Shown piece after piece: positions 1 to 64,000 of a stretch of DNA of 64,000 nucleotides. Within the stretch, counting starts at the first letter, position 1. Each line of letters begins with the position of its first letter. Origin of the DNA: an uncultured Bacteroidales bacterium (GTDB lineage: Bacteria > Bacteroidota > Bacteroidia > Bacteroidales > Paludibacteraceae); the NCBI GenBank assembly GCA_903911085.1, contig CAIWCC010000040.1, positions 1-64,000 of the forward strand, read 5' to 3'. The notes beneath the pieces are model-generated. The model was not told where the DNA came from, made no database searches, and was given only the letters and a program-made list of their open reading frames with translations. The position numbers were made by a program, and so were the translations under genes.

Positions 1-66
1 CGGGACGAAATTATGGTAGAAAATATGCAAATACAAAATCTAAGCCCCATCGGGGCGAAATTATCT
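1..66. repeat. REP-like intergenic repeat at window edge
   Basis: Two copies of a CGGGRCGAAATTAT motif start at 1 and 51, exactly 50 bp apart. The second forms a perfect GCCCC-ATC-GGGGC hairpin (44-56). Similar GGGGCGAAATTATGGTAGAAA-type intergenic repeats are familiar from other Bacteroidetes genomes (recollection, not a search). The array probably continues to the left of the window, and the copy lies immediately downstream of a truncated gene. Confidence 0.6.
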
Positions 67-90
67 CAATGCATTATTGGAAGCGGTTTT

Positions 91-626
91 TTATATGTAA
101 AATAAAAAGTTTATCGGACAACAATAATTTTTTTTCTTGTCTTTTTTATCCATAGAATGGCAATTTCCTTTACCAGTAGCTAACAGTTTTGATACAAACA
201 TTTTTGTCCAGTCCTTTTCGCCCCACATATCATCGAAATCGTAAGTGTAGGGAGTATGATAAAATGTATATGTAGAATCAATGACAATAGGTATAGTATC
301 TGTAAGTACTTTATAAATTGCAGAATGTTTTACTACATTTTTTTCGTCAGATCCAGTATAATCAATTGGCTTATTTGTAGCTACAATCTTTATTGTTCTT
401 ATAAGTGCATCAATCTCTTTATTACTTAAACGATAGTCTAGTTGTTCTTCAAAATATGCATTTTCTGCAGAGAAAATAGCATTTCTGAAATTCAAAAGTT
501 TAGTCTCTGCTAACATACTATCGATTGTTTCAAAAGATTGTTCGTAAAATTTATTTGGTTTCTGAGCACTTAATGAACAACAGATAAAAAGAAGGAAAAG
601 TATGAAATTACTTTTAAATATCTCAT
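91..626 (-). pseudogene. Truncated, frameshifted transglutaminase-like gene copy
   Basis: This is a broken third copy of the secreted transglutaminase-like family seen at 2115-3203 and 4660-5922. An in-frame stretch from 516 leftward matches the 2115-3203 protein well as far as the Cys-containing GKGNCHSM motif. It then switches abruptly to an unrelated Lys-rich tail ending at 91, so the catalytic His region and C-terminal helical part are missing. Upstream, the coding frame continues through SAQKPNKFYEQ and a signal-peptide-like LFLLFICC segment. The only sensible ATG (626-624) is in a different frame, implying an indel near the start. It is last in the operon and abuts the repeat at 1-66, which may mark the truncating event. 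A short internal start (516) could still give a 141-aa product, but it would lack a signal peptide. Confidence 0.75.
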
Positions 627-685
627 GTTTATATTATTAGAATGTAAATTTGATTGGTAAATAGATCATTAGACTGAATACGCTT

Positions 686-1171
686 TTATTTAGACATTAA
701 CAAGTAACCAGTTTCATCATCTATTACAGTAAGAATCCTCCATTCAAATAATTTTTGAATTATAACTGTACGTTCTTCATCTGTAATACCATCTTTCAAA
801 ACATTCCCATTAAAGTATATCTTAATGAAATGTTCAAGTCCTTTCTTTGCATTTAAGTTCACGCTACGAATCAAAGGTACTTTAACTAATCCCCACCTAA
901 CTAAATCGGCATCTCCAATATCAATTGAGGAATTGTGCTCTATATATTGTATAATCATTTTTTTATAATCAGTCTTACTCATCTTTTTTTCTTGATTAAA
1001 GTAATAGAATAAATCAGAATTTTCAACAACAACTTTTCCTCTAAACTCGCTTGACTTGATTTTAATGGTTATAAAATAAGTATGCCCATCCACATGATCA
1101 AGAAGTTTATCATAAAAAGTCGGATTATTATGTACACAAAAAAATAATAGTATTGTCAATATTAAATTCAT
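686..1171 (-). CDS. Small secreted protein, candidate immunity protein
   Basis: This 161-aa protein starts with a short hydrophobic export-like segment (MNLILTILLFFCV) and is otherwise soluble and Lys/Asp/Ile-rich. I do not recognise a named domain. It lies 8 bp downstream of the Rhs-tail protein with a HELLGH tip (1180-2118), the position immunity genes usually occupy behind polymorphic toxins. A periplasmic location would fit protection against a secreted peptidase-like tip, but that is inference from position and signal peptide only. The equivalent position after the other Rhs-tail gene is held by an unrelated 160-aa protein (3232-3714), as expected if immunity genes co-vary with toxin tips. 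Confidence 0.6.
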   Translation of the reverse strand: MNLILTILLFFCVHNNPTFYDKLLDHVDGHTYFITIKIKSSEFRGKVVVENSDLFYYFNQEKKMSKTDYKKMIIQYIEHNSSIDIGDADLVRWGLVKVPLIRSVNLNAKKGLEHFIKIYFNGNVLKDGITDEERTVIIQKLFEWRILTVIDDETGYLLMSK

Positions 1172-1179
1172 AGTATTAT

Positions 1180-2118
1180 TTATTTCTTAGTATGTGTATC
1201 TTTTAATAATTCTGCAGGAATATCTTTTCCTCCATATGTGGTTTTTTTTGCGTCCCCAGCTGCTGCACCAGCTATATTTCCAATATTTACGGCATTTACT
1301 TCTTTCATTTCAATTCCATTTAATGTTTCTGCAATAACAGTTTTGCCTTGATCTTTATCCCAACCATGACCTAAAAGCTCGTGTGCTAATGCAGCTCTGG
1401 GTGTCCGAACTCTACCATTAGTATCAGTTTTTTTATCTGGATCATATTCTGTTTTTGAACCAGTAGGAGTATGTGATTCAATTTTACTTTTTGAACCACT
1501 ATTTGTATTATTACCTTCAGCATTAGTTGGCATTTCTATAGTATGAATTTGCTTACTATCTTGAAGTGTTGTAATTCTATCTGATAATTCTGAATTATCT
1601 TTCGAAAGTTGGGTTATATCTCCTTGCACCTTTGTTACATAGTCATTTTTTCCTGTAAATGGTTTCCCATCTGTTCCATATAATGAACCATTTTTATATT
1701 GTACCTTTTGTTGAGAGGTACTCCCATCTTGATTTGTAATATTAAATGCTATACATATTTCTCTTCCATCAGGATCAATAAATTTCACCGGGTTATTTTT
1801 ACAATACACATACGGACTATAATTTGGATATTTTTCAGCTAAAGGGTCAACACTATACCAAATACTTGAACGGTCGGACAAATAATTGTTCTTTGTGGTA
1901 TCTTCCTCTAAAAGCTGAATCACTTTGTTAGTTCGTGTATTTAACTTGACTGTGCCGATTTGCACAACTTCATCGTTAGTAAAGAACTCCTTGTATTTGC
2001 CTTTACTCAACGTAAGCGGTTCCTTGTTGAAACCATATTTTTTGAAAATTGCTTGTGCATGGGCTACACTAACACATGTAGCAAGAATAATGCTTAGGGT
2101 TAGAATTAATCGTTTCAT
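1180..2118 (-). CDS. Short secreted Rhs-tail protein with HELLGH peptidase-like tip
   Basis: 312 aa. Residues 1-22 are a signal peptide ending AHAQ. Residues about 23-118 match the final piece of Rhs/YD-repeat proteins (SVDPLAEKYPNYSPY, then the DPDGR junction), but the long YD-repeat shell is absent. The C-terminal part is variable: a charged linker, then TPRAALAHELLGHGWD. H246, E247 and H251 form an HExxxH motif with the spacing of M49 dipeptidyl-peptidase III rather than classical HExxH. E273 in MKEVNAVN is a plausible third metal ligand. This is the layout of a polymorphic toxin with a metallopeptidase-like tip. The start overlaps the upstream gene by ATGA, implying translational coupling. 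The Rhs remnant is near-identical to that of 3711-4640. The toxic function is inferred, not shown. Confidence 0.75.
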   Translation of the reverse strand: MKRLILTLSIILATCVSVAHAQAIFKKYGFNKEPLTLSKGKYKEFFTNDEVVQIGTVKLNTRTNKVIQLLEEDTTKNNYLSDRSSIWYSVDPLAEKYPNYSPYVYCKNNPVKFIDPDGREICIAFNITNQDGSTSQQKVQYKNGSLYGTDGKPFTGKNDYVTKVQGDITQLSKDNSELSDRITTLQDSKQIHTIEMPTNAEGNNTNSGSKSKIESHTPTGSKTEYDPDKKTDTNGRVRTPRAALAHELLGHGWDKDQGKTVIAETLNGIEMKEVNAVNIGNIAGAAAGDAKKTTYGGKDIPAELLKDTHTKK

Positions 2119-3203
2119 ATTTTCTTTTTACTTACCGAAACATTAGTGTTATTGTATTTATTTGGATCGTTTTTGAGTATTCCCATCCACCTCATGTACA
2201 TTTCTTCGGGCATACGCCTATAGCCTAACTGGTGAAGTCTTACATAGATTTGCTCCATATCTGCGAACATTTCTTTTATTGAATTGTCGGTAAACAGCTC
2301 TTGTGGAGTTTTCACGTTTTTGGCTTTCATTTGCTGCTGTATGTAATATTTCTGTGCTTCGGCTTTGGTAAGCATGGCATTTACGTTAAGCGGGTGATAC
2401 TTTAGAGTAGTATTACAGCACTTCACTACAAAGTCTGGGTTCTCTTTTCCAAACTTGCGTTGATAGCCTTGCGCCAAATCCAATAGACAGTTTGCAACAC
2501 ATTGTTTCGTGTTTAATGTATCCATGTACAAGCCATTACGGACAGCATCAACAGTAACATAACCCGAAGCGATAATCCACGCATCAATGGGAAAAGTTCC
2601 GCTTGTCAGCTCGGTATTATACCAACCCATCTTTTGTGAATAGGTTTTAATGTAGATATGATTTGGAGCTAAAGCCAAATATGCTGGAATGCCTAACTCG
2701 TCAGCTAAAATCTTGTATAGATATGGCATAGAATGGCAATTACCTTTTCCTGTAGTTAACAACTTCGAAACAAATATTTTTGTCCAATCTTTTTCGCCCC
2801 ACATATCATCGAAATCGTAAGTGTAAGGCATGTGTTTGAAAACATAAGTCGAATCAATAACAATAGGTACTGTGTCAGTTAGCACCTTAAAAAGTGCAGC
2901 ATGTTTTAATACAATATCTTTATCCGAGCCAATGTAAGTTGTTTGTTCTGTAGAAGAAATAACTTTCGTGAAACCCGCAAGGGCTTCAACGATTTGATTA
3001 ATATGCTTGAAGTCTAAATCTTTACCAATATATGCACTTTCCGTTTTTAAAACGGCTTCTTTGAAACTTAAAGGAATCTGTCCAACTAGCATACCGTCAA
3101 TTCTATTGTACACTTTTTGATAAACTGAAATATGATCTTGTGAATACACTATACAAATTGAATATAGAGTAAAACACATGAATAATAACATTTTTTTCTT
3201 CAT
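2115..3203 (-). CDS. Secreted transglutaminase-like protein
   Basis: 362 aa from the ATG at 3203, chosen because MKKKMLLFMCFTLYSICIVYSQ is a clear signal peptide; an ORF start at 3305 would overlap the previous gene and add an unlikely extension. The central region has a transglutaminase/protease-like arrangement: a Cys in GKGNCHSMPYLYKILADELG, then His in APNHIYIK, then the polar WYNTELTSG. This resembles the Cys-His-polar triad of the superfamily. The C-terminal 120 residues look helical, TPR-like (YHPLNVNAMLTKAEA). A homologue with the same plan sits at 4660-5922 and a broken copy at 91-626. Its role beside Rhs-tail toxins is unknown; peptide processing, cross-linking or maturation of the neighbouring secreted proteins are possibilities. 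Confidence 0.8.
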   Translation of the reverse strand: MKKKMLLFMCFTLYSICIVYSQDHISVYQKVYNRIDGMLVGQIPLSFKEAVLKTESAYIGKDLDFKHINQIVEALAGFTKVISSTEQTTYIGSDKDIVLKHAALFKVLTDTVPIVIDSTYVFKHMPYTYDFDDMWGEKDWTKIFVSKLLTTGKGNCHSMPYLYKILADELGIPAYLALAPNHIYIKTYSQKMGWYNTELTSGTFPIDAWIIASGYVTVDAVRNGLYMDTLNTKQCVANCLLDLAQGYQRKFGKENPDFVVKCCNTTLKYHPLNVNAMLTKAEAQKYYIQQQMKAKNVKTPQELFTDNSIKEMFADMEQIYVRLHQLGYRRMPEEMYMRWMGILKNDPNKYNNTNVSVSKKKI

Positions 3204-3231
3204 AAATCTACTATTAAAATGTGAATTGGGT

Positions 3232-3714
3232 TTAGAAATAATAAACATTAAATCCCCTATCATCGTAAATATCAAGCAAAATATCTTTATCGTTTTCAAA
3301 ATCAAAAAATATTTGCAATTTCATATTTATACATGGATCTTTGGCTAACTCAAAATTAAAATGCAACAACAGAATTTGTCTAAAGAATGAAACATTTAGT
3401 TTTGAATCTTCAATAAATATAACGCCCGGTGTAGCCCCATTTTTATATTGTTTGCTTGAGATAATACTGTCAAAATCATATTTCTTATTTATAACATCAA
3501 GTATTCTATTCTCATCATCCCAGAAAATTATTTTAAAGACAATTTTTCGAAATTCAAACTCAGATATTTTATGAACAATAAAATCTATTTTTTTATTCAT
3601 AGATATATTCTCGAGATCAAAATTGCTTCTTACTATATTTCGACCTCCCTTTTGCTTTAATAATTTATTAAATTTGGAGTCGAAATTATTATGACTAATA
3701 TTTAATGTTTTCAT
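3232..3714 (-). CDS. Cytoplasmic candidate immunity protein for the 3711-4640 tip
   Basis: 160 aa with no signal peptide or membrane segment. Its start codon overlaps the stop of the Rhs-tail gene (ATGA, 3711-3714), so the pair is almost certainly co-translated. The sequence is rich in Phe, Ile, Asp and Lys and I recognise no family. Position, size and tight coupling to a toxin-tip gene are the only evidence for an immunity role. The lack of a signal peptide suggests it would act in the cytoplasm, matching a tip that resembles cytoplasm-acting nuclease toxins. Confidence 0.65.
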   Translation of the reverse strand: MKTLNISHNNFDSKFNKLLKQKGGRNIVRSNFDLENISMNKKIDFIVHKISEFEFRKIVFKIIFWDDENRILDVINKKYDFDSIISSKQYKNGATPGVIFIEDSKLNVSFFRQILLLHFNFELAKDPCINMKLQIFFDFENDKDILLDIYDDRGFNVYYF

Positions 3715-4640
3715 TTTTTTATTATTTTGAGATTTTCATCAGCAGTTCCAACTCTATTTAATCGACCATTCTTTTCTTCAAAAACTTTCCACGAGCCACC
3801 ATTATGACTATCAACATCTTTAGAATAGTATTTTCCATCATATTCGTATACTTTTTGTCCATGTTGATATCCATATTTTTTTGTTTGTTTAAATCCATCA
3901 GGAGTGTTGTCTTTGTTTTTTTCTGAAGAATTTTTCTGTTCTGAAGAATTCTTAGTTTTTTCGGTTTTTTTATCGTGATCATTTTGAGGCATGTTCGGCA
4001 TAGCCGTACTTGCAGTTGCTTGACTATTTTCGTTAGTCTTTGATTCTTTGTTCTTTGATTTGTCTGAAAAGGCATCTAAAGAGCTTTTGAAATTTTCATA
4101 TTGAGCAAGCTGTGTGGAAATTGCAACAATTGCTATAACTCCAAGTTTCGCTTTGACATCATCTTTTATCTGAATTATGCCATCAGCGTTCTTATAAAGA
4201 ATAGCTCCTGTTGTAATTACACCGGTAGCTAATAAACTATATTCTAAAACTGCTGCTGCGCCAGCAAGAACTAATTCTGGACCTCTACCGTCAGGATCAA
4301 TATATTTAATGGGATTATTGTTGCAATAAACATACGGACTATAATTTGGATATTTTTCAGCTAAAGGGTCAACACTATACCAAATACTTGAACGGTCGGA
4401 CAAATAATTGTTCTTTGTGGTATCTTCCTCTAAAAGCTGAATTACTTTGTTAGTTCGTGTATTAAACTTGACAGTCCCGATTTGGACTACCTCATCGTTA
4501 GTAAAAAATTCGTTGTACTTTCCTTTACTTAGAGTTAGTGGTGCTTTCTTGAAACCGTACTTGCGAAAAATTGCTTGCGCGTGTGTTACACCAACACATG
4601 TAGCAAAAATAATGCTTAGGGTTAAAATTGTTTTTCTCAT
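3711..4640 (-). CDS. Short secreted Rhs-tail protein with Ntox21-like tip
   Basis: 309 aa. It has a signal peptide ending THAQ, then the same 95-residue Rhs-tail segment as 1180-2118 up to DPDGR. After that junction it diverges completely: a hydrophobic Ala/Leu-rich stretch (about 125-170), a low-complexity Lys/Asn/Ser linker, and a compact C-terminal domain from about residue 257. Key residues of that domain are GQKVYEYDGKYYSKDVDSHN followed by GGSWKV and RVGTAD. The HNGG-WK pattern resembles the Novel toxin 21 (Ntox21) tips of CdiA and other polymorphic toxins; this assignment is from memory and tentative. It lies 19 bp downstream of a transglutaminase-like gene and overlaps the following candidate immunity gene by 4 bp. 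Confidence 0.75.
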   Translation of the reverse strand: MRKTILTLSIIFATCVGVTHAQAIFRKYGFKKAPLTLSKGKYNEFFTNDEVVQIGTVKFNTRTNKVIQLLEEDTTKNNYLSDRSSIWYSVDPLAEKYPNYSPYVYCNNNPIKYIDPDGRGPELVLAGAAAVLEYSLLATGVITTGAILYKNADGIIQIKDDVKAKLGVIAIVAISTQLAQYENFKSSLDAFSDKSKNKESKTNENSQATASTAMPNMPQNDHDKKTEKTKNSSEQKNSSEKNKDNTPDGFKQTKKYGYQHGQKVYEYDGKYYSKDVDSHNGGSWKVFEEKNGRLNRVGTADENLKIIKK

Positions 4641-4659
4641 ATTTGTTTGATTTTAATTG

Positions 4660-5922
4660 TTATTTCGTTATGTGTATAAGTAGCATTTTATTTAATCTTT
4701 CTTCTTGGTCTCGTTTTTCTTTCTCGGCTGATTTCAGCCATTGTTGATAGACTTCTTTGGGCATTTTACGATAACCTGTCTGGTCTATTCTATCATAAAT
4801 CTTATTTCGCATTTGATAAAGTCGATACACCTTGGGATAATTAGTTTGCATCTGTTCCAATGGCGGTCTTTGAATTTGGTCTATAACATACTTGAAATGT
4901 GCCGTATAATAATTGCTTCGTATGCTCAATGCCTGAAAGTTGTTCGGGTCGAATTTCATTACGCTGTCGTTGCATTGGAGGGCAAATGTAGTATATCCGA
5001 TATTGTCGAGATAATTGCTTGTCAGGTCATTCAAAGTCATGGCAATAGTTTGTTTCTTAGTGAGCGGCTCCATATAGAGGTGATTTTTCAATGCTTCGGA
5101 AGTAACGTAACCTGAACCGAGAATAAAAGCATCGGAAGTAATGCGTCCGTTAGTAAGTTCCAGATTATAATACGTTCCACTTTTATCTTTAATCTTGACA
5201 AACATATGCGAAGGCGCAAGCGATAGCTGCGCCGGTGTATTGGTTTCTTCTGCTAATATGAGGTAGAGTAATGGAAGAGAATGACATTGTCCGCTATGAG
5301 TTGAAAGCAGTTTGGACACAAATTGTTTCGTTGAGTTTTCATCTCCTTTCGGGTCGTTGAAGTCGTAACGCATTGGATATGAAGTTATGGGAGCTTCCTG
5401 ACCTGGAAACTTAATTTTCATTGTGTCTGCCATTACTCTGAAAATCATCATGTTTCGGGTTAATGGGTCAGACCAGTTATATCCATCTTGCGCTGCTTTG
5501 AGTTTTGCAATTGTAATTAGATTTTGTATCGCTTTGTTGTATTTTGAGTATTCCAATTTGCCATTGAAATATGCGTTTTCCACTGCAAATACGGCATCTT
5601 TGAGATTGGCGGGTTTTGTCCCGTTAAGCATGGAAAACAATAAATTAGCCGTTTTTCGGTATGCGACAGTTGTTTTTGGGTCAGGTTCGGGTAAATCAAA
5701 ATGATAGGTTCGTTTTTTTGTGTTGTTGCGGTTTATAGTTCTATTAAATTCCTCCATTCCCCGTTGTCGGTTTCTTAAACTTTGGTCAACTCCCGAATTG
5801 ATTTGGGGTTGGTTGTAATTGTTCGTTTTGAGAGTCTGGTCAAAATTGAATTGAGCCATCAATTCTGTGTTACAGAACATTGTCAGTAAGAAGAGAATGT
5901 AAATCTGAACTCTTTTTTTCAT
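4660..5922 (-). CDS. Secreted transglutaminase-like protein, operon leader
   Basis: 420 aa from the ATG at 5922; the preceding in-frame Lys/Arg-rich stretch from 6000 would bury the signal peptide (MKKRVQIYILFLLTMFCNTELMAQ) and is rejected. After a Gln/Asn-rich region comes the transglutaminase-like core with Cys in SGQCHSLPLLYLILAEE, His in APSHMFVK, and polar YNLELTNG. A helical TPR-like tail follows (FDPNNFQALSIRSNYY). It is the most complete of three family members in this operon. A TATATTTG -7-like element lies on the minus strand at 6122-6115, about 190 bp upstream of the start. The substrate and partner are unknown; the fixed order of transglutaminase-like, Rhs-tail and small gene in two modules suggests a functional link. 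Confidence 0.8.
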   Translation of the reverse strand: MKKRVQIYILFLLTMFCNTELMAQFNFDQTLKTNNYNQPQINSGVDQSLRNRQRGMEEFNRTINRNNTKKRTYHFDLPEPDPKTTVAYRKTANLLFSMLNGTKPANLKDAVFAVENAYFNGKLEYSKYNKAIQNLITIAKLKAAQDGYNWSDPLTRNMMIFRVMADTMKIKFPGQEAPITSYPMRYDFNDPKGDENSTKQFVSKLLSTHSGQCHSLPLLYLILAEETNTPAQLSLAPSHMFVKIKDKSGTYYNLELTNGRITSDAFILGSGYVTSEALKNHLYMEPLTKKQTIAMTLNDLTSNYLDNIGYTTFALQCNDSVMKFDPNNFQALSIRSNYYTAHFKYVIDQIQRPPLEQMQTNYPKVYRLYQMRNKIYDRIDQTGYRKMPKEVYQQWLKSAEKEKRDQEERLNKMLLIHITK

Positions 5923-6114
5923 CGTTTTTCTGTTGTCTTTTTCTGTTCTCGATTCGTTTACGCTTCGCTTTTCTTTTTTTTTGGGGCTTGCTGCCAACAC
6001 AAAAATAATAGCATCTCCATAAGTTATTGCACATACATCCGCATTAGTTCAGTTTTTTATAGTACTTACCGTCTGTATATCGAAATATGTGTAGTCACAT
6101 TTTTTATTGCAGCG

Positions 6115-6122
6115 CAAATATA
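6115..6122 (-). promoter_or_regulatory. Candidate -7 element for the toxin-array operon
   Basis: The minus strand reads TATATTTG here, matching the Bacteroidetes TAnnTTTG -7 consensus. It is upstream of the first gene of the minus-strand operon that runs from 5922 to 91. No clear -33 element was identified. Confidence 0.45.
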
Positions 6123-6145
6123 AACTTTTTTAATGGACAATACCC

Positions 6146-6176
6146 TTCTCCCCCTCGTTTGCAAACGAGAATGAGA
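6146..6176. repeat. Palindromic element CTCGTTTGCAAACGAG
   Basis: A perfect 16-bp palindrome (6154-6169) with outer complementary TTCTC and GAGAA arms lies just downstream of the serpin stop codon. A degenerate relative (TCGTTTGTAAACGA, 7416-7429) lies just upstream of the same gene. It may be a terminator stem or a small REP-like repeat. Confidence 0.5.
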
Positions 6177-6199
6177 AAAATAATTCTATGCATTTATTA

Positions 6200-7381
6200 T
6201 CATTTTACGTATCTCCCCATAAAAATAATACTTTTTGTTTGAGTGTCAATAATCATAAACATAAAGGGATGATTCGCATTAAAGACTTTAGGTTTTGGTG
6301 CATGTTCATCGTAAGGCATTAAGCCATCAGGGCAACCTATTGCGGTTGCAGCTGCAGCTTCAGTCTTTTCCTCATTGATTTCAATAAAAGTTTTATGAAT
6401 TACATTATCTATTTTCAATCTGGAAGAGGTTGAAATACCAGAAAAGTCTGCACCAAATGTAAATGCTTTACCTAAACCAAGCTTACTCAGTGGTTTGTTT
6501 AATGAATAGCTTGCTTCAAGCTTAAACTTAGGCATTGTTAATTCAACCAAAGTAGAAGTTGCGCGTTTAAGTATTGAATCGAGAATCAATTTATTCATAC
6601 TTGCATCAATTGAAGAAATTCCATATCTTTTTTTGGGTAAAATCACACAGAACGATTTGTCTTTTCCTTCATAATCTTTAGATATAAATTGGAAGTCCGC
6701 ATTCTCATAATAATTAGAATATTCGTTTTCATGCATAAAATCAATTTTTACAGTATCATTATTCACTCCATAGAAATCATTCTTTTTTGTTTCGCTTTTT
6801 TCAAACTGTCTGTCCCATTTATTAATGAAATAAATGGTATTTATTAGGACTAACTTTGTAGAAACTGTTATCTGATCGGGAGAAATCAAATTTTTGATTA
6901 GATTATTTGTCTTTTGGGCTGCCCAATTGTTGATGTTGGTCGTTGACTTCAATTTATCTACGAAATTTACATGAAATGCATCGGCAAAATAATTGGTTTG
7001 AATCTTGTTTTGAAAGTCGTTTTCTATTTTGTAATTATTCTGTATCCAAACGGAATTTGATACATTCAACTGATTTCTAGTATTCTTGAAGCTTCTCAAA
7101 CTTTGAATAAAACCACCAGCATCCTTTTCATTTATATTAGAATTGATATGTAATACTTTATCAAAATCTGTCTTTGTATCTGATTTAGCACCTTCTCTGA
7201 CTAATAGTAATGCAACATCAATACTAAAAGGAGAAAAGAATAAATTTTCATTATCCGATTTCAATTGTTTATACAAATCAAATGAGAAACTATTTAACGA
7301 ACCAGCCATTTCAGTCTGCTGAGCTATAATGCTATTCGTTAAAATAAAAGTTAGAGTGAGTATTAAAATACTATATTTCAT
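6200..7381 (-). CDS. Secreted serpin with inhibitory-type hinge
   Basis: 393 aa. MKYSILILTLTFILTNSIIAQ is a signal peptide, followed by a full serpin domain: SFSFDLYKQLKSDNENLFFSPFS near the N-terminus and NANHPFMFMIIDTQTKSIIFMGR at the C-terminus. The reactive-centre hinge EINEEKTEAAAATA closely matches the inhibitory consensus. The P15 Gly is replaced by Lys, but the small-residue P12-P8 run that permits loop insertion is kept. The loop after the hinge (IGCPDGLMPYDEHAPKP) is longer than in human alpha-1-antitrypsin, so P1 cannot be assigned safely. Such serpins could protect a surface-exposed enzyme set from exogenous proteases (inference). A TACTTTTG -7-like element lies at 7529-7522 on the same strand. 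Confidence 0.92.
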   Translation of the reverse strand: MKYSILILTLTFILTNSIIAQQTEMAGSLNSFSFDLYKQLKSDNENLFFSPFSIDVALLLVREGAKSDTKTDFDKVLHINSNINEKDAGGFIQSLRSFKNTRNQLNVSNSVWIQNNYKIENDFQNKIQTNYFADAFHVNFVDKLKSTTNINNWAAQKTNNLIKNLISPDQITVSTKLVLINTIYFINKWDRQFEKSETKKNDFYGVNNDTVKIDFMHENEYSNYYENADFQFISKDYEGKDKSFCVILPKKRYGISSIDASMNKLILDSILKRATSTLVELTMPKFKLEASYSLNKPLSKLGLGKAFTFGADFSGISTSSRLKIDNVIHKTFIEINEEKTEAAAATAIGCPDGLMPYDEHAPKPKVFNANHPFMFMIIDTQTKSIIFMGRYVK

Positions 7382-7415
7382 ATTTTTCTATTTTGTGTTT
7401 TATTCTTTCTACTCC

Positions 7416-7429
7416 TCGTTTGTAAACGA
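7416..7429. repeat. Degenerate copy of the palindromic element
   Basis: TCGTTTGTAAACGA is one mismatch from the core of the 6154-6169 palindrome. The two copies bracket the serpin gene. Confidence 0.4.
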
Positions 7430-7521
7430 AGTGGAGAGTGGGCTAACATAGTGCAAAGCATCTTGTTCTACTATTATATAACCTGTAATCATGATAGCAT
7501 TACTAATTGTCTTTAACCTTG

Positions 7522-7529
7522 CAAAAGTA
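7522..7529 (-). promoter_or_regulatory. Candidate -7 element for the serpin gene
   Basis: TACTTTTG on the minus strand fits TAnnTTTG and lies about 140 bp upstream of the serpin ATG. Confidence 0.35.
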
Positions 7530-7653
7530 ATCTTTTTTGTTGGATAATTAATTCTATCCGTGTAAATCAACATAATCGGCCTTAAAAGCGTTGCATTACT
7601 ATATTGTAATGTACTGAGATTTTATTTATAACCTTTTTGTAAACAGAAAAAAA

Positions 7654-8010
7654 ATGAAAATAGAAATTAAAACCGTAGATGAATACATTTCAGGTTTCAC
7701 TAAAGAAATTCAATCGAAAATGCAAATTATTCGTCAAACCATTATCGACAATGCACCTGAAGCAATAGAAAGCATCTCTTATGGTATGCCAGCTTATAAA
7801 ACAAATAATAAACCTTTGGTATATTTTGCTGGTTATGCGAAACATATTGGATTTTATGCTACTCCAACAGGTCACGAAAAATTTCAGCAACAACTTTCAA
7901 TTTACAAACAGGGAAAAGGATCGGTTCAGTTTCCGCATAACCAACCGTTACCAGTTGACTTGATTGCTGAAATAGTGAAGTTTAGAGTGCAAAAGAACAA
8001 TCAAAAATGA
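7654..8010 (+). CDS. DUF1801 domain protein
   Basis: 118 aa, cytoplasmic. The whole length matches the DUF1801 (YdhG-like) family. Recognisable blocks are VDEYISGFTKEIQ at the N-terminus, EAIESISYGMPAYK in the middle, and YFAGYAKHIGFYATPTGHEKF followed by KGSVQFPHNQPLPVDLI near the C-terminus. The family is small and widespread and its biochemical role is not established. It is a stand-alone gene facing away from the serpin, with its own AT-rich leader; nothing in the neighbourhood hints at a specific role. Confidence 0.88.
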   Translation: MKIEIKTVDEYISGFTKEIQSKMQIIRQTIIDNAPEAIESISYGMPAYKTNNKPLVYFAGYAKHIGFYATPTGHEKFQQQLSIYKQGKGSVQFPHNQPLPVDLIAEIVKFRVQKNNQK

Positions 8011-8348
8011 AGTCAAAAATAATTTAAGGGCTAGAGCAACCTTTTTGTCATGCAGAAAAAAGTTTTTTTGTACTGATATACAAATCAGAAGCATTTAAAG
8101 CACCTGTTTATTCGCCATTTATTTTCACACTAAGCGAGAATGCCAGGAAATGTAAATAATCGCAATTTCTAATACGCATGAAACTCTTACAAACCTTTTT
8201 GAATTCTTATTACACTATTAAATTCTGAAAAGTAACTACTTTTGCAAAATTAAATAACTCGTGCCAAATACATTTGAATTTTCTATCATAATTAATATAC
8301 TTCAAATTTAAGTATTATCTTTGTACTTTATCTTTTATCTAAAAAATT
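8011..8348. other. AT-rich intergenic region with promoter
   Basis: 338 bp with no supported gene. The only clear signal is a TATCTTTG -7-like element at 8316-8323 on the plus strand, 26 bp upstream of the GH16 start. Confidence 0.5.
8316..8323 (+). promoter_or_regulatory. Candidate -7 element for the plus-strand glycosidase cluster
   Basis: TATCTTTG fits the Bacteroidetes TAnnTTTG consensus and sits directly before the GH16 gene. Unlike the promoters of the large minus-strand region, no TGTAAWCGWTTACA palindrome lies 56 or 86 bp upstream. Confidence 0.55.
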
Positions 8349-9254
8349 ATGTATCACAAAACACGCTGGCTATTATCATTTTTACTATTTATTAATCTTA
8401 GTTTATTTTCGCAACAACCTGATCCATACCTTCCAGATTCAAAACAACCAACTATTATACCTTCAATGAATTTGGTATGGTGCGACGAATTCAATGTTGA
8501 TGGAAAGCCAAACCCTGCTTTTTGGAAATACGAAAACGGTTTTGTGCGCAATGAAGAGCTGCAATGGTATCAGTCCGAAAACGCTAACTGTAAAAATGGA
8601 CTGTTGGTTATTGAAGCCCGCCGCGAGCACAAACTCAACCCAAACTATGTGGAGGGCAGCACAAATTGGAAAACAAACCGCCAATATGCCGAGTATTCTT
8701 CAGCATGCATTATTAGTCCTGGATTAGTGAAATATCAGTTTGGGAGAATAGAAGTTCGGGCGCGAATAAATGTTTCACAAGGCTCTTGGCCAGCCATTTG
8801 GACATTAGGTGAAAATGGTGAATGGCCATCATGTGGCGAGATTGATATTCTGGAATTTTACAGAATAGCTGGCGTTCCCTCTATTTTGGCAAATGTGGCA
8901 TGGGGTACAAGCAAACGCTGGGCTGCAAAATGGGACAGTGCCATAAAACCTCTCTCCTCTTTCCTAGAAAAAGATGCCAATTGGGCAGCAAAATTTCATA
9001 CTTGGCGCATGGATTGGAACAAAGATAGTATTTGTTTGTATCTCGATAACGAAATGCAGAACTCCACTTTGATAAGTCAAACTGATAATGCAGCCGGAGC
9101 CAGTCCTTCAAATCCGTTTTTACAAAAACATTATTTCTTATTGAATTTAGCCATTGGTGGCAATGGTGGTGACCCCTCTACTACTGCTTTTCCGTTAAAA
9201 TACGAAGTGGATTATATTCGTGTTTATCAACCCAAATCTGCAATAAAAAATTAA
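8349..9254 (+). CDS. Secreted GH16 family endo-beta-glycanase
   Basis: 301 aa with a signal peptide (MYHKTRWLLSFLLFINLSLFSQ) and a GH16 beta-jelly-roll domain covering the rest. The catalytic signature GEIDILEF places the nucleophile at E164 and the acid/base at E169. The C-terminal PLKYEVDYIRVYQ is typical of laminarinase-like GH16 enzymes. Likely activity is endo-cleavage of a beta-1,3-linked glucan or galactan; the subfamily cannot be fixed here. It is the first gene of a plus-strand glycosidase cluster and is followed 34 bp later by a GH29 enzyme, suggesting a role in opening the backbone for the exo-enzymes. Confidence 0.92.
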   Translation: MYHKTRWLLSFLLFINLSLFSQQPDPYLPDSKQPTIIPSMNLVWCDEFNVDGKPNPAFWKYENGFVRNEELQWYQSENANCKNGLLVIEARREHKLNPNYVEGSTNWKTNRQYAEYSSACIISPGLVKYQFGRIEVRARINVSQGSWPAIWTLGENGEWPSCGEIDILEFYRIAGVPSILANVAWGTSKRWAAKWDSAIKPLSSFLEKDANWAAKFHTWRMDWNKDSICLYLDNEMQNSTLISQTDNAAGASPSNPFLQKHYFLLNLAIGGNGGDPSTTAFPLKYEVDYIRVYQPKSAIKN

Positions 9255-9288
9255 AATCAACTTTGGTTTAATTCTCATCTAATATTCA

Positions 9289-11181
9289 ATGAAAAAATCA
9301 GTTCTTGCAATTTGCTTACTACTTTCACTATCGGCTATTGGTCAAAATACAAATTTAATTTTCACAGATGGTTTTGAAGCCCGCAAGTTAGGGGAATGGA
9401 AATCAGACTTATCAACCATAACTGACAAAGAGGCTGTTAATGGTAAATTTTCAATAGAAGTAAAATCGGGGTCGAAAGTGCAACGAACAGTAACTTTGAA
9501 AGAAAATTCACGATATAGTTTATCTGCCTATCTCAAAACGGCTGTTGGAGCCGAAGAAATTCAACTCAATGTGGAAGGATTGAAATTTAACAACACCGGA
9601 TTGGCAAGTGCATTATCGGGTTGGACAAAAAAAGAATTAATATTTCAAACTTCTGAGAAACAAACAGATGCTTTAATTGAATTATACCACCCAATTAGTT
9701 CGGTAGGAAACAGTGCGTGGGCAGATGATATTGCATTAGAATTTTTAGGCGCTGCAGTTTACGAAAAACAAAGCGGAATTAAGCCATTACCAATACGCAA
9801 TGCAAAAGAAGATATGGGTATTGTGCAACAACCTGCCGAAAAACTCAGCTGGATGCAAGATGCCAAATTCGGTCTATTTATCCATTGGGGACTGTATGCT
9901 GGCCCAGCACAAGGTGAATGGTATATGCGCAACAAAGCTGTTTCGATAAACAATTATCGTAAATTGGCTTACCCAGAAAGTGGTGAAAGACAATTTCTTG
10001 GAGATAAATTTGATGCCAATGCTTGGGCACAATTGGCCAAAGATGCAGGCATGAAATACATGTCCCTCACCACTCAACATCACGATGGATATGCACTTTT
10101 CCACAGTAAATACCCCGACAGCTTCAATAGTTATCAAACACACAACCGCGACTTTGTGCGCGAATATGTAGATGCTTGCCGTGCAGCTGGTCTGCGGGTG
10201 GGTTTATACAAAACGTTGATTAACTGGCGATATCCTGGATATTATGACGTTACGGGTACCGATTGTAAGAAAAATAGTTGGAACTACAAAACCGATATTT
10301 CCAACAAAGAAAGTGCGCGCCAAATGAAAGAAGAATTGTATAGCATGACCAAAGAGTTGCTAACCAATTATGGCAAAATTGACCAGATTTTTTGGGATGG
10401 TGGTTGGCTGTCAGAGCAAGGTAGCGACGCCGATGGTAGCTATTTTTGGGAATCGGGTAAATATTTAGATGCCAACAATCAATGGAAAATTGACTCCCGC
10501 TATACCGAAAAAGACAAATCCAATGGCAAAGATTTGGCAATAATGGGCTTGGTGCGGCAACTACAACCCGACATTTTGGTAAATCCACGTTGTGGCTGGC
10601 GAGGCGATTATGTATGCGAGGAAGGTGGCGCCAAAATTTCAGGACCTGTGCGCACCAGCGAAATTTGCGAAAAAGCACTCTCGTTGCATTATTCCTGGGG
10701 CTATACACCTCTTGCCGAGAAAGCCGATAAAATTATCAATGCTAGTAAAGTGAAAGTGTTTCTGGCTGATTGCCTGATGCGAAATATGTGCTTATTGATA
10801 AATGTAGGGCCCGACCGTCATGGTGTTATCCCGAAAGCCGAAGCTGATGTGTTGCGTGAAGTTGGAACGTGGGTTAATAAAATTCAAGAAGCTGTTTATG
10901 GCACACGTGGCGGTCCTTGGAATCCCACCGACGAACAATTCGGATATTCCTATAAAGGCAACAAAATATATATTTATCTACTTCAAGGCTATCAGAGCAG
11001 CACTTTTACCATGCCTTCCACCGATAAATTGAAAGTGAAACGCGTGTATGATGTTTCAGACAAATCGGAATTGAAATTCAAGCAAAATGCAAAAGGTGAA
11101 ACTACTATTACGGGCATTAATCAATCAAAAAATCCCGTTGTAACTGTGCTAGCGGTGGAATTGAATAAGAATGTGTATTAG
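9289..11181 (+). CDS. Secreted GH29 alpha-L-fucosidase with N-terminal carbohydrate-binding-like domain
   Basis: 630 aa. It has a signal peptide (ending SAIGQ), then a beta-sandwich of about 140 residues resembling carbohydrate-binding modules (GFEARKLGEWKSD, ending NSAWADDIALEF). The GH29 catalytic barrel starts near residue 185 (WMQDAKFGLFIHWGLYAGP). Other GH29 blocks are YMSLTTQHHDGYALF and KIDQIFWDGGW, whose Asp (D370) is the probable nucleophile. The acid/base is not conserved in position across GH29 and is not assigned. The C-terminal 80 residues form a beta domain. It is expected to remove terminal alpha-L-fucose in the periplasm or at the cell surface. A second GH29 enzyme occurs at 34812-36458. 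Confidence 0.92.
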   Translation: MKKSVLAICLLLSLSAIGQNTNLIFTDGFEARKLGEWKSDLSTITDKEAVNGKFSIEVKSGSKVQRTVTLKENSRYSLSAYLKTAVGAEEIQLNVEGLKFNNTGLASALSGWTKKELIFQTSEKQTDALIELYHPISSVGNSAWADDIALEFLGAAVYEKQSGIKPLPIRNAKEDMGIVQQPAEKLSWMQDAKFGLFIHWGLYAGPAQGEWYMRNKAVSINNYRKLAYPESGERQFLGDKFDANAWAQLAKDAGMKYMSLTTQHHDGYALFHSKYPDSFNSYQTHNRDFVREYVDACRAAGLRVGLYKTLINWRYPGYYDVTGTDCKKNSWNYKTDISNKESARQMKEELYSMTKELLTNYGKIDQIFWDGGWLSEQGSDADGSYFWESGKYLDANNQWKIDSRYTEKDKSNGKDLAIMGLVRQLQPDILVNPRCGWRGDYVCEEGGAKISGPVRTSEICEKALSLHYSWGYTPLAEKADKIINASKVKVFLADCLMRNMCLLINVGPDRHGVIPKAEADVLREVGTWVNKIQEAVYGTRGGPWNPTDEQFGYSYKGNKIYIYLLQGYQSSTFTMPSTDKLKVKRVYDVSDKSELKFKQNAKGETTITGINQSKNPVVTVLAVELNKNVY

Positions 11182-11270
11182 GGGAATAGACGAGTTAACG
11201 AGTAGATAGAATAAAAAACAAATATTTCGCTTGAAGTATCTATACTCTACCTCAAATTATTATATAAAGA

Positions 11271-11329
11271 AAGAGAATGGAACGCGGATTTACGCTGATT
11301 TAGCGGATAAAAAAACGGATAAGAAAAAA
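11271..11329. repeat. Left inverted repeat of the GxxExxY unit
   Basis: It begins AAGAGAATGGAACGCGGATT and ends with CGGATAAGAAAAA. It matches the reverse complement of 11859-11912 with only a few differences (for example AATGGAAC against AATAGAAC, and a two-base length difference in an A-run). Confidence 0.8.
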
Positions 11330-11445
11330 TGCAAGCATTTTTGATTTTTCGCTCATTCCATTTATTGCGAAACGTCGAATTAAAGCCTCAGCGTTCAATT
11401 ATCAATGAGAAACGAGCTAGTATAAACTCTATTACAACTATAATA

Positions 11446-11829
11446 ATGCAATTACTCCACACAGAAATTACGGAAAAAATTATCAAATCATACTACAAAG
11501 TTTATAATACACTTGGTTATGGTTTTCTCGAAAAGGTTTATGAAAAAGCAATGGTAATAGAACTTAGTAAAAATGGACTTGAAGTAAAAAATCAGCACCC
11601 GATTACTGTGTTCTATCGGAATGAAATAATAGGTGAGTATTTTGCAGATATTATTGTAAATGATCTTGTTATCATAGAATTAAAAGCAGCAATGGAAATT
11701 TCCGAAGAACATGAATGTCAACTTATTAATTATTTAAAAGCAACAAATATTGAACTCGGTTTGCTCATGAATTTTGGAAAAGAAGCTGAATATAAACGAA
11801 AAGTTTTTATGAATGGATATAAACCATGA
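11446..11829 (+). CDS. GxxExxY family PDDEXK-like protein
   Basis: 127 aa from the ATG at 11446. An earlier in-frame ATG at 11329 falls inside the left inverted repeat and gives an unlikely leader. The family hallmarks are visible: TLGYGFLEKVYEKA (the GxxExxY motif), then FADIIVNDLVIIELKA, the PDDEXK_3-type core with Asp, Glu and Lys in the expected order, then a C-terminal LLMNFGKEAEYKR. These proteins are predicted small nucleases of unknown biological role and often occur in many copies per genome. Here it is the sole gene in a segment bounded by long inverted repeats, unrelated in function to the flanking glycosidases. Confidence 0.88.
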   Translation: MQLLHTEITEKIIKSYYKVYNTLGYGFLEKVYEKAMVIELSKNGLEVKNQHPITVFYRNEIIGEYFADIIVNDLVIIELKAAMEISEEHECQLINYLKATNIELGLLMNFGKEAEYKRKVFMNGYKP

Positions 11830-11858
11830 AAGTAACTAAAATCAATTTACAACGTAAA

Positions 11859-11912
11859 TTTCTTATCCGTTTTCATCCGCTAAATCAGCGTAAATCCGCG
11901 TTCTATTCTCTT
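11859..11912. repeat. Right inverted repeat of the GxxExxY unit
   Basis: TCTTATCCGTTTTCATCCGC continuing to TAAATCCGCGTTCTATTCTC is the reverse complement of the left repeat at 11271-11329. Confidence 0.8.
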
Positions 11913-12017
11913 GGAAAATAATTCAATAAGTGTTTTTTTAAGAAGATACAAACTTTCAATTATATTTTTTATTTAGTAAAGAAAATAACTAAAACAAATA
12001 TTATGACTATCACAACA

Positions 12018-13820
12018 ATGAAAAAAATTATGCTTTTGATGGCTCTTTGGAGTGCCACAATGCTTAGTGCACAGTTTGCACCACAAATTATTAATGTAGA
12101 AGCTCGCAAAACCACTTCGTTGAATGGAGTTTGGAAAACTACCGTAGACCCATTCGAAAACGGATACTACGATTATCGTTGGAAGCCTATGAAAAATGGT
12201 TACGGTGCCGACAAAGATATTACAGACAAAACCACTTTGTACGAACAAAATTTTGCCAATGAACGGACTCTAATTGTTCCTGGCGACTGGAATACACAAC
12301 GTTCTGAATTTTACTATTATGAAGGTACTATCTGGTACCGAAAACGTTTCAACTTTACACCCACCGAAAATAAAAGAACATTCCTGTATTTTGGTGCGGC
12401 CAATTACGAAGCCATTGTGTTTGTAAATGGAAAAGAACTAGGCAAGCACATTGGTGGTTTCACGCCTTTCAACTTTGAAGTTACTGGACTCATGAAAAAA
12501 GGCGAAAACTCAGTAGTGGTAAAAGTAGATAATAAAAGAGCTTTTGAAGCTGTGCCAACAGTAAATACCGACTGGTGGAATTATGGTGGTATAACTCGTG
12601 GAGTTACCCTTATTGAAACGCCTGCCACCTTTGTGCGCGACTATTATGTTCAACTCAAAAAAGGTGACAAAAACACCATTTCGGGCTGGGTGCAATTGGA
12701 TGGAAAACAACTCGACAAATCGGTTAATGTAGAAATTCCTGAATTGAAAATTGCATTGCAACTAAAACCTGATGCCAATGGTTACGCTACGTTTGAGTGT
12801 AAAGCAAAACCAAACTATTGGTCGCCCGAAAACCCCAAACTATATACTGTAAACATTGTAACTGATGACGATGTGGTGACAGACCAAATTGGATTTAGAA
12901 CCATAGAAACTCAAGGAACCAAAATTTTACTCAACGGAAAAGAAACATTCCTTCGGGGTATTTGTATTCACGAAGAAGCTGCTTTTAGGAACGGTCGTAT
13001 ATTTTCAAAAGAAGAAGACATTACTTTATTAGAATGGGCCAAAGACATGGGCTGCAACTTTGTACGTTTAGCTCATTACCCACATAACGAGCAAATGGTG
13101 CGTCAAGCTGAACGATTGGGATTGCTTGTTTGGTCAGAAATTCCAGTGTATTGGACTATTCAATGGACAAATCCGGCAACGTATCAAAATGCCGAAAATC
13201 AACTTACAGACATGATTACCCGGGATAAAAACCGCACCAATGTTATCATTTGGTCCATTGCCAACGAAACACCTCAAAGTGCCGAACGGTTTAGTTTTCT
13301 AAGTCGGTTGGCAGCTAAAGCTCGCTCCTTAGACCCTGTACGTTTAGTGGGCGCTGCCATGGAAAAAGAGGAAGTTAAACCCGGACTCATGACCCTAAAA
13401 GATGAATTGAGCAAAGTAACTGATGTCCTTAGTTTTAATCAATATGTTGGTTGGTACGATGGCCTGCCCGAAAAATGCGACCGCGTAAATTGGACTTTCT
13501 CAGAACAAAAACCTGTTATTATATCAGAATTTGGAGGCTGCGCCGTTTTTGGAATGCACGGTGGTACAACAGACCGTTTTACCGAAGAATTTCAAGAAGA
13601 TTTGTATATTCGATCTATCAATATGCTTAAACGTGTTCCTGGTTTAGCTGGTGTAACACCGTGGATTTTGAAAGATTTCCGCTCGCCTCGTCGCCAAATG
13701 CGTGATATACAGGATGACTTTAACCGAAAAGGAGTTATTTCTGATAAGGGAGAGAAGAAAAAATCGTTCTTTATTATGCAAAAATGGTATGAAGAATTAA
13801 AAAAACAATATAACAAATAG
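12018..13820 (+). CDS. Secreted GH2 glycosidase (beta-glucuronidase-like)
   Basis: 600 aa from the ATG at 12018 (MKKIMLLMALWSATMLSAQ signal peptide); an in-frame ATG at 12003 adds five residues. GH2 domains appear in order: N-terminal jelly roll (LNGVWKTTVDPFENGYYDYR to RGVTLIE), Ig-like domain (about 210-295), and the TIM barrel from FLRGICIHEEAAF. The acid/base is E417 in WSIANETP and the nucleophile is E504 in VIISEFGG. Length and barrel motifs are closer to beta-glucuronidases than to long beta-galactosidases, which fits neighbours acting on uronic acids. Only the GH2 assignment is firm. Confidence 0.9.
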   Translation: MKKIMLLMALWSATMLSAQFAPQIINVEARKTTSLNGVWKTTVDPFENGYYDYRWKPMKNGYGADKDITDKTTLYEQNFANERTLIVPGDWNTQRSEFYYYEGTIWYRKRFNFTPTENKRTFLYFGAANYEAIVFVNGKELGKHIGGFTPFNFEVTGLMKKGENSVVVKVDNKRAFEAVPTVNTDWWNYGGITRGVTLIETPATFVRDYYVQLKKGDKNTISGWVQLDGKQLDKSVNVEIPELKIALQLKPDANGYATFECKAKPNYWSPENPKLYTVNIVTDDDVVTDQIGFRTIETQGTKILLNGKETFLRGICIHEEAAFRNGRIFSKEEDITLLEWAKDMGCNFVRLAHYPHNEQMVRQAERLGLLVWSEIPVYWTIQWTNPATYQNAENQLTDMITRDKNRTNVIIWSIANETPQSAERFSFLSRLAAKARSLDPVRLVGAAMEKEEVKPGLMTLKDELSKVTDVLSFNQYVGWYDGLPEKCDRVNWTFSEQKPVIISEFGGCAVFGMHGGTTDRFTEEFQEDLYIRSINMLKRVPGLAGVTPWILKDFRSPRRQMRDIQDDFNRKGVISDKGEKKKSFFIMQKWYEELKKQYNK

Positions 13821-13862
13821 AGTTTTAAATCGGAATTTTTCAATCTTAAATCAAACAATATT

Positions 13863-15074
13863 ATGCAAAAAATTTTTTATTCATTAGTAGCATTGATATT
13901 AATTTCAATTAATGCCAATGCACAACCCAACACTCGCGAAGTATGGCTAAATTATATGGACAAAGTAGCTCGTCCAGTAATGGAAAATCTGGCAAATGAT
14001 AAGCTTAAAGAAAATATGCCAATTACGCTTTCAAAAAGAACTGATAATCTCCAACAGCGCAAGAGAGTAGCTTATCTTGAAGCATTTGCACGAACACTAT
14101 GTGGTATTTCACCGTGGTTAAATTCGGAAGGTGGATTGCTAAGTGAAGTAAAGCTGCGTAAACAATACCGCTCATGGGCTTTGAAAGCAATAAATAATGC
14201 TGTGGATTCAACCAAAAAAGATTACATGGTTTGGAAAGGTGGTCAGCCTTTGGTCGATGCCTCCTTTTTTGCTTTTGCATTGATTAGATGTCCGTGGCTA
14301 TGGAATAATCTGGACGAGACTCAACGCGCCAACGTTGTTACAGCTCTCAAAATTTCGAGAACTACAATTCCAGGTTATACCAATTGGATATTGTTTTCGG
14401 GAATGATTGAAGCATTTTTCTGCAAATACCAACTACCCTACGATGCCGTAAGACTTGAATATGGACTAAGAGAGTTTTATCAACATTGGTATGTAGGCGA
14501 TGGCATGTATTCCGATGGAATGCACTTTGCACTAGATTACTACAACAGTTATGTGATTCAACCATTTATGGCAAATATTCTTGATATTACTTCCGCTTCG
14601 GACAAACGTTTCGACTGGGCAATTACCAAAACTGCAAAAATAAACGCACGGTATGCCGAAATTCAGGAACGGTCTATTAATACGGATGGAAGTTTTCCAG
14701 TTTTTGGCAGATCGATAACTTATCGTGGAGGTGCATTCCATCACCTTGCCGATATGTCGTTAAGGCATAAATTACCAGCCAATATTAATCCAGCACAGGT
14801 TCGTGGCGGATTAACAGAGGTAATTAAGCGAACTCTCGATGCACCAAATACCTTCACAAAGGATGGATGGTTGAATATCGGTCTTTGTGGTAATCAACCC
14901 GACATTGCTGACTCTTATATAAATACTGGAAGTTTATATCTTTGCTCAACAATTTTTTTGCCGCTTGGGCTTGCAGATGACGACCCATTTTGGCAAAACC
15001 CAGATGCCCCTTGGACTGCTAAAAAAGCTTGGAATGGAATGGATATACCAGCTGATCATAGTATGAATGAATAA
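13863..15074 (+). CDS. Secreted DUF2264 protein, probable uronate-directed glycosidase
   Basis: 403 aa with a signal peptide (ending NANAQ). The remainder matches DUF2264: LQQRKRVAYLEAFARTLCGISPWL, WKGGQPLVDASFFAFALIR and YSDGMHFALDYYNSYVIQPF, consistent with an (alpha/alpha) barrel. I recall this family being placed in CAZy as GH154, with beta-glucuronidase activity on plant glycans; this should be confirmed. Its position between GH2 and GH43 genes, 42 bp after the GH2 stop, supports a role in the same pathway. No residues are claimed as catalytic. Confidence 0.85.
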   Translation: MQKIFYSLVALILISINANAQPNTREVWLNYMDKVARPVMENLANDKLKENMPITLSKRTDNLQQRKRVAYLEAFARTLCGISPWLNSEGGLLSEVKLRKQYRSWALKAINNAVDSTKKDYMVWKGGQPLVDASFFAFALIRCPWLWNNLDETQRANVVTALKISRTTIPGYTNWILFSGMIEAFFCKYQLPYDAVRLEYGLREFYQHWYVGDGMYSDGMHFALDYYNSYVIQPFMANILDITSASDKRFDWAITKTAKINARYAEIQERSINTDGSFPVFGRSITYRGGAFHHLADMSLRHKLPANINPAQVRGGLTEVIKRTLDAPNTFTKDGWLNIGLCGNQPDIADSYINTGSLYLCSTIFLPLGLADDDPFWQNPDAPWTAKKAWNGMDIPADHSMNE

Positions 15075-15116
15075 TTACCAATTAAGAATTAAAAATTAAG
15101 AATTAAAAAATTAATA
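15075..15116. repeat. Tandem AATTAAGAATTAAAA repeat between genes
   Basis: The spacer between the DUF2264 and GH43 genes is almost entirely a tandem ATTAAGAATTAAAA direct repeat, a simple intergenic element often seen in AT-rich Bacteroidetes genomes. It has no obvious coding or regulatory content. Confidence 0.5.
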
Positions 15117-16118
15117 ATGAGAACAATAACAGTATTTTTAGTCAGCTTTATGTGCCTTCAATTAGTAGGGCAAAATAAACCAGCACTTGCAAAGTCAGGT
15201 TTTATAGAAAATCCTATTATAAACGGATATTTTGCCGACCCAACAATAGTGAAAGACAAAGGCACATTTTACATTTATGCCACCAAAGACCCATGGGGTG
15301 GAGCCGATTTAGCGGTGTTCGAAACCAAAGATTTTGTTACATTTAGCCCCAAAGAAATTAATTGGCCTACAAAAAAAGCATGTACAAGCCCCACTTCCAA
15401 TGGTAGCAAAGTATGGGCACCATCAGTAGTAAAAGCCACTAATGGCAAATTTTATATGTACGTATCGGTTGGAAGCGAAGTGTGGTGCGGTGTAAGCGAA
15501 AAACCACTTGGGCCATGGAAAAATGCAAAAGCCGACAATTCTCCATTGGTGAATGGAAAAATGTTCCCAAAATACCACATGATTGATGCTGAATGTTTTA
15601 TAGATGACGATGGACAGGCATATCTATACTGGGGTTCGGGTTTGAATTGGAAAGATGGACATTGCTTTGTAGTAAAGTTAGACAAAGACATGGTTACTTT
15701 TATCTCAGAACCAAAAGACATTACACCCGAAAAATATTTTGAAGCACCTTTTATGCTCAAAAAAAATGGATTGTATTATTTGATGTATTCCGAAGGCGTT
15801 TGTACCACTCATACCTATAAAGTGCAATATTCTACTTCAAAATCACCATTTGGTCCATGGAAATTGGGCAATAACAGCCCCATACTTTCAACCTCGGCCG
15901 ATAGTATAACTTATGGTCCTGGACATCACACTGTTTTTAAAGAAAAGGGTAAATACTACATTCTTTACCACCGCATTAACCGCCAAAACAAAAAGGAATT
16001 ATTGCGCGAATTATGTATCGACTATCTGAATTTTGATGCAAAAAGTAATATTTTGAAGGTAATGCCCAAAGGGGTAAAACGATTACCCCTAACCCCTAAA
16101 GGGAAATTAGATAAGTAA
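15117..16118 (+). CDS. Secreted GH43 family five-bladed beta-propeller glycosidase
   Basis: 333 aa with a signal peptide (MRTITVFLVSFMCLQLVGQ). The GH43 triad is readable: base D41 in YFADPTI, pKa-modulating D157 in MIDAECFIDDDG, acid E209 in YFEAPFML. There is no extra C-terminal domain. Possible activities include exo-galactanase, arabinofuranosidase or xylosidase; the subfamily is not assigned. The last codons (KRLPLTPKGKLDK) are read from an ACCCCTAACCCCTAAAGGG-type intergenic repeat, so the natural C-terminus may have been altered. It lies in the same plus-strand cluster as GH2 and GH88. Confidence 0.9.
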   Translation: MRTITVFLVSFMCLQLVGQNKPALAKSGFIENPIINGYFADPTIVKDKGTFYIYATKDPWGGADLAVFETKDFVTFSPKEINWPTKKACTSPTSNGSKVWAPSVVKATNGKFYMYVSVGSEVWCGVSEKPLGPWKNAKADNSPLVNGKMFPKYHMIDAECFIDDDGQAYLYWGSGLNWKDGHCFVVKLDKDMVTFISEPKDITPEKYFEAPFMLKKNGLYYLMYSEGVCTTHTYKVQYSTSKSPFGPWKLGNNSPILSTSADSITYGPGHHTVFKEKGKYYILYHRINRQNKKELLRELCIDYLNFDAKSNILKVMPKGVKRLPLTPKGKLDK

Positions 16119-16285
16119 TGATTATTTTAGAATAATGTTGCTCCTACGATGCCTATTAAATATAATTCGGTTGATTATTTGAAATAAATATCAACATAAT
16201 TGAAAGTATAATCTACCTATTTCAATTCAAATAATATGAAATTTACAGCGTCTAAATCATACGTTCAACATTTAAATATTTATAC

Positions 16286-17488
16286 ATGAAATCAAATTTT
16301 CGATTAGCATTTTGTTTTTCCATTTTAGTACTTTTCCTTTTAAGTTTTTCTGCCTCGGCTGCTGTCAGCATGAAAAGTGTGATTGACATAGGCCTAAAAC
16401 GGGCAATAATTCAATATACGGCAATGGCAAATGTAATGGATACTATACCCGGCAAATTGCCAAAAACAATCTTGCCTAACGGCACGCTTCAAGTTTCGAA
16501 ACCAACCTGGTGGACAAGTGGTTTTATGCCAGGTGTGCTTTGGTATTTGTACGATTATTCTGGTGATAAACAATTGCTTATTCAGGCTCAAAATTTCACT
16601 GACAGAGTGGAATGTGTGAAGGATTATACGGGCGATCACGATATTGGTTTTATGTTATATTGTAGTTTTGGTAATGGTAATAAATTCAAACCATCACAAC
16701 ATTACAAAGATGTATTGTTAAAAGGGTCTGAATCATTGATTTCACGATACAAAGAGTCTGTTGGATGCATTCAATCATGGGATTTTGGACCCTGGAAATA
16801 TCCTGTAATCATAGATAATATGATGAATTTGGAACTGCTTTTTTGGGCATCGAAACATTCAGACAATCCCCAATTTGCCAAAGTAGCAAACAGTCATGCA
16901 CTCAAAACAATGCAAAATCATTTCCGTCCGGATTTTAGCAGCTATCATGTAGTTTCTTACGATCCTGCCAATGGTGGAAAAGTAGAACGGAAAAGTACGG
17001 CTCAAGGATATTCCGATTCGTCAGCATGGGCGCGAGGACAAGCTTGGGGTCTTTACGGATACACATTTTGCTATCGTGAAACAAAAAATCCGGTTTATCT
17101 CCAACAAGCCATTAATATTGCAGAATTTATTGTCAACCACCCACGCTTACCTAAAGACAAAATACCATATTGGGATTTTGATGCACCAAATATCCCTTAT
17201 GCGCTACGTGATGCATCGGCAGCTGCCATCATGGCTTCGGCCTTTATTGAGTTAAGTCAGTATGCGCCTAAATCGAAAGGTGAAAAGTATTTATCTGTAG
17301 CTGAAACACAATTGAGAACTCTTACTTCCGATGAATATCTAGCACAACCAGGCACAAATCAAAACTTCTTGTTAATGCATAGTTTAGGCCACATGCCTGA
17401 GAAAAAGGAAATTGATGTACCACTTACTTATGCCGATTATTATTACGTGGAAGCATTAATGAGATACCGAAATTTGAAAAAATTATAG
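16286..17488 (+). CDS. GH88 unsaturated glucuronyl hydrolase
   Basis: 400 aa with a hydrophobic signal peptide (ending SASAA). The two catalytic Asp of GH88 are at D119 (GDHDIGFMLY) and D177 (IIDNMMNLELLFWA), with spacing close to that of Bacillus GL1 UGL. SDSSAWARGQAWGLYGY is the typical mid-domain signature of this (alpha/alpha)6 family. The enzyme removes delta-4,5-unsaturated uronic acids from oligosaccharides made by polysaccharide lyases. This implies a lyase elsewhere in the genome, since no lyase is certain in this window. It is the last gene of the plus-strand glycosidase cluster. Confidence 0.92.
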   Translation: MKSNFRLAFCFSILVLFLLSFSASAAVSMKSVIDIGLKRAIIQYTAMANVMDTIPGKLPKTILPNGTLQVSKPTWWTSGFMPGVLWYLYDYSGDKQLLIQAQNFTDRVECVKDYTGDHDIGFMLYCSFGNGNKFKPSQHYKDVLLKGSESLISRYKESVGCIQSWDFGPWKYPVIIDNMMNLELLFWASKHSDNPQFAKVANSHALKTMQNHFRPDFSSYHVVSYDPANGGKVERKSTAQGYSDSSAWARGQAWGLYGYTFCYRETKNPVYLQQAINIAEFIVNHPRLPKDKIPYWDFDAPNIPYALRDASAAAIMASAFIELSQYAPKSKGEKYLSVAETQLRTLTSDEYLAQPGTNQNFLLMHSLGHMPEKKEIDVPLTYADYYYVEALMRYRNLKKL

Positions 17489-17567
17489 TGATAATAAGTA
17501 TTCTATTGTTTCCTGAAAAGTATTTTCTTGAAGAGTTATCAGAACAAATAAAATGACTTACAGACTT

Positions 17568-18974
17568 TTATACACCTTTTCCTTTAAAAATAATTTCGAA
17601 AGTATAAATTAGAATTTTAACATCAGTAAGAATGGACATGTTTTCTAAATAAATAATGTCATAGTTCAATCTCTCAATCATTTTTTCAACTGTATCAGAA
17701 TAACCGATTTTGATTGGTCCCCAGGAAGTTAAACCTGGTCTAATTTTATATAGTAAACAATAATGAGGTGCTTCTTGAATAATTTTACTTATAAAATATC
17801 GTCTTTCTGGGCGTGGACCAACCAAACTCATATCTCCTTTTAGAATATTTAGAAACTGTGGAATTTCGTCAATTCTATATTTCCGCATAATTCTACCTAC
17901 AGGTGTAATTCTATCATCATCTACACTACTAAGACGAGGAGTTCCATTTTCGGAACCAGTATACATCGTTCTGAACTTCAATATATTAAATGGAATACCC
18001 AATCTCCCAATTCGCTCTTGACGGTAAAAAATTGGACCTTTGGAATCACTTTTTATTCGTATCATAAAATATAAAAGCAAAGGCGATATAAAAATAAGCC
18101 CTAAAAACGAAAGAACAATATCCAGAAATCTTTTAATGCAAGTTTCCCAATCGGACATAGAGCTATCTGTAACGTTAACCAACGGTATTATACCCATATT
18201 TGAAATCTTGGCACTACCAATTAAAATATCGTACAACCTTGGTGAAAATTGTATGTCAACATTATACTGATACAAAGAATTTATTATCTGGAATAACTGT
18301 TTCTCATCCGTATTACCCTCATCCAAAACAATAATAGTTTCCTGAATATTATGCTTTTCAATAATATGTGCAATTTGAGACATATTACCGAGTACATCTT
18401 CCTGAGGAACGTTAATCTGCTTATTAACTGCAACGAAACCAATCAATGCATTTTTTATTGCATTGTTTTCCATATCCTTAGCAATTTTCACTGCATTTAC
18501 ACCCGTACCAATTATTAACGTATTAATAGCCCAGTTTTTAGTCTTAAAATTATGTTGAACTTGACTGAAAATTACAGAACGAAAAAAGAAGGTAAACCCA
18601 AATAAAAGTGAGAAAAGAACCAACATTGATGAGTAAAAATATCCATTAGAAATGACAACATCCCTAATCATCACAACAAAGAAAACTGAAACCGAAATGA
18701 AAAACGTAGATGCAATAGTACTCATAAATGCATTTACACGCGATTTCTTTATAGTATTTATGTAAAAACCAGAAAGATAATGAATAAAAATACAATATGT
18801 TGGGAATGCAAATAAATTGATAATGTAATCGTTATTAGGGAATATATTAACCATTTCTTGAAATAGCGATATGTCGTTTATCGTTTTTCGGAAAACAATA
18901 AACAAAATATATACAATTATTGAGGATAATAAATCGTATAATAGGTATTTACGAATCAATGTATTTATATTCAC
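17568..18974 (-). CDS. Undecaprenyl-phosphate sugar phosphotransferase (WcaJ/WbaP-like)
   Basis: 468 aa. The N-terminal half has four to five membrane helices (about 10-120), followed by a Rossmann-like CoA-binding domain (INTLIIGTGVNAVKIAKDMENN). The C-terminal bacterial sugar transferase domain starts near residue 275 (CIKRFLDIVLSFLGLIFISP) and contains the family motifs FRTMY, RKYRIDEIPQF and LVGPRPERR. The enzyme starts exopolysaccharide or O-antigen synthesis by loading a sugar-1-phosphate onto undecaprenyl phosphate at the inner membrane. It follows tsaC on the same strand with a 10-bp gap, which need not imply shared function. Confidence 0.92.
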   Translation of the reverse strand: MNINTLIRKYLLYDLLSSIIVYILFIVFRKTINDISLFQEMVNIFPNNDYIINLFAFPTYCIFIHYLSGFYINTIKKSRVNAFMSTIASTFFISVSVFFVVMIRDVVISNGYFYSSMLVLFSLLFGFTFFFRSVIFSQVQHNFKTKNWAINTLIIGTGVNAVKIAKDMENNAIKNALIGFVAVNKQINVPQEDVLGNMSQIAHIIEKHNIQETIIVLDEGNTDEKQLFQIINSLYQYNVDIQFSPRLYDILIGSAKISNMGIIPLVNVTDSSMSDWETCIKRFLDIVLSFLGLIFISPLLLYFMIRIKSDSKGPIFYRQERIGRLGIPFNILKFRTMYTGSENGTPRLSSVDDDRITPVGRIMRKYRIDEIPQFLNILKGDMSLVGPRPERRYFISKIIQEAPHYCLLYKIRPGLTSWGPIKIGYSDTVEKMIERLNYDIIYLENMSILTDVKILIYTFEIIFKGKGV

Positions 18975-18984
18975 AATTACAATA

Positions 18985-19548
18985 TTATTCCCTAATTATT
19001 TGAATTAGATTTCCTTTGGAAAGCTTTATTATGGAGGATGGTTTAACTTTTAAGTTTTCATTTTGTCTAAAATCGACAACATAATCGACAGCCATTTTAA
19101 TTTCATCTGAAATCTGACTGAAATTTTCGGGCGAAGGTGCTCCGCTCAAATTGGCAGAGGTAGAAACTATCGGTCTTTTAAATTGTTCACACAAGCGTTT
19201 CGAAAATTGCTCGTTGGTAACTCTAATGCCAATTGATTGATCGGTTGCAATTAAGTTTTTTGCTAAATTTTTTGCTCCTGGATATATGATTGTAAGTGGC
19301 TTATCGGCACATTCTATCAAATCCCAAGCCATATCTGGTACTTCATCAATATAGGATTGAATTTTCGACGAACTGTCAACCAATACCAACATTGATTTTG
19401 CATCTTCACGTTTCTTAATTTCATAAATACGCTTTACTGCAAGCTCATTGGTAGCATCGCACCCCAAACCCCAAACCGTATCGGTAGGATAAAGTATTAC
19501 TCCTCCCGATCGCAAAATGTCTAACGACTTCTTTAATTCATTATGCAT
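18985..19548 (-). CDS. tsaC: L-threonylcarbamoyladenylate synthase (TsaC/Sua5/YrdC)
   Basis: 187 aa, the normal length of a stand-alone YrdC domain. Motifs are GGVILYPTDTVWGLGCDA at the N-terminus, IKKREDAKSMLVLV (the KR-x-KS nucleotide-binding block) and PIVSTSANLSGAPSP. The enzyme makes threonylcarbamoyl-AMP for the tRNA t6A37 modification. No C-terminal Sua5 domain is present. Upstream is a 365-bp divergent spacer shared with the arginine genes. Confidence 0.93.
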   Translation of the reverse strand: MHNELKKSLDILRSGGVILYPTDTVWGLGCDATNELAVKRIYEIKKREDAKSMLVLVDSSSKIQSYIDEVPDMAWDLIECADKPLTIIYPGAKNLAKNLIATDQSIGIRVTNEQFSKRLCEQFKRPIVSTSANLSGAPSPENFSQISDEIKMAVDYVVDFRQNENLKVKPSSIIKLSKGNLIQIIRE

Positions 19549-19913
19549 TTAGAAATTCTATTTAAAAACTATTAGTTCACTAATTTTTAATTTTAAACGT
19601 AATTAATGAATAATTATTACTTTTTTTATTAGATAAATCCCAATAAATATAATTTCAAAGCACTATTTAACAAACTTACTTCTGTTTTTTTTTCGGAATT
19701 AGAAATGTTAGAAACACCTACTTTATGGTTTTTTAGTAAATTCATCTCGCTGATTCAATACCAATACTATATCTTTGTACTCGCTTGCAAATAAACGCAT
19801 TGATACTTGTGAAACTTAAAAATACAGCAAGTATTAACCACAAATACTACATATTATCATTTATAAAATTGAAACTATAAAACTACTTATCAATTTGGAG
19901 TAGAAGCATTATT
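19549..19913. other. Divergent intergenic region
   Basis: 365 bp between tsaC (minus) and argF' (plus). AT-rich, with one clear signal: a TATCTTTG -7-like element at 19770-19777 on the plus strand. No tRNA or ARG-box-like palindrome was recognised. Confidence 0.5.
19770..19777 (+). promoter_or_regulatory. Candidate -7 element for argF'
   Basis: TATCTTTG (followed by TACTCG) matches TAnnTTTG. It implies a leader of about 130 nt before the argF' ATG at 19914. Confidence 0.5.
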
Positions 19914-20861
19914 ATGAAAACATATACGAATGTAAAAGACCTTGGCAACTTACAAGAAGCTGTAAAAGAGGCATTAGAAATTAAGAAAAACCGTTTTGCT
20001 TACAAACATATCGGCGAAAACAAAACCTTGTTGATGGTGTTTTTCAATTCCAGTTTACGCACCCGATTGAGCACCCAAAAAGCTGGTATGAACTTGGGAA
20101 TGAACACTATGGTACTAGACATTAACTCTGGTGCATGGAAACTAGAAACTGAACGAGGCGTGATAATGGATGGCGACAAACCAGAACATATTTTGGAGGC
20201 TATTCCTGTAATGGCAAGCTATTGCGATATTATTGGTGTGCGTGCATTTGCCAATTTGGAAAACAAGGCATTCGATTACGAAGAAACTATTATAAACCAA
20301 TTTATCAAATACTCTGGCAAACCTGTTTTTAGCATGGAAGCTGCCACAGGACATCCTCTGCAAGCTTTTGCCGACTTAATTACCATTGAGGAATTCAAAA
20401 AAACAGCACGCCCCAAAGTGGTACTTACTTGGGCACCACATCCCAAAGCATTGCCGCAAGCAGTTCCCAATTCGTTTGCCGATTTTATGAATGAAGCTGA
20501 TGTGGATTTTGTAATTACACACCCCGTAGGTTATGAATTGGCTGATGAATTTGTGCGAGGTGCACATGTTGAATACGATCAAATGAAAGCATTTGAAGGC
20601 GCTGATTTTATTTATGCCAAAAACTGGTCGGCATACCAAGACCCAAATTATGGTAAAATTTTGAGCACCGACCGCAACTGGACAGTTAGCGAAAGACAAA
20701 TGGCAGTTACCAACAATGCACATTTTATGCACTGCTTGCCTGTTCGGAGAAATATGATTGTTACCGATGAAGTAATTGAAAGTGCCGAATCAATAGTAAT
20801 ACCACAGGCCGCCAACCGCGAAATATCAGCTCAAGTGGTAATTAAACGAATGTTAGAATAA
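19914..20861 (+). CDS. argF': N-succinylornithine (acetylornithine-type) carbamoyltransferase
   Basis: 315 aa. Carbamoyl-phosphate binding is shown by NSSLRTRLSTQKAG, and the family-specific stretches are LDINSGAWKLE and GVIMDGDKPEHILEAIPVM. The C-terminus has FMHCLPVRRNMIVTDEV. The sequence closely resembles, from memory, the Bacteroides fragilis enzyme that uses N-succinylornithine; the Pro in DKPEH is in the region reported to distinguish succinyl- from acetylornithine enzymes. It acts in the acylated branch of arginine biosynthesis. apt and argB follow on the same strand. Confidence 0.9.
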   Translation: MKTYTNVKDLGNLQEAVKEALEIKKNRFAYKHIGENKTLLMVFFNSSLRTRLSTQKAGMNLGMNTMVLDINSGAWKLETERGVIMDGDKPEHILEAIPVMASYCDIIGVRAFANLENKAFDYEETIINQFIKYSGKPVFSMEAATGHPLQAFADLITIEEFKKTARPKVVLTWAPHPKALPQAVPNSFADFMNEADVDFVITHPVGYELADEFVRGAHVEYDQMKAFEGADFIYAKNWSAYQDPNYGKILSTDRNWTVSERQMAVTNNAHFMHCLPVRRNMIVTDEVIESAESIVIPQAANREISAQVVIKRMLE

Positions 20862-20890
20862 TCTCAAATCACTTCATATAAATAATTAAA

Positions 20891-21415
20891 ATGAATTTAG
20901 AACAAGTTGCCGCATCTATCCGAAATGTCCCCGATTTTCCAAAACCTGGAATCTTATTTAAGGACATCACCACAGCAATGAAAGATGCTGAAGTACTTCA
21001 CTTTATTGCCGATAGTTTGTACGATTATTACAAAGACAAAGGCATTACCAAAGTTGTAGGAGTTGAAAGTAGAGGTTTTGTATTAGGAAGTATTTTAGCC
21101 TATAAACTAGGTGCAGGTTTTGTTCTATTGCGCAAACCAGGCAAACTTCCAGCAGATACTTTTAAAGTTGATTACGCCTTGGAATATGGCCAAGACACAC
21201 TCGAAATTCACAAAGATTCAATAGAAAAAAACGATGTAGTTTTACTACACGACGATTTGCTAGCTACAGGCGGAAGTGCCAATGCAGCTATGGAATTGTT
21301 GACAAATTTTACGCACAATGGAATTTATGTGAGCTTCTTAATTGAACTACTATTTCTAAACGGAAGACCACGTTTGAAAGGTGCATTAGACATTCATTCG
21401 CTGATACAATTTTAA
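20891..21415 (+). CDS. apt: Adenine phosphoribosyltransferase
   Basis: 174 aa, full family length. FPKPGILFKDITTAM, GVESRGFVLGSILAYKLGAGFVLLRKPGKLP and the PRPP-binding loop VVLLHDDLLATGGSANAAMEL are all intact. It salvages adenine to AMP. It lies 29 bp after argF' and before argB; its place between arginine genes looks like genomic convenience rather than pathway logic. Confidence 0.95.
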   Translation: MNLEQVAASIRNVPDFPKPGILFKDITTAMKDAEVLHFIADSLYDYYKDKGITKVVGVESRGFVLGSILAYKLGAGFVLLRKPGKLPADTFKVDYALEYGQDTLEIHKDSIEKNDVVLLHDDLLATGGSANAAMELLTNFTHNGIYVSFLIELLFLNGRPRLKGALDIHSLIQF

Positions 21416-21494
21416 ACTATAATTATTTATAAATAAGATTGTTGACATTAAAAAAAACAGAACTCATCTCTGTTAAATAATAACATTATTATCA

Positions 21495-22316
21495 ATGAAC
21501 ACATTATCAAATAAAAACTCATATAGCACTATTACGGGGGAAAATAAACCAAAACTTACAATAGTAAAAGTAGGTGGAAAAATAGTAGAAGAACCTGCAA
21601 GTTTAAAGCAATTATTAGCCGATTTTGCAAAAATTGAAGGCAATAAAGTGTTAGTGCATGGTGGTGGACGCTCAGCTACTGCAATGGCTACACGATTAGG
21701 CATCGAAAGCAAAATGGTGAATGGCAGACGCATTACAGATATTGAAATGCTGAAAGTGGCAACAATGGTATATGGCGGTTTGGTTAACAAACAAATTGTG
21801 GCAGGTTTACAGGCTATTGGAGTAAACGCACTTGGACTTACAGGTGCAGATTTGAATCTTATGCGTTCCGAAAAACGACCAGTAAAAGATATCGACTATG
21901 GTTTTGTGGGAGATGTTAAAGAGGTGAATGCCTCAATAATTGCCGAATTAATAATTAAAAGTGTAGTTCCTGTTTTGGCACCACTCACACACGACAAATC
22001 GGGTAACTTACTCAATACCAATGCCGATACAATAGCAGGGGAAGCCGCCAAAGCATTGGCAGAATATTTTGATGTAACGTTAATGTATTGTTTCGAAAAA
22101 AAAGGGGTTTTGATGAATGAAAATGATGATGAAAGTGTTATTTCCGTACTCAATCCAACACTTTTTGAAAAATATGTTTCGGAAGGAATAATTCAAGGAG
22201 GCATGATTCCAAAACTCGAAAACTCACTCGAAGCATTACATGCAGGTGTAAAACAAGTAGTTATTACTCGTTCCGACCAAATTCACACAGACAGTGGAAC
22301 CAGAATATCATTGTAA
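21495..22316 (+). CDS. argB: Acetylglutamate kinase (N-acylglutamate kinase)
   Basis: 273 aa. The amino-acid-kinase fold is shown by LTIVKVGGKIVEEP, NKVLVHGGGRSATAMATRLG, NALGLTGADLNLM and GGMIPKLENSLEALHAGVKQVVI. The first about 20 residues are variable and a later start is possible, but no good alternative ATG lies close to the kinase core. It phosphorylates N-acetyl- or, in succinylornithine-pathway organisms, N-succinylglutamate. It is co-directional with argF' two genes upstream, consistent with an arginine biosynthesis cluster. Confidence 0.93.
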   Translation: MNTLSNKNSYSTITGENKPKLTIVKVGGKIVEEPASLKQLLADFAKIEGNKVLVHGGGRSATAMATRLGIESKMVNGRRITDIEMLKVATMVYGGLVNKQIVAGLQAIGVNALGLTGADLNLMRSEKRPVKDIDYGFVGDVKEVNASIIAELIIKSVVPVLAPLTHDKSGNLLNTNADTIAGEAAKALAEYFDVTLMYCFEKKGVLMNENDDESVISVLNPTLFEKYVSEGIIQGGMIPKLENSLEALHAGVKQVVITRSDQIHTDSGTRISL

Positions 22317-22406
22317 AAATGGTAAATATAACAAGTTTGGTTTGTTAAATATAAGTATTGCCTAAAGCGTTAGCTTTTATTTTATTGTCAACACATTTTA
22401 ACTCTT

Positions 22407-23276
22407 ATGAATGAAAACTCACAACTCAAACCACAAAATATTCAAAATCATATTTTCACTATTCGTGGTTTGCAAGTAATGCTTGATAGAGATTTAGCAA
22501 TAATTTATGGTGTAAAATCTATTCGTTTACGTGAGCAAGTCAAACGAAATATCAGAAGATTCCCCTCGGATTTTATGTTTCAACTCAATGAAAATGAAAT
22601 TGATATTATGGTGTCGCAAAATGCGATACCTTCAAGAAAACATTTAGGTGGCACATCTCCATGGGTTTTTACAGAACAAGGTGTTGCAAATCTTTCCAGT
22701 GTGTTAAATAGTGAACAGGCAATAGAAGCAAACATAAATATAATGAGGGCTTTTGTAGAAATGCGAAAATTCATTTTAAATAATGCCCATTTATTTCAAC
22801 GAATAGAATCTGTTGAACAGAAACAAATTGATACAGATAAGCGCATTGACCAAATTCTAAATGCTCTCGATGTTGGAGCATCAAAACCAAAACAAGGGAT
22901 ATTTTATGAAGGACAGATATTTGATGCTTATCTTTTTGTTTCTGAATTGATTAAGTCTGCAAAACACTCTTTAGTGTTGATTGACAATTATATAGACGAA
23001 TCGGTATTGACACTTCTAACCAAAAGAGATGATAATGTTTCGGCAATAATTTATACAAAAAAAATAAACAAGCAGCAACAACTTGATCTTGATAAACACA
23101 ATGAGCAATATCCTCCAATTCAAATACTGGAATTCAAGCAATCGCACGACCGATTCCTAATTATTGACAATACAGACATTTACCATTTTGGTGCTTCGCT
23201 AAAAGACCTTGGGAAAAAGTGGTTTGCTTTTTCTAAATTTGAAAAAGGAGCAGTTGAAATGTTGGGGAGAATCTAG
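22407..23276 (+). CDS. ORF6N domain protein
   Basis: 289 aa, cytoplasmic. The ORF6N DNA-binding domain covers about residues 15-110: FTIRGLQVMLDRDLAIIYGV, LREQVKRNIRRFPSDFMFQL and VFTEQGVANLSSVLNSEQA. A short coiled-coil-like segment (LFQRIESVEQKQIDTDKRID) follows. The C-terminal half (IFDAYLFVSELIKSAKHSLVLIDNYID, then FLIIDNTDIYHFGASLKDLG) resembles the PLD-like ORF6N_C arrangement with an HxR-type segment (SHDRFLIIDN). Phage-like ORF6N proteins are common accessory genes of uncertain role. A palindromic AAAGCGTTAGCTTT lies in the leader. Confidence 0.85.
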   Translation: MNENSQLKPQNIQNHIFTIRGLQVMLDRDLAIIYGVKSIRLREQVKRNIRRFPSDFMFQLNENEIDIMVSQNAIPSRKHLGGTSPWVFTEQGVANLSSVLNSEQAIEANINIMRAFVEMRKFILNNAHLFQRIESVEQKQIDTDKRIDQILNALDVGASKPKQGIFYEGQIFDAYLFVSELIKSAKHSLVLIDNYIDESVLTLLTKRDDNVSAIIYTKKINKQQQLDLDKHNEQYPPIQILEFKQSHDRFLIIDNTDIYHFGASLKDLGKKWFAFSKFEKGAVEMLGRI

Positions 23277-23471
23277 TTTATATAAATATTAACTTTAGTG
23301 TAAAACTGCAAATGTAAATAAATATTCTTAAATTTGCACTTCTATATATTACCTCGGCAATTGTAGCGACAGCGGCAAACCAAATTAACACTAACCCTTC
23401 ATGTCTAGCATTTTGACAATAAACCTTTTATATCTATGGAATTACAAATCATTCAAAACAAAATATATGAA

Positions 23472-23491
23472 CCAACGGTCAGCGTAGCTAA
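23472..23491. repeat. 20-bp insertion inside the ORF6N pseudogene
   Basis: CCAACGGTCAGCGTAGCTAA separates the Glu codon of KIYE from the Ile codon of IRGQRV. Its GGTCAGCGTAGC core resembles GGCTCAGCGAAGC in the 27.1-kb intergenic repeat. Confidence 0.65.
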
Positions 23492-23806
23492 ATACGAGGA
23501 CAAAGAGTTATGTTAGATTTCGACCTTTCTGAAATGTATGAAACAGAAACAAAGCGACTTAAAGAAGCTGTAAGAAGAAATTTAAAACGTTTTCCTAATG
23601 ATTTTATGTTTGAATTAACAAACCAAGAATATGATTCTTTAAGGTCGCAATTTGCGTCCTTAAAGAATTTAGGAAGAGGAGAACATAGTAAGTATTTACC
23701 CTTTGCATTTACCGAACAAGGCGTGGCAATGTTGGCAAGTATTCTGAAAAGCGACAAAGCTATTGAAATTAATATTCAAATTGTACGCGCATTCATCGCA
23801 CTTCGC

Positions 23807-23832
23807 CCGCTCGGCTTTGCCGCTTGGCTTGC
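23807..23832. repeat. About 26-bp insertion inside the ORF6N pseudogene
   Basis: CCGCTCGGCTTTGCCGCTTG plus six further bases interrupts IALR and (Q)EFVIGYA. It contains GGCTTTGCC-type dyad symmetry. The exact boundary is uncertain by a few bases. Confidence 0.6.
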
Positions 23833-24009
23833 CAAGAATTTGTAATCGGTTATGCCGAACTCAACCAAAAGTTAGAAACCTATATGCTGGAAACGAATAT
23901 TCAGTTCAGCGATATTTATCAAGCACTTACTGAAATGGCAAGCCAAAATGAACAAAACAAGAAGCCACTAAATCCAGTTGGATATTTGACTTATAATAAT
24001 CAAAAATAG

Positions 24010-24142
24010 AGAATACTGAAATAATTTAAATAACTTAATGAATAAATAAAAAACTATTCATATATTTGCACCTCATTTAAATACCTCGTCAATTGTAGCG
24101 ACAATTGCATTACATATTATCAAAAGCGTTAGCTTTTATTCC
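24010..24142. other. Intergenic leader with promoter-like and hairpin elements
   Basis: It contains TATATTTG (24061-24068, plus strand, -7-like), a CAATTGT-AGCG-ACAATTG hairpin near 24090-24107 whose sequence partly recurs near 23353-23371, and an AAAGCGTTAGCTTT palindrome also present near 22371. No gene was supported. Confidence 0.4.
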
Positions 24143-24289
24143 CGTATATGAAACTTCGACACTTTCAAAATGCAAAAACGGAATAAGTTAGTAAACGCCT
24201 GCGCCTAAGGCGTGGGCTTTAACTTATTACTTTTGCAAGGCAGTCGAAGGCCTCATATGCGTGATACAGTTATTGTTCACGCTTTTTTT
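24143..24289 (+). ncRNA. Candidate structured non-coding RNA (long nested hairpin with terminator)
   Basis: Nested complementary segments form one long interrupted hairpin: GTATATGA (24144-24151) with TCATATGC (24253-24260); CTTCGAC (24154-24160) with GTCGAAG (24243-24249); TGCAAAA (24171-24177) with TTTTGCA (24231-24237); ATAAGTTA (24183-24190) with TAACTTAT (24220-24227); and ACGCC (24195-24199) with GGCGT (24209-24213). A terminator-like GCGTGA...TCACGC hairpin with a T-run follows at once, and a TATATTTG -7-like element lies upstream. The rod shape with internal bulges recalls 6S-type RNAs, but a MITE-like palindrome would look similar. Confidence 0.45.
24259..24289 (+). terminator. Rho-independent terminator
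   Basis: GCGTGA, an 11-nt loop, TCACGC, then seven T. It closes the candidate RNA at 24143. Confidence 0.65.
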
Positions 24290-24471
24290 GTGCCTAATTA
24301 CGAACATATTTTATCAATTAAATATCTCATATTTATAACTAAACTTAGAAGTATTCACTAATTAAAACTAACCTCACAGAGAAAAATTTAGAAAGTTATT
24401 CGATTTTCCCTCACCTTTGATACTAAATGAATTAAACTGTTTCTTTAAACTTCAAAAAAAGTAAAAAAATC

Positions 24472-24960
24472 ATGCAACAAACAAAATTAAAATGGATAGC
24501 ATTATTGCTTATATCCTTTGCGAATATTGGATTGCAATCGCAAAAAACAATATCTGTTTCGGGTGGAAATGCCTCAGGCACAGGTGGCTCAATAAGCTAT
24601 AGTGTTGGGCAGACTGTTTATACCACCAACTCTGGTTCAGAAGGATATTTGACACAAGGTGTTCAACAACCTTTCGAGATATTAGTTTTAACTAAAAATA
24701 AGGAATCGAAAGGAATAAATCTGGAATTTTCAGCTTTCCCAAATCCATCAACCGAATATGTTAAGTTGAAAATTCAAAATTACAAATCAGAAAAATTAAG
24801 TTATGAACTTTATAACGCAAACGGAAAACTTTTAGTCAGCAATAGAATTGTAGCCGACGAAACTAAAATTGTTATGACAAAATATATTCGTTCAGCTTAT
24901 TTCCTTAAAATCAAAGACAACAAATTAGAAGTAAAAGAATTTAAAATCATTAAAAATTAA
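24472..24960 (+). CDS. Short T9SS-sorted secreted protein
   Basis: 162 aa. It has a signal peptide (ending GLQSQ), then a Gly/Ser/Thr-rich stretch (SVSGGNASGTGGSISYSVGQ) typical of small Bacteroidetes surface proteins. The C-terminal sorting domain of type IX secretion begins at FSAFPNPSTEYVKLKI and ends KEFKIIKN. There is no catalytic domain. It stops directly before the next gene, so the two are probably co-transcribed. A structural or adhesive surface role is likely, but it is not demonstrated. Confidence 0.8.
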   Translation: MQQTKLKWIALLLISFANIGLQSQKTISVSGGNASGTGGSISYSVGQTVYTTNSGSEGYLTQGVQQPFEILVLTKNKESKGINLEFSAFPNPSTEYVKLKIQNYKSEKLSYELYNANGKLLVSNRIVADETKIVMTKYIRSAYFLKIKDNKLEVKEFKIIKN

Positions 24961-26472
24961 ATGATCATGAGAAAATTATATAATGTTTTGGTTGCCATAT
25001 TATTAGCAACAAATGTGTTTGCTCAAGCACCACAAAAAATGAGTTATCAGGGTATAATTCATAATGCAAACAATAACCTGGTTAAGAATCAATTGGTTGG
25101 AATGAAAATTAGCATTTTAAGTGGTACTACTGATGGAACAGCTGTTTATGTAGAAACCCAAACGCCAACTACTAATGATAATGGATTGATATCTATTGAA
25201 ATTGGTGGTGGAGTAGTTCAAACAGGTACTTTTGCTGGAATTAATTGGGCAAATGGAACCTACTTTATCAAAACAGAAACCGACCCTGCTGGAGGTACAA
25301 ATTACTCCATTACTGGAACAAGTCAATTATTGAGTGTGCCTTATGCACTTCATGCAAAGACGGCTGAGAGCATTTCGGGTTATGCAATTAGTCAGCAAAT
25401 ACCAATAGTCGAAACTCAAGCAGCAATTATTGATGGTTTTTCAGCTACATTAAATGCAAAAATAAATGGTAATGGGTTTAACACCTCTATAAATTTTGAA
25501 TGGGGTTTGACAGCTGATTATGGTAACAGTCTTACAGCAACGCCAAGTTCGATAAATGGTTCTAATGATGTAAATGTAACTGCAAAAATAACAGGTTTAC
25601 AATCTAATACAACGTATCATTATAGAATTAATGCTACTAATGCAATCAATACAACAAAAAGTAATGACCTAACTTTTAAAACGCTTATTGTAGCACCAGT
25701 ATTAACAACAAAAGCAATAACATCAATTGGTTCAATTTATTCAACAAGTGGTGGTAATATAATTTCTGACGGTGGTTGGGCGATTACATCAAAGGGAGTT
25801 TGTTGGAGTACCCATACTAATCCCACCATCTTAGATAATAAAACAAATGACGGCAATGGAATTGGAGAGTTTACAAGTTCATTATCTGGGCTATTGCCAA
25901 ATACTACTTATTTTGTAAAGGCATATGCAATTAATGATGCAGGTATCTTTTATAGCGATGAAGTGAGTTTCAAAACAACACTCACAATGGCTATTGGCGA
26001 CTTATATTTGGGTGGAAAGATAGCCTATTTGGATGCAAGTGGCGTACATGGTTTTGTATGCGCACTGACCGACCAAAGTACAGATATTCAATGGTCCAAT
26101 GGTAGTTATATAACCACTGGTGCCTCCAATACCTTATTGGAAATCACTGGTGTATATGGCATCACTAAATCGGGAGGGCGCAAAAACACCGATGCCATAA
26201 TTCTTGCACAGGGTGCAGGTAATTATGCTGCTTCTATTTGCGCTGCACTTACCACTGGTGGGGCTTCTCCTGGCGATTGGTACTTACCCTCACTAGGTGA
26301 ATTAAAGCAAATATATAACAATTATACTCTTCTGGGTGATTTTGGACAAAAATATTGGAGTTCCAGCGAGGATAGTAACAACAACTTTGCTTGGCGCCAG
26401 TACTTCCTTGGTGGCCAGACCTATGCCTACAAGGACACCAGTTTCAACGTACGTGCCATTAGAGCTTTTTAA
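24961..26472 (+). CDS. Secreted surface protein with Fn3-like and DUF1566-like domains
   Basis: 503 aa; the start could be the first or third codon (ATGATCATG), and the signal peptide ends NVFAQ. Residues 20-140 resemble the N-terminal module of Bacteroidetes exported proteins (APQKMSYQGIIHNANNNLV). Two Fn3-like repeats follow: FEWGLTADYG with LQSNTTYHYRINATN, and GVCWSTHTNPT with LLPNTTYFVKAYAIND. The C-terminal about 170 residues are DUF1566/Lcl-like (GDWYLPSLGELKQIYNN, KYWSSSED, FNVRAIRAF). There is no T9SS tail. It follows the 24472 gene without a gap. The likely role is adhesion or glycan contact at the cell surface. Confidence 0.78.
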   Translation: MIMRKLYNVLVAILLATNVFAQAPQKMSYQGIIHNANNNLVKNQLVGMKISILSGTTDGTAVYVETQTPTTNDNGLISIEIGGGVVQTGTFAGINWANGTYFIKTETDPAGGTNYSITGTSQLLSVPYALHAKTAESISGYAISQQIPIVETQAAIIDGFSATLNAKINGNGFNTSINFEWGLTADYGNSLTATPSSINGSNDVNVTAKITGLQSNTTYHYRINATNAINTTKSNDLTFKTLIVAPVLTTKAITSIGSIYSTSGGNIISDGGWAITSKGVCWSTHTNPTILDNKTNDGNGIGEFTSSLSGLLPNTTYFVKAYAINDAGIFYSDEVSFKTTLTMAIGDLYLGGKIAYLDASGVHGFVCALTDQSTDIQWSNGSYITTGASNTLLEITGVYGITKSGGRKNTDAIILAQGAGNYAASICAALTTGGASPGDWYLPSLGELKQIYNNYTLLGDFGQKYWSSSEDSNNNFAWRQYFLGGQTYAYKDTSFNVRAIRAF

Positions 26473-26632
26473 AATATCGTCCAAAAGACGTATTTTTTTC
26501 TTTAAATTAATGAGAAGTGTTAAGGAAATATTATTGATAAATTGAAATGGAGAAACCAGAAAATCCATAAAGAGTAAGGAGCGGAAACCGAAAAGCTTAT
26601 GAGTAGGCAAAAAAAGAAAACAAAACATAAAA

Positions 26633-26749
26633 ATGAAAACGAATGAAGATCAATTGCATTGCCCCAAATGTGGAGCAATAATTCCTCAGGGTCAATCAGA
26701 TTGTCCAAACCCAAAGTGTCCGAGTAAAAAGAAATTATTATTAGATTGA
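26633..26749 (+). CDS. Small zinc-ribbon protein
   Basis: A 38-aa ORF whose central part is CPKCGAIIPQGQSDCPNPKC: two Cys pairs (CPKC and CPNPKC) with the spacing of a minimal zinc ribbon. The regular Cys pattern and a clean start and stop between larger genes support it, but its size makes it easy to miss or to occur by chance. Its function is unknown. Confidence 0.5.
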   Translation: MKTNEDQLHCPKCGAIIPQGQSDCPNPKCPSKKKLLLD

Positions 26750-26807
26750 AATCTAAAAATAAAGAAAACAGCATTGAATTTGCTTATGAAATAATGTAAA
26801 AAAAAAT

Positions 26808-27071
26808 ATGATGAAAAAGATTTTTTATTTAGAAGATAATCGCATGTTATCTTTGTTTACTGAGAATGACGACTTTTTATTGAATAATCCTATTGAAATT
26901 GTCAATAAGTTTTATACAGTATTTAGACTTGAACCAAATGTAGTATATACTAAAAATTGCATTGATAGCGATGGTCAACTTGCAGTATTTGAGAGAGAAA
27001 TTGATGCTCTAAATTTCGGTATTGAGTATGTCAAGAGTATGTTTGGTGTTTTAAATGATAGTCCTAGTTGA
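26808..27071 (+). CDS. Hypothetical 87-aa protein
   Basis: 87 aa, soluble and acidic, with no signal peptide and no family I recognise (NRMLSLFTENDDFLL, SDGQLAVFEREIDALNFGIE). It is co-directional with the toxin-antitoxin genes downstream. It is followed within a few bases of its stop by the first copy of the intergenic repeat that also trails the two toxin-antitoxin modules, so it behaves as one member of that cassette-like series. Confidence 0.6.
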   Translation: MMKKIFYLEDNRMLSLFTENDDFLLNNPIEIVNKFYTVFRLEPNVVYTKNCIDSDGQLAVFEREIDALNFGIEYVKSMFGVLNDSPS

Positions 27072-27200
27072 GCGAAGCGTAGTTTGGTGGTCTTGGCTCA
27101 GCGAAGCATCTTTCGCTTTGTCGTGTGGGAAGGAGAGCTCTGCTTTCCATATTAAATAACAAAATCGGCTGTATTTCAGGAATGAATTTCAGCCGATTTT
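27060..27200. repeat. Cassette-end repeat, copy 1
   Basis: It consists of CTAGTTGAGCGAAGCGTAGT, a GGGAAGGAGAGCTCTGCTTTCC near-palindrome region centred on GAGCTC, and a 40-nt hairpin (27161-27200; AAAATCGGCTG and CAGCCGATTTT arms) followed by T-rich DNA. Copies 2 and 3 occur at 28012 and 28934. Confidence 0.75.
27161..27200 (+). terminator. Hairpin of cassette-end repeat copy 1, terminator-like
   Basis: Perfect outer arms AAAATCGGCTG and CAGCCGATTTT with an inner imperfect palindrome around TTTCAGGAATGAAT, followed by a T-rich run. Confidence 0.6.
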
Positions 27201-27239
27201 ATTTTTTATAGAATTAGAATCAATTTCGATTGTTGTATG

Positions 27240-27247
27240 TATCTTTG
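27240..27247 (+). promoter_or_regulatory. Candidate -7 element for the MNT-HEPN module
   Basis: TATCTTTG fits TAnnTTTG, 37 bp upstream of the chosen start of the nucleotidyltransferase gene. This supports the ATG at 27285 over the one at 27237, which would lie upstream of the -7 element. Confidence 0.55.
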
Positions 27248-27284
27248 CATAAGAATATATCATGTTTTCCTAATTTTTATAACA

Positions 27285-27605
27285 ATGACAGACAAATTGA
27301 CCATATTAAGAGATTTGAAAAATCATTTGCAGAATGGAATTAGCAATTCTGTAAAAGATATTGTTTTGTTTGGATCACAAGCAAACGGCAATAGTACTGA
27401 AGACTCAGATTATGATGTACTTATTGTGCTAAATAAAGATTACAGTTCACGTGAGGAGAATAAGATTTATGATTTGTGTTATGATATTGATTTAAAATAT
27501 AATATCATTATTGATGCACATTTTTTATCCGTTAGCGAACTCAATACGCTAAAAGGCAAACAACCTATATTTACAACTGCACTTTCTACAGGAATATACG
27601 CATGA
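27285..27605 (+). CDS. mntA: MNT-type nucleotidyltransferase antitoxin
   Basis: 106 aa from ATG 27285, chosen because the upstream ATG at 27237 precedes the promoter element. The minimal nucleotidyltransferase signature is intact: LFGSQANGNSTEDSDYDVLI gives GS-x-DxD, with a third acidic residue in IDAHFLSV. In characterised MntA-HepT pairs the MNT protein neutralises the HEPN toxin by AMPylating it. The stop overlaps the HEPN start (ATGA, 27602-27605), confirming a coupled module. Confidence 0.88.
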   Translation: MTDKLTILRDLKNHLQNGISNSVKDIVLFGSQANGNSTEDSDYDVLIVLNKDYSSREENKIYDLCYDIDLKYNIIIDAHFLSVSELNTLKGKQPIFTTALSTGIYA

Positions 27606-28006
27606 AATTAGATGACAATCAAAGAATTGAACTTATTAAGTATCGAATTTCGGAAGCAGCCGAAACCATTATGGATGTTCAACTTCTTGTAGATAACGAT
27701 AGACTTAGAGCGGCTGTAAATAGGATTTATTACGGTATGTTTTACTCACTTTTGGCTCTTGGTTTGGCTTATGAATTTGAAACTTCTAAACATCATCAAT
27801 TAATAGGATGGTTCAATCGAAATTTTATTCATGAGGGATTGATTGAACAGAAGTACGGAAAAATAATCAACAAGGCTTTGAATAGAAGAACACAAGGTGA
27901 TTATGATTCATTTGTTGATTTTGAAAAAGAAATTGTAATCGAAATGTTGGAAGAAATGAAGGAGTTTATTGCCAAAATAGAAGAATTTATTTCAGAAAAA
28001 CAATAA
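27602..28006 (+). CDS. HEPN domain toxin
   Basis: 134 aa, all helical. HEPN blocks are AAVNRIYYGMFYSLLAL, TSKHHQLIGWFNRNFIHEG and LNRRTQGDYDSF, the UPF0332-like subtype usually partnered with MNT proteins. The Arg-rich RRTQGDYD segment replaces a classical R-x4-6-H RNase motif, so RNase activity cannot be assumed. It is translationally coupled to the MNT gene and followed immediately by the second cassette-end repeat. Confidence 0.87.
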   Translation: MKLDDNQRIELIKYRISEAAETIMDVQLLVDNDRLRAAVNRIYYGMFYSLLALGLAYEFETSKHHQLIGWFNRNFIHEGLIEQKYGKIINKALNRRTQGDYDSFVDFEKEIVIEMLEEMKEFIAKIEEFISEKQ

Positions 28007-28011
28007 TTAAT

Positions 28012-28167
28012 TTTTTTGAGCCTGAACGAAAACCAAGTTCTTCGTAGCGTATTTTGCAAAGTTTAGTTCGGCATAAGGCTCCTGCCAATGTCGTAGCAAG
28101 AAGGAAAGTTCCTGCTTTCCACATTACATTTAATCGGCTGATTTTCAAGAATGAATTTCAGCCGATA
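28012..28167. repeat. Cassette-end repeat, copy 2
   Basis: A more diverged copy: TTCTTCGTAGCGTATTTTGC, AAGGAAAGTTCCTGCTTTCC, then the hairpin 28132-28166 (AATCGGCTG with CAGCCGAT arms). It follows the HEPN stop codon directly. Confidence 0.65.
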
Positions 28168-28255
28168 TTTGTATCTTGTTATTCAAGTTATCCTATCAAC
28201 ACCCAATAAAATTGAATTATTTATTCAAATGTTTCGTTATATGTAAACTTATAAT

Positions 28256-28263
28256 TATCTTTG
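28256..28263 (+). promoter_or_regulatory. Candidate -7 element for the HigBA-like module
   Basis: TATCTTTG, 20 bp upstream of the higB-like ATG at 28284. Confidence 0.5.
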
Positions 28264-28283
28264 CAGTATAAAATTGTGTATAA

Positions 28284-28624
28284 ATGAAAAAACTATTTGA
28301 AATTGTATTTTTGGAAGCATCCTTCGAATTTCTGAAAAGCATTGATAGAAAACATTTGAAAAAATACTTTACAATATTCGTAAATCACAGACAGAGAACA
28401 ATCCAGAGTTATTCAAAAAGATAAATGATGATATTTGGGAATTCAGAACACTATATCAGGGGTTACAATACAGATTACTAGCATTTTGGGATAAAACAGA
28501 TACATCAAATACTTTGGTAATATCTACACACGGTTTTATTAAGAAAAAAAGTAAAGTTCCCGATTCGGAAATACAAAAAGCAATTCAAATAAAAACGAAA
28601 TACTTTAACGAAAAAATGATATGA
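28284..28624 (+). pseudogene. higB: Frameshifted HigB/RelE-like toxin gene
   Basis: The first 27 codons (MKKLFEIVFLEASFEFLKSI) read in one frame, which then hits a stop. The remaining protein continues in the -1 frame: ILYNIRKSQTENNPELFKKI, then the family signature NDDIWEFRTLYQGLQYRLLA and the end KTKYFNEKMI. The switch maps to a run of six A (28359-28364); one additional A would restore a 114-codon frame. The stop overlaps the antitoxin start (ATGA). Either the toxin was disarmed by slippage in the A-run, or expression depends on slippage. The antitoxin downstream is intact. Confidence 0.8.
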
Positions 28625-28935
28625 TAACTTACACTTTAGACGAAGTTCAAGACCAGTTGATTGGCACAATTGGCACAGCAGAAAGAGACCGATTTGAGTA
28701 TGAATTACAATTAGATATGATTGGAAAAGCAATCCGACAGACTCGTAAAGAGCGACATATTACCCAAGAAGAACTTGGAAAGCTTATAGGTGTAAAAAAG
28801 GCTCAAATCTCTCGAATTGAAAACAATGCAAGCAATGTAACTTTCGAAACTATGTTCCGTGTTTTTACTGCATTAAAAGCAAAAGTGACATTTCAAGTGG
28901 ATATACCCAACATAAATATTAGCTTAGGAAAGTAA
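28621..28935 (+). CDS. higA: XRE-family HigA-like antitoxin
   Basis: 104 aa. The N-terminal about 35 residues form an antitoxin-type segment. The helix-turn-helix spans GKAIRQTRKERHITQEELGK to KAQISRIENNASNVTFETMFRV, a standard Cro/C1-type fold, followed by a short beta-strand tail. It overlaps the HigB-like gene by 4 bp, the usual HigB-HigA order. It likely binds and represses its own promoter and neutralises the toxin, although the toxin frame here is broken. Confidence 0.87.
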   Translation: MITYTLDEVQDQLIGTIGTAERDRFEYELQLDMIGKAIRQTRKERHITQEELGKLIGVKKAQISRIENNASNVTFETMFRVFTALKAKVTFQVDIPNINISLGK

Positions 28936-29175
28936 TCCTAGTTGCTCGCATCGTATTTTGTGTTATTTAAGTTCGCAGTGTGCCTCTTGCCTACATCGCG
29001 GAGGGAATGAAAGCTTACCGATAAATATCGGCATGCACCACCCTCGTTGAACGTAGCGTAATTTGGTCGTCTTGGTTCGGCGAAGCGTGTTTCACTTCGT
29101 CGTGTGGGAAGGAATGCTCTGCTTTCCATATTATACTCAATCGGCTGATTTTCACGAATGAATTTCATCCGATTT
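28934..29175. repeat. Cassette-end repeat, copy 3
   Basis: It starts with CCTAGTTGCTCGCATCGTATT right at the higA stop. It then has a segment (29047-29137) closely matching copy 1 (GTAATTTGGTCGTCTTGG, GTGTGGGAAGGAATGCTCTG) and the hairpin 29139-29174 (AATCGGCTGATTTTCACGAA with a partly decayed second arm). It is longer than the other copies because of an internal GATAAATATCGGCATGC segment. Confidence 0.7.
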
Positions 29176-29499
29176 GCATTCTACAAAATTAATTATTGCT
29201 TTTTTGTATCAATACTAAAAGTTGTTAGTATGTATGCAACAGAAACAAAGTATCTAATTTTAACGGTTACAGTTCAAATAACAAATTGTCAATTATTAAC
29301 TAACGTATTTTGAAATCAGAAAAAATAAATTCATTAAACATCAAAGTTTGACTGCTATACACCTAGTGTTTTAAAATTAGAAAGAACGAAGTTATTTTCA
29401 AAAATATTCTGGTTTATTACAGCCCAACCTTTATGATTCAAATAAATTAAGTTGACTATGAACAGTTTACTTAATTCGAACCATATTATTTAATTTCTA
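29176..29499. other. AT-rich intergenic region, nothing recognised
   Basis: 324 bp between the last cassette repeat and the stop of the GH9-like gene. No gene, clear terminator or repeat was seen. Confidence 0.4.
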
Positions 29500-31794
29500 T
29501 TATTTTTTTTCAATAATCACACTTTTTCTAAAATACCCCAATCCATAAGAAACAGTAGTTTGTTTGTTAGGAGTTTTAATTTGGGCAACAAAATAAGCTG
29601 AATTTGGCGATTCTTCGATGAGCGTCAATTTTGTTATCTTCCCTGTATTATCTGTCAAATCTACGTCTACAGTTTCCACTTTGTTATAATCGAAATTCAA
29701 TGGAACTTTTAAACGAATTGTAGTTGACTTTTTATCGTTTTGCACTTTCAATTCGGTATCGTAGGCAGCCATATAAGTAAGACTCAAGTTGTAGGCTGTA
29801 TTAAACGACACCCAGCCTTCAGTCCATCCAATATCGCCACGCTCAGGATGGTAAGGAAAATGTGCATTTTTTGGTGAGCCATCCAACACAAATCGAGCAT
29901 CGGACAACTGACCAATACCGCCAGCATGTTGATGATACCATCCTAAATCTACACCTTCAATTTCAGCCACTGCATCGTAAGAACAATGACGTCCACACGG
30001 GTTTCTACCAAAGGAATTATCGAGTTGTGCATAAGTTATTTGCATTAACCGGTCGGCTTTTGGTTTGCTGTCGATAAACTCAATCATTGACAATACAGCT
30101 GCTGGAAAGCCAACAATATTTCCAGTTTCGTTCCAGTGTTGCGGCGAAGTTCCAGTAGGACACCATGCATTTTTATCGTCCAACTTACGGAAATCCCACA
30201 TATTATCAGAGCGTCGAATTATGACATCTGCCCAAGCATTTATTTTTTCTTTGAGTCCTTTTGGAGCTCTTTGAGGATACTGTTTCAGCATATACGCCAA
30301 ACTTGTCATGGTAATAAACTCACTCATACGTTGCCCTTTGGTAGTAAGTGGATCGTTCCAGTCGAGTTTTTGTACCATCCATTCTACTTGATTATATACT
30401 GCATTAAAATATATTTCAGCATCTTTCATTTTATCTCTTTTGGCCACTTCATACATCATCAGGTTTGGAATAATTGATGCCCCAGGAGGTAATGCACCTT
30501 TTGTACTACCAACTTTTGTTTTCAAAGCCAACATGTTATGACCGTCACTTTCGTTGTAAGCATATTTTTTATCAATACTGTCAAGTTGCCATATTTTTAA
30601 CGCATAGTTTTTTACAATATCGTAGTTCTGTTGCGGAATCCATTGTTTGATATAAGGCCATGCATACAGAAAATAAGCCAACTGTCCTTTGAAATGTTCA
30701 TGAGTAAGTTTCTGGGTAACAATTACATCAGTACCCCAATGAATTAGCTTTACAATATCAGGGGCATCTTCGGTGAAAGGTGTTAGTGCGCCCCAAAGAG
30801 TAGTATCGGAAGGTGCTTGATATTTCACTTGCTTAGGCATACGCAAGTAAGCTTCTGGATTGGAAAGGTACTGAGGTACAAGAGTATGTAGCTCCCACCC
30901 GAAATGTGAATCGTCGCGCCAACTGTAAGTTCCCGAACATTTTTTGGTGTAATTACCAACATAATGTCTACTATCAATCATAAAATTAATGGCGTTTTGA
31001 TAAGTAACGCGCTCAACCCACCACATTCCAATTCTGAAAGGAAATGATTTGAAAGTATCAGCTTGAATTACAAAATCTTTTTTGCTATCAGGATTAAATG
31101 ACGAAAAGTCCCCAATATTATTGGTTATTTTACCAGAAAACAAAATATCATTTTTCCCCGATTCTACAATACGAAATTCAGTACCATCATTACACAAAGG
31201 AGCTGTAAATCGCTTTGGTTTTCCTAAATTATAGCCACTTTGGTTGATGTATATTTTTGGCACAAAAGCCTCTTTTGGAGCATCGTAGCCAGTCACTTCG
31301 GTTCCTAAAGCAGGTAACCCAAGACGAGCATTTGGCCATACACAAATCTCACGTACCAAAAAATTTTCATTCTTGGTTTTAGTCATTATAACACGTAAGC
31401 TATCAGTAAAAACAGAAATGGTAGCATCAAATGCAATAGCTACAGCATCAAATTTATTACCTGTAATCACTGCCGATGGAATGGTTTCCCAATGTCCATT
31501 TCGTGCAAATTCTACTCGAAATTCTTCTACTGGTTTATTCTTAGGATTTCCAAAATAAATATGAACGCCTCCCAATTCATATTTTTTATCCAGCGCAACA
31601 AGAAATTGAGGTGTTGGGCTAGTGGCAAATACACATTCCGACTGATTTGATACAATACCATCGACAAGAAAGCCAGATTGCTGAGTTGTAGGTGCACTTA
31701 AAACCACTTTGCTGTTTTTAGCAAGGTTTTTTTGAGCAAATGAAAGATGCGTTAGAATAAACAAAAATGAGAGAGTAGAAATGAACTTGGTCAT
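29500..31794 (-). CDS. Secreted GH9-like glycosidase with discoidin-like N-terminus
   Basis: 764 aa from ATG 31794 (signal peptide ending LSFAQ); the ORF from 31842 overlaps the promoter region. Residues 20-170 resemble an F5/8 type C (discoidin) module (NLAKNSKVVLSAPTTQQSGF, FLVREICVWPNA). Residues 195-290 resemble the Ig-like CelD_N module before GH9 domains (PKIYINQSGYNLGKPKRFTA). The rest is (alpha/alpha)-barrel-like and ends with a GH9-like NSFGRNPCGRHCSYDAVAE and HFPYHPERGDIGWTEGWVSF. Canonical GH9 catalytic Asp/Glu could not be placed with confidence, so family and substrate are provisional. Two LacI-type palindromes and a TATTTTTG -7-like element precede it. Confidence 0.7.
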   Translation of the reverse strand: MTKFISTLSFLFILTHLSFAQKNLAKNSKVVLSAPTTQQSGFLVDGIVSNQSECVFATSPTPQFLVALDKKYELGGVHIYFGNPKNKPVEEFRVEFARNGHWETIPSAVITGNKFDAVAIAFDATISVFTDSLRVIMTKTKNENFLVREICVWPNARLGLPALGTEVTGYDAPKEAFVPKIYINQSGYNLGKPKRFTAPLCNDGTEFRIVESGKNDILFSGKITNNIGDFSSFNPDSKKDFVIQADTFKSFPFRIGMWWVERVTYQNAINFMIDSRHYVGNYTKKCSGTYSWRDDSHFGWELHTLVPQYLSNPEAYLRMPKQVKYQAPSDTTLWGALTPFTEDAPDIVKLIHWGTDVIVTQKLTHEHFKGQLAYFLYAWPYIKQWIPQQNYDIVKNYALKIWQLDSIDKKYAYNESDGHNMLALKTKVGSTKGALPPGASIIPNLMMYEVAKRDKMKDAEIYFNAVYNQVEWMVQKLDWNDPLTTKGQRMSEFITMTSLAYMLKQYPQRAPKGLKEKINAWADVIIRRSDNMWDFRKLDDKNAWCPTGTSPQHWNETGNIVGFPAAVLSMIEFIDSKPKADRLMQITYAQLDNSFGRNPCGRHCSYDAVAEIEGVDLGWYHQHAGGIGQLSDARFVLDGSPKNAHFPYHPERGDIGWTEGWVSFNTAYNLSLTYMAAYDTELKVQNDKKSTTIRLKVPLNFDYNKVETVDVDLTDNTGKITKLTLIEESPNSAYFVAQIKTPNKQTTVSYGLGYFRKSVIIEKK

Positions 31795-31821
31795 AATAAA
31801 ATGTGTTTTTTTATATATACA

Positions 31822-31919
31822 CAAAAATACCACATATACCACTTTTTCTAAAATAAAATTCTATTTTATATCATTGTAAACGTTTACAATAGAACAAAAT
31901 TCATTGCAAACGATTACAA
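31822..31919 (-). promoter_or_regulatory. Promoter with paired LacI-type operators (GH9-like gene)
   Basis: A -7-like TATTTTTG on the minus strand (31829-31822) is preceded by a perfect 18-bp palindrome ATTGTAAACGTTTACAAT (31873-31890) and a second site ATTGCAAACGATTACAA (31903-31919). The central CG steps are 56 and 86 bp upstream of the -7 centre and 30 bp apart. The same geometry recurs at three other promoters in this window. Confidence 0.75.
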
Positions 31920-32037
31920 AAAATGGAAATACAAACAAGGGAAATCTACAAGGAATAATTTTTCAATTCCATTGTTGATTTCCCTTAAATAAAAAGTTTC
32001 AAAAATTGCGTGAAGATCTAAAAAAAAGTATTCAACT

Positions 32038-33093
32038 TTACTTGATAAATTTCAACGGAATAGCCACATTGTAATTATCAGACCCATCATAAACGGCACA
32101 GAAAAGCACCTTTGGAATACCTTTATCCAGCCAGAGTTGTGGACGTTCCAGTTTGGTAACTTGTTTGATTCCGGTAACCCACGGAATTTGTGCGGTTGTA
32201 ACCAACGCATTTTTCGACGGTTTCCAGTCCAACCCATCTTTCGATTCGAAAAGAGCGAGACTCAACCCTGCATTGGTAAACGAGCCTTTAAAATCTTTTA
32301 CAATGGCCCAGTATTTTCCTTGCTGATACCAGATAAACGGATCTTCGGCAGCAAATTTTACAGAATCTTTCACAAAAATGCGGTTCGGCAATTTCTTGAA
32401 CGGTCCTTCGGGCTTATCAGCAATGGCAGCTCCATGGTACACCACACCACCAAAAGGCATTTTTCCTTCGCTTACTCCTTTGTACACCATCAAAATTTTA
32501 CCATCAGGCCGTTGAGTTACAGCTGGGTTGGCACACATCTGATGGTCGAAACTGTGTAAAGTGGTATCGATAGTTGGTTTTTCGGGTCTTTTCCATGTAC
32601 CAAGTGGAGAGTTAGCTACCGCCACACCAATACGCTGATTATTACGATATTCCCACCATCCTGGATCGCTGGTAGAAACTGCTGAAGTAAATACTTTGGT
32701 ACCTCGAGTTCCCATATAATACAAGTAATACTTCTTACCAAATTTATATACCGTGGGATTATGCGTTACATCAGCATCCCAGTATTTCTTATCACGTTTC
32801 GGCAAAACCACTTTTACATGTTTGTATGGTCCAGTTGGATTATCTGACACTGCCACGGCTACTTCGCTATCTGTTACCCAAGCAAAATGGCCCTTTACGC
32901 GCGGCCAACGACTATAGAAAAGATAATACTTACCATCGTTACCTTTCACCATCGTTCCACACCAAACCATGTAGTCGGGCAAACCGAATTTAGCAGTAGC
33001 AGGTACTGGTTGTATCCACTTGGCAACATCAAAATCCTGAGCGAAGGTTTGCAATGAAATGCTCAGAAGGAAAATCATTAAAAGTTTTTTCAT
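32038..33093 (-). CDS. Secreted GH43-like five-bladed beta-propeller protein
   Basis: 351 aa with a signal peptide (ending LQTFAQ). Repeated propeller-blade motifs are visible: GKYYLFYSRWPRVKGHFAWV, KYWDADVTHNPTVYKFGKKY, MCANPAVTQRPDGKILMVYK and AAEDPFIWYQQGKYWAIVKD. Acidic residues in WDADVTHNPTV and AAEDPF could be catalytic, as in GH43/GH117-like clan members, but the FxDPS start typical of GH43 is replaced by a VWCGTMVK segment. Family assignment stops at beta-propeller glycosidase-like. It sits within a minus-strand run with an esterase and fucosidase. Confidence 0.75.
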   Translation of the reverse strand: MKKLLMIFLLSISLQTFAQDFDVAKWIQPVPATAKFGLPDYMVWCGTMVKGNDGKYYLFYSRWPRVKGHFAWVTDSEVAVAVSDNPTGPYKHVKVVLPKRDKKYWDADVTHNPTVYKFGKKYYLYYMGTRGTKVFTSAVSTSDPGWWEYRNNQRIGVAVANSPLGTWKRPEKPTIDTTLHSFDHQMCANPAVTQRPDGKILMVYKGVSEGKMPFGGVVYHGAAIADKPEGPFKKLPNRIFVKDSVKFAAEDPFIWYQQGKYWAIVKDFKGSFTNAGLSLALFESKDGLDWKPSKNALVTTAQIPWVTGIKQVTKLERPQLWLDKGIPKVLFCAVYDGSDNYNVAIPLKFIK

Positions 33094-33120
33094 TTTGTGT
33101 AAAATATATTTGTTAAAAAA

Positions 33121-34743
33121 TTAATTCTTAATAAGTTGCTGAACAATATTTGTATTTGATTGCACAACAAAATAGTTACCATCAGCCAATTTTGAAACAT
33201 CCACTAAAGATTGATTTGTTTCTAAAAGTTTAATTCCCGAAAGATTCAGTATTTGAACCATTTTTCCATCTGCATTATTGATTTTTATCAGATTAGTTGC
33301 CGGATTTGGATAAAAAAGCCCATTCTCCATCTTTATTTGCGACACCGAACTTATTACTTTCAGCGCTGTACCTCTGACCAATATTCGACCTATCATCAGC
33401 TCATTTTTTGCATAAACTTCGGGGCGTTTTTGCATGTCAGCCAGATTTGCAGCTCCGAGTAATGTGGCTTTGCTTTCGGTACTTTTTACTGCTTTTAGTG
33501 TTATACGATGAGTTCCATTTGGCATATCAATCCAAAAAAACTGACCGCGATAACGATTGTTGCAATACTGATTAAAGCGGTTTACCTGTTTTACCGTACC
33601 TGTTGCACTATATTCAAACTGAACATCAGAGCGTTTAATCAAACTTGCAGGCTTCCCATCAATTTCGAACTCAATAGCTCCTGCTTCAGGACCGCCAATA
33701 TCGAACAATCCAAATCCGCTTCCTACAAATTCGAAACTGGTTGTTTGGAGTTCACGAAGCACTGGCACACGTTCAAACCACTCTTTAAACTGCTGATAAT
33801 CGGCATTTCCAGAACAACTGATTTCTGAAAATCTATTGTTAAATAGAGTTGATGCATTATACATACATCCCAATTCCCAATCTGAAACAAATTTTTTGGA
33901 AGGCAATGCTGACCTAAATACTCCAACTGTAGTTTGAATTTTGGAAATTCCACGTGCTATAGCGCCAGCATATAAGTCGCCCCCTTCACGGTTTGGATGC
34001 GTGCCATCTGCCGAAAAAGCCATTGGCACAGAGCCAGATGCACCTTTCCAGACAATAGTTCCCTCCTTTTCGAGCTTTGCTGGGTACATTCCTAAATGTA
34101 TGGACGGAATATTATAATACTGTGCAATTGCCTCGAAGCTTTTAATTTTAGAAGGCACATCACCGTTCTGATAACTAATGGTTTGGCTTCCCACAATAGT
34201 ATAAATAAAGCAAATATCCGTCTTCGGATTTTGGGCAATAATTTGACGAACAAGTCCTTCCATTGCCTGGTCACTTCCGCCATTCACTGCAAATTCCACA
34301 AAAACCAAATCGGGTTCGTAATCCAAAAGTTGCTCTTGGATACGAAAAGCCCCAAGCTCAGTTCCGGTACCCGAAACACCCGCATTTATCCCCTTAAATT
34401 TATTTTTTGGAAATGTGCGCTGCAAATAATCAAGCGCTTGCCCACGATACTGGTCATTGGCACGAGTAATGCTTCCGCCAATAAAACCAATTTTGATAGT
34501 ATCGGTATTGAGTAATATTTTAGCAAATAAATTTGGCAATCCATTACGAACTGTTGTTTCCTTAGGTTCTAAATAATTGGCCACAGTTATTGCATTTAAA
34601 CCATATTGAAATGGTGAGAAAGTTAAAGGCATTGAACCTGTCTGACTAAGTGCAATAAGCGAGTCGGTGGGCGATATTTTTGCCTGAGCCGACAAACTTA
34701 GACTAAAAAAAAGTGCTACAATAAAAATTGATACGTATCTCAT
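33121..34743 (-). CDS. SGNH-family carbohydrate esterase with T9SS sorting domain
   Basis: 540 aa with a signal peptide (ending SLSAQ). The SGNH hydrolase blocks are clear: IGFIGGSITR with nucleophile S91, GINAGVSGTGTELG, VFVEFAVNGG, and the catalytic Asp-His pair in SADGTHPNREGG. The middle region (about 330-450) is a beta-rich domain. The last about 75 residues, from GLFYPNPATNLIKI, are a T9SS C-terminal sorting domain, so the enzyme is likely surface-exposed or released. It probably removes acetyl or other acyl groups from the target glycan before the GH29/GH43 enzymes act. Specificity is unknown. Confidence 0.87.
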   Translation of the reverse strand: MRYVSIFIVALFFSLSLSAQAKISPTDSLIALSQTGSMPLTFSPFQYGLNAITVANYLEPKETTVRNGLPNLFAKILLNTDTIKIGFIGGSITRANDQYRGQALDYLQRTFPKNKFKGINAGVSGTGTELGAFRIQEQLLDYEPDLVFVEFAVNGGSDQAMEGLVRQIIAQNPKTDICFIYTIVGSQTISYQNGDVPSKIKSFEAIAQYYNIPSIHLGMYPAKLEKEGTIVWKGASGSVPMAFSADGTHPNREGGDLYAGAIARGISKIQTTVGVFRSALPSKKFVSDWELGCMYNASTLFNNRFSEISCSGNADYQQFKEWFERVPVLRELQTTSFEFVGSGFGLFDIGGPEAGAIEFEIDGKPASLIKRSDVQFEYSATGTVKQVNRFNQYCNNRYRGQFFWIDMPNGTHRITLKAVKSTESKATLLGAANLADMQKRPEVYAKNELMIGRILVRGTALKVISSVSQIKMENGLFYPNPATNLIKINNADGKMVQILNLSGIKLLETNQSLVDVSKLADGNYFVVQSNTNIVQQLIKN

Positions 34744-34811
34744 ATTTATATATTTAAAAACAGCATGAACTTAAAAAACAATCTAAAACAGCATTTTTTA
34801 ATCTTAAAAAA

Positions 34812-36458
34812 TCAATACCCTTTCAACTGAATACACCCACTCGAAGAAATTGTAGTCGCCACAGTAAACGTTACTGATTTTCCATCTTCCGAAGCTACTT
34901 TAATGGTGGCTTTGCCAGGGAAGCGAGTTGCTTTAAGCGAAAAAGACGCTTCACCATTGCTGTCGGTTGCCTGAATAGCAGCTCCATCAATTTTCACGTA
35001 ATCTCCACCTGTTGTAACTTCGGCAGTCACTTTTCGCCCCGCAATAACCGTTCCTAACTGATCTTGATAGGCTACACGCAATGCATTAGCTGTGGATGTT
35101 AGCGTTGGAATTGTAACGGCGCTGTTTCCTTTGGCAACCAACGAAAAAGTATTTCCGGTAGAAACCGCCAACGTACCGCTGTATTCTAGCACCACAACAG
35201 TGGCTATCGAATCGCGAGTAATGTTGGGCAAATTAACAGTTACACAATTAGTCTTTTTGGTAAATGTGAGTGCATTCTGCGGTTCGGTAAGTAAATATGC
35301 TTTTGTTACAGTATTGCTAACAGGCACATATAGTGCTGAGCCTGCAATGTAATCGAACAGGTGCAAGTACAGCTTTTGAACACCTGCAACTGTTTTTCCG
35401 GTTACACGTCCCGACCATGGTAAATTGCTTTTGGTCAATGGTGAAATAAGCGTGGTGGCATAAATTGCATCCCCATTTTTGCTCATCCACGCACCTATGG
35501 TTTTCAATGCATCTACACTTTGCTGAGGCACTACTCCCAGTTTATCGGGACCAATATTGAGCAACAGGTTTCCTCCTTTGCTATTAATATCAATCAACAT
35601 CCGAAGCAAATCGGTGGCCGACTTCCACTTGTTATCACCTTCGTAATACCCCCAGTGATTATTCATGGTCATGCACGTTTCCCAATCGTAACCCGGGTAA
35701 CCAGCATCCGGCACATTCAATTCTGGAGTTTTAAAATCCTGATTTAAACTACCACCCAACCGGTCGCAATGAATTATATTTGGTAAACTATCTGTGAATG
35801 TTTTGAAAATTTGTGCACGTGCGGCAGTCATGTTAGCCGGTGTATCCCACCAAAGAACCGACACATCGGGATAACGGCGACACAACTCCTTGACCTGAGG
35901 CAGTGCTACAGTTGCCAGATAGGTATCAAAATTGCCGGTTTGACCAACCGCATCCCATATTGTAGAAACAGAAGAAATAGCACCTCCGGGATGAGACCAA
36001 TCTTGTGCCTGTGAATAATAAAACCCGAATTTCATGCCATATTTTCTACAAGTTAACACAAACTGCTCTACTATATCTTTCTTATAAGCTGTGGCATCCA
36101 CCACATTAAAAGGGTCGGAAGATTTGAAATTGGCACATCCATCATGGTGTTTGGTGGTGTAAACCATGTACTTTTGCCCGGCATCTTTGGCCAGTTTTAC
36201 CCAGTTTTCCATATCCAGTTGCACAGGATTAAATTCTGCCAATTGAGTTTTATATTGCGCCACTGGAACTTTATCGTAGAGCATTCCCCACTCGCTTTTA
36301 CCACGAACCGTAGACGCATTGAAATGAATAAACATGCCAAATTTGGCCTCACGCCACCAGTCTTTCTTCGAAGCAGAAGTAGCTTTTTCAATGGTATTCT
36401 GCGCATTTGAGACCAACGCAAAGCAAAACAACGTACAAAGTATTATATATTTTTTCAT
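34812..36458 (-). CDS. Secreted GH29 alpha-L-fucosidase with C-terminal Ig-like domain
   Basis: 548 aa; signal peptide ending SNAQ. The GH29 barrel starts at WWREAKFGMFIHFNASTVRG; KYMVYTTKHHDGCANF and VSVLWWDTPANM follow, with probable nucleophile D205. DINSKGGNLLLNIGPDKLG closes the barrel. Residues from about 430 form an Ig-like or bacterial adhesion-like beta domain (NALRVAYQDQLGTVIAGRKV). It differs in architecture from the GH29 enzyme at 9289-11181, which carries its accessory domain at the N-terminus, so the two may act on different fucose linkages. It is 8 bp from the next upstream gene and so co-transcribed. Confidence 0.92.
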   Translation of the reverse strand: MKKYIILCTLFCFALVSNAQNTIEKATSASKKDWWREAKFGMFIHFNASTVRGKSEWGMLYDKVPVAQYKTQLAEFNPVQLDMENWVKLAKDAGQKYMVYTTKHHDGCANFKSSDPFNVVDATAYKKDIVEQFVLTCRKYGMKFGFYYSQAQDWSHPGGAISSVSTIWDAVGQTGNFDTYLATVALPQVKELCRRYPDVSVLWWDTPANMTAARAQIFKTFTDSLPNIIHCDRLGGSLNQDFKTPELNVPDAGYPGYDWETCMTMNNHWGYYEGDNKWKSATDLLRMLIDINSKGGNLLLNIGPDKLGVVPQQSVDALKTIGAWMSKNGDAIYATTLISPLTKSNLPWSGRVTGKTVAGVQKLYLHLFDYIAGSALYVPVSNTVTKAYLLTEPQNALTFTKKTNCVTVNLPNITRDSIATVVVLEYSGTLAVSTGNTFSLVAKGNSAVTIPTLTSTANALRVAYQDQLGTVIAGRKVTAEVTTGGDYVKIDGAAIQATDSNGEASFSLKATRFPGKATIKVASEDGKSVTFTVATTISSSGCIQLKGY

Positions 36459-36466
36459 TAGTACGA

Positions 36467-37870
36467 CTATTTTATACAGGTTTTCAACATTTGCATCTGA
36501 TTATTTTGTCCCGAAATTTTTATCAAATAAATACCTGGTCGTGACGCTATTTCATACAAAGCATTTTGGCTACAATGAATTTCTTTCAATTTTTGCCCGG
36601 CAATATCAAAAACCTCGGCAGTACGGGCATCGTCCGAAATAATATGAAGTGCATTCCCCTCTAATTGAGCAAAATTAATTCTGTTTTGAACAGGAGTAGA
36701 AACACCTGTAGAAACATCGACATACTCCACATTGAACCAATCTACATGATATGCTCCAACTTTATAAAACTGCAAGCGAATGTAAGGCAATGTGGTGGTA
36801 GGTACGGTGTAATCGTAACTGAAGTATTTCCATTCGGGCGTAAGTTGTGCCACATCTTTGGTAGTACCGGCAAAACGCGCCTGAATGCGGATTTCCCCGG
36901 TGACTGCACCATCTGTTTTTGCCCAATAGGAAATGCGTATTTTACGACCAGTCACCTCCGACGCAAAATTGGGTGTCTGAAGTCCTACTTCGTAATCGGG
37001 CGTGCCATATATTTCCTGCACATCTACAAAAAGTGAACGGTTGCCCTGTAAAGGTTTTGCGCCTCGCGAAGGAAAAACACTGTAACGAAGCAATGCGCCA
37101 TTGGAAGTGATATTACCCACAACAGTAAAAGGAGCCTCTGTACTTTCGGTGCTGAATGTAGCTGGTGCTACAGTGGCACTCGGAGCCATAGGACCTCCCC
37201 AAAATTCATTCGGAGTTTTGTCGAAACCTAAATAACCTGCACTATTGAGCGCAACACTACTTGAATTTACAAACGGAACAGTATAAATGGGGCGCATTTT
37301 CACCTCATCAATCATGCAATCGGCCACTTCACTAAAATGAAACAGCAACCGTGCGTTGGTCAAATCAGTTGATTTAAATACTGACAAATCAAAATCAACC
37401 ACATAAACTCCCCAATCGGCATTGAATTTAAAACATTCCTCCGAATAGCCTTTGAGAATAGTGTTTGTGCTTTTGTCTATCACCGAAATATTTACCCCCG
37501 ATTGAAGCGCCATACCTGCTTTTGCTCTGAAAGTTAGTTCGTACTTCATAGGCAATAAGTTTTCAAAATCCTGATAGAGCAATGCATCCCAAATCGTGTT
37601 GGAGGGATTAGACGTGACACTCACTAAAGCACTTTTTGCTCCAGCAAATGATTGCGCACTTTGCGAGGCCGATGCCTGTATAGTGTTTTCGCATTTGAAA
37701 AAACTCCATTTCCCTACACTCGGCGCATCAAAATTGCCTACTGCGTTAGTAACAGAATTCTCAAATCCAGGGTCGACTACCAAATTAGCAGTTAAATTAG
37801 ACTGCGAAAAGGCATGCATACAGATAGATGAGAATAGCAAAAACACTAACAATTGATTTCTATTTTTCAT
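36467..37870 (-). CDS. Secreted tandem carbohydrate-binding-like protein with T9SS tail
   Basis: 467 aa from ATG 37870 (MKNRNQLLVFLLFSSICMHA signal peptide); an ATG at 37894 adds eight residues ahead of it. Two jelly-roll modules of CBM4_9/CBM6 type are visible: VVDPGFENSVTNAVGNFDAP to CMIDEVKMRP, and the second to YIRLQFYKVGAYHVDWFNVE. A T9SS-type C-terminal domain ends the protein (EVFDIAGQKLKEIHCSQ, RPGIYLIKISG). No catalytic domain is present, so it probably binds glycan at the cell surface. Direct repeats at 37897-37935 lie just upstream of its start. Confidence 0.78.
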   Translation of the reverse strand: MKNRNQLLVFLLFSSICMHAFSQSNLTANLVVDPGFENSVTNAVGNFDAPSVGKWSFFKCENTIQASASQSAQSFAGAKSALVSVTSNPSNTIWDALLYQDFENLLPMKYELTFRAKAGMALQSGVNISVIDKSTNTILKGYSEECFKFNADWGVYVVDFDLSVFKSTDLTNARLLFHFSEVADCMIDEVKMRPIYTVPFVNSSSVALNSAGYLGFDKTPNEFWGGPMAPSATVAPATFSTESTEAPFTVVGNITSNGALLRYSVFPSRGAKPLQGNRSLFVDVQEIYGTPDYEVGLQTPNFASEVTGRKIRISYWAKTDGAVTGEIRIQARFAGTTKDVAQLTPEWKYFSYDYTVPTTTLPYIRLQFYKVGAYHVDWFNVEYVDVSTGVSTPVQNRINFAQLEGNALHIISDDARTAEVFDIAGQKLKEIHCSQNALYEIASRPGIYLIKISGQNNQMQMLKTCIK

Positions 37871-37896
37871 TAAACAAGCAGTTATCATTTGCATTA

Positions 37897-37935
37897 TAAA
37901 AATACGGTTTCAATGTACTCTAAAAATACGGTTTC
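37897..37935 (-). promoter_or_regulatory. Direct repeats upstream of the CBM-esterase-fucosidase run
   Basis: TAAAAATACGGTTTC occurs at 37897-37911 and identically at 37921-37935, a 24-bp period, starting 27 bp upstream of the 37870 start codon. This could be a tandem regulator site; it is unlike the paired palindromes of the neighbouring promoters. Confidence 0.45.
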
Positions 37936-37989
37936 GAAAACTAAGTTTAAAATTCAGCGCATCACTTGTAATCAACAATAAATATTGAA

Positions 37990-39624
37990 TCATTGAGGTA
38001 CAATTCTCACAAAATCAAAATCAGCCGGAATGCGTTTTCCGGTTCCCCGGTTGTGCGAATAGACACCAACCATCATGCCCATAAATCCCCAATTTGGTGT
38101 TCCCTGGTCACTCAGGAAGGCGGCATCGGTTATTGCACCGGCATCCATCCATGTTTTATTATCGTAACTATACAAGAACCAGCGTTGGAGTTTATCCACT
38201 TTCATTCTCAGGTAAATAGTGTTGCTTTTAATATCGGGTGTTACTTTTACAACGGCTTTTTTGCCATAACGGCATTCTTCCAGCAATAATTCCAGTTTAC
38301 CTACATTATCGCGTTGCAGACCAAGTTTTACCCACGTTTTAGTATCGTAATGGCCTGTCAAACCGGCTTGCTCCTTGGTTTCCGGGTTGAAAGTCAGCTT
38401 TGTTACCGCTTCAAATTTCAGCCAACGTTCGCGTTGTACAATCAGGTTGCGACCAGCAATAGTATCTATATCAAAATTGCCGGAATAAATACGCAGAAAA
38501 CCTTTCTTTTCGGTCAGACTGAAATCTTTGTACACTGGATTGCGGCGCCATACCCATTGAATTCCCAACCGGGGAGCATTAAACTCGTCGCTGGATGCAT
38601 TAAACTGAGGAGTCCAGGGTAAGTTAGGCCGCACATTGGTATCAAGCGGACCTTTTCCATCGTTGGCAATAGGCCATCCTTCTTTACTCCAGCCTATTTT
38701 GTACAACGAGGTTTCTCGTCCAAGTTGGCTTATTCCACGTTGTTTTCCTTTTATTTTACCCTGAATCCAACGTTGAGAAATCACTGTTGTCCACCACTCG
38801 CCATTTTGTGTAATGAAAATTTTTCCATGACCTTGATGAAAGTTGATGGCGTTCGTATCTTTTTGTGTGAAATAAGGGTTGTAAGGCGAATTTTCATACG
38901 GGCCATAAATGGATTTTGAGCGCGCAATCAACATGTGATGTCCCTGAAACAAACCACTGGAAGCCGCCATAATAAAGTAATAATAGCCATCTTTTTTGAG
39001 CAAATGTGGTCCTTCTGGCGCTGCTTTTTTCCCCTCGGTTTCTATCCAACGAGGTTCTTCCACCATTTTGGTACATTCCTTATTCAGTTTCACTATTTTG
39101 GCTCCATTACCGGTTGGAATACCCGCAGCAAAAAGCATATAATGTTCACCGTCGGAATCTACAAAATGTGATGGGTCACTTCCAAAAGTGGTAATTTGAA
39201 CCGGCTTACTCCACGGACCGTAGATACTTTTCGATTTTGTCATTATGTTTCCACGCACATTGGTACTACGGTCTTTACTGAGCTGAACGGTACAGTAGAA
39301 AATGTAAAACTCACCGTTGTAATACGAAATATCGGGCGCCCAAATTCCCATTCCGTCAAAGAAATAGCTCAAATCGAGGTCTTCACTTTTGTTGAAAACG
39401 TGACTAATCTGCTTCCAGTTGACCAAATCTTTGGAATGCGAAATAATTATTCCGGGAAAATATTCAAAAGTAGAATTTACAGTATAATAGTCATTCCCCA
39501 CTCTAATGGTTGAGGGATCGGGGAAAAAACCAGGATTAACTGGATTGGTGTACGTTTTTGGCGCTGCCGCAAAACCAAAATGAGAAATTATTATAAAACT
39601 CAGAAAAAATGTGATTTGTTTCAT
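37990..39624 (-). CDS. Secreted GH43 beta-xylosidase/arabinofuranosidase-like enzyme
   Basis: 544 aa; signal peptide ending GFAAA. The GH43 propeller begins TYTNPVNPGFFPDPSTIRVG, base D36, then GIWAPDISYYNGEFYIFYCT and the acid Glu in KAAPEGPHLLKKDGYYY. The C-terminal about 190 residues form the beta-sandwich typical of XynB-like GH43 enzymes (FSLTEKKGFLRIYSG, RFLYSYDNKTW-like and SHNRGTGKRIPADFDFVRI). Removal of xylose or arabinose from side chains is the best guess. It lies 38 bp after the GH2 gene and probably depends on the paired-operator promoter near 42.5 kb. Confidence 0.92.
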   Translation of the reverse strand: MKQITFFLSFIIISHFGFAAAPKTYTNPVNPGFFPDPSTIRVGNDYYTVNSTFEYFPGIIISHSKDLVNWKQISHVFNKSEDLDLSYFFDGMGIWAPDISYYNGEFYIFYCTVQLSKDRSTNVRGNIMTKSKSIYGPWSKPVQITTFGSDPSHFVDSDGEHYMLFAAGIPTGNGAKIVKLNKECTKMVEEPRWIETEGKKAAPEGPHLLKKDGYYYFIMAASSGLFQGHHMLIARSKSIYGPYENSPYNPYFTQKDTNAINFHQGHGKIFITQNGEWWTTVISQRWIQGKIKGKQRGISQLGRETSLYKIGWSKEGWPIANDGKGPLDTNVRPNLPWTPQFNASSDEFNAPRLGIQWVWRRNPVYKDFSLTEKKGFLRIYSGNFDIDTIAGRNLIVQRERWLKFEAVTKLTFNPETKEQAGLTGHYDTKTWVKLGLQRDNVGKLELLLEECRYGKKAVVKVTPDIKSNTIYLRMKVDKLQRWFLYSYDNKTWMDAGAITDAAFLSDQGTPNWGFMGMMVGVYSHNRGTGKRIPADFDFVRIVPQ

Positions 39625-39662
39625 CTCAAATAGTTAATAGTAAATGAAAAAAAAGTAACTGA

Positions 39663-42449
39663 TTAATTGGCTTTTATGATTATGTTTTTTGCTTCTGCAT
39701 TTTTCAACACATAATAATCCAGCTCCGAACGGTTAATGGTTTCTTCCATTTTTTTTCCTCCTAAATCATAACTGACTGTATATGAACTCGCATGTTCGGC
39801 TGGAGTAATGCTCAGAATGGTTTCGTTGCCCAATTTCAATACACCATTCAATTTTGCTTCAGCATTTAAAGCAGATAATCCGGGAGTAACTTCCAGTGTT
39901 TCGCTCCATTCGCTTGGGTTTGCACCAAACTGGGTGGCATTATGCACCTGAACAAAATATTTTTTACCAGCTTCCAACCCATTTACCTTAAATGCTCCGA
40001 ATGTAATGGCTGGCAATGTTTTCCAACTCGACTCAACTGCTGGTGTTGTTGTATAGCGGGCCTTGTAGAATGTATCTGAAAACACCCACCCAATGCCAAT
40101 ATTACAACCATCGGTCGTTGGCACAAAGCCCCAAACAACGGGCGGCAAAGTTTTATAACCATTTTCGGGAATAATAGTTACAGGTGCTGAAGGTTCGCCT
40201 TCACCAGCATCGTTGATGCCCACCACCGAAATTTGAACCGGAACATTTACGGGTAACGATTTCAAGTCGATATAATGGTCGATGGTACGAGCAGTGGTTT
40301 TAGTGTCCCCTTTAACAGTATATTTAAGAGCATATTCGGTACAAAACTCATTTTTTTCAAAAACCACACGTACTGAACGGCAGGCTGGTATCACTGCCTT
40401 CACTTTTGGTGCTGAAGGTTTAGCAATAAAAAGGGTTGTATCTTTTACATTGTAGCCGGTTGGCGATAGGAGACTTACTTTCAAATAAGCAACATTTTCA
40501 TTTTTAGTCCATGAGGTAGTATAATTCAGCATATTATCTCCGGGTTTCACAACCGGAAGGTTTATAAATGAGCCTTGGTTAGTGCTACCATCTTTGGCTT
40601 TGACTTCCCACACCAATTTATAACCGCTGAGATTAAATGCCGGAATATCAATTATTCCACGAGGCTTAATTGAAATAGAACTCGTTACTTTTGTGCCATT
40701 TTCTGAATTTACAACTTGTAATGCCCGAACCGGCGCATAATAATCTTTCATTTGTTCGTAGCAGCGCTTCTTATTTCTATAATCGTCCACCACACCCCAT
40801 TGACGATTTTGGTGTATTGGTGTAGCAGTTGTAGGATTTGGCGATTGGTAGCGACTTCGGTAATCGTTATAAGTCCATATTGAATAGCCACTCAAGTATT
40901 CTTTGCTTGAAAATCCATCAATAATAAAGTTTTTATATTTCGTATTGTTTGGCGTATCGTATATTAAATTTCCCGCTTCAATACCATAACCGCCATATTC
41001 AGTCATAAAAATGGCTTTATCGGGGTAGGTCGCAGCTAGTTTATCCAGTCCTTTTTCGTAGTTCCAATATTTGTTTATCCAAATCATATCGCCGTATTTA
41101 GCAGCATCGTCAGCCTGATAATCAGCCGTGTTCGACACATAAGTTACTAAACGGGTGGTATCGAGGTTTTGCTTGATGTGCTTAATGATGGATGCTACAT
41201 ATTCGTTTACTTGCGGTTGAGTAGTTTTATCGCCCATTTCGTTGCCCACACTCCAACCAACAACTGAAGCATGATTAAATTGTTGCTCAATAAGTTTGCG
41301 GGCAAATTCACGTGGTTCAGCACTTGCAGCATTCATAAAAGATGACCAGTTATTGAATTCAGAAATGACCATTATGCCTTTTTCGTCCAAATAATCCATT
41401 ACTTCCTCGGGCAATGGACGGTGCGACAAGCGGGTAAACGTACAACCCAGTTCCTTCATTTGGTCAATATCCTGCTTGTAACGCCACACAGGCAATGTGT
41501 TGGCAGTCAGACGGTCATCGGCTACCCAGTTGTAACCTGTCATACGCACCACTTCGCCGTTAAGCAACATTTTACGACCGGAAGTTGTCAGTTTGCGAAT
41601 ACCAAAACGGTCCGAAAAAGTGGAAAGTAGCTTATTATCAACTGATAAAGTCACTTCGGAAGTATAAAGATTTGGACGGTCGAAATGCCAAAGGTTGGTT
41701 TGCTTTTTGGAAATATTGAAGGTGAAAAGAGTAGAAATTTCAGCACCAGAAGCCACTTTCAATGGGTTGGCATTGCTTGATATTATCTTTTTACCTTCAT
41801 ATAAAATAGTTGGCTGACAGGTAATTGTCTGCTCTGTCTGTGAATCATTTCTAACAAATACTTTTACGCTAACTTTCGATGTTCCGGTTTTGAAATCGGG
41901 TGTTGCCACCACTTCCTGCCGAACCACATGAACTGGATCAACTATGCTCAACGTTACCGGTCGACGAATGCCACCCCAATTCACATAAGCACCCCAACTC
42001 AAACTGTTATCAACTTCAACGGCCAAGGTATTTTTCGATTGAAGCAAGTTGGTAATGTCGTAGCGTTCGCGGTAATTGCCCACAAGTTGTTTGGCAATTT
42101 GTTTATTGTTTAAGAATAACCGATAGCTCATGCTAACCGCTTCAAATTCCAGATAAACACGTTTTCCTGCTTTTTCGGGCGATTGAAAAGTGGTACGATA
42201 CCATGCCTTACCAATGTAGTTGGTAGTTTCGTTTTCATTTTCCCAACTTCCCGGCACTTCCGTTTTGTTCCATGACTTATCATCATAATTGGCCGAAAAC
42301 CATTGTTGGGATTCGCCATTTTGTTGGGGATCGATTCTGAATTGCCAGAAACCATTGAGTGAAATGCGTTGTTCGCCGGAAGTAAACCGTCCGGCCGTTA
42401 GCGTTTGAAGAATGAGAAGGAATACGATGGTGGAGTAAAGCGACTTCAT
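39663..42449 (-). CDS. Secreted GH2 glycosidase with C-terminal Fn3-like region
   Basis: 928 aa; signal peptide MKSLYSTIVFLLILQTLTAG. Sugar-binding domain (ISLNGFWQFRIDPQQNGESQ to GGIRRPVTLSI), Ig-like domain, then the TIM barrel. The acid/base is E404 in VGWSVGNEMGD and the nucleophile is E484 in IFMTEYGGYG. After about residue 600 come beta domains with Fn3-like features (NDAGEGEPSAPVTI, LEAGKKYFVQVHNATQFGAN). It is longer than the plus-strand GH2 at 12018 and probably has a different target, for example beta-galactose or beta-glucuronate. It is first in a two-gene unit with GH43, downstream of paired LacI-type operators. Confidence 0.92.
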   Translation of the reverse strand: MKSLYSTIVFLLILQTLTAGRFTSGEQRISLNGFWQFRIDPQQNGESQQWFSANYDDKSWNKTEVPGSWENENETTNYIGKAWYRTTFQSPEKAGKRVYLEFEAVSMSYRLFLNNKQIAKQLVGNYRERYDITNLLQSKNTLAVEVDNSLSWGAYVNWGGIRRPVTLSIVDPVHVVRQEVVATPDFKTGTSKVSVKVFVRNDSQTEQTITCQPTILYEGKKIISSNANPLKVASGAEISTLFTFNISKKQTNLWHFDRPNLYTSEVTLSVDNKLLSTFSDRFGIRKLTTSGRKMLLNGEVVRMTGYNWVADDRLTANTLPVWRYKQDIDQMKELGCTFTRLSHRPLPEEVMDYLDEKGIMVISEFNNWSSFMNAASAEPREFARKLIEQQFNHASVVGWSVGNEMGDKTTQPQVNEYVASIIKHIKQNLDTTRLVTYVSNTADYQADDAAKYGDMIWINKYWNYEKGLDKLAATYPDKAIFMTEYGGYGIEAGNLIYDTPNNTKYKNFIIDGFSSKEYLSGYSIWTYNDYRSRYQSPNPTTATPIHQNRQWGVVDDYRNKKRCYEQMKDYYAPVRALQVVNSENGTKVTSSISIKPRGIIDIPAFNLSGYKLVWEVKAKDGSTNQGSFINLPVVKPGDNMLNYTTSWTKNENVAYLKVSLLSPTGYNVKDTTLFIAKPSAPKVKAVIPACRSVRVVFEKNEFCTEYALKYTVKGDTKTTARTIDHYIDLKSLPVNVPVQISVVGINDAGEGEPSAPVTIIPENGYKTLPPVVWGFVPTTDGCNIGIGWVFSDTFYKARYTTTPAVESSWKTLPAITFGAFKVNGLEAGKKYFVQVHNATQFGANPSEWSETLEVTPGLSALNAEAKLNGVLKLGNETILSITPAEHASSYTVSYDLGGKKMEETINRSELDYYVLKNAEAKNIIIKAN

Positions 42450-42503
42450 TTTTTAGATTTAATATAGATTTTTCAGTTGTTCTAAAACAGAATATATTGG
42501 GAA

Positions 42504-42600
42504 CAAATATACTAAAATCAAATGAAGATGTTCAAATAAGTGATCAAAAAATCATTGTAAACGAATAAAAAGGTAGAAAAAAAGAATGTAATCGTTTACG
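42504..42600 (-). promoter_or_regulatory. Promoter with paired LacI-type operators (GH2-GH43)
   Basis: A -7-like TATATTTG on the minus strand (42511-42504) is preceded by a proximal half-decayed site TTGTAAACGAATAA (centre 42562/42563) and a distal site TGTAATCGTTTACG (centre 42593/42594). Distances to the -7 centre are 55 and 86 bp. It matches the other three promoters apart from a one-base shift of the proximal site. Confidence 0.65.
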
Positions 42601-42641
42601 AAAAAAGAAAGATGTTGCATAATTAAATTACATAACATCTT
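42600..42641 (-). terminator. Candidate terminator after the giant beta-helix gene
   Basis: AAGATGTT (42609-42616) pairs with AACATCTT (42634-42641). The A-rich DNA to the left would give a U-tract in a leftward transcript. It abuts the distal operator of the next promoter. Confidence 0.45.
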
Positions 42642-42738
42642 CCAGTATAATTGCATTAAAAAAGAGAATCATTTATCAAACAACGAACCTTATTTTACTT
42701 ATTTATTACATTTAAACACCTTTAAAAATTAGATTGTT

Positions 42739-45700
42739 TTAGAAGCCAAATATCAAATTCTGTCCCACTCTTTGTGATTTGGTAATTGCTTTTACAATAT
42801 ATGATCCAGATGATAAGTTGGTTGGAATGGTGGTGATATTATTAGCACTAAAAAGTTGTTTTTGAATAAATCTGCCAGTAATGTCATAAATATACAATTC
42901 ACCATTTTCATCGCTTTTATTTTGAATAATAATTGTTTTCTGATTGCATATCAAACTCAATTTTTGGTCATATTCATCTGACAACTTAGTTAAGGTATTC
43001 TTACTAGTAATAATTTTAAAACGTTTCTCGGGAGCCGTTGTAGGTGTTGCAGTAAAAGAATACTGTGTTCCACTTTGCGAAATATCAATGGTTTTGCTTT
43101 CTTTTAAATCAACTAAATATAATTCTGGATATACTATACTTGTGTTTTGATGAGTAAACGTTAATGTGTAATTTGTATCCTCACCAGCCTGAAATCCTAA
43201 TTCAGTATTGTTAATGTCACTAACAGAATTTACCTGATATATTCCATCTGCTTCGATAGCATAAAGTTGTGGAGCATAAGCCGAACCAATTGCTTTTGGT
43301 CCATCCCACCCATTATCGAAATAAGGAGTACAACTTTGCTCAGTAAAAAGCCAAAGTTTATCACTAAAGCGCGAACCAATTACATCTATTGTTGTAAAGG
43401 TTTTGTTAGCATCAACTATATTTTTCGTTCGCATCATCTCAGTATTTTTAGTAACAGTTTCAGCAGAACTATAAGGTATTGATATTGTAGTTACGGACTT
43501 GGCACCAACCATAAAAGCCTGCATGGAAGGAACTTGTGCTGGTATACCACCTACGCCTGCCCAATTTAAAGGAACGGAATTGTACTGTCCTGCTTTAGTA
43601 GTAATATTCGAAGTAGTACCACCATTTGCAGTCCAATCTGCATTGGAACCTGTATTGTATAGATAAATTGTTTTTTCAATTACATTTGAATCATCGGATC
43701 CAAACTGAATTTTCTTAATATCAATTGCTGCTGTATACGGATTAGCTATCAAATGTTCACCTTTATATGTAGCCGTTGACGTACAAGTAAGTGTATAAGG
43801 TCCAAAATCTTTGTTTTCCAAATCGCCCCTAAAAGTGATTACTTTAGCAGAAGGCTGCGATATTTCGTAACCCGTAAACGAAGTCATAACAGAGCCATTA
43901 ATCATACTCTCCCATCGTCCTGTAATGCCAACCACATTTTCGTGCATCTCACGCACTGTGGAACCGTCAAAAGTTGGTGTGGCCAAAATAGAACGTAATG
44001 GAATTCCAAAAAACTGCCATTTCTTAATACCTTGTGTCTGAAAAGCCAGACTATACATTTCTACTGTAGCAGGCACATTTTGCCCAGCCGCTTGTGTATT
44101 ATGAAATATAAGTGTTCCATTCGGTACAGCACCAGTAGGACTCGCTTTTACCACAATACCATTAACACCCACATTGTTGGATATCGTTCCAATAACGTTA
44201 AGTTGTTTTTCGGTAGGAATTGTTATTTTACCGCTATTAACAGTTAATTTATTTTCTACCGAAAAATCCTGATTCAACATTACTCCAGCAGAGTTATTTA
44301 TTCCTAGATTATAAACTTTGTTATTTAAAAACTCATTTCCAATGCTTTGTGCGGCAGAACCAGAATAATTAAATGAAGGCGAATTAGTAGAAGCATCAAG
44401 TTTACCGCTTGTATTTGAAATACTATTCAACAAATTTAATGTTCCGCTTAGTTTCACATTACTTGCATTATTAATAGTTAAATTGTAAATATTATCATCT
44501 ACAAATGATGCTGCAGGAATAGTTTGTAACGCTTCGCCAGCTAATTCGACAGTTGAACCCACAGATGCGGCCGCAATTTTGGCTCCATTGGTTAAATTAA
44601 TGTCACCTTTTATGCTCAGTTTATAACCATTTGTTTGTAAGGTGAAATTGGACTGATCACTAACTATATTATTTGCAATATAATCGTTACTTAATTTGCA
44701 ATCTCTCACTGCATTTGAATGAATGATTATGTTTTCACTTGTAGCTGGCACAGAATTCATAGTCCAGTTACTTGCAGTATTCCAATTAGTATCAGTTGAG
44801 CCTAACCATTTGTTAATCATTAATCGTTCCCATGCTCCCATTACAGGAAAAGTATTTCTTGTTGACAAATTATAGTCGGTAATGATACCTGTAGAACTTG
44901 TTCCAACCAAATCAACTGAAGTATTGTAATTGGAAGCAACTGTAGAACCAGCTGAGTCAAACGAAGGATTGACTATCAAACTATTGGCATCTTTAGCGGG
45001 AACAATTGGTAATGAAGTTTTAATTACACCATTATAAAATCCTAGAGTTCCACCAGTTCCAGATACGAAATAATCATTGTAATTTAAGTTTAAATTGGTG
45101 TTATTAGGATAATTGAAATAGACTGCATAATGTAAATTTTCACCTTCGGCAGTTGATTGTGCATTTGAAAAAACATTATTTCTAAAATCTCGGTTATTTG
45201 AAGCTGCATTACCATATAAGCAATATGATGTATTCAAATTTGCAAAGCCAGCACCTAAACTGCCACCAATATAAATAGTGTTAAAATACAACTTAATGTC
45301 ATTTCCAACATCTCCATTATCAAAAATACCGTAAATTGTATTGGCAACATTCTCCGAAATGCTAATAATATTATTGGCATAAGTAGTTTTTCCTGTATAA
45401 TTACCAATACCATAAAGACGCGAAGTAGTTGAAGATGGTACTGATAAAGAATGTATGAAATTTCTGTTAACTGTATTCTCAGTTGTATTTCCACAATTCA
45501 AATTCAATCCCAAAACACTTGCATTTGACGCTTGGTCGCCCATGGCCGACAAATTATAAATAACATTACCCGACACATCGTTACCACCAATACCATTGCT
45601 AAGATACATACCAATTACCTTACCACCAAAAGTACTGTAAGTATTTGATAAATTATAAATGGTATTACCTGTTGCTGAAGTATTTGTAGCTTTAGTTATT

Positions 45701-48700
45701 GAAATGCCACAAGTTGATGCAGCATCCGATTCGTTGTTATTGGCATCGGAAATTGACAAATCATGAATGGTATTATTTGTGATTGTATTTGTACCTTCTT
45801 CTGTACGTATTCCGTTAATATATGCTTGATTAGCTGAGTTTGTAGATGAATTTCCATCGCGCAAATTAGCAATTGTATTATTCGATATTGCAATGTTACC
45901 ATTTCCTCTGTTTAATATTCCGTAAACATGTTGGTCGTGCGAAATACTAGTGCCCGTAGCATTGATACTGTTGGCAGTAATTTCACTACCTATCGTATTA
46001 TTGCTAAATGTAGTATTGCCAGCTCCATAATTTTTGAAAATACCATAAAAATGACTCGCAAAGCGCGAATCTGTATTAGATGTGGTGAATGATCCAATTA
46101 CATTATTTCTACAATCAACATCTTGCTCGGCATTAATATAAATACCATAGATATCTGAACCATTATAATTGTCCTGACCACTACCGCCAGTAACTGTCAA
46201 TGAACCAGTGCCTGTTGGAGCACCAATTGTATTGCCAGTAACAGTACCAATATTTACGGCTCCATTATTTATTTCAATAGCTTTCCAGTTGGTTCCTCCA
46301 GTGTTAGAATAATTTATATTTTTAATTGTATTGTTTTGAAGATTAGTAGTTCCAATGCTCGTCAAATTAAAACTTATTGCTGAAAAACTTGAGAAATTCT
46401 GATTATTAGTAAAGTTCCAAGTTCCACCGCATTCTTTTGACGAGCCACCAATAAAATTATCGGTTATTGTATAGCCTTGACCACCAACGTTGCTTGAACT
46501 ATTGCCAATTTTAATTACAGAATAATAAGAATTTACTGGCGAAAAAGTCGTTGTTTCGTAAAAACTATTTCCAGAAATAGTCCAAGAGTTAGTTCCAGAG
46601 GTAGGATTATAACCACGAATATAAAGGGCAGCCGACTCGTTAACTGGATTCAAAAAATCTTTAAACTCATTGTTTGAAATAATATTCCCTGTATTTGGAT
46701 AAGTTGAACTTCCACCCGACACCAAAGAATAAATAGGTCTGTTTCCGCTTACGTTAGTAATAATATTTTGGCTGATGGTGTTCAAGCCATTACCATTGAA
46801 TGCATTACCGTCGGCAAAATACATAGTGCCATTAATTCCTAACGAAGCTCCTTTTATAGTGCAATAACGCACATTATTATTTTGTGCATTTTGATCGAAC
46901 GAAAAAGTGCTTGCCGATGTACCAGTACTAGAATTTACTATACTCAAATCAACAGAATTACCAGTGGCATTTACTCTTCCATCAAAAGTTACATTGTCGG
47001 CACCATTTAACTCAATCAAAGATGAATTCAAATCGCCATTTATCGCAAGTCCAGTAATTGTAGGAAAAATATTAATAGATGAATAATTTGCAGCACCTTG
47101 ACCACTCGCATTGAGAATCACTGGAGCATTTTCAATTGAATTGCCTGTAAGTTTGATGGTTATGTCATTTGTGTGAGTACCATCATTAATTTTTTCAAAA
47201 GCCACACGCAAGCATGGATAACCAGTTATTAATGTTGCACCGTTGTAAATTTGAACTGGCAAATAACTCTCAAATGCACCAATTGTAAATAATGAAACCC
47301 TGGTATTTGAACCAAAATCTTCGGTCACTCCTAAACCCGATATACCGTTGAGCGACAAGGAAGATGGCATAAAATCATTTGCAAAAGTAGATCCACTTAA
47401 ACTATACAAAGGATTAATAGTCAAGCTATTTTCATCTTGAGCCGTGGCTAATTTCCAATCGGATAATGTTGACTTTGTAGCACCAAAATAACCAAGAATG
47501 GCACCATTTCTGGTTGCAATATAATCGTTGTAGTTTATTGTTAATGTTCCAGCACTAGAATAATTGCAATACACAGAGTAGTGAGCACCCGACCCACTTT
47601 CATTGGTTCTATTATTATTGAATATATTATTTCTAAAATCACGTACATTAGCATTGGCGGCACTGTAAAGCGCATACGAGTTAGCCGTTCCTCCATTTTG
47701 CAAACCAAATATATTCACTGTGTTGTGGTATAAATTTGTATTCTGCGACGCAACTCCTGAATCATAAATTCCGTACAAAATAGTTTTTGAATTAACACCA
47801 ATACTGATAATGTTGTTTGATAATGTAGAAGCACCACTCGCTATTTTAATTCCAAAAATTGAATTGTTTTCTGATACATCTCTTACAGAAAGAGAGTGAA
47901 TAAAGTTTTTCGAAATAGTATTCGCGCTAGTATTGCCATTATAAAGCAAACCAACTACGCTACCCGAAAAAAACGAGTTGGTATTAGACAAATTGTAGAT
48001 CGTATTTCCACGAACAGTTTTAGATGTTTCACCTCTTAGTATTATTCCACCAACTGAAGTAGTGTCATTTACTAAATTTGAATTAGAAATAGTCAAGTCA
48101 CGAATAATATTGTTGTCAATAGTATTCGTGCCGTTAGTAGATAAAATTCCATAAATAACATTAGCAGTAGTTGTACTTGAACTGGTTGTTCCATTTTTTA
48201 GATTTGCTATCGTATTATTGTTAAAAGTAATATTTCCAGTTCCTTCGGACATAATACCACAAACTAAACGGGCATCGGCATCGGTCATTGTGGTTTTATC
48301 GGCAGCAAAAATACTGTTAGGCTCTGTAGCGCTACCAATTGTATTGTTACTTATGGTGGTGGTTCCAGCCACAGCCGCTTTGTAAATACCCACAATATTA
48401 CATGTATTTCCTGTGGTATTTGCAGTGCTAACAGAGCCAATTGTATTATTTCTACAATCTACATTTCCGTTACTACCAATATAAATGCCATACATTGTGG
48501 CATTTATATTATCGGTGGTAGCACCTGTTTTGGAATTTACGGCAACATAAATACTACCTGTACCTGTAGAATTACCAATGATATTTCCACTTGTAGTACC
48601 TATATTCACATTTCCAGCATCTACTTTTATTCCATAAAATGGGGTTGCTGAGGAGGTATTAGAGCTGCTGATATTGCGAATAACATTTCCTTGAACAGAT

Positions 48701-49731
48701 GATGTTGTAGAAGTGCCAACATTCAAATAGATAGCATAAAAAATATCATTTTTTTGAAGACCTGGATTTGCCTCCGAGGTTGGATACATAGTAAATGCCG
48801 AACCACCACATTGTGTAGATGAACCACCAATATAGTTATCAGACACATTAAAATTATTGCCTGTTTCTCCTGTATTTATGTAAATAGCACTATAATATGC
48901 ATCTGCACTAGAATTAAAAGCTGTTGTTTCATAAATACTATTTCCAGTAATAGTAAAATCGGTGGAATACGCGTTAATACAAATACTGTGCGATCGGTCT
49001 GAATTAATCCTCCAAGTATTGTATATATTATTATTAATTATGCTGTTATGGTGATTCGGATGGCCCGATCGCGCTTGTGAATATATTGCATTTATAACTC
49101 TAGTGCCACTGCCAACTGTAGTAATATTACAGTTTGATATTTCATTATAGGAATTATCACCATTTTCATCGGAGTATGATCCTGCAAAGAAAATTATTCC
49201 AAAATTCGAAGCTGGATTAGCTCCTTTAATATTACAGTATTTTATAGTATTATTATGTGATCCGTTATAGAATTGAATTGCAGATGCACCATCTGCAGTA
49301 GAATTGTTAACAATAGTCATATCGGCATTACCCGTTTGGTTTACTCGCCCATCAACAGTAACATTATGAGCTCCTTCAAATCGTAATATCGCACCACCAA
49401 CTGAACCACTTATTATACAGCCAGAAGTGGTTGGGTAAATCTTCAAACTTCCCCAGTTTTTAGTATTGCCAATAATATCCCAATCACCCATTTCGGTGGT
49501 ACTTCCCGAAATAGTTATAACAACCTCATTGGTTCCATTTTGCCACCCCAAAGCATTAATAGCTGCATGTAACGTGGTGTAAGTTGTATTGTCGTCCGAT
49601 CTGGTAGAACCACTTACAGTAACCTGAGCTGTAGATATTTGACTCGAAAATAAACAAACAAACAACAAAAATGGAAGACATTTTCTATTTGCGATAAACT
49701 GAAGCATTCTAAAAAAATAATTCATATTCAT
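42739..49731 (-). CDS. Giant secreted parallel beta-helix protein with T9SS sorting domain
   Basis: About 2,330 aa from ATG 49731 (49725 is equally possible; the hydrophobic signal segment is CLPFLLFVCLFSSQISTAQ). Long series of NNTI/GNTI-type rungs (ISNNTIGS, TISGNSFYETT, IYNLSNT) define right-handed parallel beta-helices. The region is internally duplicated: an N-terminal block (VTVDGRVNQTGNADMTIVNN) is repeated about 800 residues later (VTFDGRVNATGNSVDLSIVN), each followed by the same order of motifs. The C-terminal about 500 residues include beta-sandwich-like material and end in a T9SS C-terminal domain (LYIYDITGRFIQKQLFS). No lyase active site is assigned. It could be a glycan-binding or adhesive surface fibre, or a lyase. 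Confidence 0.85.
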   Translation of the reverse strand: MNMNYFFRMLQFIANRKCLPFLLFVCLFSSQISTAQVTVSGSTRSDDNTTYTTLHAAINALGWQNGTNEVVITISGSTTEMGDWDIIGNTKNWGSLKIYPTTSGCIISGSVGGAILRFEGAHNVTVDGRVNQTGNADMTIVNNSTADGASAIQFYNGSHNNTIKYCNIKGANPASNFGIIFFAGSYSDENGDNSYNEISNCNITTVGSGTRVINAIYSQARSGHPNHHNSIINNNIYNTWRINSDRSHSICINAYSTDFTITGNSIYETTAFNSSADAYYSAIYINTGETGNNFNVSDNYIGGSSTQCGGSAFTMYPTSEANPGLQKNDIFYAIYLNVGTSTTSSVQGNVIRNISSSNTSSATPFYGIKVDAGNVNIGTTSGNIIGNSTGTGSIYVAVNSKTGATTDNINATMYGIYIGSNGNVDCRNNTIGSVSTANTTGNTCNIVGIYKAAVAGTTTISNNTIGSATEPNSIFAADKTTMTDADARLVCGIMSEGTGNITFNNNTIANLKNGTTSSSTTTANVIYGILSTNGTNTIDNNIIRDLTISNSNLVNDTTSVGGIILRGETSKTVRGNTIYNLSNTNSFFSGSVVGLLYNGNTSANTISKNFIHSLSVRDVSENNSIFGIKIASGASTLSNNIISIGVNSKTILYGIYDSGVASQNTNLYHNTVNIFGLQNGGTANSYALYSAANANVRDFRNNIFNNNRTNESGSGAHYSVYCNYSSAGTLTINYNDYIATRNGAILGYFGATKSTLSDWKLATAQDENSLTINPLYSLSGSTFANDFMPSSLSLNGISGLGVTEDFGSNTRVSLFTIGAFESYLPVQIYNGATLITGYPCLRVAFEKINDGTHTNDITIKLTGNSIENAPVILNASGQGAANYSSINIFPTITGLAINGDLNSSLIELNGADNVTFDGRVNATGNSVDLSIVNSSTGTSASTFSFDQNAQNNNVRYCTIKGASLGINGTMYFADGNAFNGNGLNTISQNIITNVSGNRPIYSLVSGGSSTYPNTGNIISNNEFKDFLNPVNESAALYIRGYNPTSGTNSWTISGNSFYETTTFSPVNSYYSVIKIGNSSSNVGGQGYTITDNFIGGSSKECGGTWNFTNNQNFSSFSAISFNLTSIGTTNLQNNTIKNINYSNTGGTNWKAIEINNGAVNIGTVTGNTIGAPTGTGSLTVTGGSGQDNYNGSDIYGIYINAEQDVDCRNNVIGSFTTSNTDSRFASHFYGIFKNYGAGNTTFSNNTIGSEITANSINATGTSISHDQHVYGILNRGNGNIAISNNTIANLRDGNSSTNSANQAYINGIRTEEGTNTITNNTIHDLSISDANNNESDAASTCGISITKATNTSATGNTIYNLSNTYSTFGGKVIGMYLSNGIGGNDVSGNVIYNLSAMGDQASNASVLGLNLNCGNTTENTVNRNFIHSLSVPSSTTSRLYGIGNYTGKTTYANNIISISENVANTIYGIFDNGDVGNDIKLYFNTIYIGGSLGAGFANLNTSYCLYGNAASNNRDFRNNVFSNAQSTAEGENLHYAVYFNYPNNTNLNLNYNDYFVSGTGGTLGFYNGVIKTSLPIVPAKDANSLIVNPSFDSAGSTVASNYNTSVDLVGTSSTGIITDYNLSTRNTFPVMGAWERLMINKWLGSTDTNWNTASNWTMNSVPATSENIIIHSNAVRDCKLSNDYIANNIVSDQSNFTLQTNGYKLSIKGDINLTNGAKIAAASVGSTVELAGEALQTIPAASFVDDNIYNLTINNASNVKLSGTLNLLNSISNTSGKLDASTNSPSFNYSGSAAQSIGNEFLNNKVYNLGINNSAGVMLNQDFSVENKLTVNSGKITIPTEKQLNVIGTISNNVGVNGIVVKASPTGAVPNGTLIFHNTQAAGQNVPATVEMYSLAFQTQGIKKWQFFGIPLRSILATPTFDGSTVREMHENVVGITGRWESMINGSVMTSFTGYEISQPSAKVITFRGDLENKDFGPYTLTCTSTATYKGEHLIANPYTAAIDIKKIQFGSDDSNVIEKTIYLYNTGSNADWTANGGTTSNITTKAGQYNSVPLNWAGVGGIPAQVPSMQAFMVGAKSVTTISIPYSSAETVTKNTEMMRTKNIVDANKTFTTIDVIGSRFSDKLWLFTEQSCTPYFDNGWDGPKAIGSAYAPQLYAIEADGIYQVNSVSDINNTELGFQAGEDTNYTLTFTHQNTSIVYPELYLVDLKESKTIDISQSGTQYSFTATPTTAPEKRFKIITSKNTLTKLSDEYDQKLSLICNQKTIIIQNKSDENGELYIYDITGRFIQKQLFSANNITTIPTNLSSGSYIVKAITKSQRVGQNLIFGF

Positions 49732-49803
49732 TTCATTATAAGATGTTATAAACAAAAAAATGGTAGTATAAATGAGTAAATGATGTTTCGTACAGATTTT
49801 TTT

Positions 49804-50553
49804 TTAAGTACGAAATTTATTTAATGAAATCCAAACTGCATAAAAAATGGCAAACGATAATAATAGCCATATTCCATCGGGCACAGGTATTACTGTACCA
49901 CCATTATCGCCAGGGTCGCCTCCAAATTTCTGTATTGGTTTTTCAATCTCAGTATTTAATGATTCAATAGGATTTAAATCAGAGGAAAGTGCACTAAAAC
50001 CATGTCTATCTGATGTTTGAGCCAATACTGTATTTTGCGAATTGTTAGTATAATTATTGTTATGATTCAATTCTGCACCATAACTTTTTATATCACTTTT
50101 CATTTGAGTTGAAGAATTAGAACGCTCTGAATTTGTATTGTTCAGTACTATAACATTTTGCTCTCCCATACTATAATACCGTTGAGCCTTACTACTGCTT
50201 TTAAATTTTTCATTTTGTGTTCCAATATTATATTTAGGTTTAAGAGATGTTTCTTCAGCTAGTTGCACATAAGGATCTGAAACATCTATTTGAGGGCCAT
50301 TTTCAGAACCAATACTCCCAATTTCATTATTGGGCAATGCTTCATAAGCACTTTTCTGTTTGGAGTAAGTTGGATTTATACTCGCAATATTATTTCCATT
50401 TCCTGCACCAAATTGCACAGAATTATAATTTGAATAATCGGTTGGGCTCTCCCAAGGTGAAGAAAGTAAAGCAATAGTCAATAAAATAATACCAAGAAAT
50501 ATTGCAGTATTTTTATTTAGCCAATTTTCGCTTGTAGGACTGTTAAACTCCAT
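49804..50553 (-). CDS. Membrane protein with VPDG-type C-terminal sorting-like tail
   Basis: 249 aa. An N-terminal membrane segment (AIFLGIILLTIALLSSPW) precedes a low-complexity, Asn/Ser-rich exported region. The C-terminus reads GDNGG, then VIPVPDGIWLLLSFAIFYAV and a short ISLNKFR end: a short PxPDG motif, one hydrophobic helix and a basic tail. That tripartite pattern resembles CTERM-type sorting signals (PEP-CTERM and related), a resemblance from memory and not a database call. It lies 72 bp upstream of the giant beta-helix gene on the same strand, suggesting co-transcription. Its function is unknown. Confidence 0.65.
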   Translation of the reverse strand: MEFNSPTSENWLNKNTAIFLGIILLTIALLSSPWESPTDYSNYNSVQFGAGNGNNIASINPTYSKQKSAYEALPNNEIGSIGSENGPQIDVSDPYVQLAEETSLKPKYNIGTQNEKFKSSSKAQRYYSMGEQNVIVLNNTNSERSNSSTQMKSDIKSYGAELNHNNNYTNNSQNTVLAQTSDRHGFSALSSDLNPIESLNTEIEKPIQKFGGDPGDNGGTVIPVPDGIWLLLSFAIFYAVWISLNKFRT

Positions 50554-50770
50554 TTGTTGATTATATTTATTAAATGTAAATTACGATTTGTATTGATATT
50601 CAATTGATTGTCTATTGGTTATATTTCCTTTAATTTTAAATAAATCAATACTTATAAATGTGGTAGAAAAAATTTATCCACCACTTTATGTGTAATATCA
50701 ACACTTATCAGCATTGATTTAAATAAGTCAATTTATTAGTATGTGATTCAACACTATTTTTCTGAGGAAA

Positions 50771-50884
50771 CTAAGTAATGGGAATGGAATCTAAATTAGG
50801 ATTGTAGATACTTTGATGTTCGATGGTTGAAGCACTTAAAGTAACTGGATTGGTAGTAGAAATCTTGGGGATTTTTGTAAACAT
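50771..50884 (-). CDS. Possible 37-aa small ORF
   Basis: It begins MFTKIPKISTTNPVTLSAST and ends NLDSIPIT. It has a balanced composition and lies between a -7-like element (51109-51102) and the 49804-50553 gene on the same strand. It could be a leader peptide or a remnant of a longer gene; no homology is recognised. It may also be chance. Confidence 0.3.
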   Translation of the reverse strand: MFTKIPKISTTNPVTLSASTIEHQSIYNPNLDSIPIT

Positions 50885-50986
50885 TGTTCTGATGATTTTT
50901 ATAAGTTATTCAGGTTAATAAATTGATATTTGATTAATCTTTTTCGAAAGCACAAAAATAGAATAATGAATTTTCAAAAATATGTA

Positions 50987-51024
50987 TTAAATGATAACAT
51001 TTTGAGTGTTAAATGATAACATTT
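50987..51024 (-). promoter_or_regulatory. Tandem 16-bp direct repeats (22-bp period)
   Basis: TTAAATGATAACATTT at 50987-51002 is repeated exactly at 51009-51024. The 22-bp period places both on the same DNA face. It lies about 80-120 bp downstream of the -7-like TATCTTTG (51109-51102, minus strand), inside the presumed leader of the operon encoding the giant protein. Confidence 0.5.
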
Positions 51025-51101
51025 AAAATATTAAATATTTACTGTGAGTTTTTATGTAAACTTGTAACTATTATTATCACCGCACATTTAAATTTGTGGT
51101 A

Positions 51102-51109
51102 CAAAGATA
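51102..51109 (-). promoter_or_regulatory. Candidate -7 element for the 50.9-42.7 kb operon
   Basis: TATCTTTG on the minus strand fits TAnnTTTG, with the downstream small ORF, membrane protein and giant beta-helix gene all on the same strand. Confidence 0.45.
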
Positions 51110-51225
51110 ATATTTTTTTTTATTTGTAAAAGCCAAGTTTTTAAATTTTATAAGTTAAAAATACGTCGACTATTATTGTATTTATTTGTTAATCTTTTTT
51201 TTCAAGTTGAAGAATTGAAACAAAT

Positions 51226-51266
51226 AAAAAAGAGAAGTTATCCCATTTAGACAACTTCTCTTTTTT
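51226..51266 (-). terminator. Rho-independent terminator of the 51288-53039 gene
   Basis: AAAAAAGAGAAGTT pairs with AACTTCTCTTTTTT around a 13-nt loop, 22 bp after the stop codon. Strong stem with U-tract. Confidence 0.85.
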
Positions 51267-51287
51267 AATTCTCAATCAGTTTCAAAT

Positions 51288-53039
51288 TTATTTCACCACC
51301 ACTTTTCCAATACGGTTGTTTACAGAAACAATATAAAAGCCATTTGTAACAGGTACAATTTCGTTATTAGATTTCAAAGTAACTCTTTTAATCAATTGAC
51401 CAGAAGCAGAAAATAGAGAAGCTACTTTACCTTCTTGATTATTAATAAGAATTGAATTTTGAAGAGCAATTACATTAAGTTGTTTATCCGAATAAACAGT
51501 ATTTAGAGCAGAAGCGCCTGCAAATTGATATGCACCTATAGTATTTGTTGTTGTTCTAGCCACACCTAACATATCGACAGTAGGGATAGTAACAGCAATG
51601 GCAATTGGAGTAGCATCGGCATCGCTCGATGGAAAAGTTGCAGGCAATTTCAATGCACCAACGGTTTGTACGGCAAGAGATTGAGCATCTGCAATTTTAA
51701 AATTTGCAGTACGAATTGAATCATAAACTACTTTATCGAAAAAATCTACTCCTGGACTTCCAATAGCACCTGCTGTAAATATTGGACGCACAAATTTCAG
51801 ATCCGTAATATTTTTTCCGCTAACCATATCAGTACCTGGACTTAATGCCGCAGAACCTGTCATCAATGTTCCATAAATGTTATTTGAAATAAAATTACGG
51901 GTATCACGCACGCGAAGTTCATCTTTATTTGGTTCGTTAAGAATAATATTGTTCACAAGCAAAACACCATCAAAAATTAATTCTACTTGACCTGTTGTTG
52001 AAGCTATAGTTGATAAATTATTTAAAATAGTACAGTTAATAATTGATCCGCCTTTTGTTTTTCCTCCATTAACACCTTCAAACCTTAATCCCGAGCCATA
52101 ACCTGCAGCTGAATTATTGTGAATAAGACAATTGTAAACTAATGCATTTGATTCAACATTTGAAGTTGACCAGATAGCACCACCCTTACCAGAACCACCA
52201 CCAACTAGTTTAGCTTCGCAGTTTCTAATAATAGAGTTTGTAATTTTTCCACCGTGCGAGTTCATCCAAATTGCACCACCACCTCCATTGGCAATAAGGC
52301 CAGCAGATGTACATTCTTCAATCAAACATCTATCAATCTGAGAAGATTTATTGGTCATCATTATTGGACCATTTCCACCAGCTCTGATATTACGTATAGT
52401 ACAAAGTATTAGTTTTCCAGCATTTTCATCCAGATTTTGAGCTGCAGGTGGAGCGCTTGAAGCTACACCTAAAATAATAGCTCCACTAAAAGGTACAGCT
52501 GCAGGTACTAAGTCACCATAATAATAATGATTTGCCAATGTTGCACCATTTACCTCACCACCAGTAAGTATCAAAAAGCGTTTGGAAGAACCCGTAATGT
52601 CATCGTATGGCACAGCACCTTTAAAAATTGTTTCGTTACTAAATTCCCAAGGTTCTACAATTCCGTTTCCATCTTTATCAGCTACTGCTCTTGCAGCCAA
52701 ATCAATTGTAGTTTCGGCACCACTAAAACCACCATAAATCTTACCCGTTGTAACTGTGGCTACAATAGAAACAGGAAGCGTTGTAAGTGGATCAATTGCA
52801 GTAGATGATAACACATAAGTACCTTTTGCAAAATAATAGGTATCAGTACCTATAATTTCGGGGGCATTAGAAGTGATAATCTGCTCAGGAGTTATTCCTG
52901 CTAAAGCTGACCAAGATGTGGCATCGCCAGCAGGGCGCACATAAAATGTAGCAGCAGTTAATTGTGCTGATACAGCTAGTAGCGAAATAAAAGCTACCGA
53001 TTTTACCCGATTAACGAGTTGTTGAGTTGAATTTTTCAT
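51288..53039 (-). CDS. Secreted T9SS beta-helix protein, copy 1
   Basis: 583 aa; signal peptide ending AQLTAA. The central region (about 110-420) has right-handed beta-helix features: repeated ITNSIIRNCEA, VYNCLIHNNSAAGYG and IINCTILNNL rungs, as in PL6-like or choice-of-anchor beta-helix proteins. The C-terminal about 70 residues are a T9SS-type sorting domain (VASLFSASGQLIKRVTL, VTNGFYIVSVNNRIGKVVVK). A paralogue with the same start, rung order and tail follows at 53286-55031, and the two promoters share the same layout. Possible roles are polysaccharide lyase or surface glycan-binding protein; no catalytic residues are claimed. Confidence 0.82.
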   Translation of the reverse strand: MKNSTQQLVNRVKSVAFISLLAVSAQLTAATFYVRPAGDATSWSALAGITPEQIITSNAPEIIGTDTYYFAKGTYVLSSTAIDPLTTLPVSIVATVTTGKIYGGFSGAETTIDLAARAVADKDGNGIVEPWEFSNETIFKGAVPYDDITGSSKRFLILTGGEVNGATLANHYYYGDLVPAAVPFSGAIILGVASSAPPAAQNLDENAGKLILCTIRNIRAGGNGPIMMTNKSSQIDRCLIEECTSAGLIANGGGGAIWMNSHGGKITNSIIRNCEAKLVGGGSGKGGAIWSTSNVESNALVYNCLIHNNSAAGYGSGLRFEGVNGGKTKGGSIINCTILNNLSTIASTTGQVELIFDGVLLVNNIILNEPNKDELRVRDTRNFISNNIYGTLMTGSAALSPGTDMVSGKNITDLKFVRPIFTAGAIGSPGVDFFDKVVYDSIRTANFKIADAQSLAVQTVGALKLPATFPSSDADATPIAIAVTIPTVDMLGVARTTTNTIGAYQFAGASALNTVYSDKQLNVIALQNSILINNQEGKVASLFSASGQLIKRVTLKSNNEIVPVTNGFYIVSVNNRIGKVVVK

Positions 53040-53086
53040 GATGAAAAAAATTTAATTGTTATTAATTGAATTATTAAAACATTGAA

Positions 53087-53183
53087 CAAAATAACACATA
53101 ATAAAATAATATACAATACAATAAAAATTATTATTAACATGTAAACGATTACAAATTATTTATTTTTCATGTAATCGTTTCCA
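53087..53183 (-). promoter_or_regulatory. Promoter with paired LacI-type operators (beta-helix copy 1)
   Basis: A CAAAATAA element (53087-53094, the minus-strand -7 region, a slightly imperfect TAnnTTTG match) is preceded by TGTAAACGATTACA (centre 53146/53147) and TGTAATCGTTTCCA (centre 53176/53177). Distances are 56 and 86 bp, identical to the promoters at 31.8 and 55.1 kb. Confidence 0.7.
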
Positions 53184-53232
53184 AAAAATCTTCTATTTGC
53201 AAAATAATAAAATTGGTTTGCTAGACACATAC

Positions 53233-53267
53233 AAAAAAAGAGGCTGCCTTTTGAGACAGCCTCTTTT
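53233..53267 (-). terminator. Rho-independent terminator of the 53286-55031 gene
   Basis: AAAAAGAGGCTG pairs with CAGCCTCTTTT around a 10-nt loop, right after the stop codon of the upstream gene. Confidence 0.85.
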
Positions 53268-53285
53268 AAAATAATGTTTAAATAA

Positions 53286-55031
53286 TTATCTTACCACAAT
53301 TTTGGCAACTTTATTAGCAACAGATACTAAGTAAAAACCTTTATTAGCAGGTATTGTCATTTGATTAGATTCAATAGAAATTGTTTTAATCAATTGACCT
53401 GATACGCTAAACAATGATAAAACTTTACCTGATAAATTATTTACAACTATTCCACCATCACCAGCATAAGCATTCAATTCGCTGTCATTTATTTGTTTTA
53501 CAGCTGTAGCGCCTGTAAATTGATATGCACCTATTGTTCTTGAATAAGCACCACCCGTACGCGATACTCCCATCAAATCAGTTGTTGGCACTGTAGTATA
53601 TGGAATAAGTAATGCTGCGTTTACGGTATACTCTGTTGGCAATGAATTTAATGCTGCAGTAGTAACGGCTGGAGAAGTTGCAGAATTTATTGTGAAATTA
53701 GCTTTGCGAATTTCATCATAGCTTGCTTGGTCGAAGAAATCATCACCTGGGCTACCAATGTTACCATTAAAAGATGTAGGCGATTTAAATCCTAAATCGG
53801 CTACTAATTTTCCTGAAACCATATCAGTACCTGGACTTGCTGCCATTCCTACAAGTTCACCAACAATATTGCTAGCTGCAAAATTATTGGCTGCATGGAA
53901 ACGAATTTCCCCTTTTGTATCGCCAACTACAATGCTATTTGCAATAAGTCCCGATTGAATTAATTCAACAGATGCCAAACCTGCACCACTTGCTTGCGTT
54001 AAATTGTTAGCCATAGTACAATTAATTACTTCAATACCGCGTTTGTTGGCAACACCATCGAAACGCAAAGCACCACCATAACCAGCGGCAGTATTGTTAT
54101 AAATCAAACAATTTTCTACAATTGTATTATTTTCAGGATTAATCAAAGTGTTGGTACCAGCCCAGATAGCTCCACCACGACCAGAGTTACTTCCACCAAA
54201 TTTAGCTAAATTATTACGAAGTACGGAATTTTTAATTTTGCCACCTAAGTTGTTGGTGTAAATTGCTCCACCACCACCATTGGGGTTTAATCCTTCGGTA
54301 GAACATTCTTCGAAAAGACATTTGTCAACCAATGAGTATTGATTAGTAAGCATGATTGGACCCATACCGCCAGCTTTAATTTTGCGAACTGTACAGCAAA
54401 TCATTTTTCCTGCCTTTTCAACAACATCATCCGCAAGTGCAGGGAAAGTTGAAACTACACCTAAAATAATTGCTCCAGGATAAGCAACAGCTGTTGGGAG
54501 TAAATCACCAAAATAATAAAAATCAAAAAAAGTAACACCATTCACTTCGCCACCAGTTACTGTCAACATACGTTTAGCAGAACCTGTAATATCATTGGCA
54601 GGAACAGCTCCTTTAAAGATAGTTTCGTTTGTAAACTCCCATGGTTCCACAATTCCGTTTCCATCTTTATCAGATAAAGCACGTTGAGCTAAATCAATAG
54701 TTGTTTCTAATCCACTAAAGCCACCATAAATCAAACCTGTAGTCAACTTTGGAGCAATAGGTGTTGGTAAAGTAGTAACAGGATCGATAGCAGTTGCAGT
54801 TAACACATAAGTACCTTTAGCAAAATAATAAGTATCTGTACTTACAATTTCTGGTGCATCAGAAGTAATAATTTGCTCGGGCGTAATACCAGTTAATGCC
54901 GACCAAGAAGTGGCGTCACCAACAGGGCGAACATAAAATGTTCCAGCAGTTAAGTGAGCAGATGCTGCCAAAAGCGAAACAAATGCCACCGATTTAACTC
55001 GACTAACGAGTTGTTGAGTAGAAATTTTCAT
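53286..55031 (-). CDS. Secreted T9SS beta-helix protein, copy 2
   Basis: 581 aa; signal peptide ending AHLTAG, nearly identical to copy 1 at its N-terminus (QQLVSRVKSVAFVSLLAASA). The beta-helix rungs (IKNSVLRNNLAKFG, VENCLIYNNTAAGYGGALR, VINCTMANNLT) and the T9SS C-terminal domain (VLSLFSVSGQLIKTISI) match copy 1 block for block, with divergence concentrated in loops. Gene, promoter and terminator arrangement are duplicated together, indicating a duplication of the whole transcription unit. It is likely co-regulated with copy 1 through the paired operators. Confidence 0.82.
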   Translation of the reverse strand: MKISTQQLVSRVKSVAFVSLLAASAHLTAGTFYVRPVGDATSWSALTGITPEQIITSDAPEIVSTDTYYFAKGTYVLTATAIDPVTTLPTPIAPKLTTGLIYGGFSGLETTIDLAQRALSDKDGNGIVEPWEFTNETIFKGAVPANDITGSAKRMLTVTGGEVNGVTFFDFYYFGDLLPTAVAYPGAIILGVVSTFPALADDVVEKAGKMICCTVRKIKAGGMGPIMLTNQYSLVDKCLFEECSTEGLNPNGGGGAIYTNNLGGKIKNSVLRNNLAKFGGSNSGRGGAIWAGTNTLINPENNTIVENCLIYNNTAAGYGGALRFDGVANKRGIEVINCTMANNLTQASGAGLASVELIQSGLIANSIVVGDTKGEIRFHAANNFAASNIVGELVGMAASPGTDMVSGKLVADLGFKSPTSFNGNIGSPGDDFFDQASYDEIRKANFTINSATSPAVTTAALNSLPTEYTVNAALLIPYTTVPTTDLMGVSRTGGAYSRTIGAYQFTGATAVKQINDSELNAYAGDGGIVVNNLSGKVLSLFSVSGQLIKTISIESNQMTIPANKGFYLVSVANKVAKIVVR

Positions 55032-55079
55032 ATCGATAAAATTTTAAATAAATAAATTGAATTATAAAAAAGTAATGAA

Positions 55080-55178
55080 CAAAATAACAGATAAATTAAT
55101 TCCAAAACAAATTAAGCTCATATATTTTAACATGTAATCGTTTACAAAACACAATTATTTATTGTAAACGTTTGCAAT
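55080..55178 (-). promoter_or_regulatory. Promoter with paired LacI-type operators (beta-helix copy 2)
   Basis: CAAAATAA (55080-55087) as -7 region, then TGTAATCGTTTACA (centre 55139/55140) and TGTAAACGTTTGCA (centre 55169/55170), at 56 and 86 bp. Outside the shared GAACAAAATAACA segment and the operators, the spacer DNA has diverged from the copy-1 promoter. Confidence 0.75.
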
Positions 55179-55220
55179 AAGCAAAACAAACAAAATGTAA
55201 CGGTAACCATAATAAACAAA

Positions 55221-55265
55221 AAACAGATTACATTTCAAAAAAATGAAATTGTAATCTGCTTTTTC
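55221..55265 (-). terminator. Terminator of the SusCD operon
   Basis: AGATTACATTTCA pairs with TGAAATTGTAATCT across an A-rich loop, with A/T tracts on both sides, just after the stop of the DUF1735 lipoprotein gene. Confidence 0.7.
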
Positions 55266-55277
55266 TTAAAAATTTGA

Positions 55278-55910
55278 CTATTTTAAATTTCCAAGTTTTC
55301 TGATTTGGAAATAAAACCGTTGTTGTTTTTCCAAAATAGATAGACTCGATACGGCAGTAATTTTAATAGGTAATACCAACATCTTGTCTTTTGGCATAGT
55401 TGTACTTGCTAAATCTGCAGTATTATAATTAAACTTTGCATTGTTATACATTTTAATCAATGACCTACGCATAAGCAGTGGAACAATAACTCTTCGCTCG
55501 CCCTGAGGTATAGTTACAGTTGATGGAATAGAGAAAAATGCTCCCCCCAAAGCCTTTGAGTTTTTATATAAAGTCATTTGATCTGTCATCTGTACTGGCA
55601 ATGCAGTTTGAGCTACATTAATTACAGAATCCAAGTATGCACTATCAATTGCTAACGAAACAGTAATTTCTTCTAAATTATCGACCAAACCACTTCTATA
55701 AACACCAACTGTTTGATATGTGGTGTCTGCTTGTGCCAAAATTTGAGGTAAAGCCACTGTATCTAGCTTTGAAAAAATTATTGGATATACTGGATTTGAA
55801 AAATATATTCTTGAGTTACCAAACTCTGTTTGTAACTTTTCCTCGCACGAAGCAAAGAGAAGAATGGAGGCAACCAAAAATAATGCTGTTTTAAATTTTG
55901 CTAATTTCAT
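55278..55910 (-). CDS. Surface lipoprotein, DUF1735-like (SusE/F position)
   Basis: 210 aa. The lipobox is LLFASC with Cys near residue 22. The domain following resembles DUF1735/BT_3987-type modules, with VGVYRSGLVDNLEEITVSLA and IPQGERRVIVPLLMRRSLIK as characteristic strands; it lacks the additional binding module many SusE-like proteins carry. It is the last gene of the SusC-SusD operon (20 bp after SusD), the usual place for surface glycan-binding proteins. It is expected to be outer-membrane-anchored and to assist glycan capture. Confidence 0.8.
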   Translation of the reverse strand: MKLAKFKTALFLVASILLFASCEEKLQTEFGNSRIYFSNPVYPIIFSKLDTVALPQILAQADTTYQTVGVYRSGLVDNLEEITVSLAIDSAYLDSVINVAQTALPVQMTDQMTLYKNSKALGGAFFSIPSTVTIPQGERRVIVPLLMRRSLIKMYNNAKFNYNTADLASTTMPKDKMLVLPIKITAVSSLSILEKQQRFYFQIRKLGNLK

Positions 55911-55930
55911 ATTTCAATATTTTTTTAGAT

Positions 55931-57727
55931 TTACCAATTTGGGTTTTGTTCAAGAATGCCGCCAGCCCTGTCAACTTCATATTGAGGAATTGGGTGTAAA
56001 TACATTTTATTCTTATCAAAAGCTCTTTTTTCAACCACAACATTAGGAGTATAGGTAAATGAACCATCGGTATTTTTTACAATTGACACACCATGAATTT
56101 CTCCTTGTAAAAAATTCTCAGCAATTTTCCAACGACGTAAATCCCAATAACGAACATCCTCAAATGCCAATTCAATTCTACGTTCGTGAATAATTTTGTC
56201 ACGCAATTGCGACTGAGTTAAACCAGACGGAACAGCAGGCATAGCAACTGAAGCACGAGTACGTACAGCATTCAATGCAGCAGTAGCACTTAATGTAAAC
56301 CCTATTGGTAGCACATCTGGACCGTATGCTTCGTTTATTGCTTCGGCATAAAAAAGGTAAAATTCACTTAGACGCATAACCGACCACACTTTGGCGGCAG
56401 TTTTACCAGTATTCAAATCCAAAGTTTGATTAATGTATTTTTTCAAATAATAACCAGTTTTAGAAGCATGATAAATTCCTGGGCCAGCATCACCACCAAC
56501 ATAGGCTTGTACAGCAATTGCATTGTTAAACATTTCTCCATTGGTAAGAATTGTTTTTGCAAAACGAGGATCTCTACCTGCGTAAGGTGCGGCTATATGA
56601 GCCGGATTTGACCAATTGAATGGTGTACCATCTGCCATTTCATAAGCATCTACAAGTTCTGCAGTAGGACATGTACCAGTTTTTCCACCCTTCATCGAAA
56701 TTGGGAAGTTGGCAGCATCGAAAGAGTTGAATGCAGAAAATTTACGAGCAAACAAGTACTCATTGTTCCAGTTACCCCAAGTTGTCGGTTGAAACAAATC
56801 GGCATAATTGGTTCCTTGTTTATAAAAAGTAGGATATTTTGTTGTTAATTCAATCACGCTTTGACAGGCATTAGCAGCACGTATCCATTTATCCAAGTTG
56901 TTAGTTGGGTTAAATTGTGGACTAGCTGCATAAATTAACGCTTTGGCTTTCAATGCTAACACCGAACCAAGAGTGGCACGAAACTGGCGACCTGCATAAG
57001 TACCCGTACTTGCATAATATACAGCCACTGTGTCGCGATAAGGACTAGGAAGCACTTTTTTATTGTACTTCAGAATAGTATCTTTTTGCGACTGAGTTAG
57101 AGCATAAGCACCTCTACTAGAACATAAATCACACTCATTAACAATAAATTCAACAATAGAATCAACTGGTGATTGAGGATATTTTGACAAGTCCATACCT
57201 ATCAGATTGGCTTTATCTTTAATTAATGGCACTCTACCATAGCGTTTCATCAATTCGAAATAAAACATACCTCGCAAAAAGTGCATTTCGCCTCTGTTAC
57301 GAGTTAATTCAACCATACGAGTAGTGTATTCAACAGGATTTGAATATCTCAAACCACTCCAAGTCAGAGTATCAGTTCCTTGCAAATAGTCATTTGCAAT
57401 TCGAATACCTTTAAAACAGTTAGCCCAAACGTCATCCGGATTATAATACTTGTTCCAAGTACCATTATTAAACATTTGTATAGCTTCCATATCGTTTACT
57501 TCTTCCGATTCATCAGAAGCTGCTGTCATATACGAATTACCAATTCTATTAAAACCTCCAGGAAGATAAGAATAAGCAGTTACAGGCATTGCATTCAAAT
57601 ACGAAGTCAATTCAAAGGCTTTTTGCTCAGTAGCCAAGGTATATTCCCATGGGTCAAGATAATCGCTACAAGAAGATAAAGTAGCTGTGGCAAACAAAAG
57701 AATGCCGATTTTTTTTATAGTGTTCAT
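55931..57727 (-). CDS. susD-like: SusD-like outer-membrane glycan-binding lipoprotein
   Basis: 598 aa. The lipobox is TATLSSC (Cys near residue 20). The SusD/RagB family pattern is present: LDPWEYTLATEQKAFELT at the N-terminus, MHFLRGMFYFELMKRYGRVP with its TPR-like helices, and the C-terminal RRIELAFEDVRYWDLRRWKI. It partners the SusC-like porin encoded immediately upstream (57740-60742) and would form the lid of the transporter. It contains no enzymatic domain. Confidence 0.93.
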   Translation of the reverse strand: MNTIKKIGILLFATATLSSCSDYLDPWEYTLATEQKAFELTSYLNAMPVTAYSYLPGGFNRIGNSYMTAASDESEEVNDMEAIQMFNNGTWNKYYNPDDVWANCFKGIRIANDYLQGTDTLTWSGLRYSNPVEYTTRMVELTRNRGEMHFLRGMFYFELMKRYGRVPLIKDKANLIGMDLSKYPQSPVDSIVEFIVNECDLCSSRGAYALTQSQKDTILKYNKKVLPSPYRDTVAVYYASTGTYAGRQFRATLGSVLALKAKALIYAASPQFNPTNNLDKWIRAANACQSVIELTTKYPTFYKQGTNYADLFQPTTWGNWNNEYLFARKFSAFNSFDAANFPISMKGGKTGTCPTAELVDAYEMADGTPFNWSNPAHIAAPYAGRDPRFAKTILTNGEMFNNAIAVQAYVGGDAGPGIYHASKTGYYLKKYINQTLDLNTGKTAAKVWSVMRLSEFYLFYAEAINEAYGPDVLPIGFTLSATAALNAVRTRASVAMPAVPSGLTQSQLRDKIIHERRIELAFEDVRYWDLRRWKIAENFLQGEIHGVSIVKNTDGSFTYTPNVVVEKRAFDKNKMYLHPIPQYEVDRAGGILEQNPNW

Positions 57728-57739
57728 AATCTGCTCAAA

Positions 57740-60700
57740 TTAGAATTTAAAGTTTACACCAACATTATAAGACTTCATTACAGGATAACCTTCCATAACT
57801 TCAGGATCAAAATATTTTAAATGATCAAGTGTAAAAAGGTTCATGCCTCTAACGTAAATATTTGCAGAGCTAATACCAATATTTTTGATAAAACTTTTAG
57901 GCAAATTAAAACCAACTTCCAATGACCGAAGGCGAAGGAAATCACCGTTACGTAACCAATAAGTTGAAGTTTGGAAATTATTAGCTGCATTTTCTATCGA
58001 AAGTGAAGGAAAATCGGCGTACGCTGCATTATCAATAGTCCAAGGATTTTTCACGAAAGTAGATACATTCTTGTCACCGTATAGTGGTGTTACTGCATAC
58101 ATAGCACCTTCGGAATCACTTCTTAAATTTACTTCGCGACCTACAGCTGCTTGAAAATTTGCATCTACATAAAAACCTTTTACATTGAATCCTAAATTAA
58201 AACCTAAATCTAAAGTAGGTACAGTAGCATCTTTTCCAATTGCTGTGTAATCATCGCTATTAATCACACCATCATTATTCAAATCTTTGTAACGAATGCT
58301 ACCAGGTATAACTTTACCAAATGTTTGAACTGGTGCAGCATCAATCTCAGCTTGCGATTGAAATAAACCTTCCGCTACAAAACCATAACGTTGACCAATT
58401 GGATTTCCTTGTTGATACAAATAATCCCATTGACGAACTAGTTCATTCATACGAGTAATTTTATTTGTTACAAAAGTTGCATTAGCTCCAACATGGTATC
58501 CCCAATTAAGATATTTATGTTCTGCTAAAATGGATACTTCTAAACCATTTGATTTAATTTGTCCATAATTTGTATATCCAAAAGTATTTCCCAAATATGC
58601 TGGTGTAATATATGCACCCGAATTTAAAATATCATCGCGAAACTCATTGAAATAAGTTACATTAATATCAATGTCTTTGCAAATTGTAGCATCAATACCA
58701 AAATCGGTTTTATACGATTTCTCCCAAGTTAATAATGGATTACCAAGAGGCATTTCCGATCCATTAGTATTATACAGTGTGCGATATCCAAAGCGAGTAC
58801 CTCCGATGTTTTGATTACCAACTAAACCAGTTGAAGCCCTAAGTTTTAAGAATGAAATAGTAGTATTATTCTTCAAAAAGTCTTCTTCTGATAAAACCCA
58901 AGCACCCGAAATAGCTGGAAATAATCCAAATCTTTTACCTGCCATAAAATGCTCATTTCCACCGTATTGAGCAGCCACATCTACAATATATTTTTTATCA
59001 TAAATGTACGAAAATTTACCAGAAAAAGTTATCCTTCTATCAGGGAAATCGGTGCTAGTTACGTATTCGTCTTGATGATACATGGCCATTGCACCAATTT
59101 TATGTTTACCAAAAGTACGATTGTAATCTGTAAACAATTCAAGATTATTAGAACTTATTTCATATTCGCTAGAACCAATACCGGTGCTAGTCAAACTACT
59201 ATTGGTTCCATAAATATTGCTTGCAGTATCAACCACCGCATAAGTTTTTGACATACCATCGGTTACAGTATATGCATTATCGAAAGTAGCTCTAACACCT
59301 ACCGATAAGCCTTTTACGTAATCGGACAAATCATATTTTCCAACAATATTTGACTGAAAATAACGACGATGTGTTTTCTTAAATCCCATTTCATTCAAAT
59401 ATGCCACTGGATTATTTTTATAAGAATTTGTTCCTCCATAAACATTTGGCGACACATACACTTGAGATACGTTTGGATGAAATGTATACAAATTATTGAA
59501 AATTGAAGCTGTTGAGTTAGTAGGAGAATTAATATCCTCTAAACGACCTGACAAATCAATTTGCACAGAAAATCTGTTAGTAACATTAATGTCGACATTA
59601 GAACGAAAATTAATGCGATTCATATTTCTATTTGTACTGTAACTATTACCACTTTCGTCGAGTGTAATGTGGTCAGTATTCTTAAAAAGACCTTCAGAGT
59701 TTTCTAATCCAACATTAACATAATACTTTGCAACCTTATTTCCCCCACGGAAATCAACTAGATATTTGGTAGTTGGGGAATAATCACGTATTGTTTGGTC
59801 AAACCAATTTACATTAGGATATTTACGTGGATCTTGATCTAAGGAGTAACCTTTCAATTGAGCATCAGAATATAGTAACTGACTAGGGGTTTTACCATCA
59901 TTTGTTTGAGCTTGATTGTAAAAACGTGCATAATCGTACGATCCATAAAATTCTGGTAAACGAGTAGGGGTTGCATAACCATGTTCAACTTTTAGTCCAA
60001 CACTTGTTTTACCAACTAACCCACGTTTTGTTGTTACCAAAATAACGCCATTGGCACCATCCATTCCGTATAATGCTGTTGATGCAGCATCTTTAAGAAC
60101 CGATACTGATTCAACCTCATCAACTCCTAAAGTATTGAATTCGCGCTCGAAACCATCAACCAATACAAGTGGACTGCTAGTACCAGTAAATGAGTGTCTT
60201 CCTCTTATTAACATCGATGCATAATCGTCGCCTGGTTCACCATCTGCTTGTCGTAAATTTAAACCTGCAAGTTTTCCATACAAAGCATTACTAAATGCTA
60301 ATACAGAATTATTATTTAACGATTTATTATCAATAGTAGATACTGAAGATGAAACATCTCTAGCCTTTACATTTTGATAAAGCAAATCCACTGTTTTATT
60401 ATCGCCATTAGTAGATAAAACAACTGTCAGAGCAGATGATGCTTTTACTTTTCTTGCTTTATAACCAACTTTACTGATAAGAAGTACATCACCACTTTTA
60501 GCTTCAATTTTAAATTTACCAAAGTAGTCGGTACTATCAACCGAATTACCGATTTTAACAATGGCATTACTAATTAGTCTACCGGCATCATCTTCCACCA
60601 CTCCTTTTACAGTAATTTTCTGTGCAAAAGCACTTCCCACTGTCATTAAAGTAAAGCACAACATTAGTATGGCTTTTTTGAAAGCTTTCGACTCTCTATT

Positions 60701-60742
60701 TTTTAGATTTGTCATAACACTTAATTTTTTAATGTTTTTCAT
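57740..60742 (-). CDS. susC-like: SusC-like TonB-dependent transporter
   Basis: About 1,000 aa from ATG 60742 (60715 is an alternative); the hydrophobic signal segment is AILMLCFTLMTVGSAFAQ. A carboxypeptidase-regulatory-like domain (TVKGVVEDDAGRLISNAIVK) precedes the plug (SSPLVLVDGFEREFNTLGVD, VSVLKDAASTALYGMDGANG). The beta-barrel ends with a C-terminal YNVGVNFKF, the terminal aromatic typical of outer-membrane barrels. The gene order SusC, SusD, DUF1735 is a standard import unit. It overlaps the stop of the upstream SusD-like gene slightly in ORF terms if a longer start is used. Confidence 0.93.
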   Translation of the reverse strand: MKNIKKLSVMTNLKNRESKAFKKAILMLCFTLMTVGSAFAQKITVKGVVEDDAGRLISNAIVKIGNSVDSTDYFGKFKIEAKSGDVLLISKVGYKARKVKASSALTVVLSTNGDNKTVDLLYQNVKARDVSSSVSTIDNKSLNNNSVLAFSNALYGKLAGLNLRQADGEPGDDYASMLIRGRHSFTGTSSPLVLVDGFEREFNTLGVDEVESVSVLKDAASTALYGMDGANGVILVTTKRGLVGKTSVGLKVEHGYATPTRLPEFYGSYDYARFYNQAQTNDGKTPSQLLYSDAQLKGYSLDQDPRKYPNVNWFDQTIRDYSPTTKYLVDFRGGNKVAKYYVNVGLENSEGLFKNTDHITLDESGNSYSTNRNMNRINFRSNVDINVTNRFSVQIDLSGRLEDINSPTNSTASIFNNLYTFHPNVSQVYVSPNVYGGTNSYKNNPVAYLNEMGFKKTHRRYFQSNIVGKYDLSDYVKGLSVGVRATFDNAYTVTDGMSKTYAVVDTASNIYGTNSSLTSTGIGSSEYEISSNNLELFTDYNRTFGKHKIGAMAMYHQDEYVTSTDFPDRRITFSGKFSYIYDKKYIVDVAAQYGGNEHFMAGKRFGLFPAISGAWVLSEEDFLKNNTTISFLKLRASTGLVGNQNIGGTRFGYRTLYNTNGSEMPLGNPLLTWEKSYKTDFGIDATICKDIDINVTYFNEFRDDILNSGAYITPAYLGNTFGYTNYGQIKSNGLEVSILAEHKYLNWGYHVGANATFVTNKITRMNELVRQWDYLYQQGNPIGQRYGFVAEGLFQSQAEIDAAPVQTFGKVIPGSIRYKDLNNDGVINSDDYTAIGKDATVPTLDLGFNLGFNVKGFYVDANFQAAVGREVNLRSDSEGAMYAVTPLYGDKNVSTFVKNPWTIDNAAYADFPSLSIENAANNFQTSTYWLRNGDFLRLRSLEVGFNLPKSFIKNIGISSANIYVRGMNLFTLDHLKYFDPEVMEGYPVMKSYNVGVNFKF

Positions 60743-60753
60743 AGGATATATAT

Positions 60754-62697
60754 TTACCAACCTGGATTTTGAATCAAACCAAATCCTTTATTTACCTCTT
60801 GAGAAGGGAACGGATTCATATACCAGTGATTGTACCATACCCGTTTCATATAGAATTGTTTCTCGTAAGTAATTTTATAAGGCCATGGACTTGTAGTTTT
60901 TTTATACCATTTTCTAATCCATATTTTATAAATGTCTACTGGAATTTTAGTTTCAGACATTAAAGTACGGCGAAGGTCGAACCAACGGTGATCTTCATAA
61001 AACAATTCAATATTACGTTCATGCGCAATTGTCAAACGCATATTTGGTTGAGATTGACCAGTTATAACTGGTGCCATACCCGAACGAGCACGAATCAAAT
61101 TCAAATCAGCCTCAACCTGAGCTTGGTTTGTACCATATTCATTTAGAGCTTCTGCACGAATCAAATACAATTCTGCTAAACGCATATATATGTTTATTGG
61201 ATTCATAGAATTTTCTCTATTATCGTATCCTCTGGTAAATTTGCGCACATAATGTAAAATTGTAGCACGCGATTTATTGTAGGAATACACACCACAATTG
61301 GCAGGATAAACTGCACCACCAGTAGAAGTATCAACCCACCCATCAGCAAAATCAACAAATGGTTGTGAACCATAATCGGTAATTCCATTGTATGCAATTG
61401 AAGCATGAAAACGAGGGTCTAATCCTAGATATGCTTTTCTTGCAGCTTGAGCAACTAAAATTCCACCAGCAATGGCGGCAGTACCAGTAGGTATGTCAGG
61501 AACAGTAATTGTTATTGGTGTATTCCACGATTTATATTGACCAGAAAGGGTACTATCAATTTCATAACGTTCAACTTGATTCAAAGTCACCATATTTGGA
61601 GCATATCCATAAGGCGCTGGTTGTCCACGCAATACAGTAAAGAATTGCCAGTTACCTTGAGGGGCTTGCAACACACCCCAGATTGATTCGGTATTGCCTT
61701 TATTCGGATAATCTATTGATGCACAAGTATAATTCAAACCATTTTTCCTATTTGCTGGATTATCAACAATAGCATATCCATTAGCATTGCAATAATCAAT
61801 AGCAGCAGTAGCAGCATCGGCAGCTTTTTTCCAACGTTCTTTGTCATAATTCATAAAGCAAATTAAATTGGAATTTTCTCCCAATGCTTTTGAATAAGGA
61901 TTATCGGTGTTGTACAACGGACTGGCTGCGTATAACTCTAAGCGTGCTTTTAAACCATAGGCTAATGCCATTGGGAAACGTCCATATTCAGTAGATTCAA
62001 TAATTTTTGCTGGTAATGTACCAACATAATTCGTCATTACATCGTCCAATAGCCCATTAATAAAGTCATAAGTTTCCTGTAATGTGGCTCTTTTCTTAGC
62101 AAACGTTGAAAAATCATCAGTCGACAAATACTCTCTAGTCAAAATTGGAACTCCACCATATCGTTTCCACATTTCAAAATATACCAATGCTATCATCAAT
62201 TTTGATTCAGCTTTGATTCTATCTTTCTGAACCTGAGGATCAATGTTCTGATTGGTAGGAAAAGTTGAATTTGGAACACGATCAATATTATTCAACAAAA
62301 CATAAGCTTTACGAATTGTTTTCCATTTTAACGAATAATCATCTTCACCTTTAAATGAGCTTGACCATGAAGCACAAGTCATAGGTTCAACATTACCAGT
62401 ATAATATCTTTGAACCTGATAACCAGGCTGTACGTCAAACGATTGACCTTCGTCCGTTAATGCACTAGCAAAACTACCTCCACCCATACGTGTTCCAGAT
62501 GCACCAAATGGACGGGTGTCGAAGTTCAACGGAATTGGATAACTGTACATATCAATTAGCAATTTCTCAGTATTACTGTATTTTGCAAATACAGAGTCTA
62601 CGTTAAATCTTGCTGCTGGAGGAAACTCCATAAAGTCGCTACAAGAAGCAAACGACAACATTATTACTGCTATAAATAGCAAACTTAATTTTTTCAT
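60754..62697 (-). CDS. susD-like: SusD-like outer-membrane lipoprotein
   Basis: 647 aa. The lipobox is LSFASC (Cys near 19). SusD hallmarks are MIALVYFEMWKRYGGVPIL and RLAELYLIRAEALNEYG, then ERNIELFYEDHRWFDLRRTL and a C-terminal WYMNPFPSQEVNKGFG. It is longer than the SusD at 55931 and the two are not closely similar, so they may bind different parts of the target glycan. It pairs with the SusC-like gene at the window end. Confidence 0.93.
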   Translation of the reverse strand: MKKLSLLFIAVIMLSFASCSDFMEFPPAARFNVDSVFAKYSNTEKLLIDMYSYPIPLNFDTRPFGASGTRMGGGSFASALTDEGQSFDVQPGYQVQRYYTGNVEPMTCASWSSSFKGEDDYSLKWKTIRKAYVLLNNIDRVPNSTFPTNQNIDPQVQKDRIKAESKLMIALVYFEMWKRYGGVPILTREYLSTDDFSTFAKKRATLQETYDFINGLLDDVMTNYVGTLPAKIIESTEYGRFPMALAYGLKARLELYAASPLYNTDNPYSKALGENSNLICFMNYDKERWKKAADAATAAIDYCNANGYAIVDNPANRKNGLNYTCASIDYPNKGNTESIWGVLQAPQGNWQFFTVLRGQPAPYGYAPNMVTLNQVERYEIDSTLSGQYKSWNTPITITVPDIPTGTAAIAGGILVAQAARKAYLGLDPRFHASIAYNGITDYGSQPFVDFADGWVDTSTGGAVYPANCGVYSYNKSRATILHYVRKFTRGYDNRENSMNPINIYMRLAELYLIRAEALNEYGTNQAQVEADLNLIRARSGMAPVITGQSQPNMRLTIAHERNIELFYEDHRWFDLRRTLMSETKIPVDIYKIWIRKWYKKTTSPWPYKITYEKQFYMKRVWYNHWYMNPFPSQEVNKGFGLIQNPGW

Positions 62698-62717
62698 TTT
62701 CTTATATTATAAATAAG

Positions 62718-64000
62718 TTAAAAATCAACTTTTAAACCCAAATTATATGTTTTCAACTGTGGATACTTCCAGCTGTCGGCCAAATCGCCTTCTGGGTCAA
62801 TAACTTTTAATTTATCCCATGTGAAAAGATTTTGACCATTAGCATAAAGTCTTAAGCCAGTAAGACCAAGTACTTTTCTAATAATTCGAGGTTCAAAACG
62901 ATATGAAACTTCAATGTTTCTTAATCTTAGATAAGATCCATCGCGCATCCACATTGTAGAAGATGTGTAATCATTAGCGTTGTTATAAGCCAAAGTCAAT
63001 TTTGGACGAATAGCATTATCAATATTACTTGGTGACCAACGTTCAGGAACAACAAATTCCATCATACCACCATTTACATCAAAAGGTTTTTGAAATTTAC
63101 CTGTCATCATTTTTGAAGTGTTTGTAGCCCCTTGAAATAATGCTGATATTTCGAATCCTTTGTATGAAGTACCCAAATTAATACCGTAGCTCACTTCAGG
63201 AAACTCAGGATTACCAATTGGCACTTTGTCCAATTCAGATACTATTCCATCGCCATTCACATCAATATATCTGGCATTTCCAATTGTAGGAGTTCCAATA
63301 ATTGGTCCACGTGCTAATTCATCTGCATTATTATAAAAACCATCCGATATAAGACCAAAGTTTTCACCTATTCTACGACCAGTAGTCCAGAGGTTAGGAT
63401 TATTTGCATCTTTTACTTCATCTTTTTCAATCCATTTATTACGTGAGAAAGAATAATTACCACCAATAAAATATGAGAACTTGCCAAAATCTTGACGCCA
63501 TTTGGCTTCCAACTCAAAACCGTGATTTGTAACTCTTCCGATATTGAAATAATCTGCACTACTAAAAATCACCACGTGATAAGGAGTTGAGTTTGCTGAC
63601 AATAATATATTTTCACGATCACTTTTGAAAACATCTGCATTGAAAGTCAACTTATTCTTAAACAAAGATAATTCCACACCAATGTTCTTTTTGGTTGCCG
63701 TTTCCCAAGTAATGGTACTATTTCCAAGTTTTCCTTCCAATAGACCACCTCTTGCGGTAGGAGTAACATCGCCAAACATAGCGCCACTACTAGTTTTGTA
63801 TTCTCCACTGTAGTATAAGAATCGAATACCATTAGCAGTACCATCATTACCAACAATACCGTACGAACCTCTAATTTTAAATTTACTAAGTATATCTTGA
63901 CTCACATTGTCTTTCACAAATTCTTCTTCAGCTAAGTTCCAACCAGCTGAAAATGCTGGAAACCAAGCAAAACGTTTGTCGGCAGGGAAAGCCTCTGAAC
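62718..64000 (-). CDS. susC-like: SusC-like TonB-dependent transporter, C-terminal part (cut by window end)
   Basis: The reading frame is open from 62718 to the window edge; a GTG-initiated ORF from 63917 is only an internal piece, as ADKRFAWFPAFSAGWNLAEE is coded in frame upstream of it. Barrel motifs match SusC C-terminal halves (KFKIRGSYGIVGNDG, GYNIKG-like strands, WMRDGSYLRLRNIEVSYRFE) and the protein ends TYNLGLKVDF with a terminal Phe. About 40% of a typical SusC is visible. The plug and signal peptide lie outside the window. Confidence 0.92.
   Translation of the reverse strand, partial: SEAFPADKRFAWFPAFSAGWNLAEEEFVKDNVSQDILSKFKIRGSYGIVGNDGTANGIRFLYYSGEYKTSSGAMFGDVTPTARGGLLEGKLGNSTITWETATKKNIGVELSLFKNKLTFNADVFKSDRENILLSANSTPYHVVIFSSADYFNIGRVTNHGFELEAKWRQDFGKFSYFIGGNYSFSRNKWIEKDEVKDANNPNLWTTGRRIGENFGLISDGFYNNADELARGPIIGTPTIGNARYIDVNGDGIVSELDKVPIGNPEFPEVSYGINLGTSYKGFEISALFQGATNTSKMMTGKFQKPFDVNGGMMEFVVPERWSPSNIDNAIRPKLTLAYNNANDYTSSTMWMRDGSYLRLRNIEVSYRFEPRIIRKVLGLTGLRLYANGQNLFTWDKLKVIDPEGDLADSWKYPQLKTYNLGLKVDF

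Follow-up and report, generated by a model that had tools for sequence, protein, structure and literature searches.

LacI-type palindromes at a fixed distance from the -7 box mark a candidate glycan regulon in an uncultured Bacteroidales bacterium

Palindrome pairs and the genes behind them

The window, that is the whole stretch of 64,000 nucleotides analysed here (G000:C40:1-64000), belongs to a draft genome of 6.25 Mb in 269 contigs and carries four promoters with paired TGTAAWCGWTTACA-like palindromes, together with part of a gene run that is preceded by a fifth pair.

31905..31918, minus strand: distal palindrome of promoter 1, 86 bp to the -7 centre
31875..31888, minus strand: proximal palindrome of promoter 1, perfect
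31822..31829, minus strand: -7 box TATTTTTG of promoter 1, exact TAnnTTTG
29500..31794, minus strand: target 1, large protein matching F5/8 type C and CelD_N only weakly, under the Pfam cut-offs
42587..42600, minus strand: distal palindrome of promoter 2, spacing of 31 to the proximal one
42556..42569, minus strand: proximal palindrome of promoter 2, weak, 2 mismatches
42504..42511, minus strand: -7 box TATATTTG of promoter 2, exact TAnnTTTG
32038..42449, minus strand: target 2, gene run, putative operon judged by spacing
53170..53183, minus strand: distal palindrome of promoter 3
53140..53153, minus strand: proximal palindrome of promoter 3, perfect
53087..53094, minus strand: -7-like box TTATTTTG of promoter 3, one mismatch
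51288..53039, minus strand: target 3, DUF6383 protein
55163..55176, minus strand: distal palindrome of promoter 4
55133..55146, minus strand: proximal palindrome of promoter 4, perfect
55080..55087, minus strand: -7-like box TTATTTTG of promoter 4, one mismatch
53286..55031, minus strand: target 4, DUF6383 protein
55278..64000, minus strand: window part of the SusC/SusD run behind the fifth pair, edge gene cut, putative operon judged by spacing

The four window pairs had been described in a sequence-only reading of this DNA, and its measurements proved exact: the two palindromes are spaced by 30, 31, 30 and 30 bp at promoters 1-4, the distal centre lies 86 bp upstream of the -7 centre at all four, and the proximal centre lies 56, 55, 56 and 56 bp upstream of it. 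The box is an exact TAnnTTTG at promoters 1 and 2 and differs by one mismatch at promoters 3 and 4. At up to 3 mismatches, single palindromes show no enrichment in the window (42 vs 43.3 expected); pairs occur four times, whereas none arose in any of 200 sequences drawn from a first-order Markov model of the window.

The start of target 1 at 31794 is the one given in that reading, the longest frame starting at 31842, upstream of the -7 box; the 780-aa product encoded at 29500 had no match in the PDB. The run of target 2 opens with a GH2 gene (39663-42449), followed on the same strand by genes for a GH43 enzyme, a CBM_4_9 protein, a GH29 enzyme, a GDSL esterase and another GH43 enzyme. The fifth pair, at contig position 70166/70196, lies 6 kb beyond the window end, and downstream of it a same-strand series of SSF symporter, FAD oxidoreductase, SusC and SusD genes reaches into the window to 55278.

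Comparison with Pfam and the PDB assigned the genes behind the sites throughout the genome. The enzymes comprise GH2, GH43 (6ms2, E 5e-132), GH29, several GH16, an arabinofuranosidase, a GH-core/H-lectin protein and a GH86-type enzyme (PDB beta-agarase 8h97 and GH86 porphyranase 4aw7), and a GH51-like gene is among the proposed targets. The run with the SSF sodium symporter and SusC/D, the DUF6383 proteins, an LRR protein and a hybrid two-component regulator represent the targets other than glycoside hydrolases. In related genomes, 20 of the 24 first genes match targets of the own genome, chiefly the symporter (8), GH16 (4), GH2 (2, 83-84%) and DUF6383 proteins. The substrate is probably a galactan, either of the agar/porphyran or of the arabinogalactan kind.

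Distance from the -7 box in the genome and its relatives

Asked of the whole genome, the fixed geometry claimed for the window held up, recurring in 10 such pairs and in 6 promoters with a lone distal palindrome. Palindromes with at most one mismatch number 36 in the genome, vs 23 for a reversed-pattern control; 19 belong to the 10 pairs (the twentieth pair site has two mismatches), 6 are lone and stand 83-86 bp from a -7-like box, 9 fall within reading frames and 1 has no CG centre, a feature present without exception in both sites of each of the 10 own pairs. The last one (C31:47222), perfect and intergenic, lies upstream of a LacZ-type GH2 gene with no -7-like box at the fixed distance and counts against the interpretation preferred below. 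Unphased single palindromes at random distances from promoters, which the sequence-only reading had set against its own proposal, failed to materialise among these 36.

No further strong full-length case was returned from the own genome by a pair model (R1) or a whole-promoter model (R2), each search scoring 150 first-look candidates; the models were trained on these same promoters, so this result bears on completeness and is no independent recovery. There were also partial matches of low score, e.g., C3:26464 (19.5 bits) and C106:11695 (21.3 bits). Under strict filters, R1 found the own genome only across 393 genomes drawn from the order.

Measured from the distal site, a -7-like box (at least 5/6 matches) lies at 85-87 bp in 15 of the 16 own promoters, and at 83 bp in the last one; an exact TAnnTTTG occupies 85-87 bp in 10 of 16. 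In related genomes, outside the definition of the rule, 23 of 26 promoters have the exact box at 85-87 bp (expectation, 0.03), although these are often orthologs, above all of the symporter promoter, and the counts are thus not independent. This set combines 23 places examined with one L203 promoter and two L206 promoters, and omits two L207 pairs, with which the count becomes 23 of 28. Orientation was taken from the downstream reading frame, or from the -7 box itself for L188 and L198 at contig edges, without which 21 of 26 remain. L207, with a LacI of 71% identity, has two pairs lacking a box at 86 bp, one with a box at 75, and counts against our preferred interpretation.

Over 32 pairs the spacing was 30 bp (24), 29 bp (5) or 31 bp (3). 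Only one palindrome is present in 10 of the 42 promoters tabulated; it stands 83-86 bp from a -7-like box in 9 of the 10, and in none of the ten does an exact box occur at 54-58 bp. Since lone palindromes keep the distal distance, the constant element is the distal site and not the pair; the paired sites emphasized in the earlier reading are thus real but optional, and the reading is corrected on this point. In two-site promoters the proximal palindrome is nearer the consensus (mean of 0.31 mismatches vs 0.69 for the distal one), which is awkward if the distal site dominates and counts against the explanation favoured here.

In Flavobacterium psychrophilum the -7 box is described at -12 to -5 (PMC9723704), and if the box spans the same positions here, the site centres would fall at about -64.5 and -94.5. 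Sites upstream of the promoter at a fixed, helix-phased distance, the arrangement of class I activators, were found at 15/16 own promoters and 23/28 elsewhere. Few columns outside the sites and the -7 box are informative across 39 promoters, a set that omits G004_C100b, nearly a copy, and two promoters whose -7 box is poor. The absence of a -33 box was considered as a sign of activator dependence and discarded as uninformative, because other promoters here also lack it (TTG at -26 to -21 in 13/39 regulon vs 9/52 other promoters); PMC7366714 states that no -33 motif was identified in Flavobacterium johnsoniae either.

A candidate LacI regulator outside the window

The own genome encodes four LacI-type genes. 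The regulator gene, which the sequence-only reading had placed outside the window, has now a candidate on another contig.

G000:C171:13595-14617, minus strand: candidate lacI gene, unnamed ortholog group

The missing regulator is very probably the product of this gene, because its orthologs co-occur with the pairs and the pairs adjoin the gene in relatives. Paired sites were found in six of 60 genomes (the own genome, G002, G004, G011, G019 and G027), and orthologs of at least 75% identity are present in 5/6 pair-bearing vs 0/54 pair-free genomes (Fisher, 1e-6 for all 60 genomes and 1.6e-5 for those of the genus, uncorrected for relatedness). Among the 59 other genomes, orthologs of 75-85% occur only in G004, G011, G019 and G027, the next best match being 53%. 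In all four of these relatives a pair lies between lacI and the divergent symporter gene, as it does in L203, and in L206 a lone site lies between lacI and a SusC gene with a pair further away. The earlier proposal that LacI-type sites and one regulator serve glycan genes here is supported.

The following count against the assignment and the mechanism built on it: genome G002 carries a pair with no C171 ortholog even at E 0.001, the own lacI has no upstream site within 3 mismatches, and the second lacI copy, L204, has no site nearby. The own orthologous symporter promoter (C40:70166/70196) keeps its pair with lacI on another contig, and no convincing lacI remnant adjoins it. Genome G011 has three pairs (C192, C880 and C898) in which two perfect TGTAAACGTTTACA sites are spaced by 29 bp, and because one of these pairs, at C880, adjoins a partial second lacI copy (72%), a paralog with its own palindrome variant may exist there.

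The C171 protein scores above the cut-off for the LacI helix-turn-helix domain PF00356 (38.8 bits), and PDB matches to CcpA and PurR along nearly the whole protein, the best being CcpA chains, indicate an effector domain similar to sugar-binding proteins. It reaches no LacI equivalog cut-off in NCBIfam and stays below that of the CcpA equivalog TIGR01481 (150.1 bits vs 442.35). Six divergent pairs were also measured towards lacI: in five of them an exact -7 box lies at 75, 77, 78, 96 or 96 bp, counted from the far site, and so differs from 86 by about one helical turn, and G004 has no exact box on this side. A further -7 box elsewhere was seen in two of the five.

Two other own LacI genes were examined as regulators and rejected. 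The C103 gene, beside FucU, fails on distribution, its orthologs (61-78%) being found in the pair-free G005, G008, G016 and G020; of the pair-bearing relatives, the search covered G019. The maltose-type C269 gene, which adjoins SusC/D, GH65 and GH13 genes, has a different site class: one CGCAAACGTTTGCG-like site flanked by exact boxes at 17/17 congeneric loci with a site. In 15 loci the boxes stand 63-64 bp away to one side and 65-66 bp away to the other, and in two they stand at 65/65. A few of these loci have an additional box, and the two-sided geometry is absent in rows from four genomes of other families. The fourth gene, C39, encodes a TVDRVI helix and adjoins a mannitol dehydrogenase gene.

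In G041, from another family of the order, a LacI of 53% identity is encoded near two CGGAAACGTTTCCG palindromes 31 bp apart. This genome contains nine CGGAAACGTTTCCG-type palindromes with at most one mismatch (control, one), which pair at 30-31 bp in five distinct places with partners of up to 3 mismatches, a sixth place being a near copy. A -7-like box (5/6, none exact) lies at 85-87 bp towards the downstream frame in 4 of the 5 places, a weaker result than that within the genus. The same pairing with a different palindrome counts in favour of the interpretation that follows.

Proposed activation, its alternatives and known systems

The LacI family is mainly familiar for its repressors, and in Bacteroidota the regulation of PULs is commonly attributed to SusR, HTCS and ECF systems. 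Our observations are best explained by one LacI activator of a galactan-type glycan regulon that contacts the polymerase from upstream, a reading to which we give a probability of roughly 0.68. The palindromes would be the predicted binding sites of the C171 LacI, with a dimer near -94.5 at every target promoter and a second one near -64.5 at most promoters, roughly on the same helical face, and the bound protein would contact RNA polymerase and turn about 16 promoters on. Activation by polymerase contact fits because the sites are upstream, locked in distance and never overlap the -7 box. CcpA and PurR bind DNA in the liganded form, and by analogy with these relatives a sugar could switch the genes on. 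For CcpA, upstream sites typically activate, with helix-face dependence (PMC3463425).

The main rival holds that the same LacI acts as an upstream-bound repressor or anti-activator, blocking an activator or an upstream polymerase contact until a sugar releases it. LacI proteins mostly repress, CcpA is described as blocking the activator LevR from a site upstream of the lev operon, which it thereby represses (PMC3463425), and two promoters (C111 and C140) have another motif in common, located between the LacI site and the -7 box; however, that motif is found in 2 places only, genome-wide, most promoters lack a recurrent second motif, and the distance is rigid across unrelated targets, and we consider such repression unlikely. 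We rate it as rather less likely still that the sites are read by another protein, either a LacI paralog or a CRP/FNR-type protein using TGTA-N6-TACA, with the C171 gene merely linked. The CG centre, characteristic of LacI sites (PMC4052901), is kept in 10/10 pairs, C269 has its own site class, C103 orthologs do not track the pairs and the Bacteroides Crp palindrome differs (PMC3878776), whereas the sites of G002, which has no C171 ortholog, the further partial lacI copies in G011 and the TVSRAL helix, common to other LacI genes, would suit a second reader. The shared geometry could also stem from recent copying of one ancestral promoter, with no distance constraint needed, and likeness outside the sites between two C45 promoters and between G004 C100a and C100b points that way. 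We hold this to be very improbable: the targets come from unrelated families, the spacers are mostly unrelated, few columns outside the sites and the -7 box are informative across the 39 promoters, and in G041 the palindrome has changed and the spacing is kept.

Under the polymerase-contact interpretation, a LacI regulon of about 16 promoters has a rigid layout of the activating type that is retained beyond the family boundary despite a change of palindrome, and regulator and targets can be assigned in uncultured organisms by sequence alone. The layout would also offer a direct test of activator contact with the Bacteroidota RNA polymerase and its unusual -7 box. A more tentative extension, which we find less likely than not, is that the LacI proteins of this Bacteroidales branch are dedicated upstream activators whose geometry is selected more strongly than the sequence read; the position of promoters would then serve as a code by which activator regulons of uncultured Bacteroidota could be read from sequence alone. 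Beside this idea stand the use of about -64.5/-94.5 by one group in two families that differ in their palindrome, the single site of the maltose-type group about 65 bp from -7 boxes on both sides (17/17 congeneric loci), and the own promoters of lacI genes, which are off by about one helical turn.

Tandem LacI sites about 32 bp apart and upstream LacI activation are already known (PMC4052901 for the former), as are turn-spaced double sites for PUL regulators of other families (PMC3878776). Our literature search, with most subscription journals outside its reach, found no report of fixed-distance LacI activators in Bacteroidota, nor of a LacI PUL regulon that combines a fixed site near -94.5, an optional one near -64.5 and a geometry outlasting palindrome change.

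The activating CcpA/cre system of Bacillota (ackA, pta, ilvB) shares the LacI family, a CG-centred palindrome and an upstream site, and its helix-face dependence parallels the helix-phased distance here (PMC3463425). The present regulator differs in falling below the TIGR01481 cut-off, in pairs at 30 bp, in sites near -64.5/-94.5 and in the Bacteroidota -7 box, and the cre sites that activate are few and occur among others that repress. A survey of tandem LacI-family sites describes intersite peaks at 13, 22 and 32 bp, with RafR and ScrR among the examples, read as cooperative binding (PMC4052901); two dimer sites about three turns apart are common to both, whereas the survey, as described, measures to start codons rather than promoters, and here the -7 distance is fixed and the second site optional. 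The AraC/LacI hybrid of Vibrio treated in PMC12125979 is not relevant here. Within Bacteroides, HTCS and SusR-like proteins likewise regulate PULs through two sites on one helical face, with direct repeats that are 21 bp apart for HTCS and 67/77 bp apart for SusR, and belong to other protein families, in contrast to the palindromes and LacI protein here (PMC3878776). The Crp palindrome (BT4338), wwwTATGTTnTAnAACATAwww (PMC3878776), is not matched by the consensus of our sites. KdgR, UxaR, UxmR and UxuR of Bacteroides are LacI-family proteins of the same order and are set apart by their description, being listed for uronate pathways (PMC3878776).

Promoters with a lone distal palindrome

L025:2792-6925 (contig C111 of the bacterium's own genome, G000), hybrid two-component regulator gene
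L024:10087-10105 and L026:7415-7433 (contigs C111 and C140), second motif of lone-site promoters

The -7 box of the hybrid two-component regulator gene, TATCTTTA, lies 86 bp away from a lone distal LacI-type site, hinting at a LacI-over-HTCS cascade. Two lone-site promoters (C111, C140) share the sequence TCAAAAA(A)GTC...AAAGCTTTTTGACTGAAAA, which occupies the position expected for the proximal palindrome, occurs at only these two places across the genome and is possibly the site of a second regulator. In the regulon promoters, including those of relatives, AYGAWTTT is frequent directly downstream of the distal palindrome and could represent an extended contact or a site for the polymerase alpha subunit.

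Sites of the maltose-type LacI

L033:10092-10105 and 3808-3821 (contig C269), maltose-type LacI sites TGCAAACGTTTGCG

At the maltose-type LacI locus a single TGCAAACGTTTGCG site is flanked by -7 boxes 63 and 66 bp away, one on each side, and the GH57 gene at L033 likewise carries its -7 box 65 bp from such a site. This arrangement was found at 17 congeneric loci.

Other features of the window

42739-49755, 2338-aa reading frame between promoters 2 and 3
53087-53094 and 55080-55087, -7 boxes TATTTTGT of the two DUF6383 promoters

Comparison of the 2338-aa frame with Pfam returned no match. The box TATTTTGT, present in both DUF6383 promoters, also matches the alternative box TAnnTTGY, described for F. 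psychrophilum (PMC9723704).
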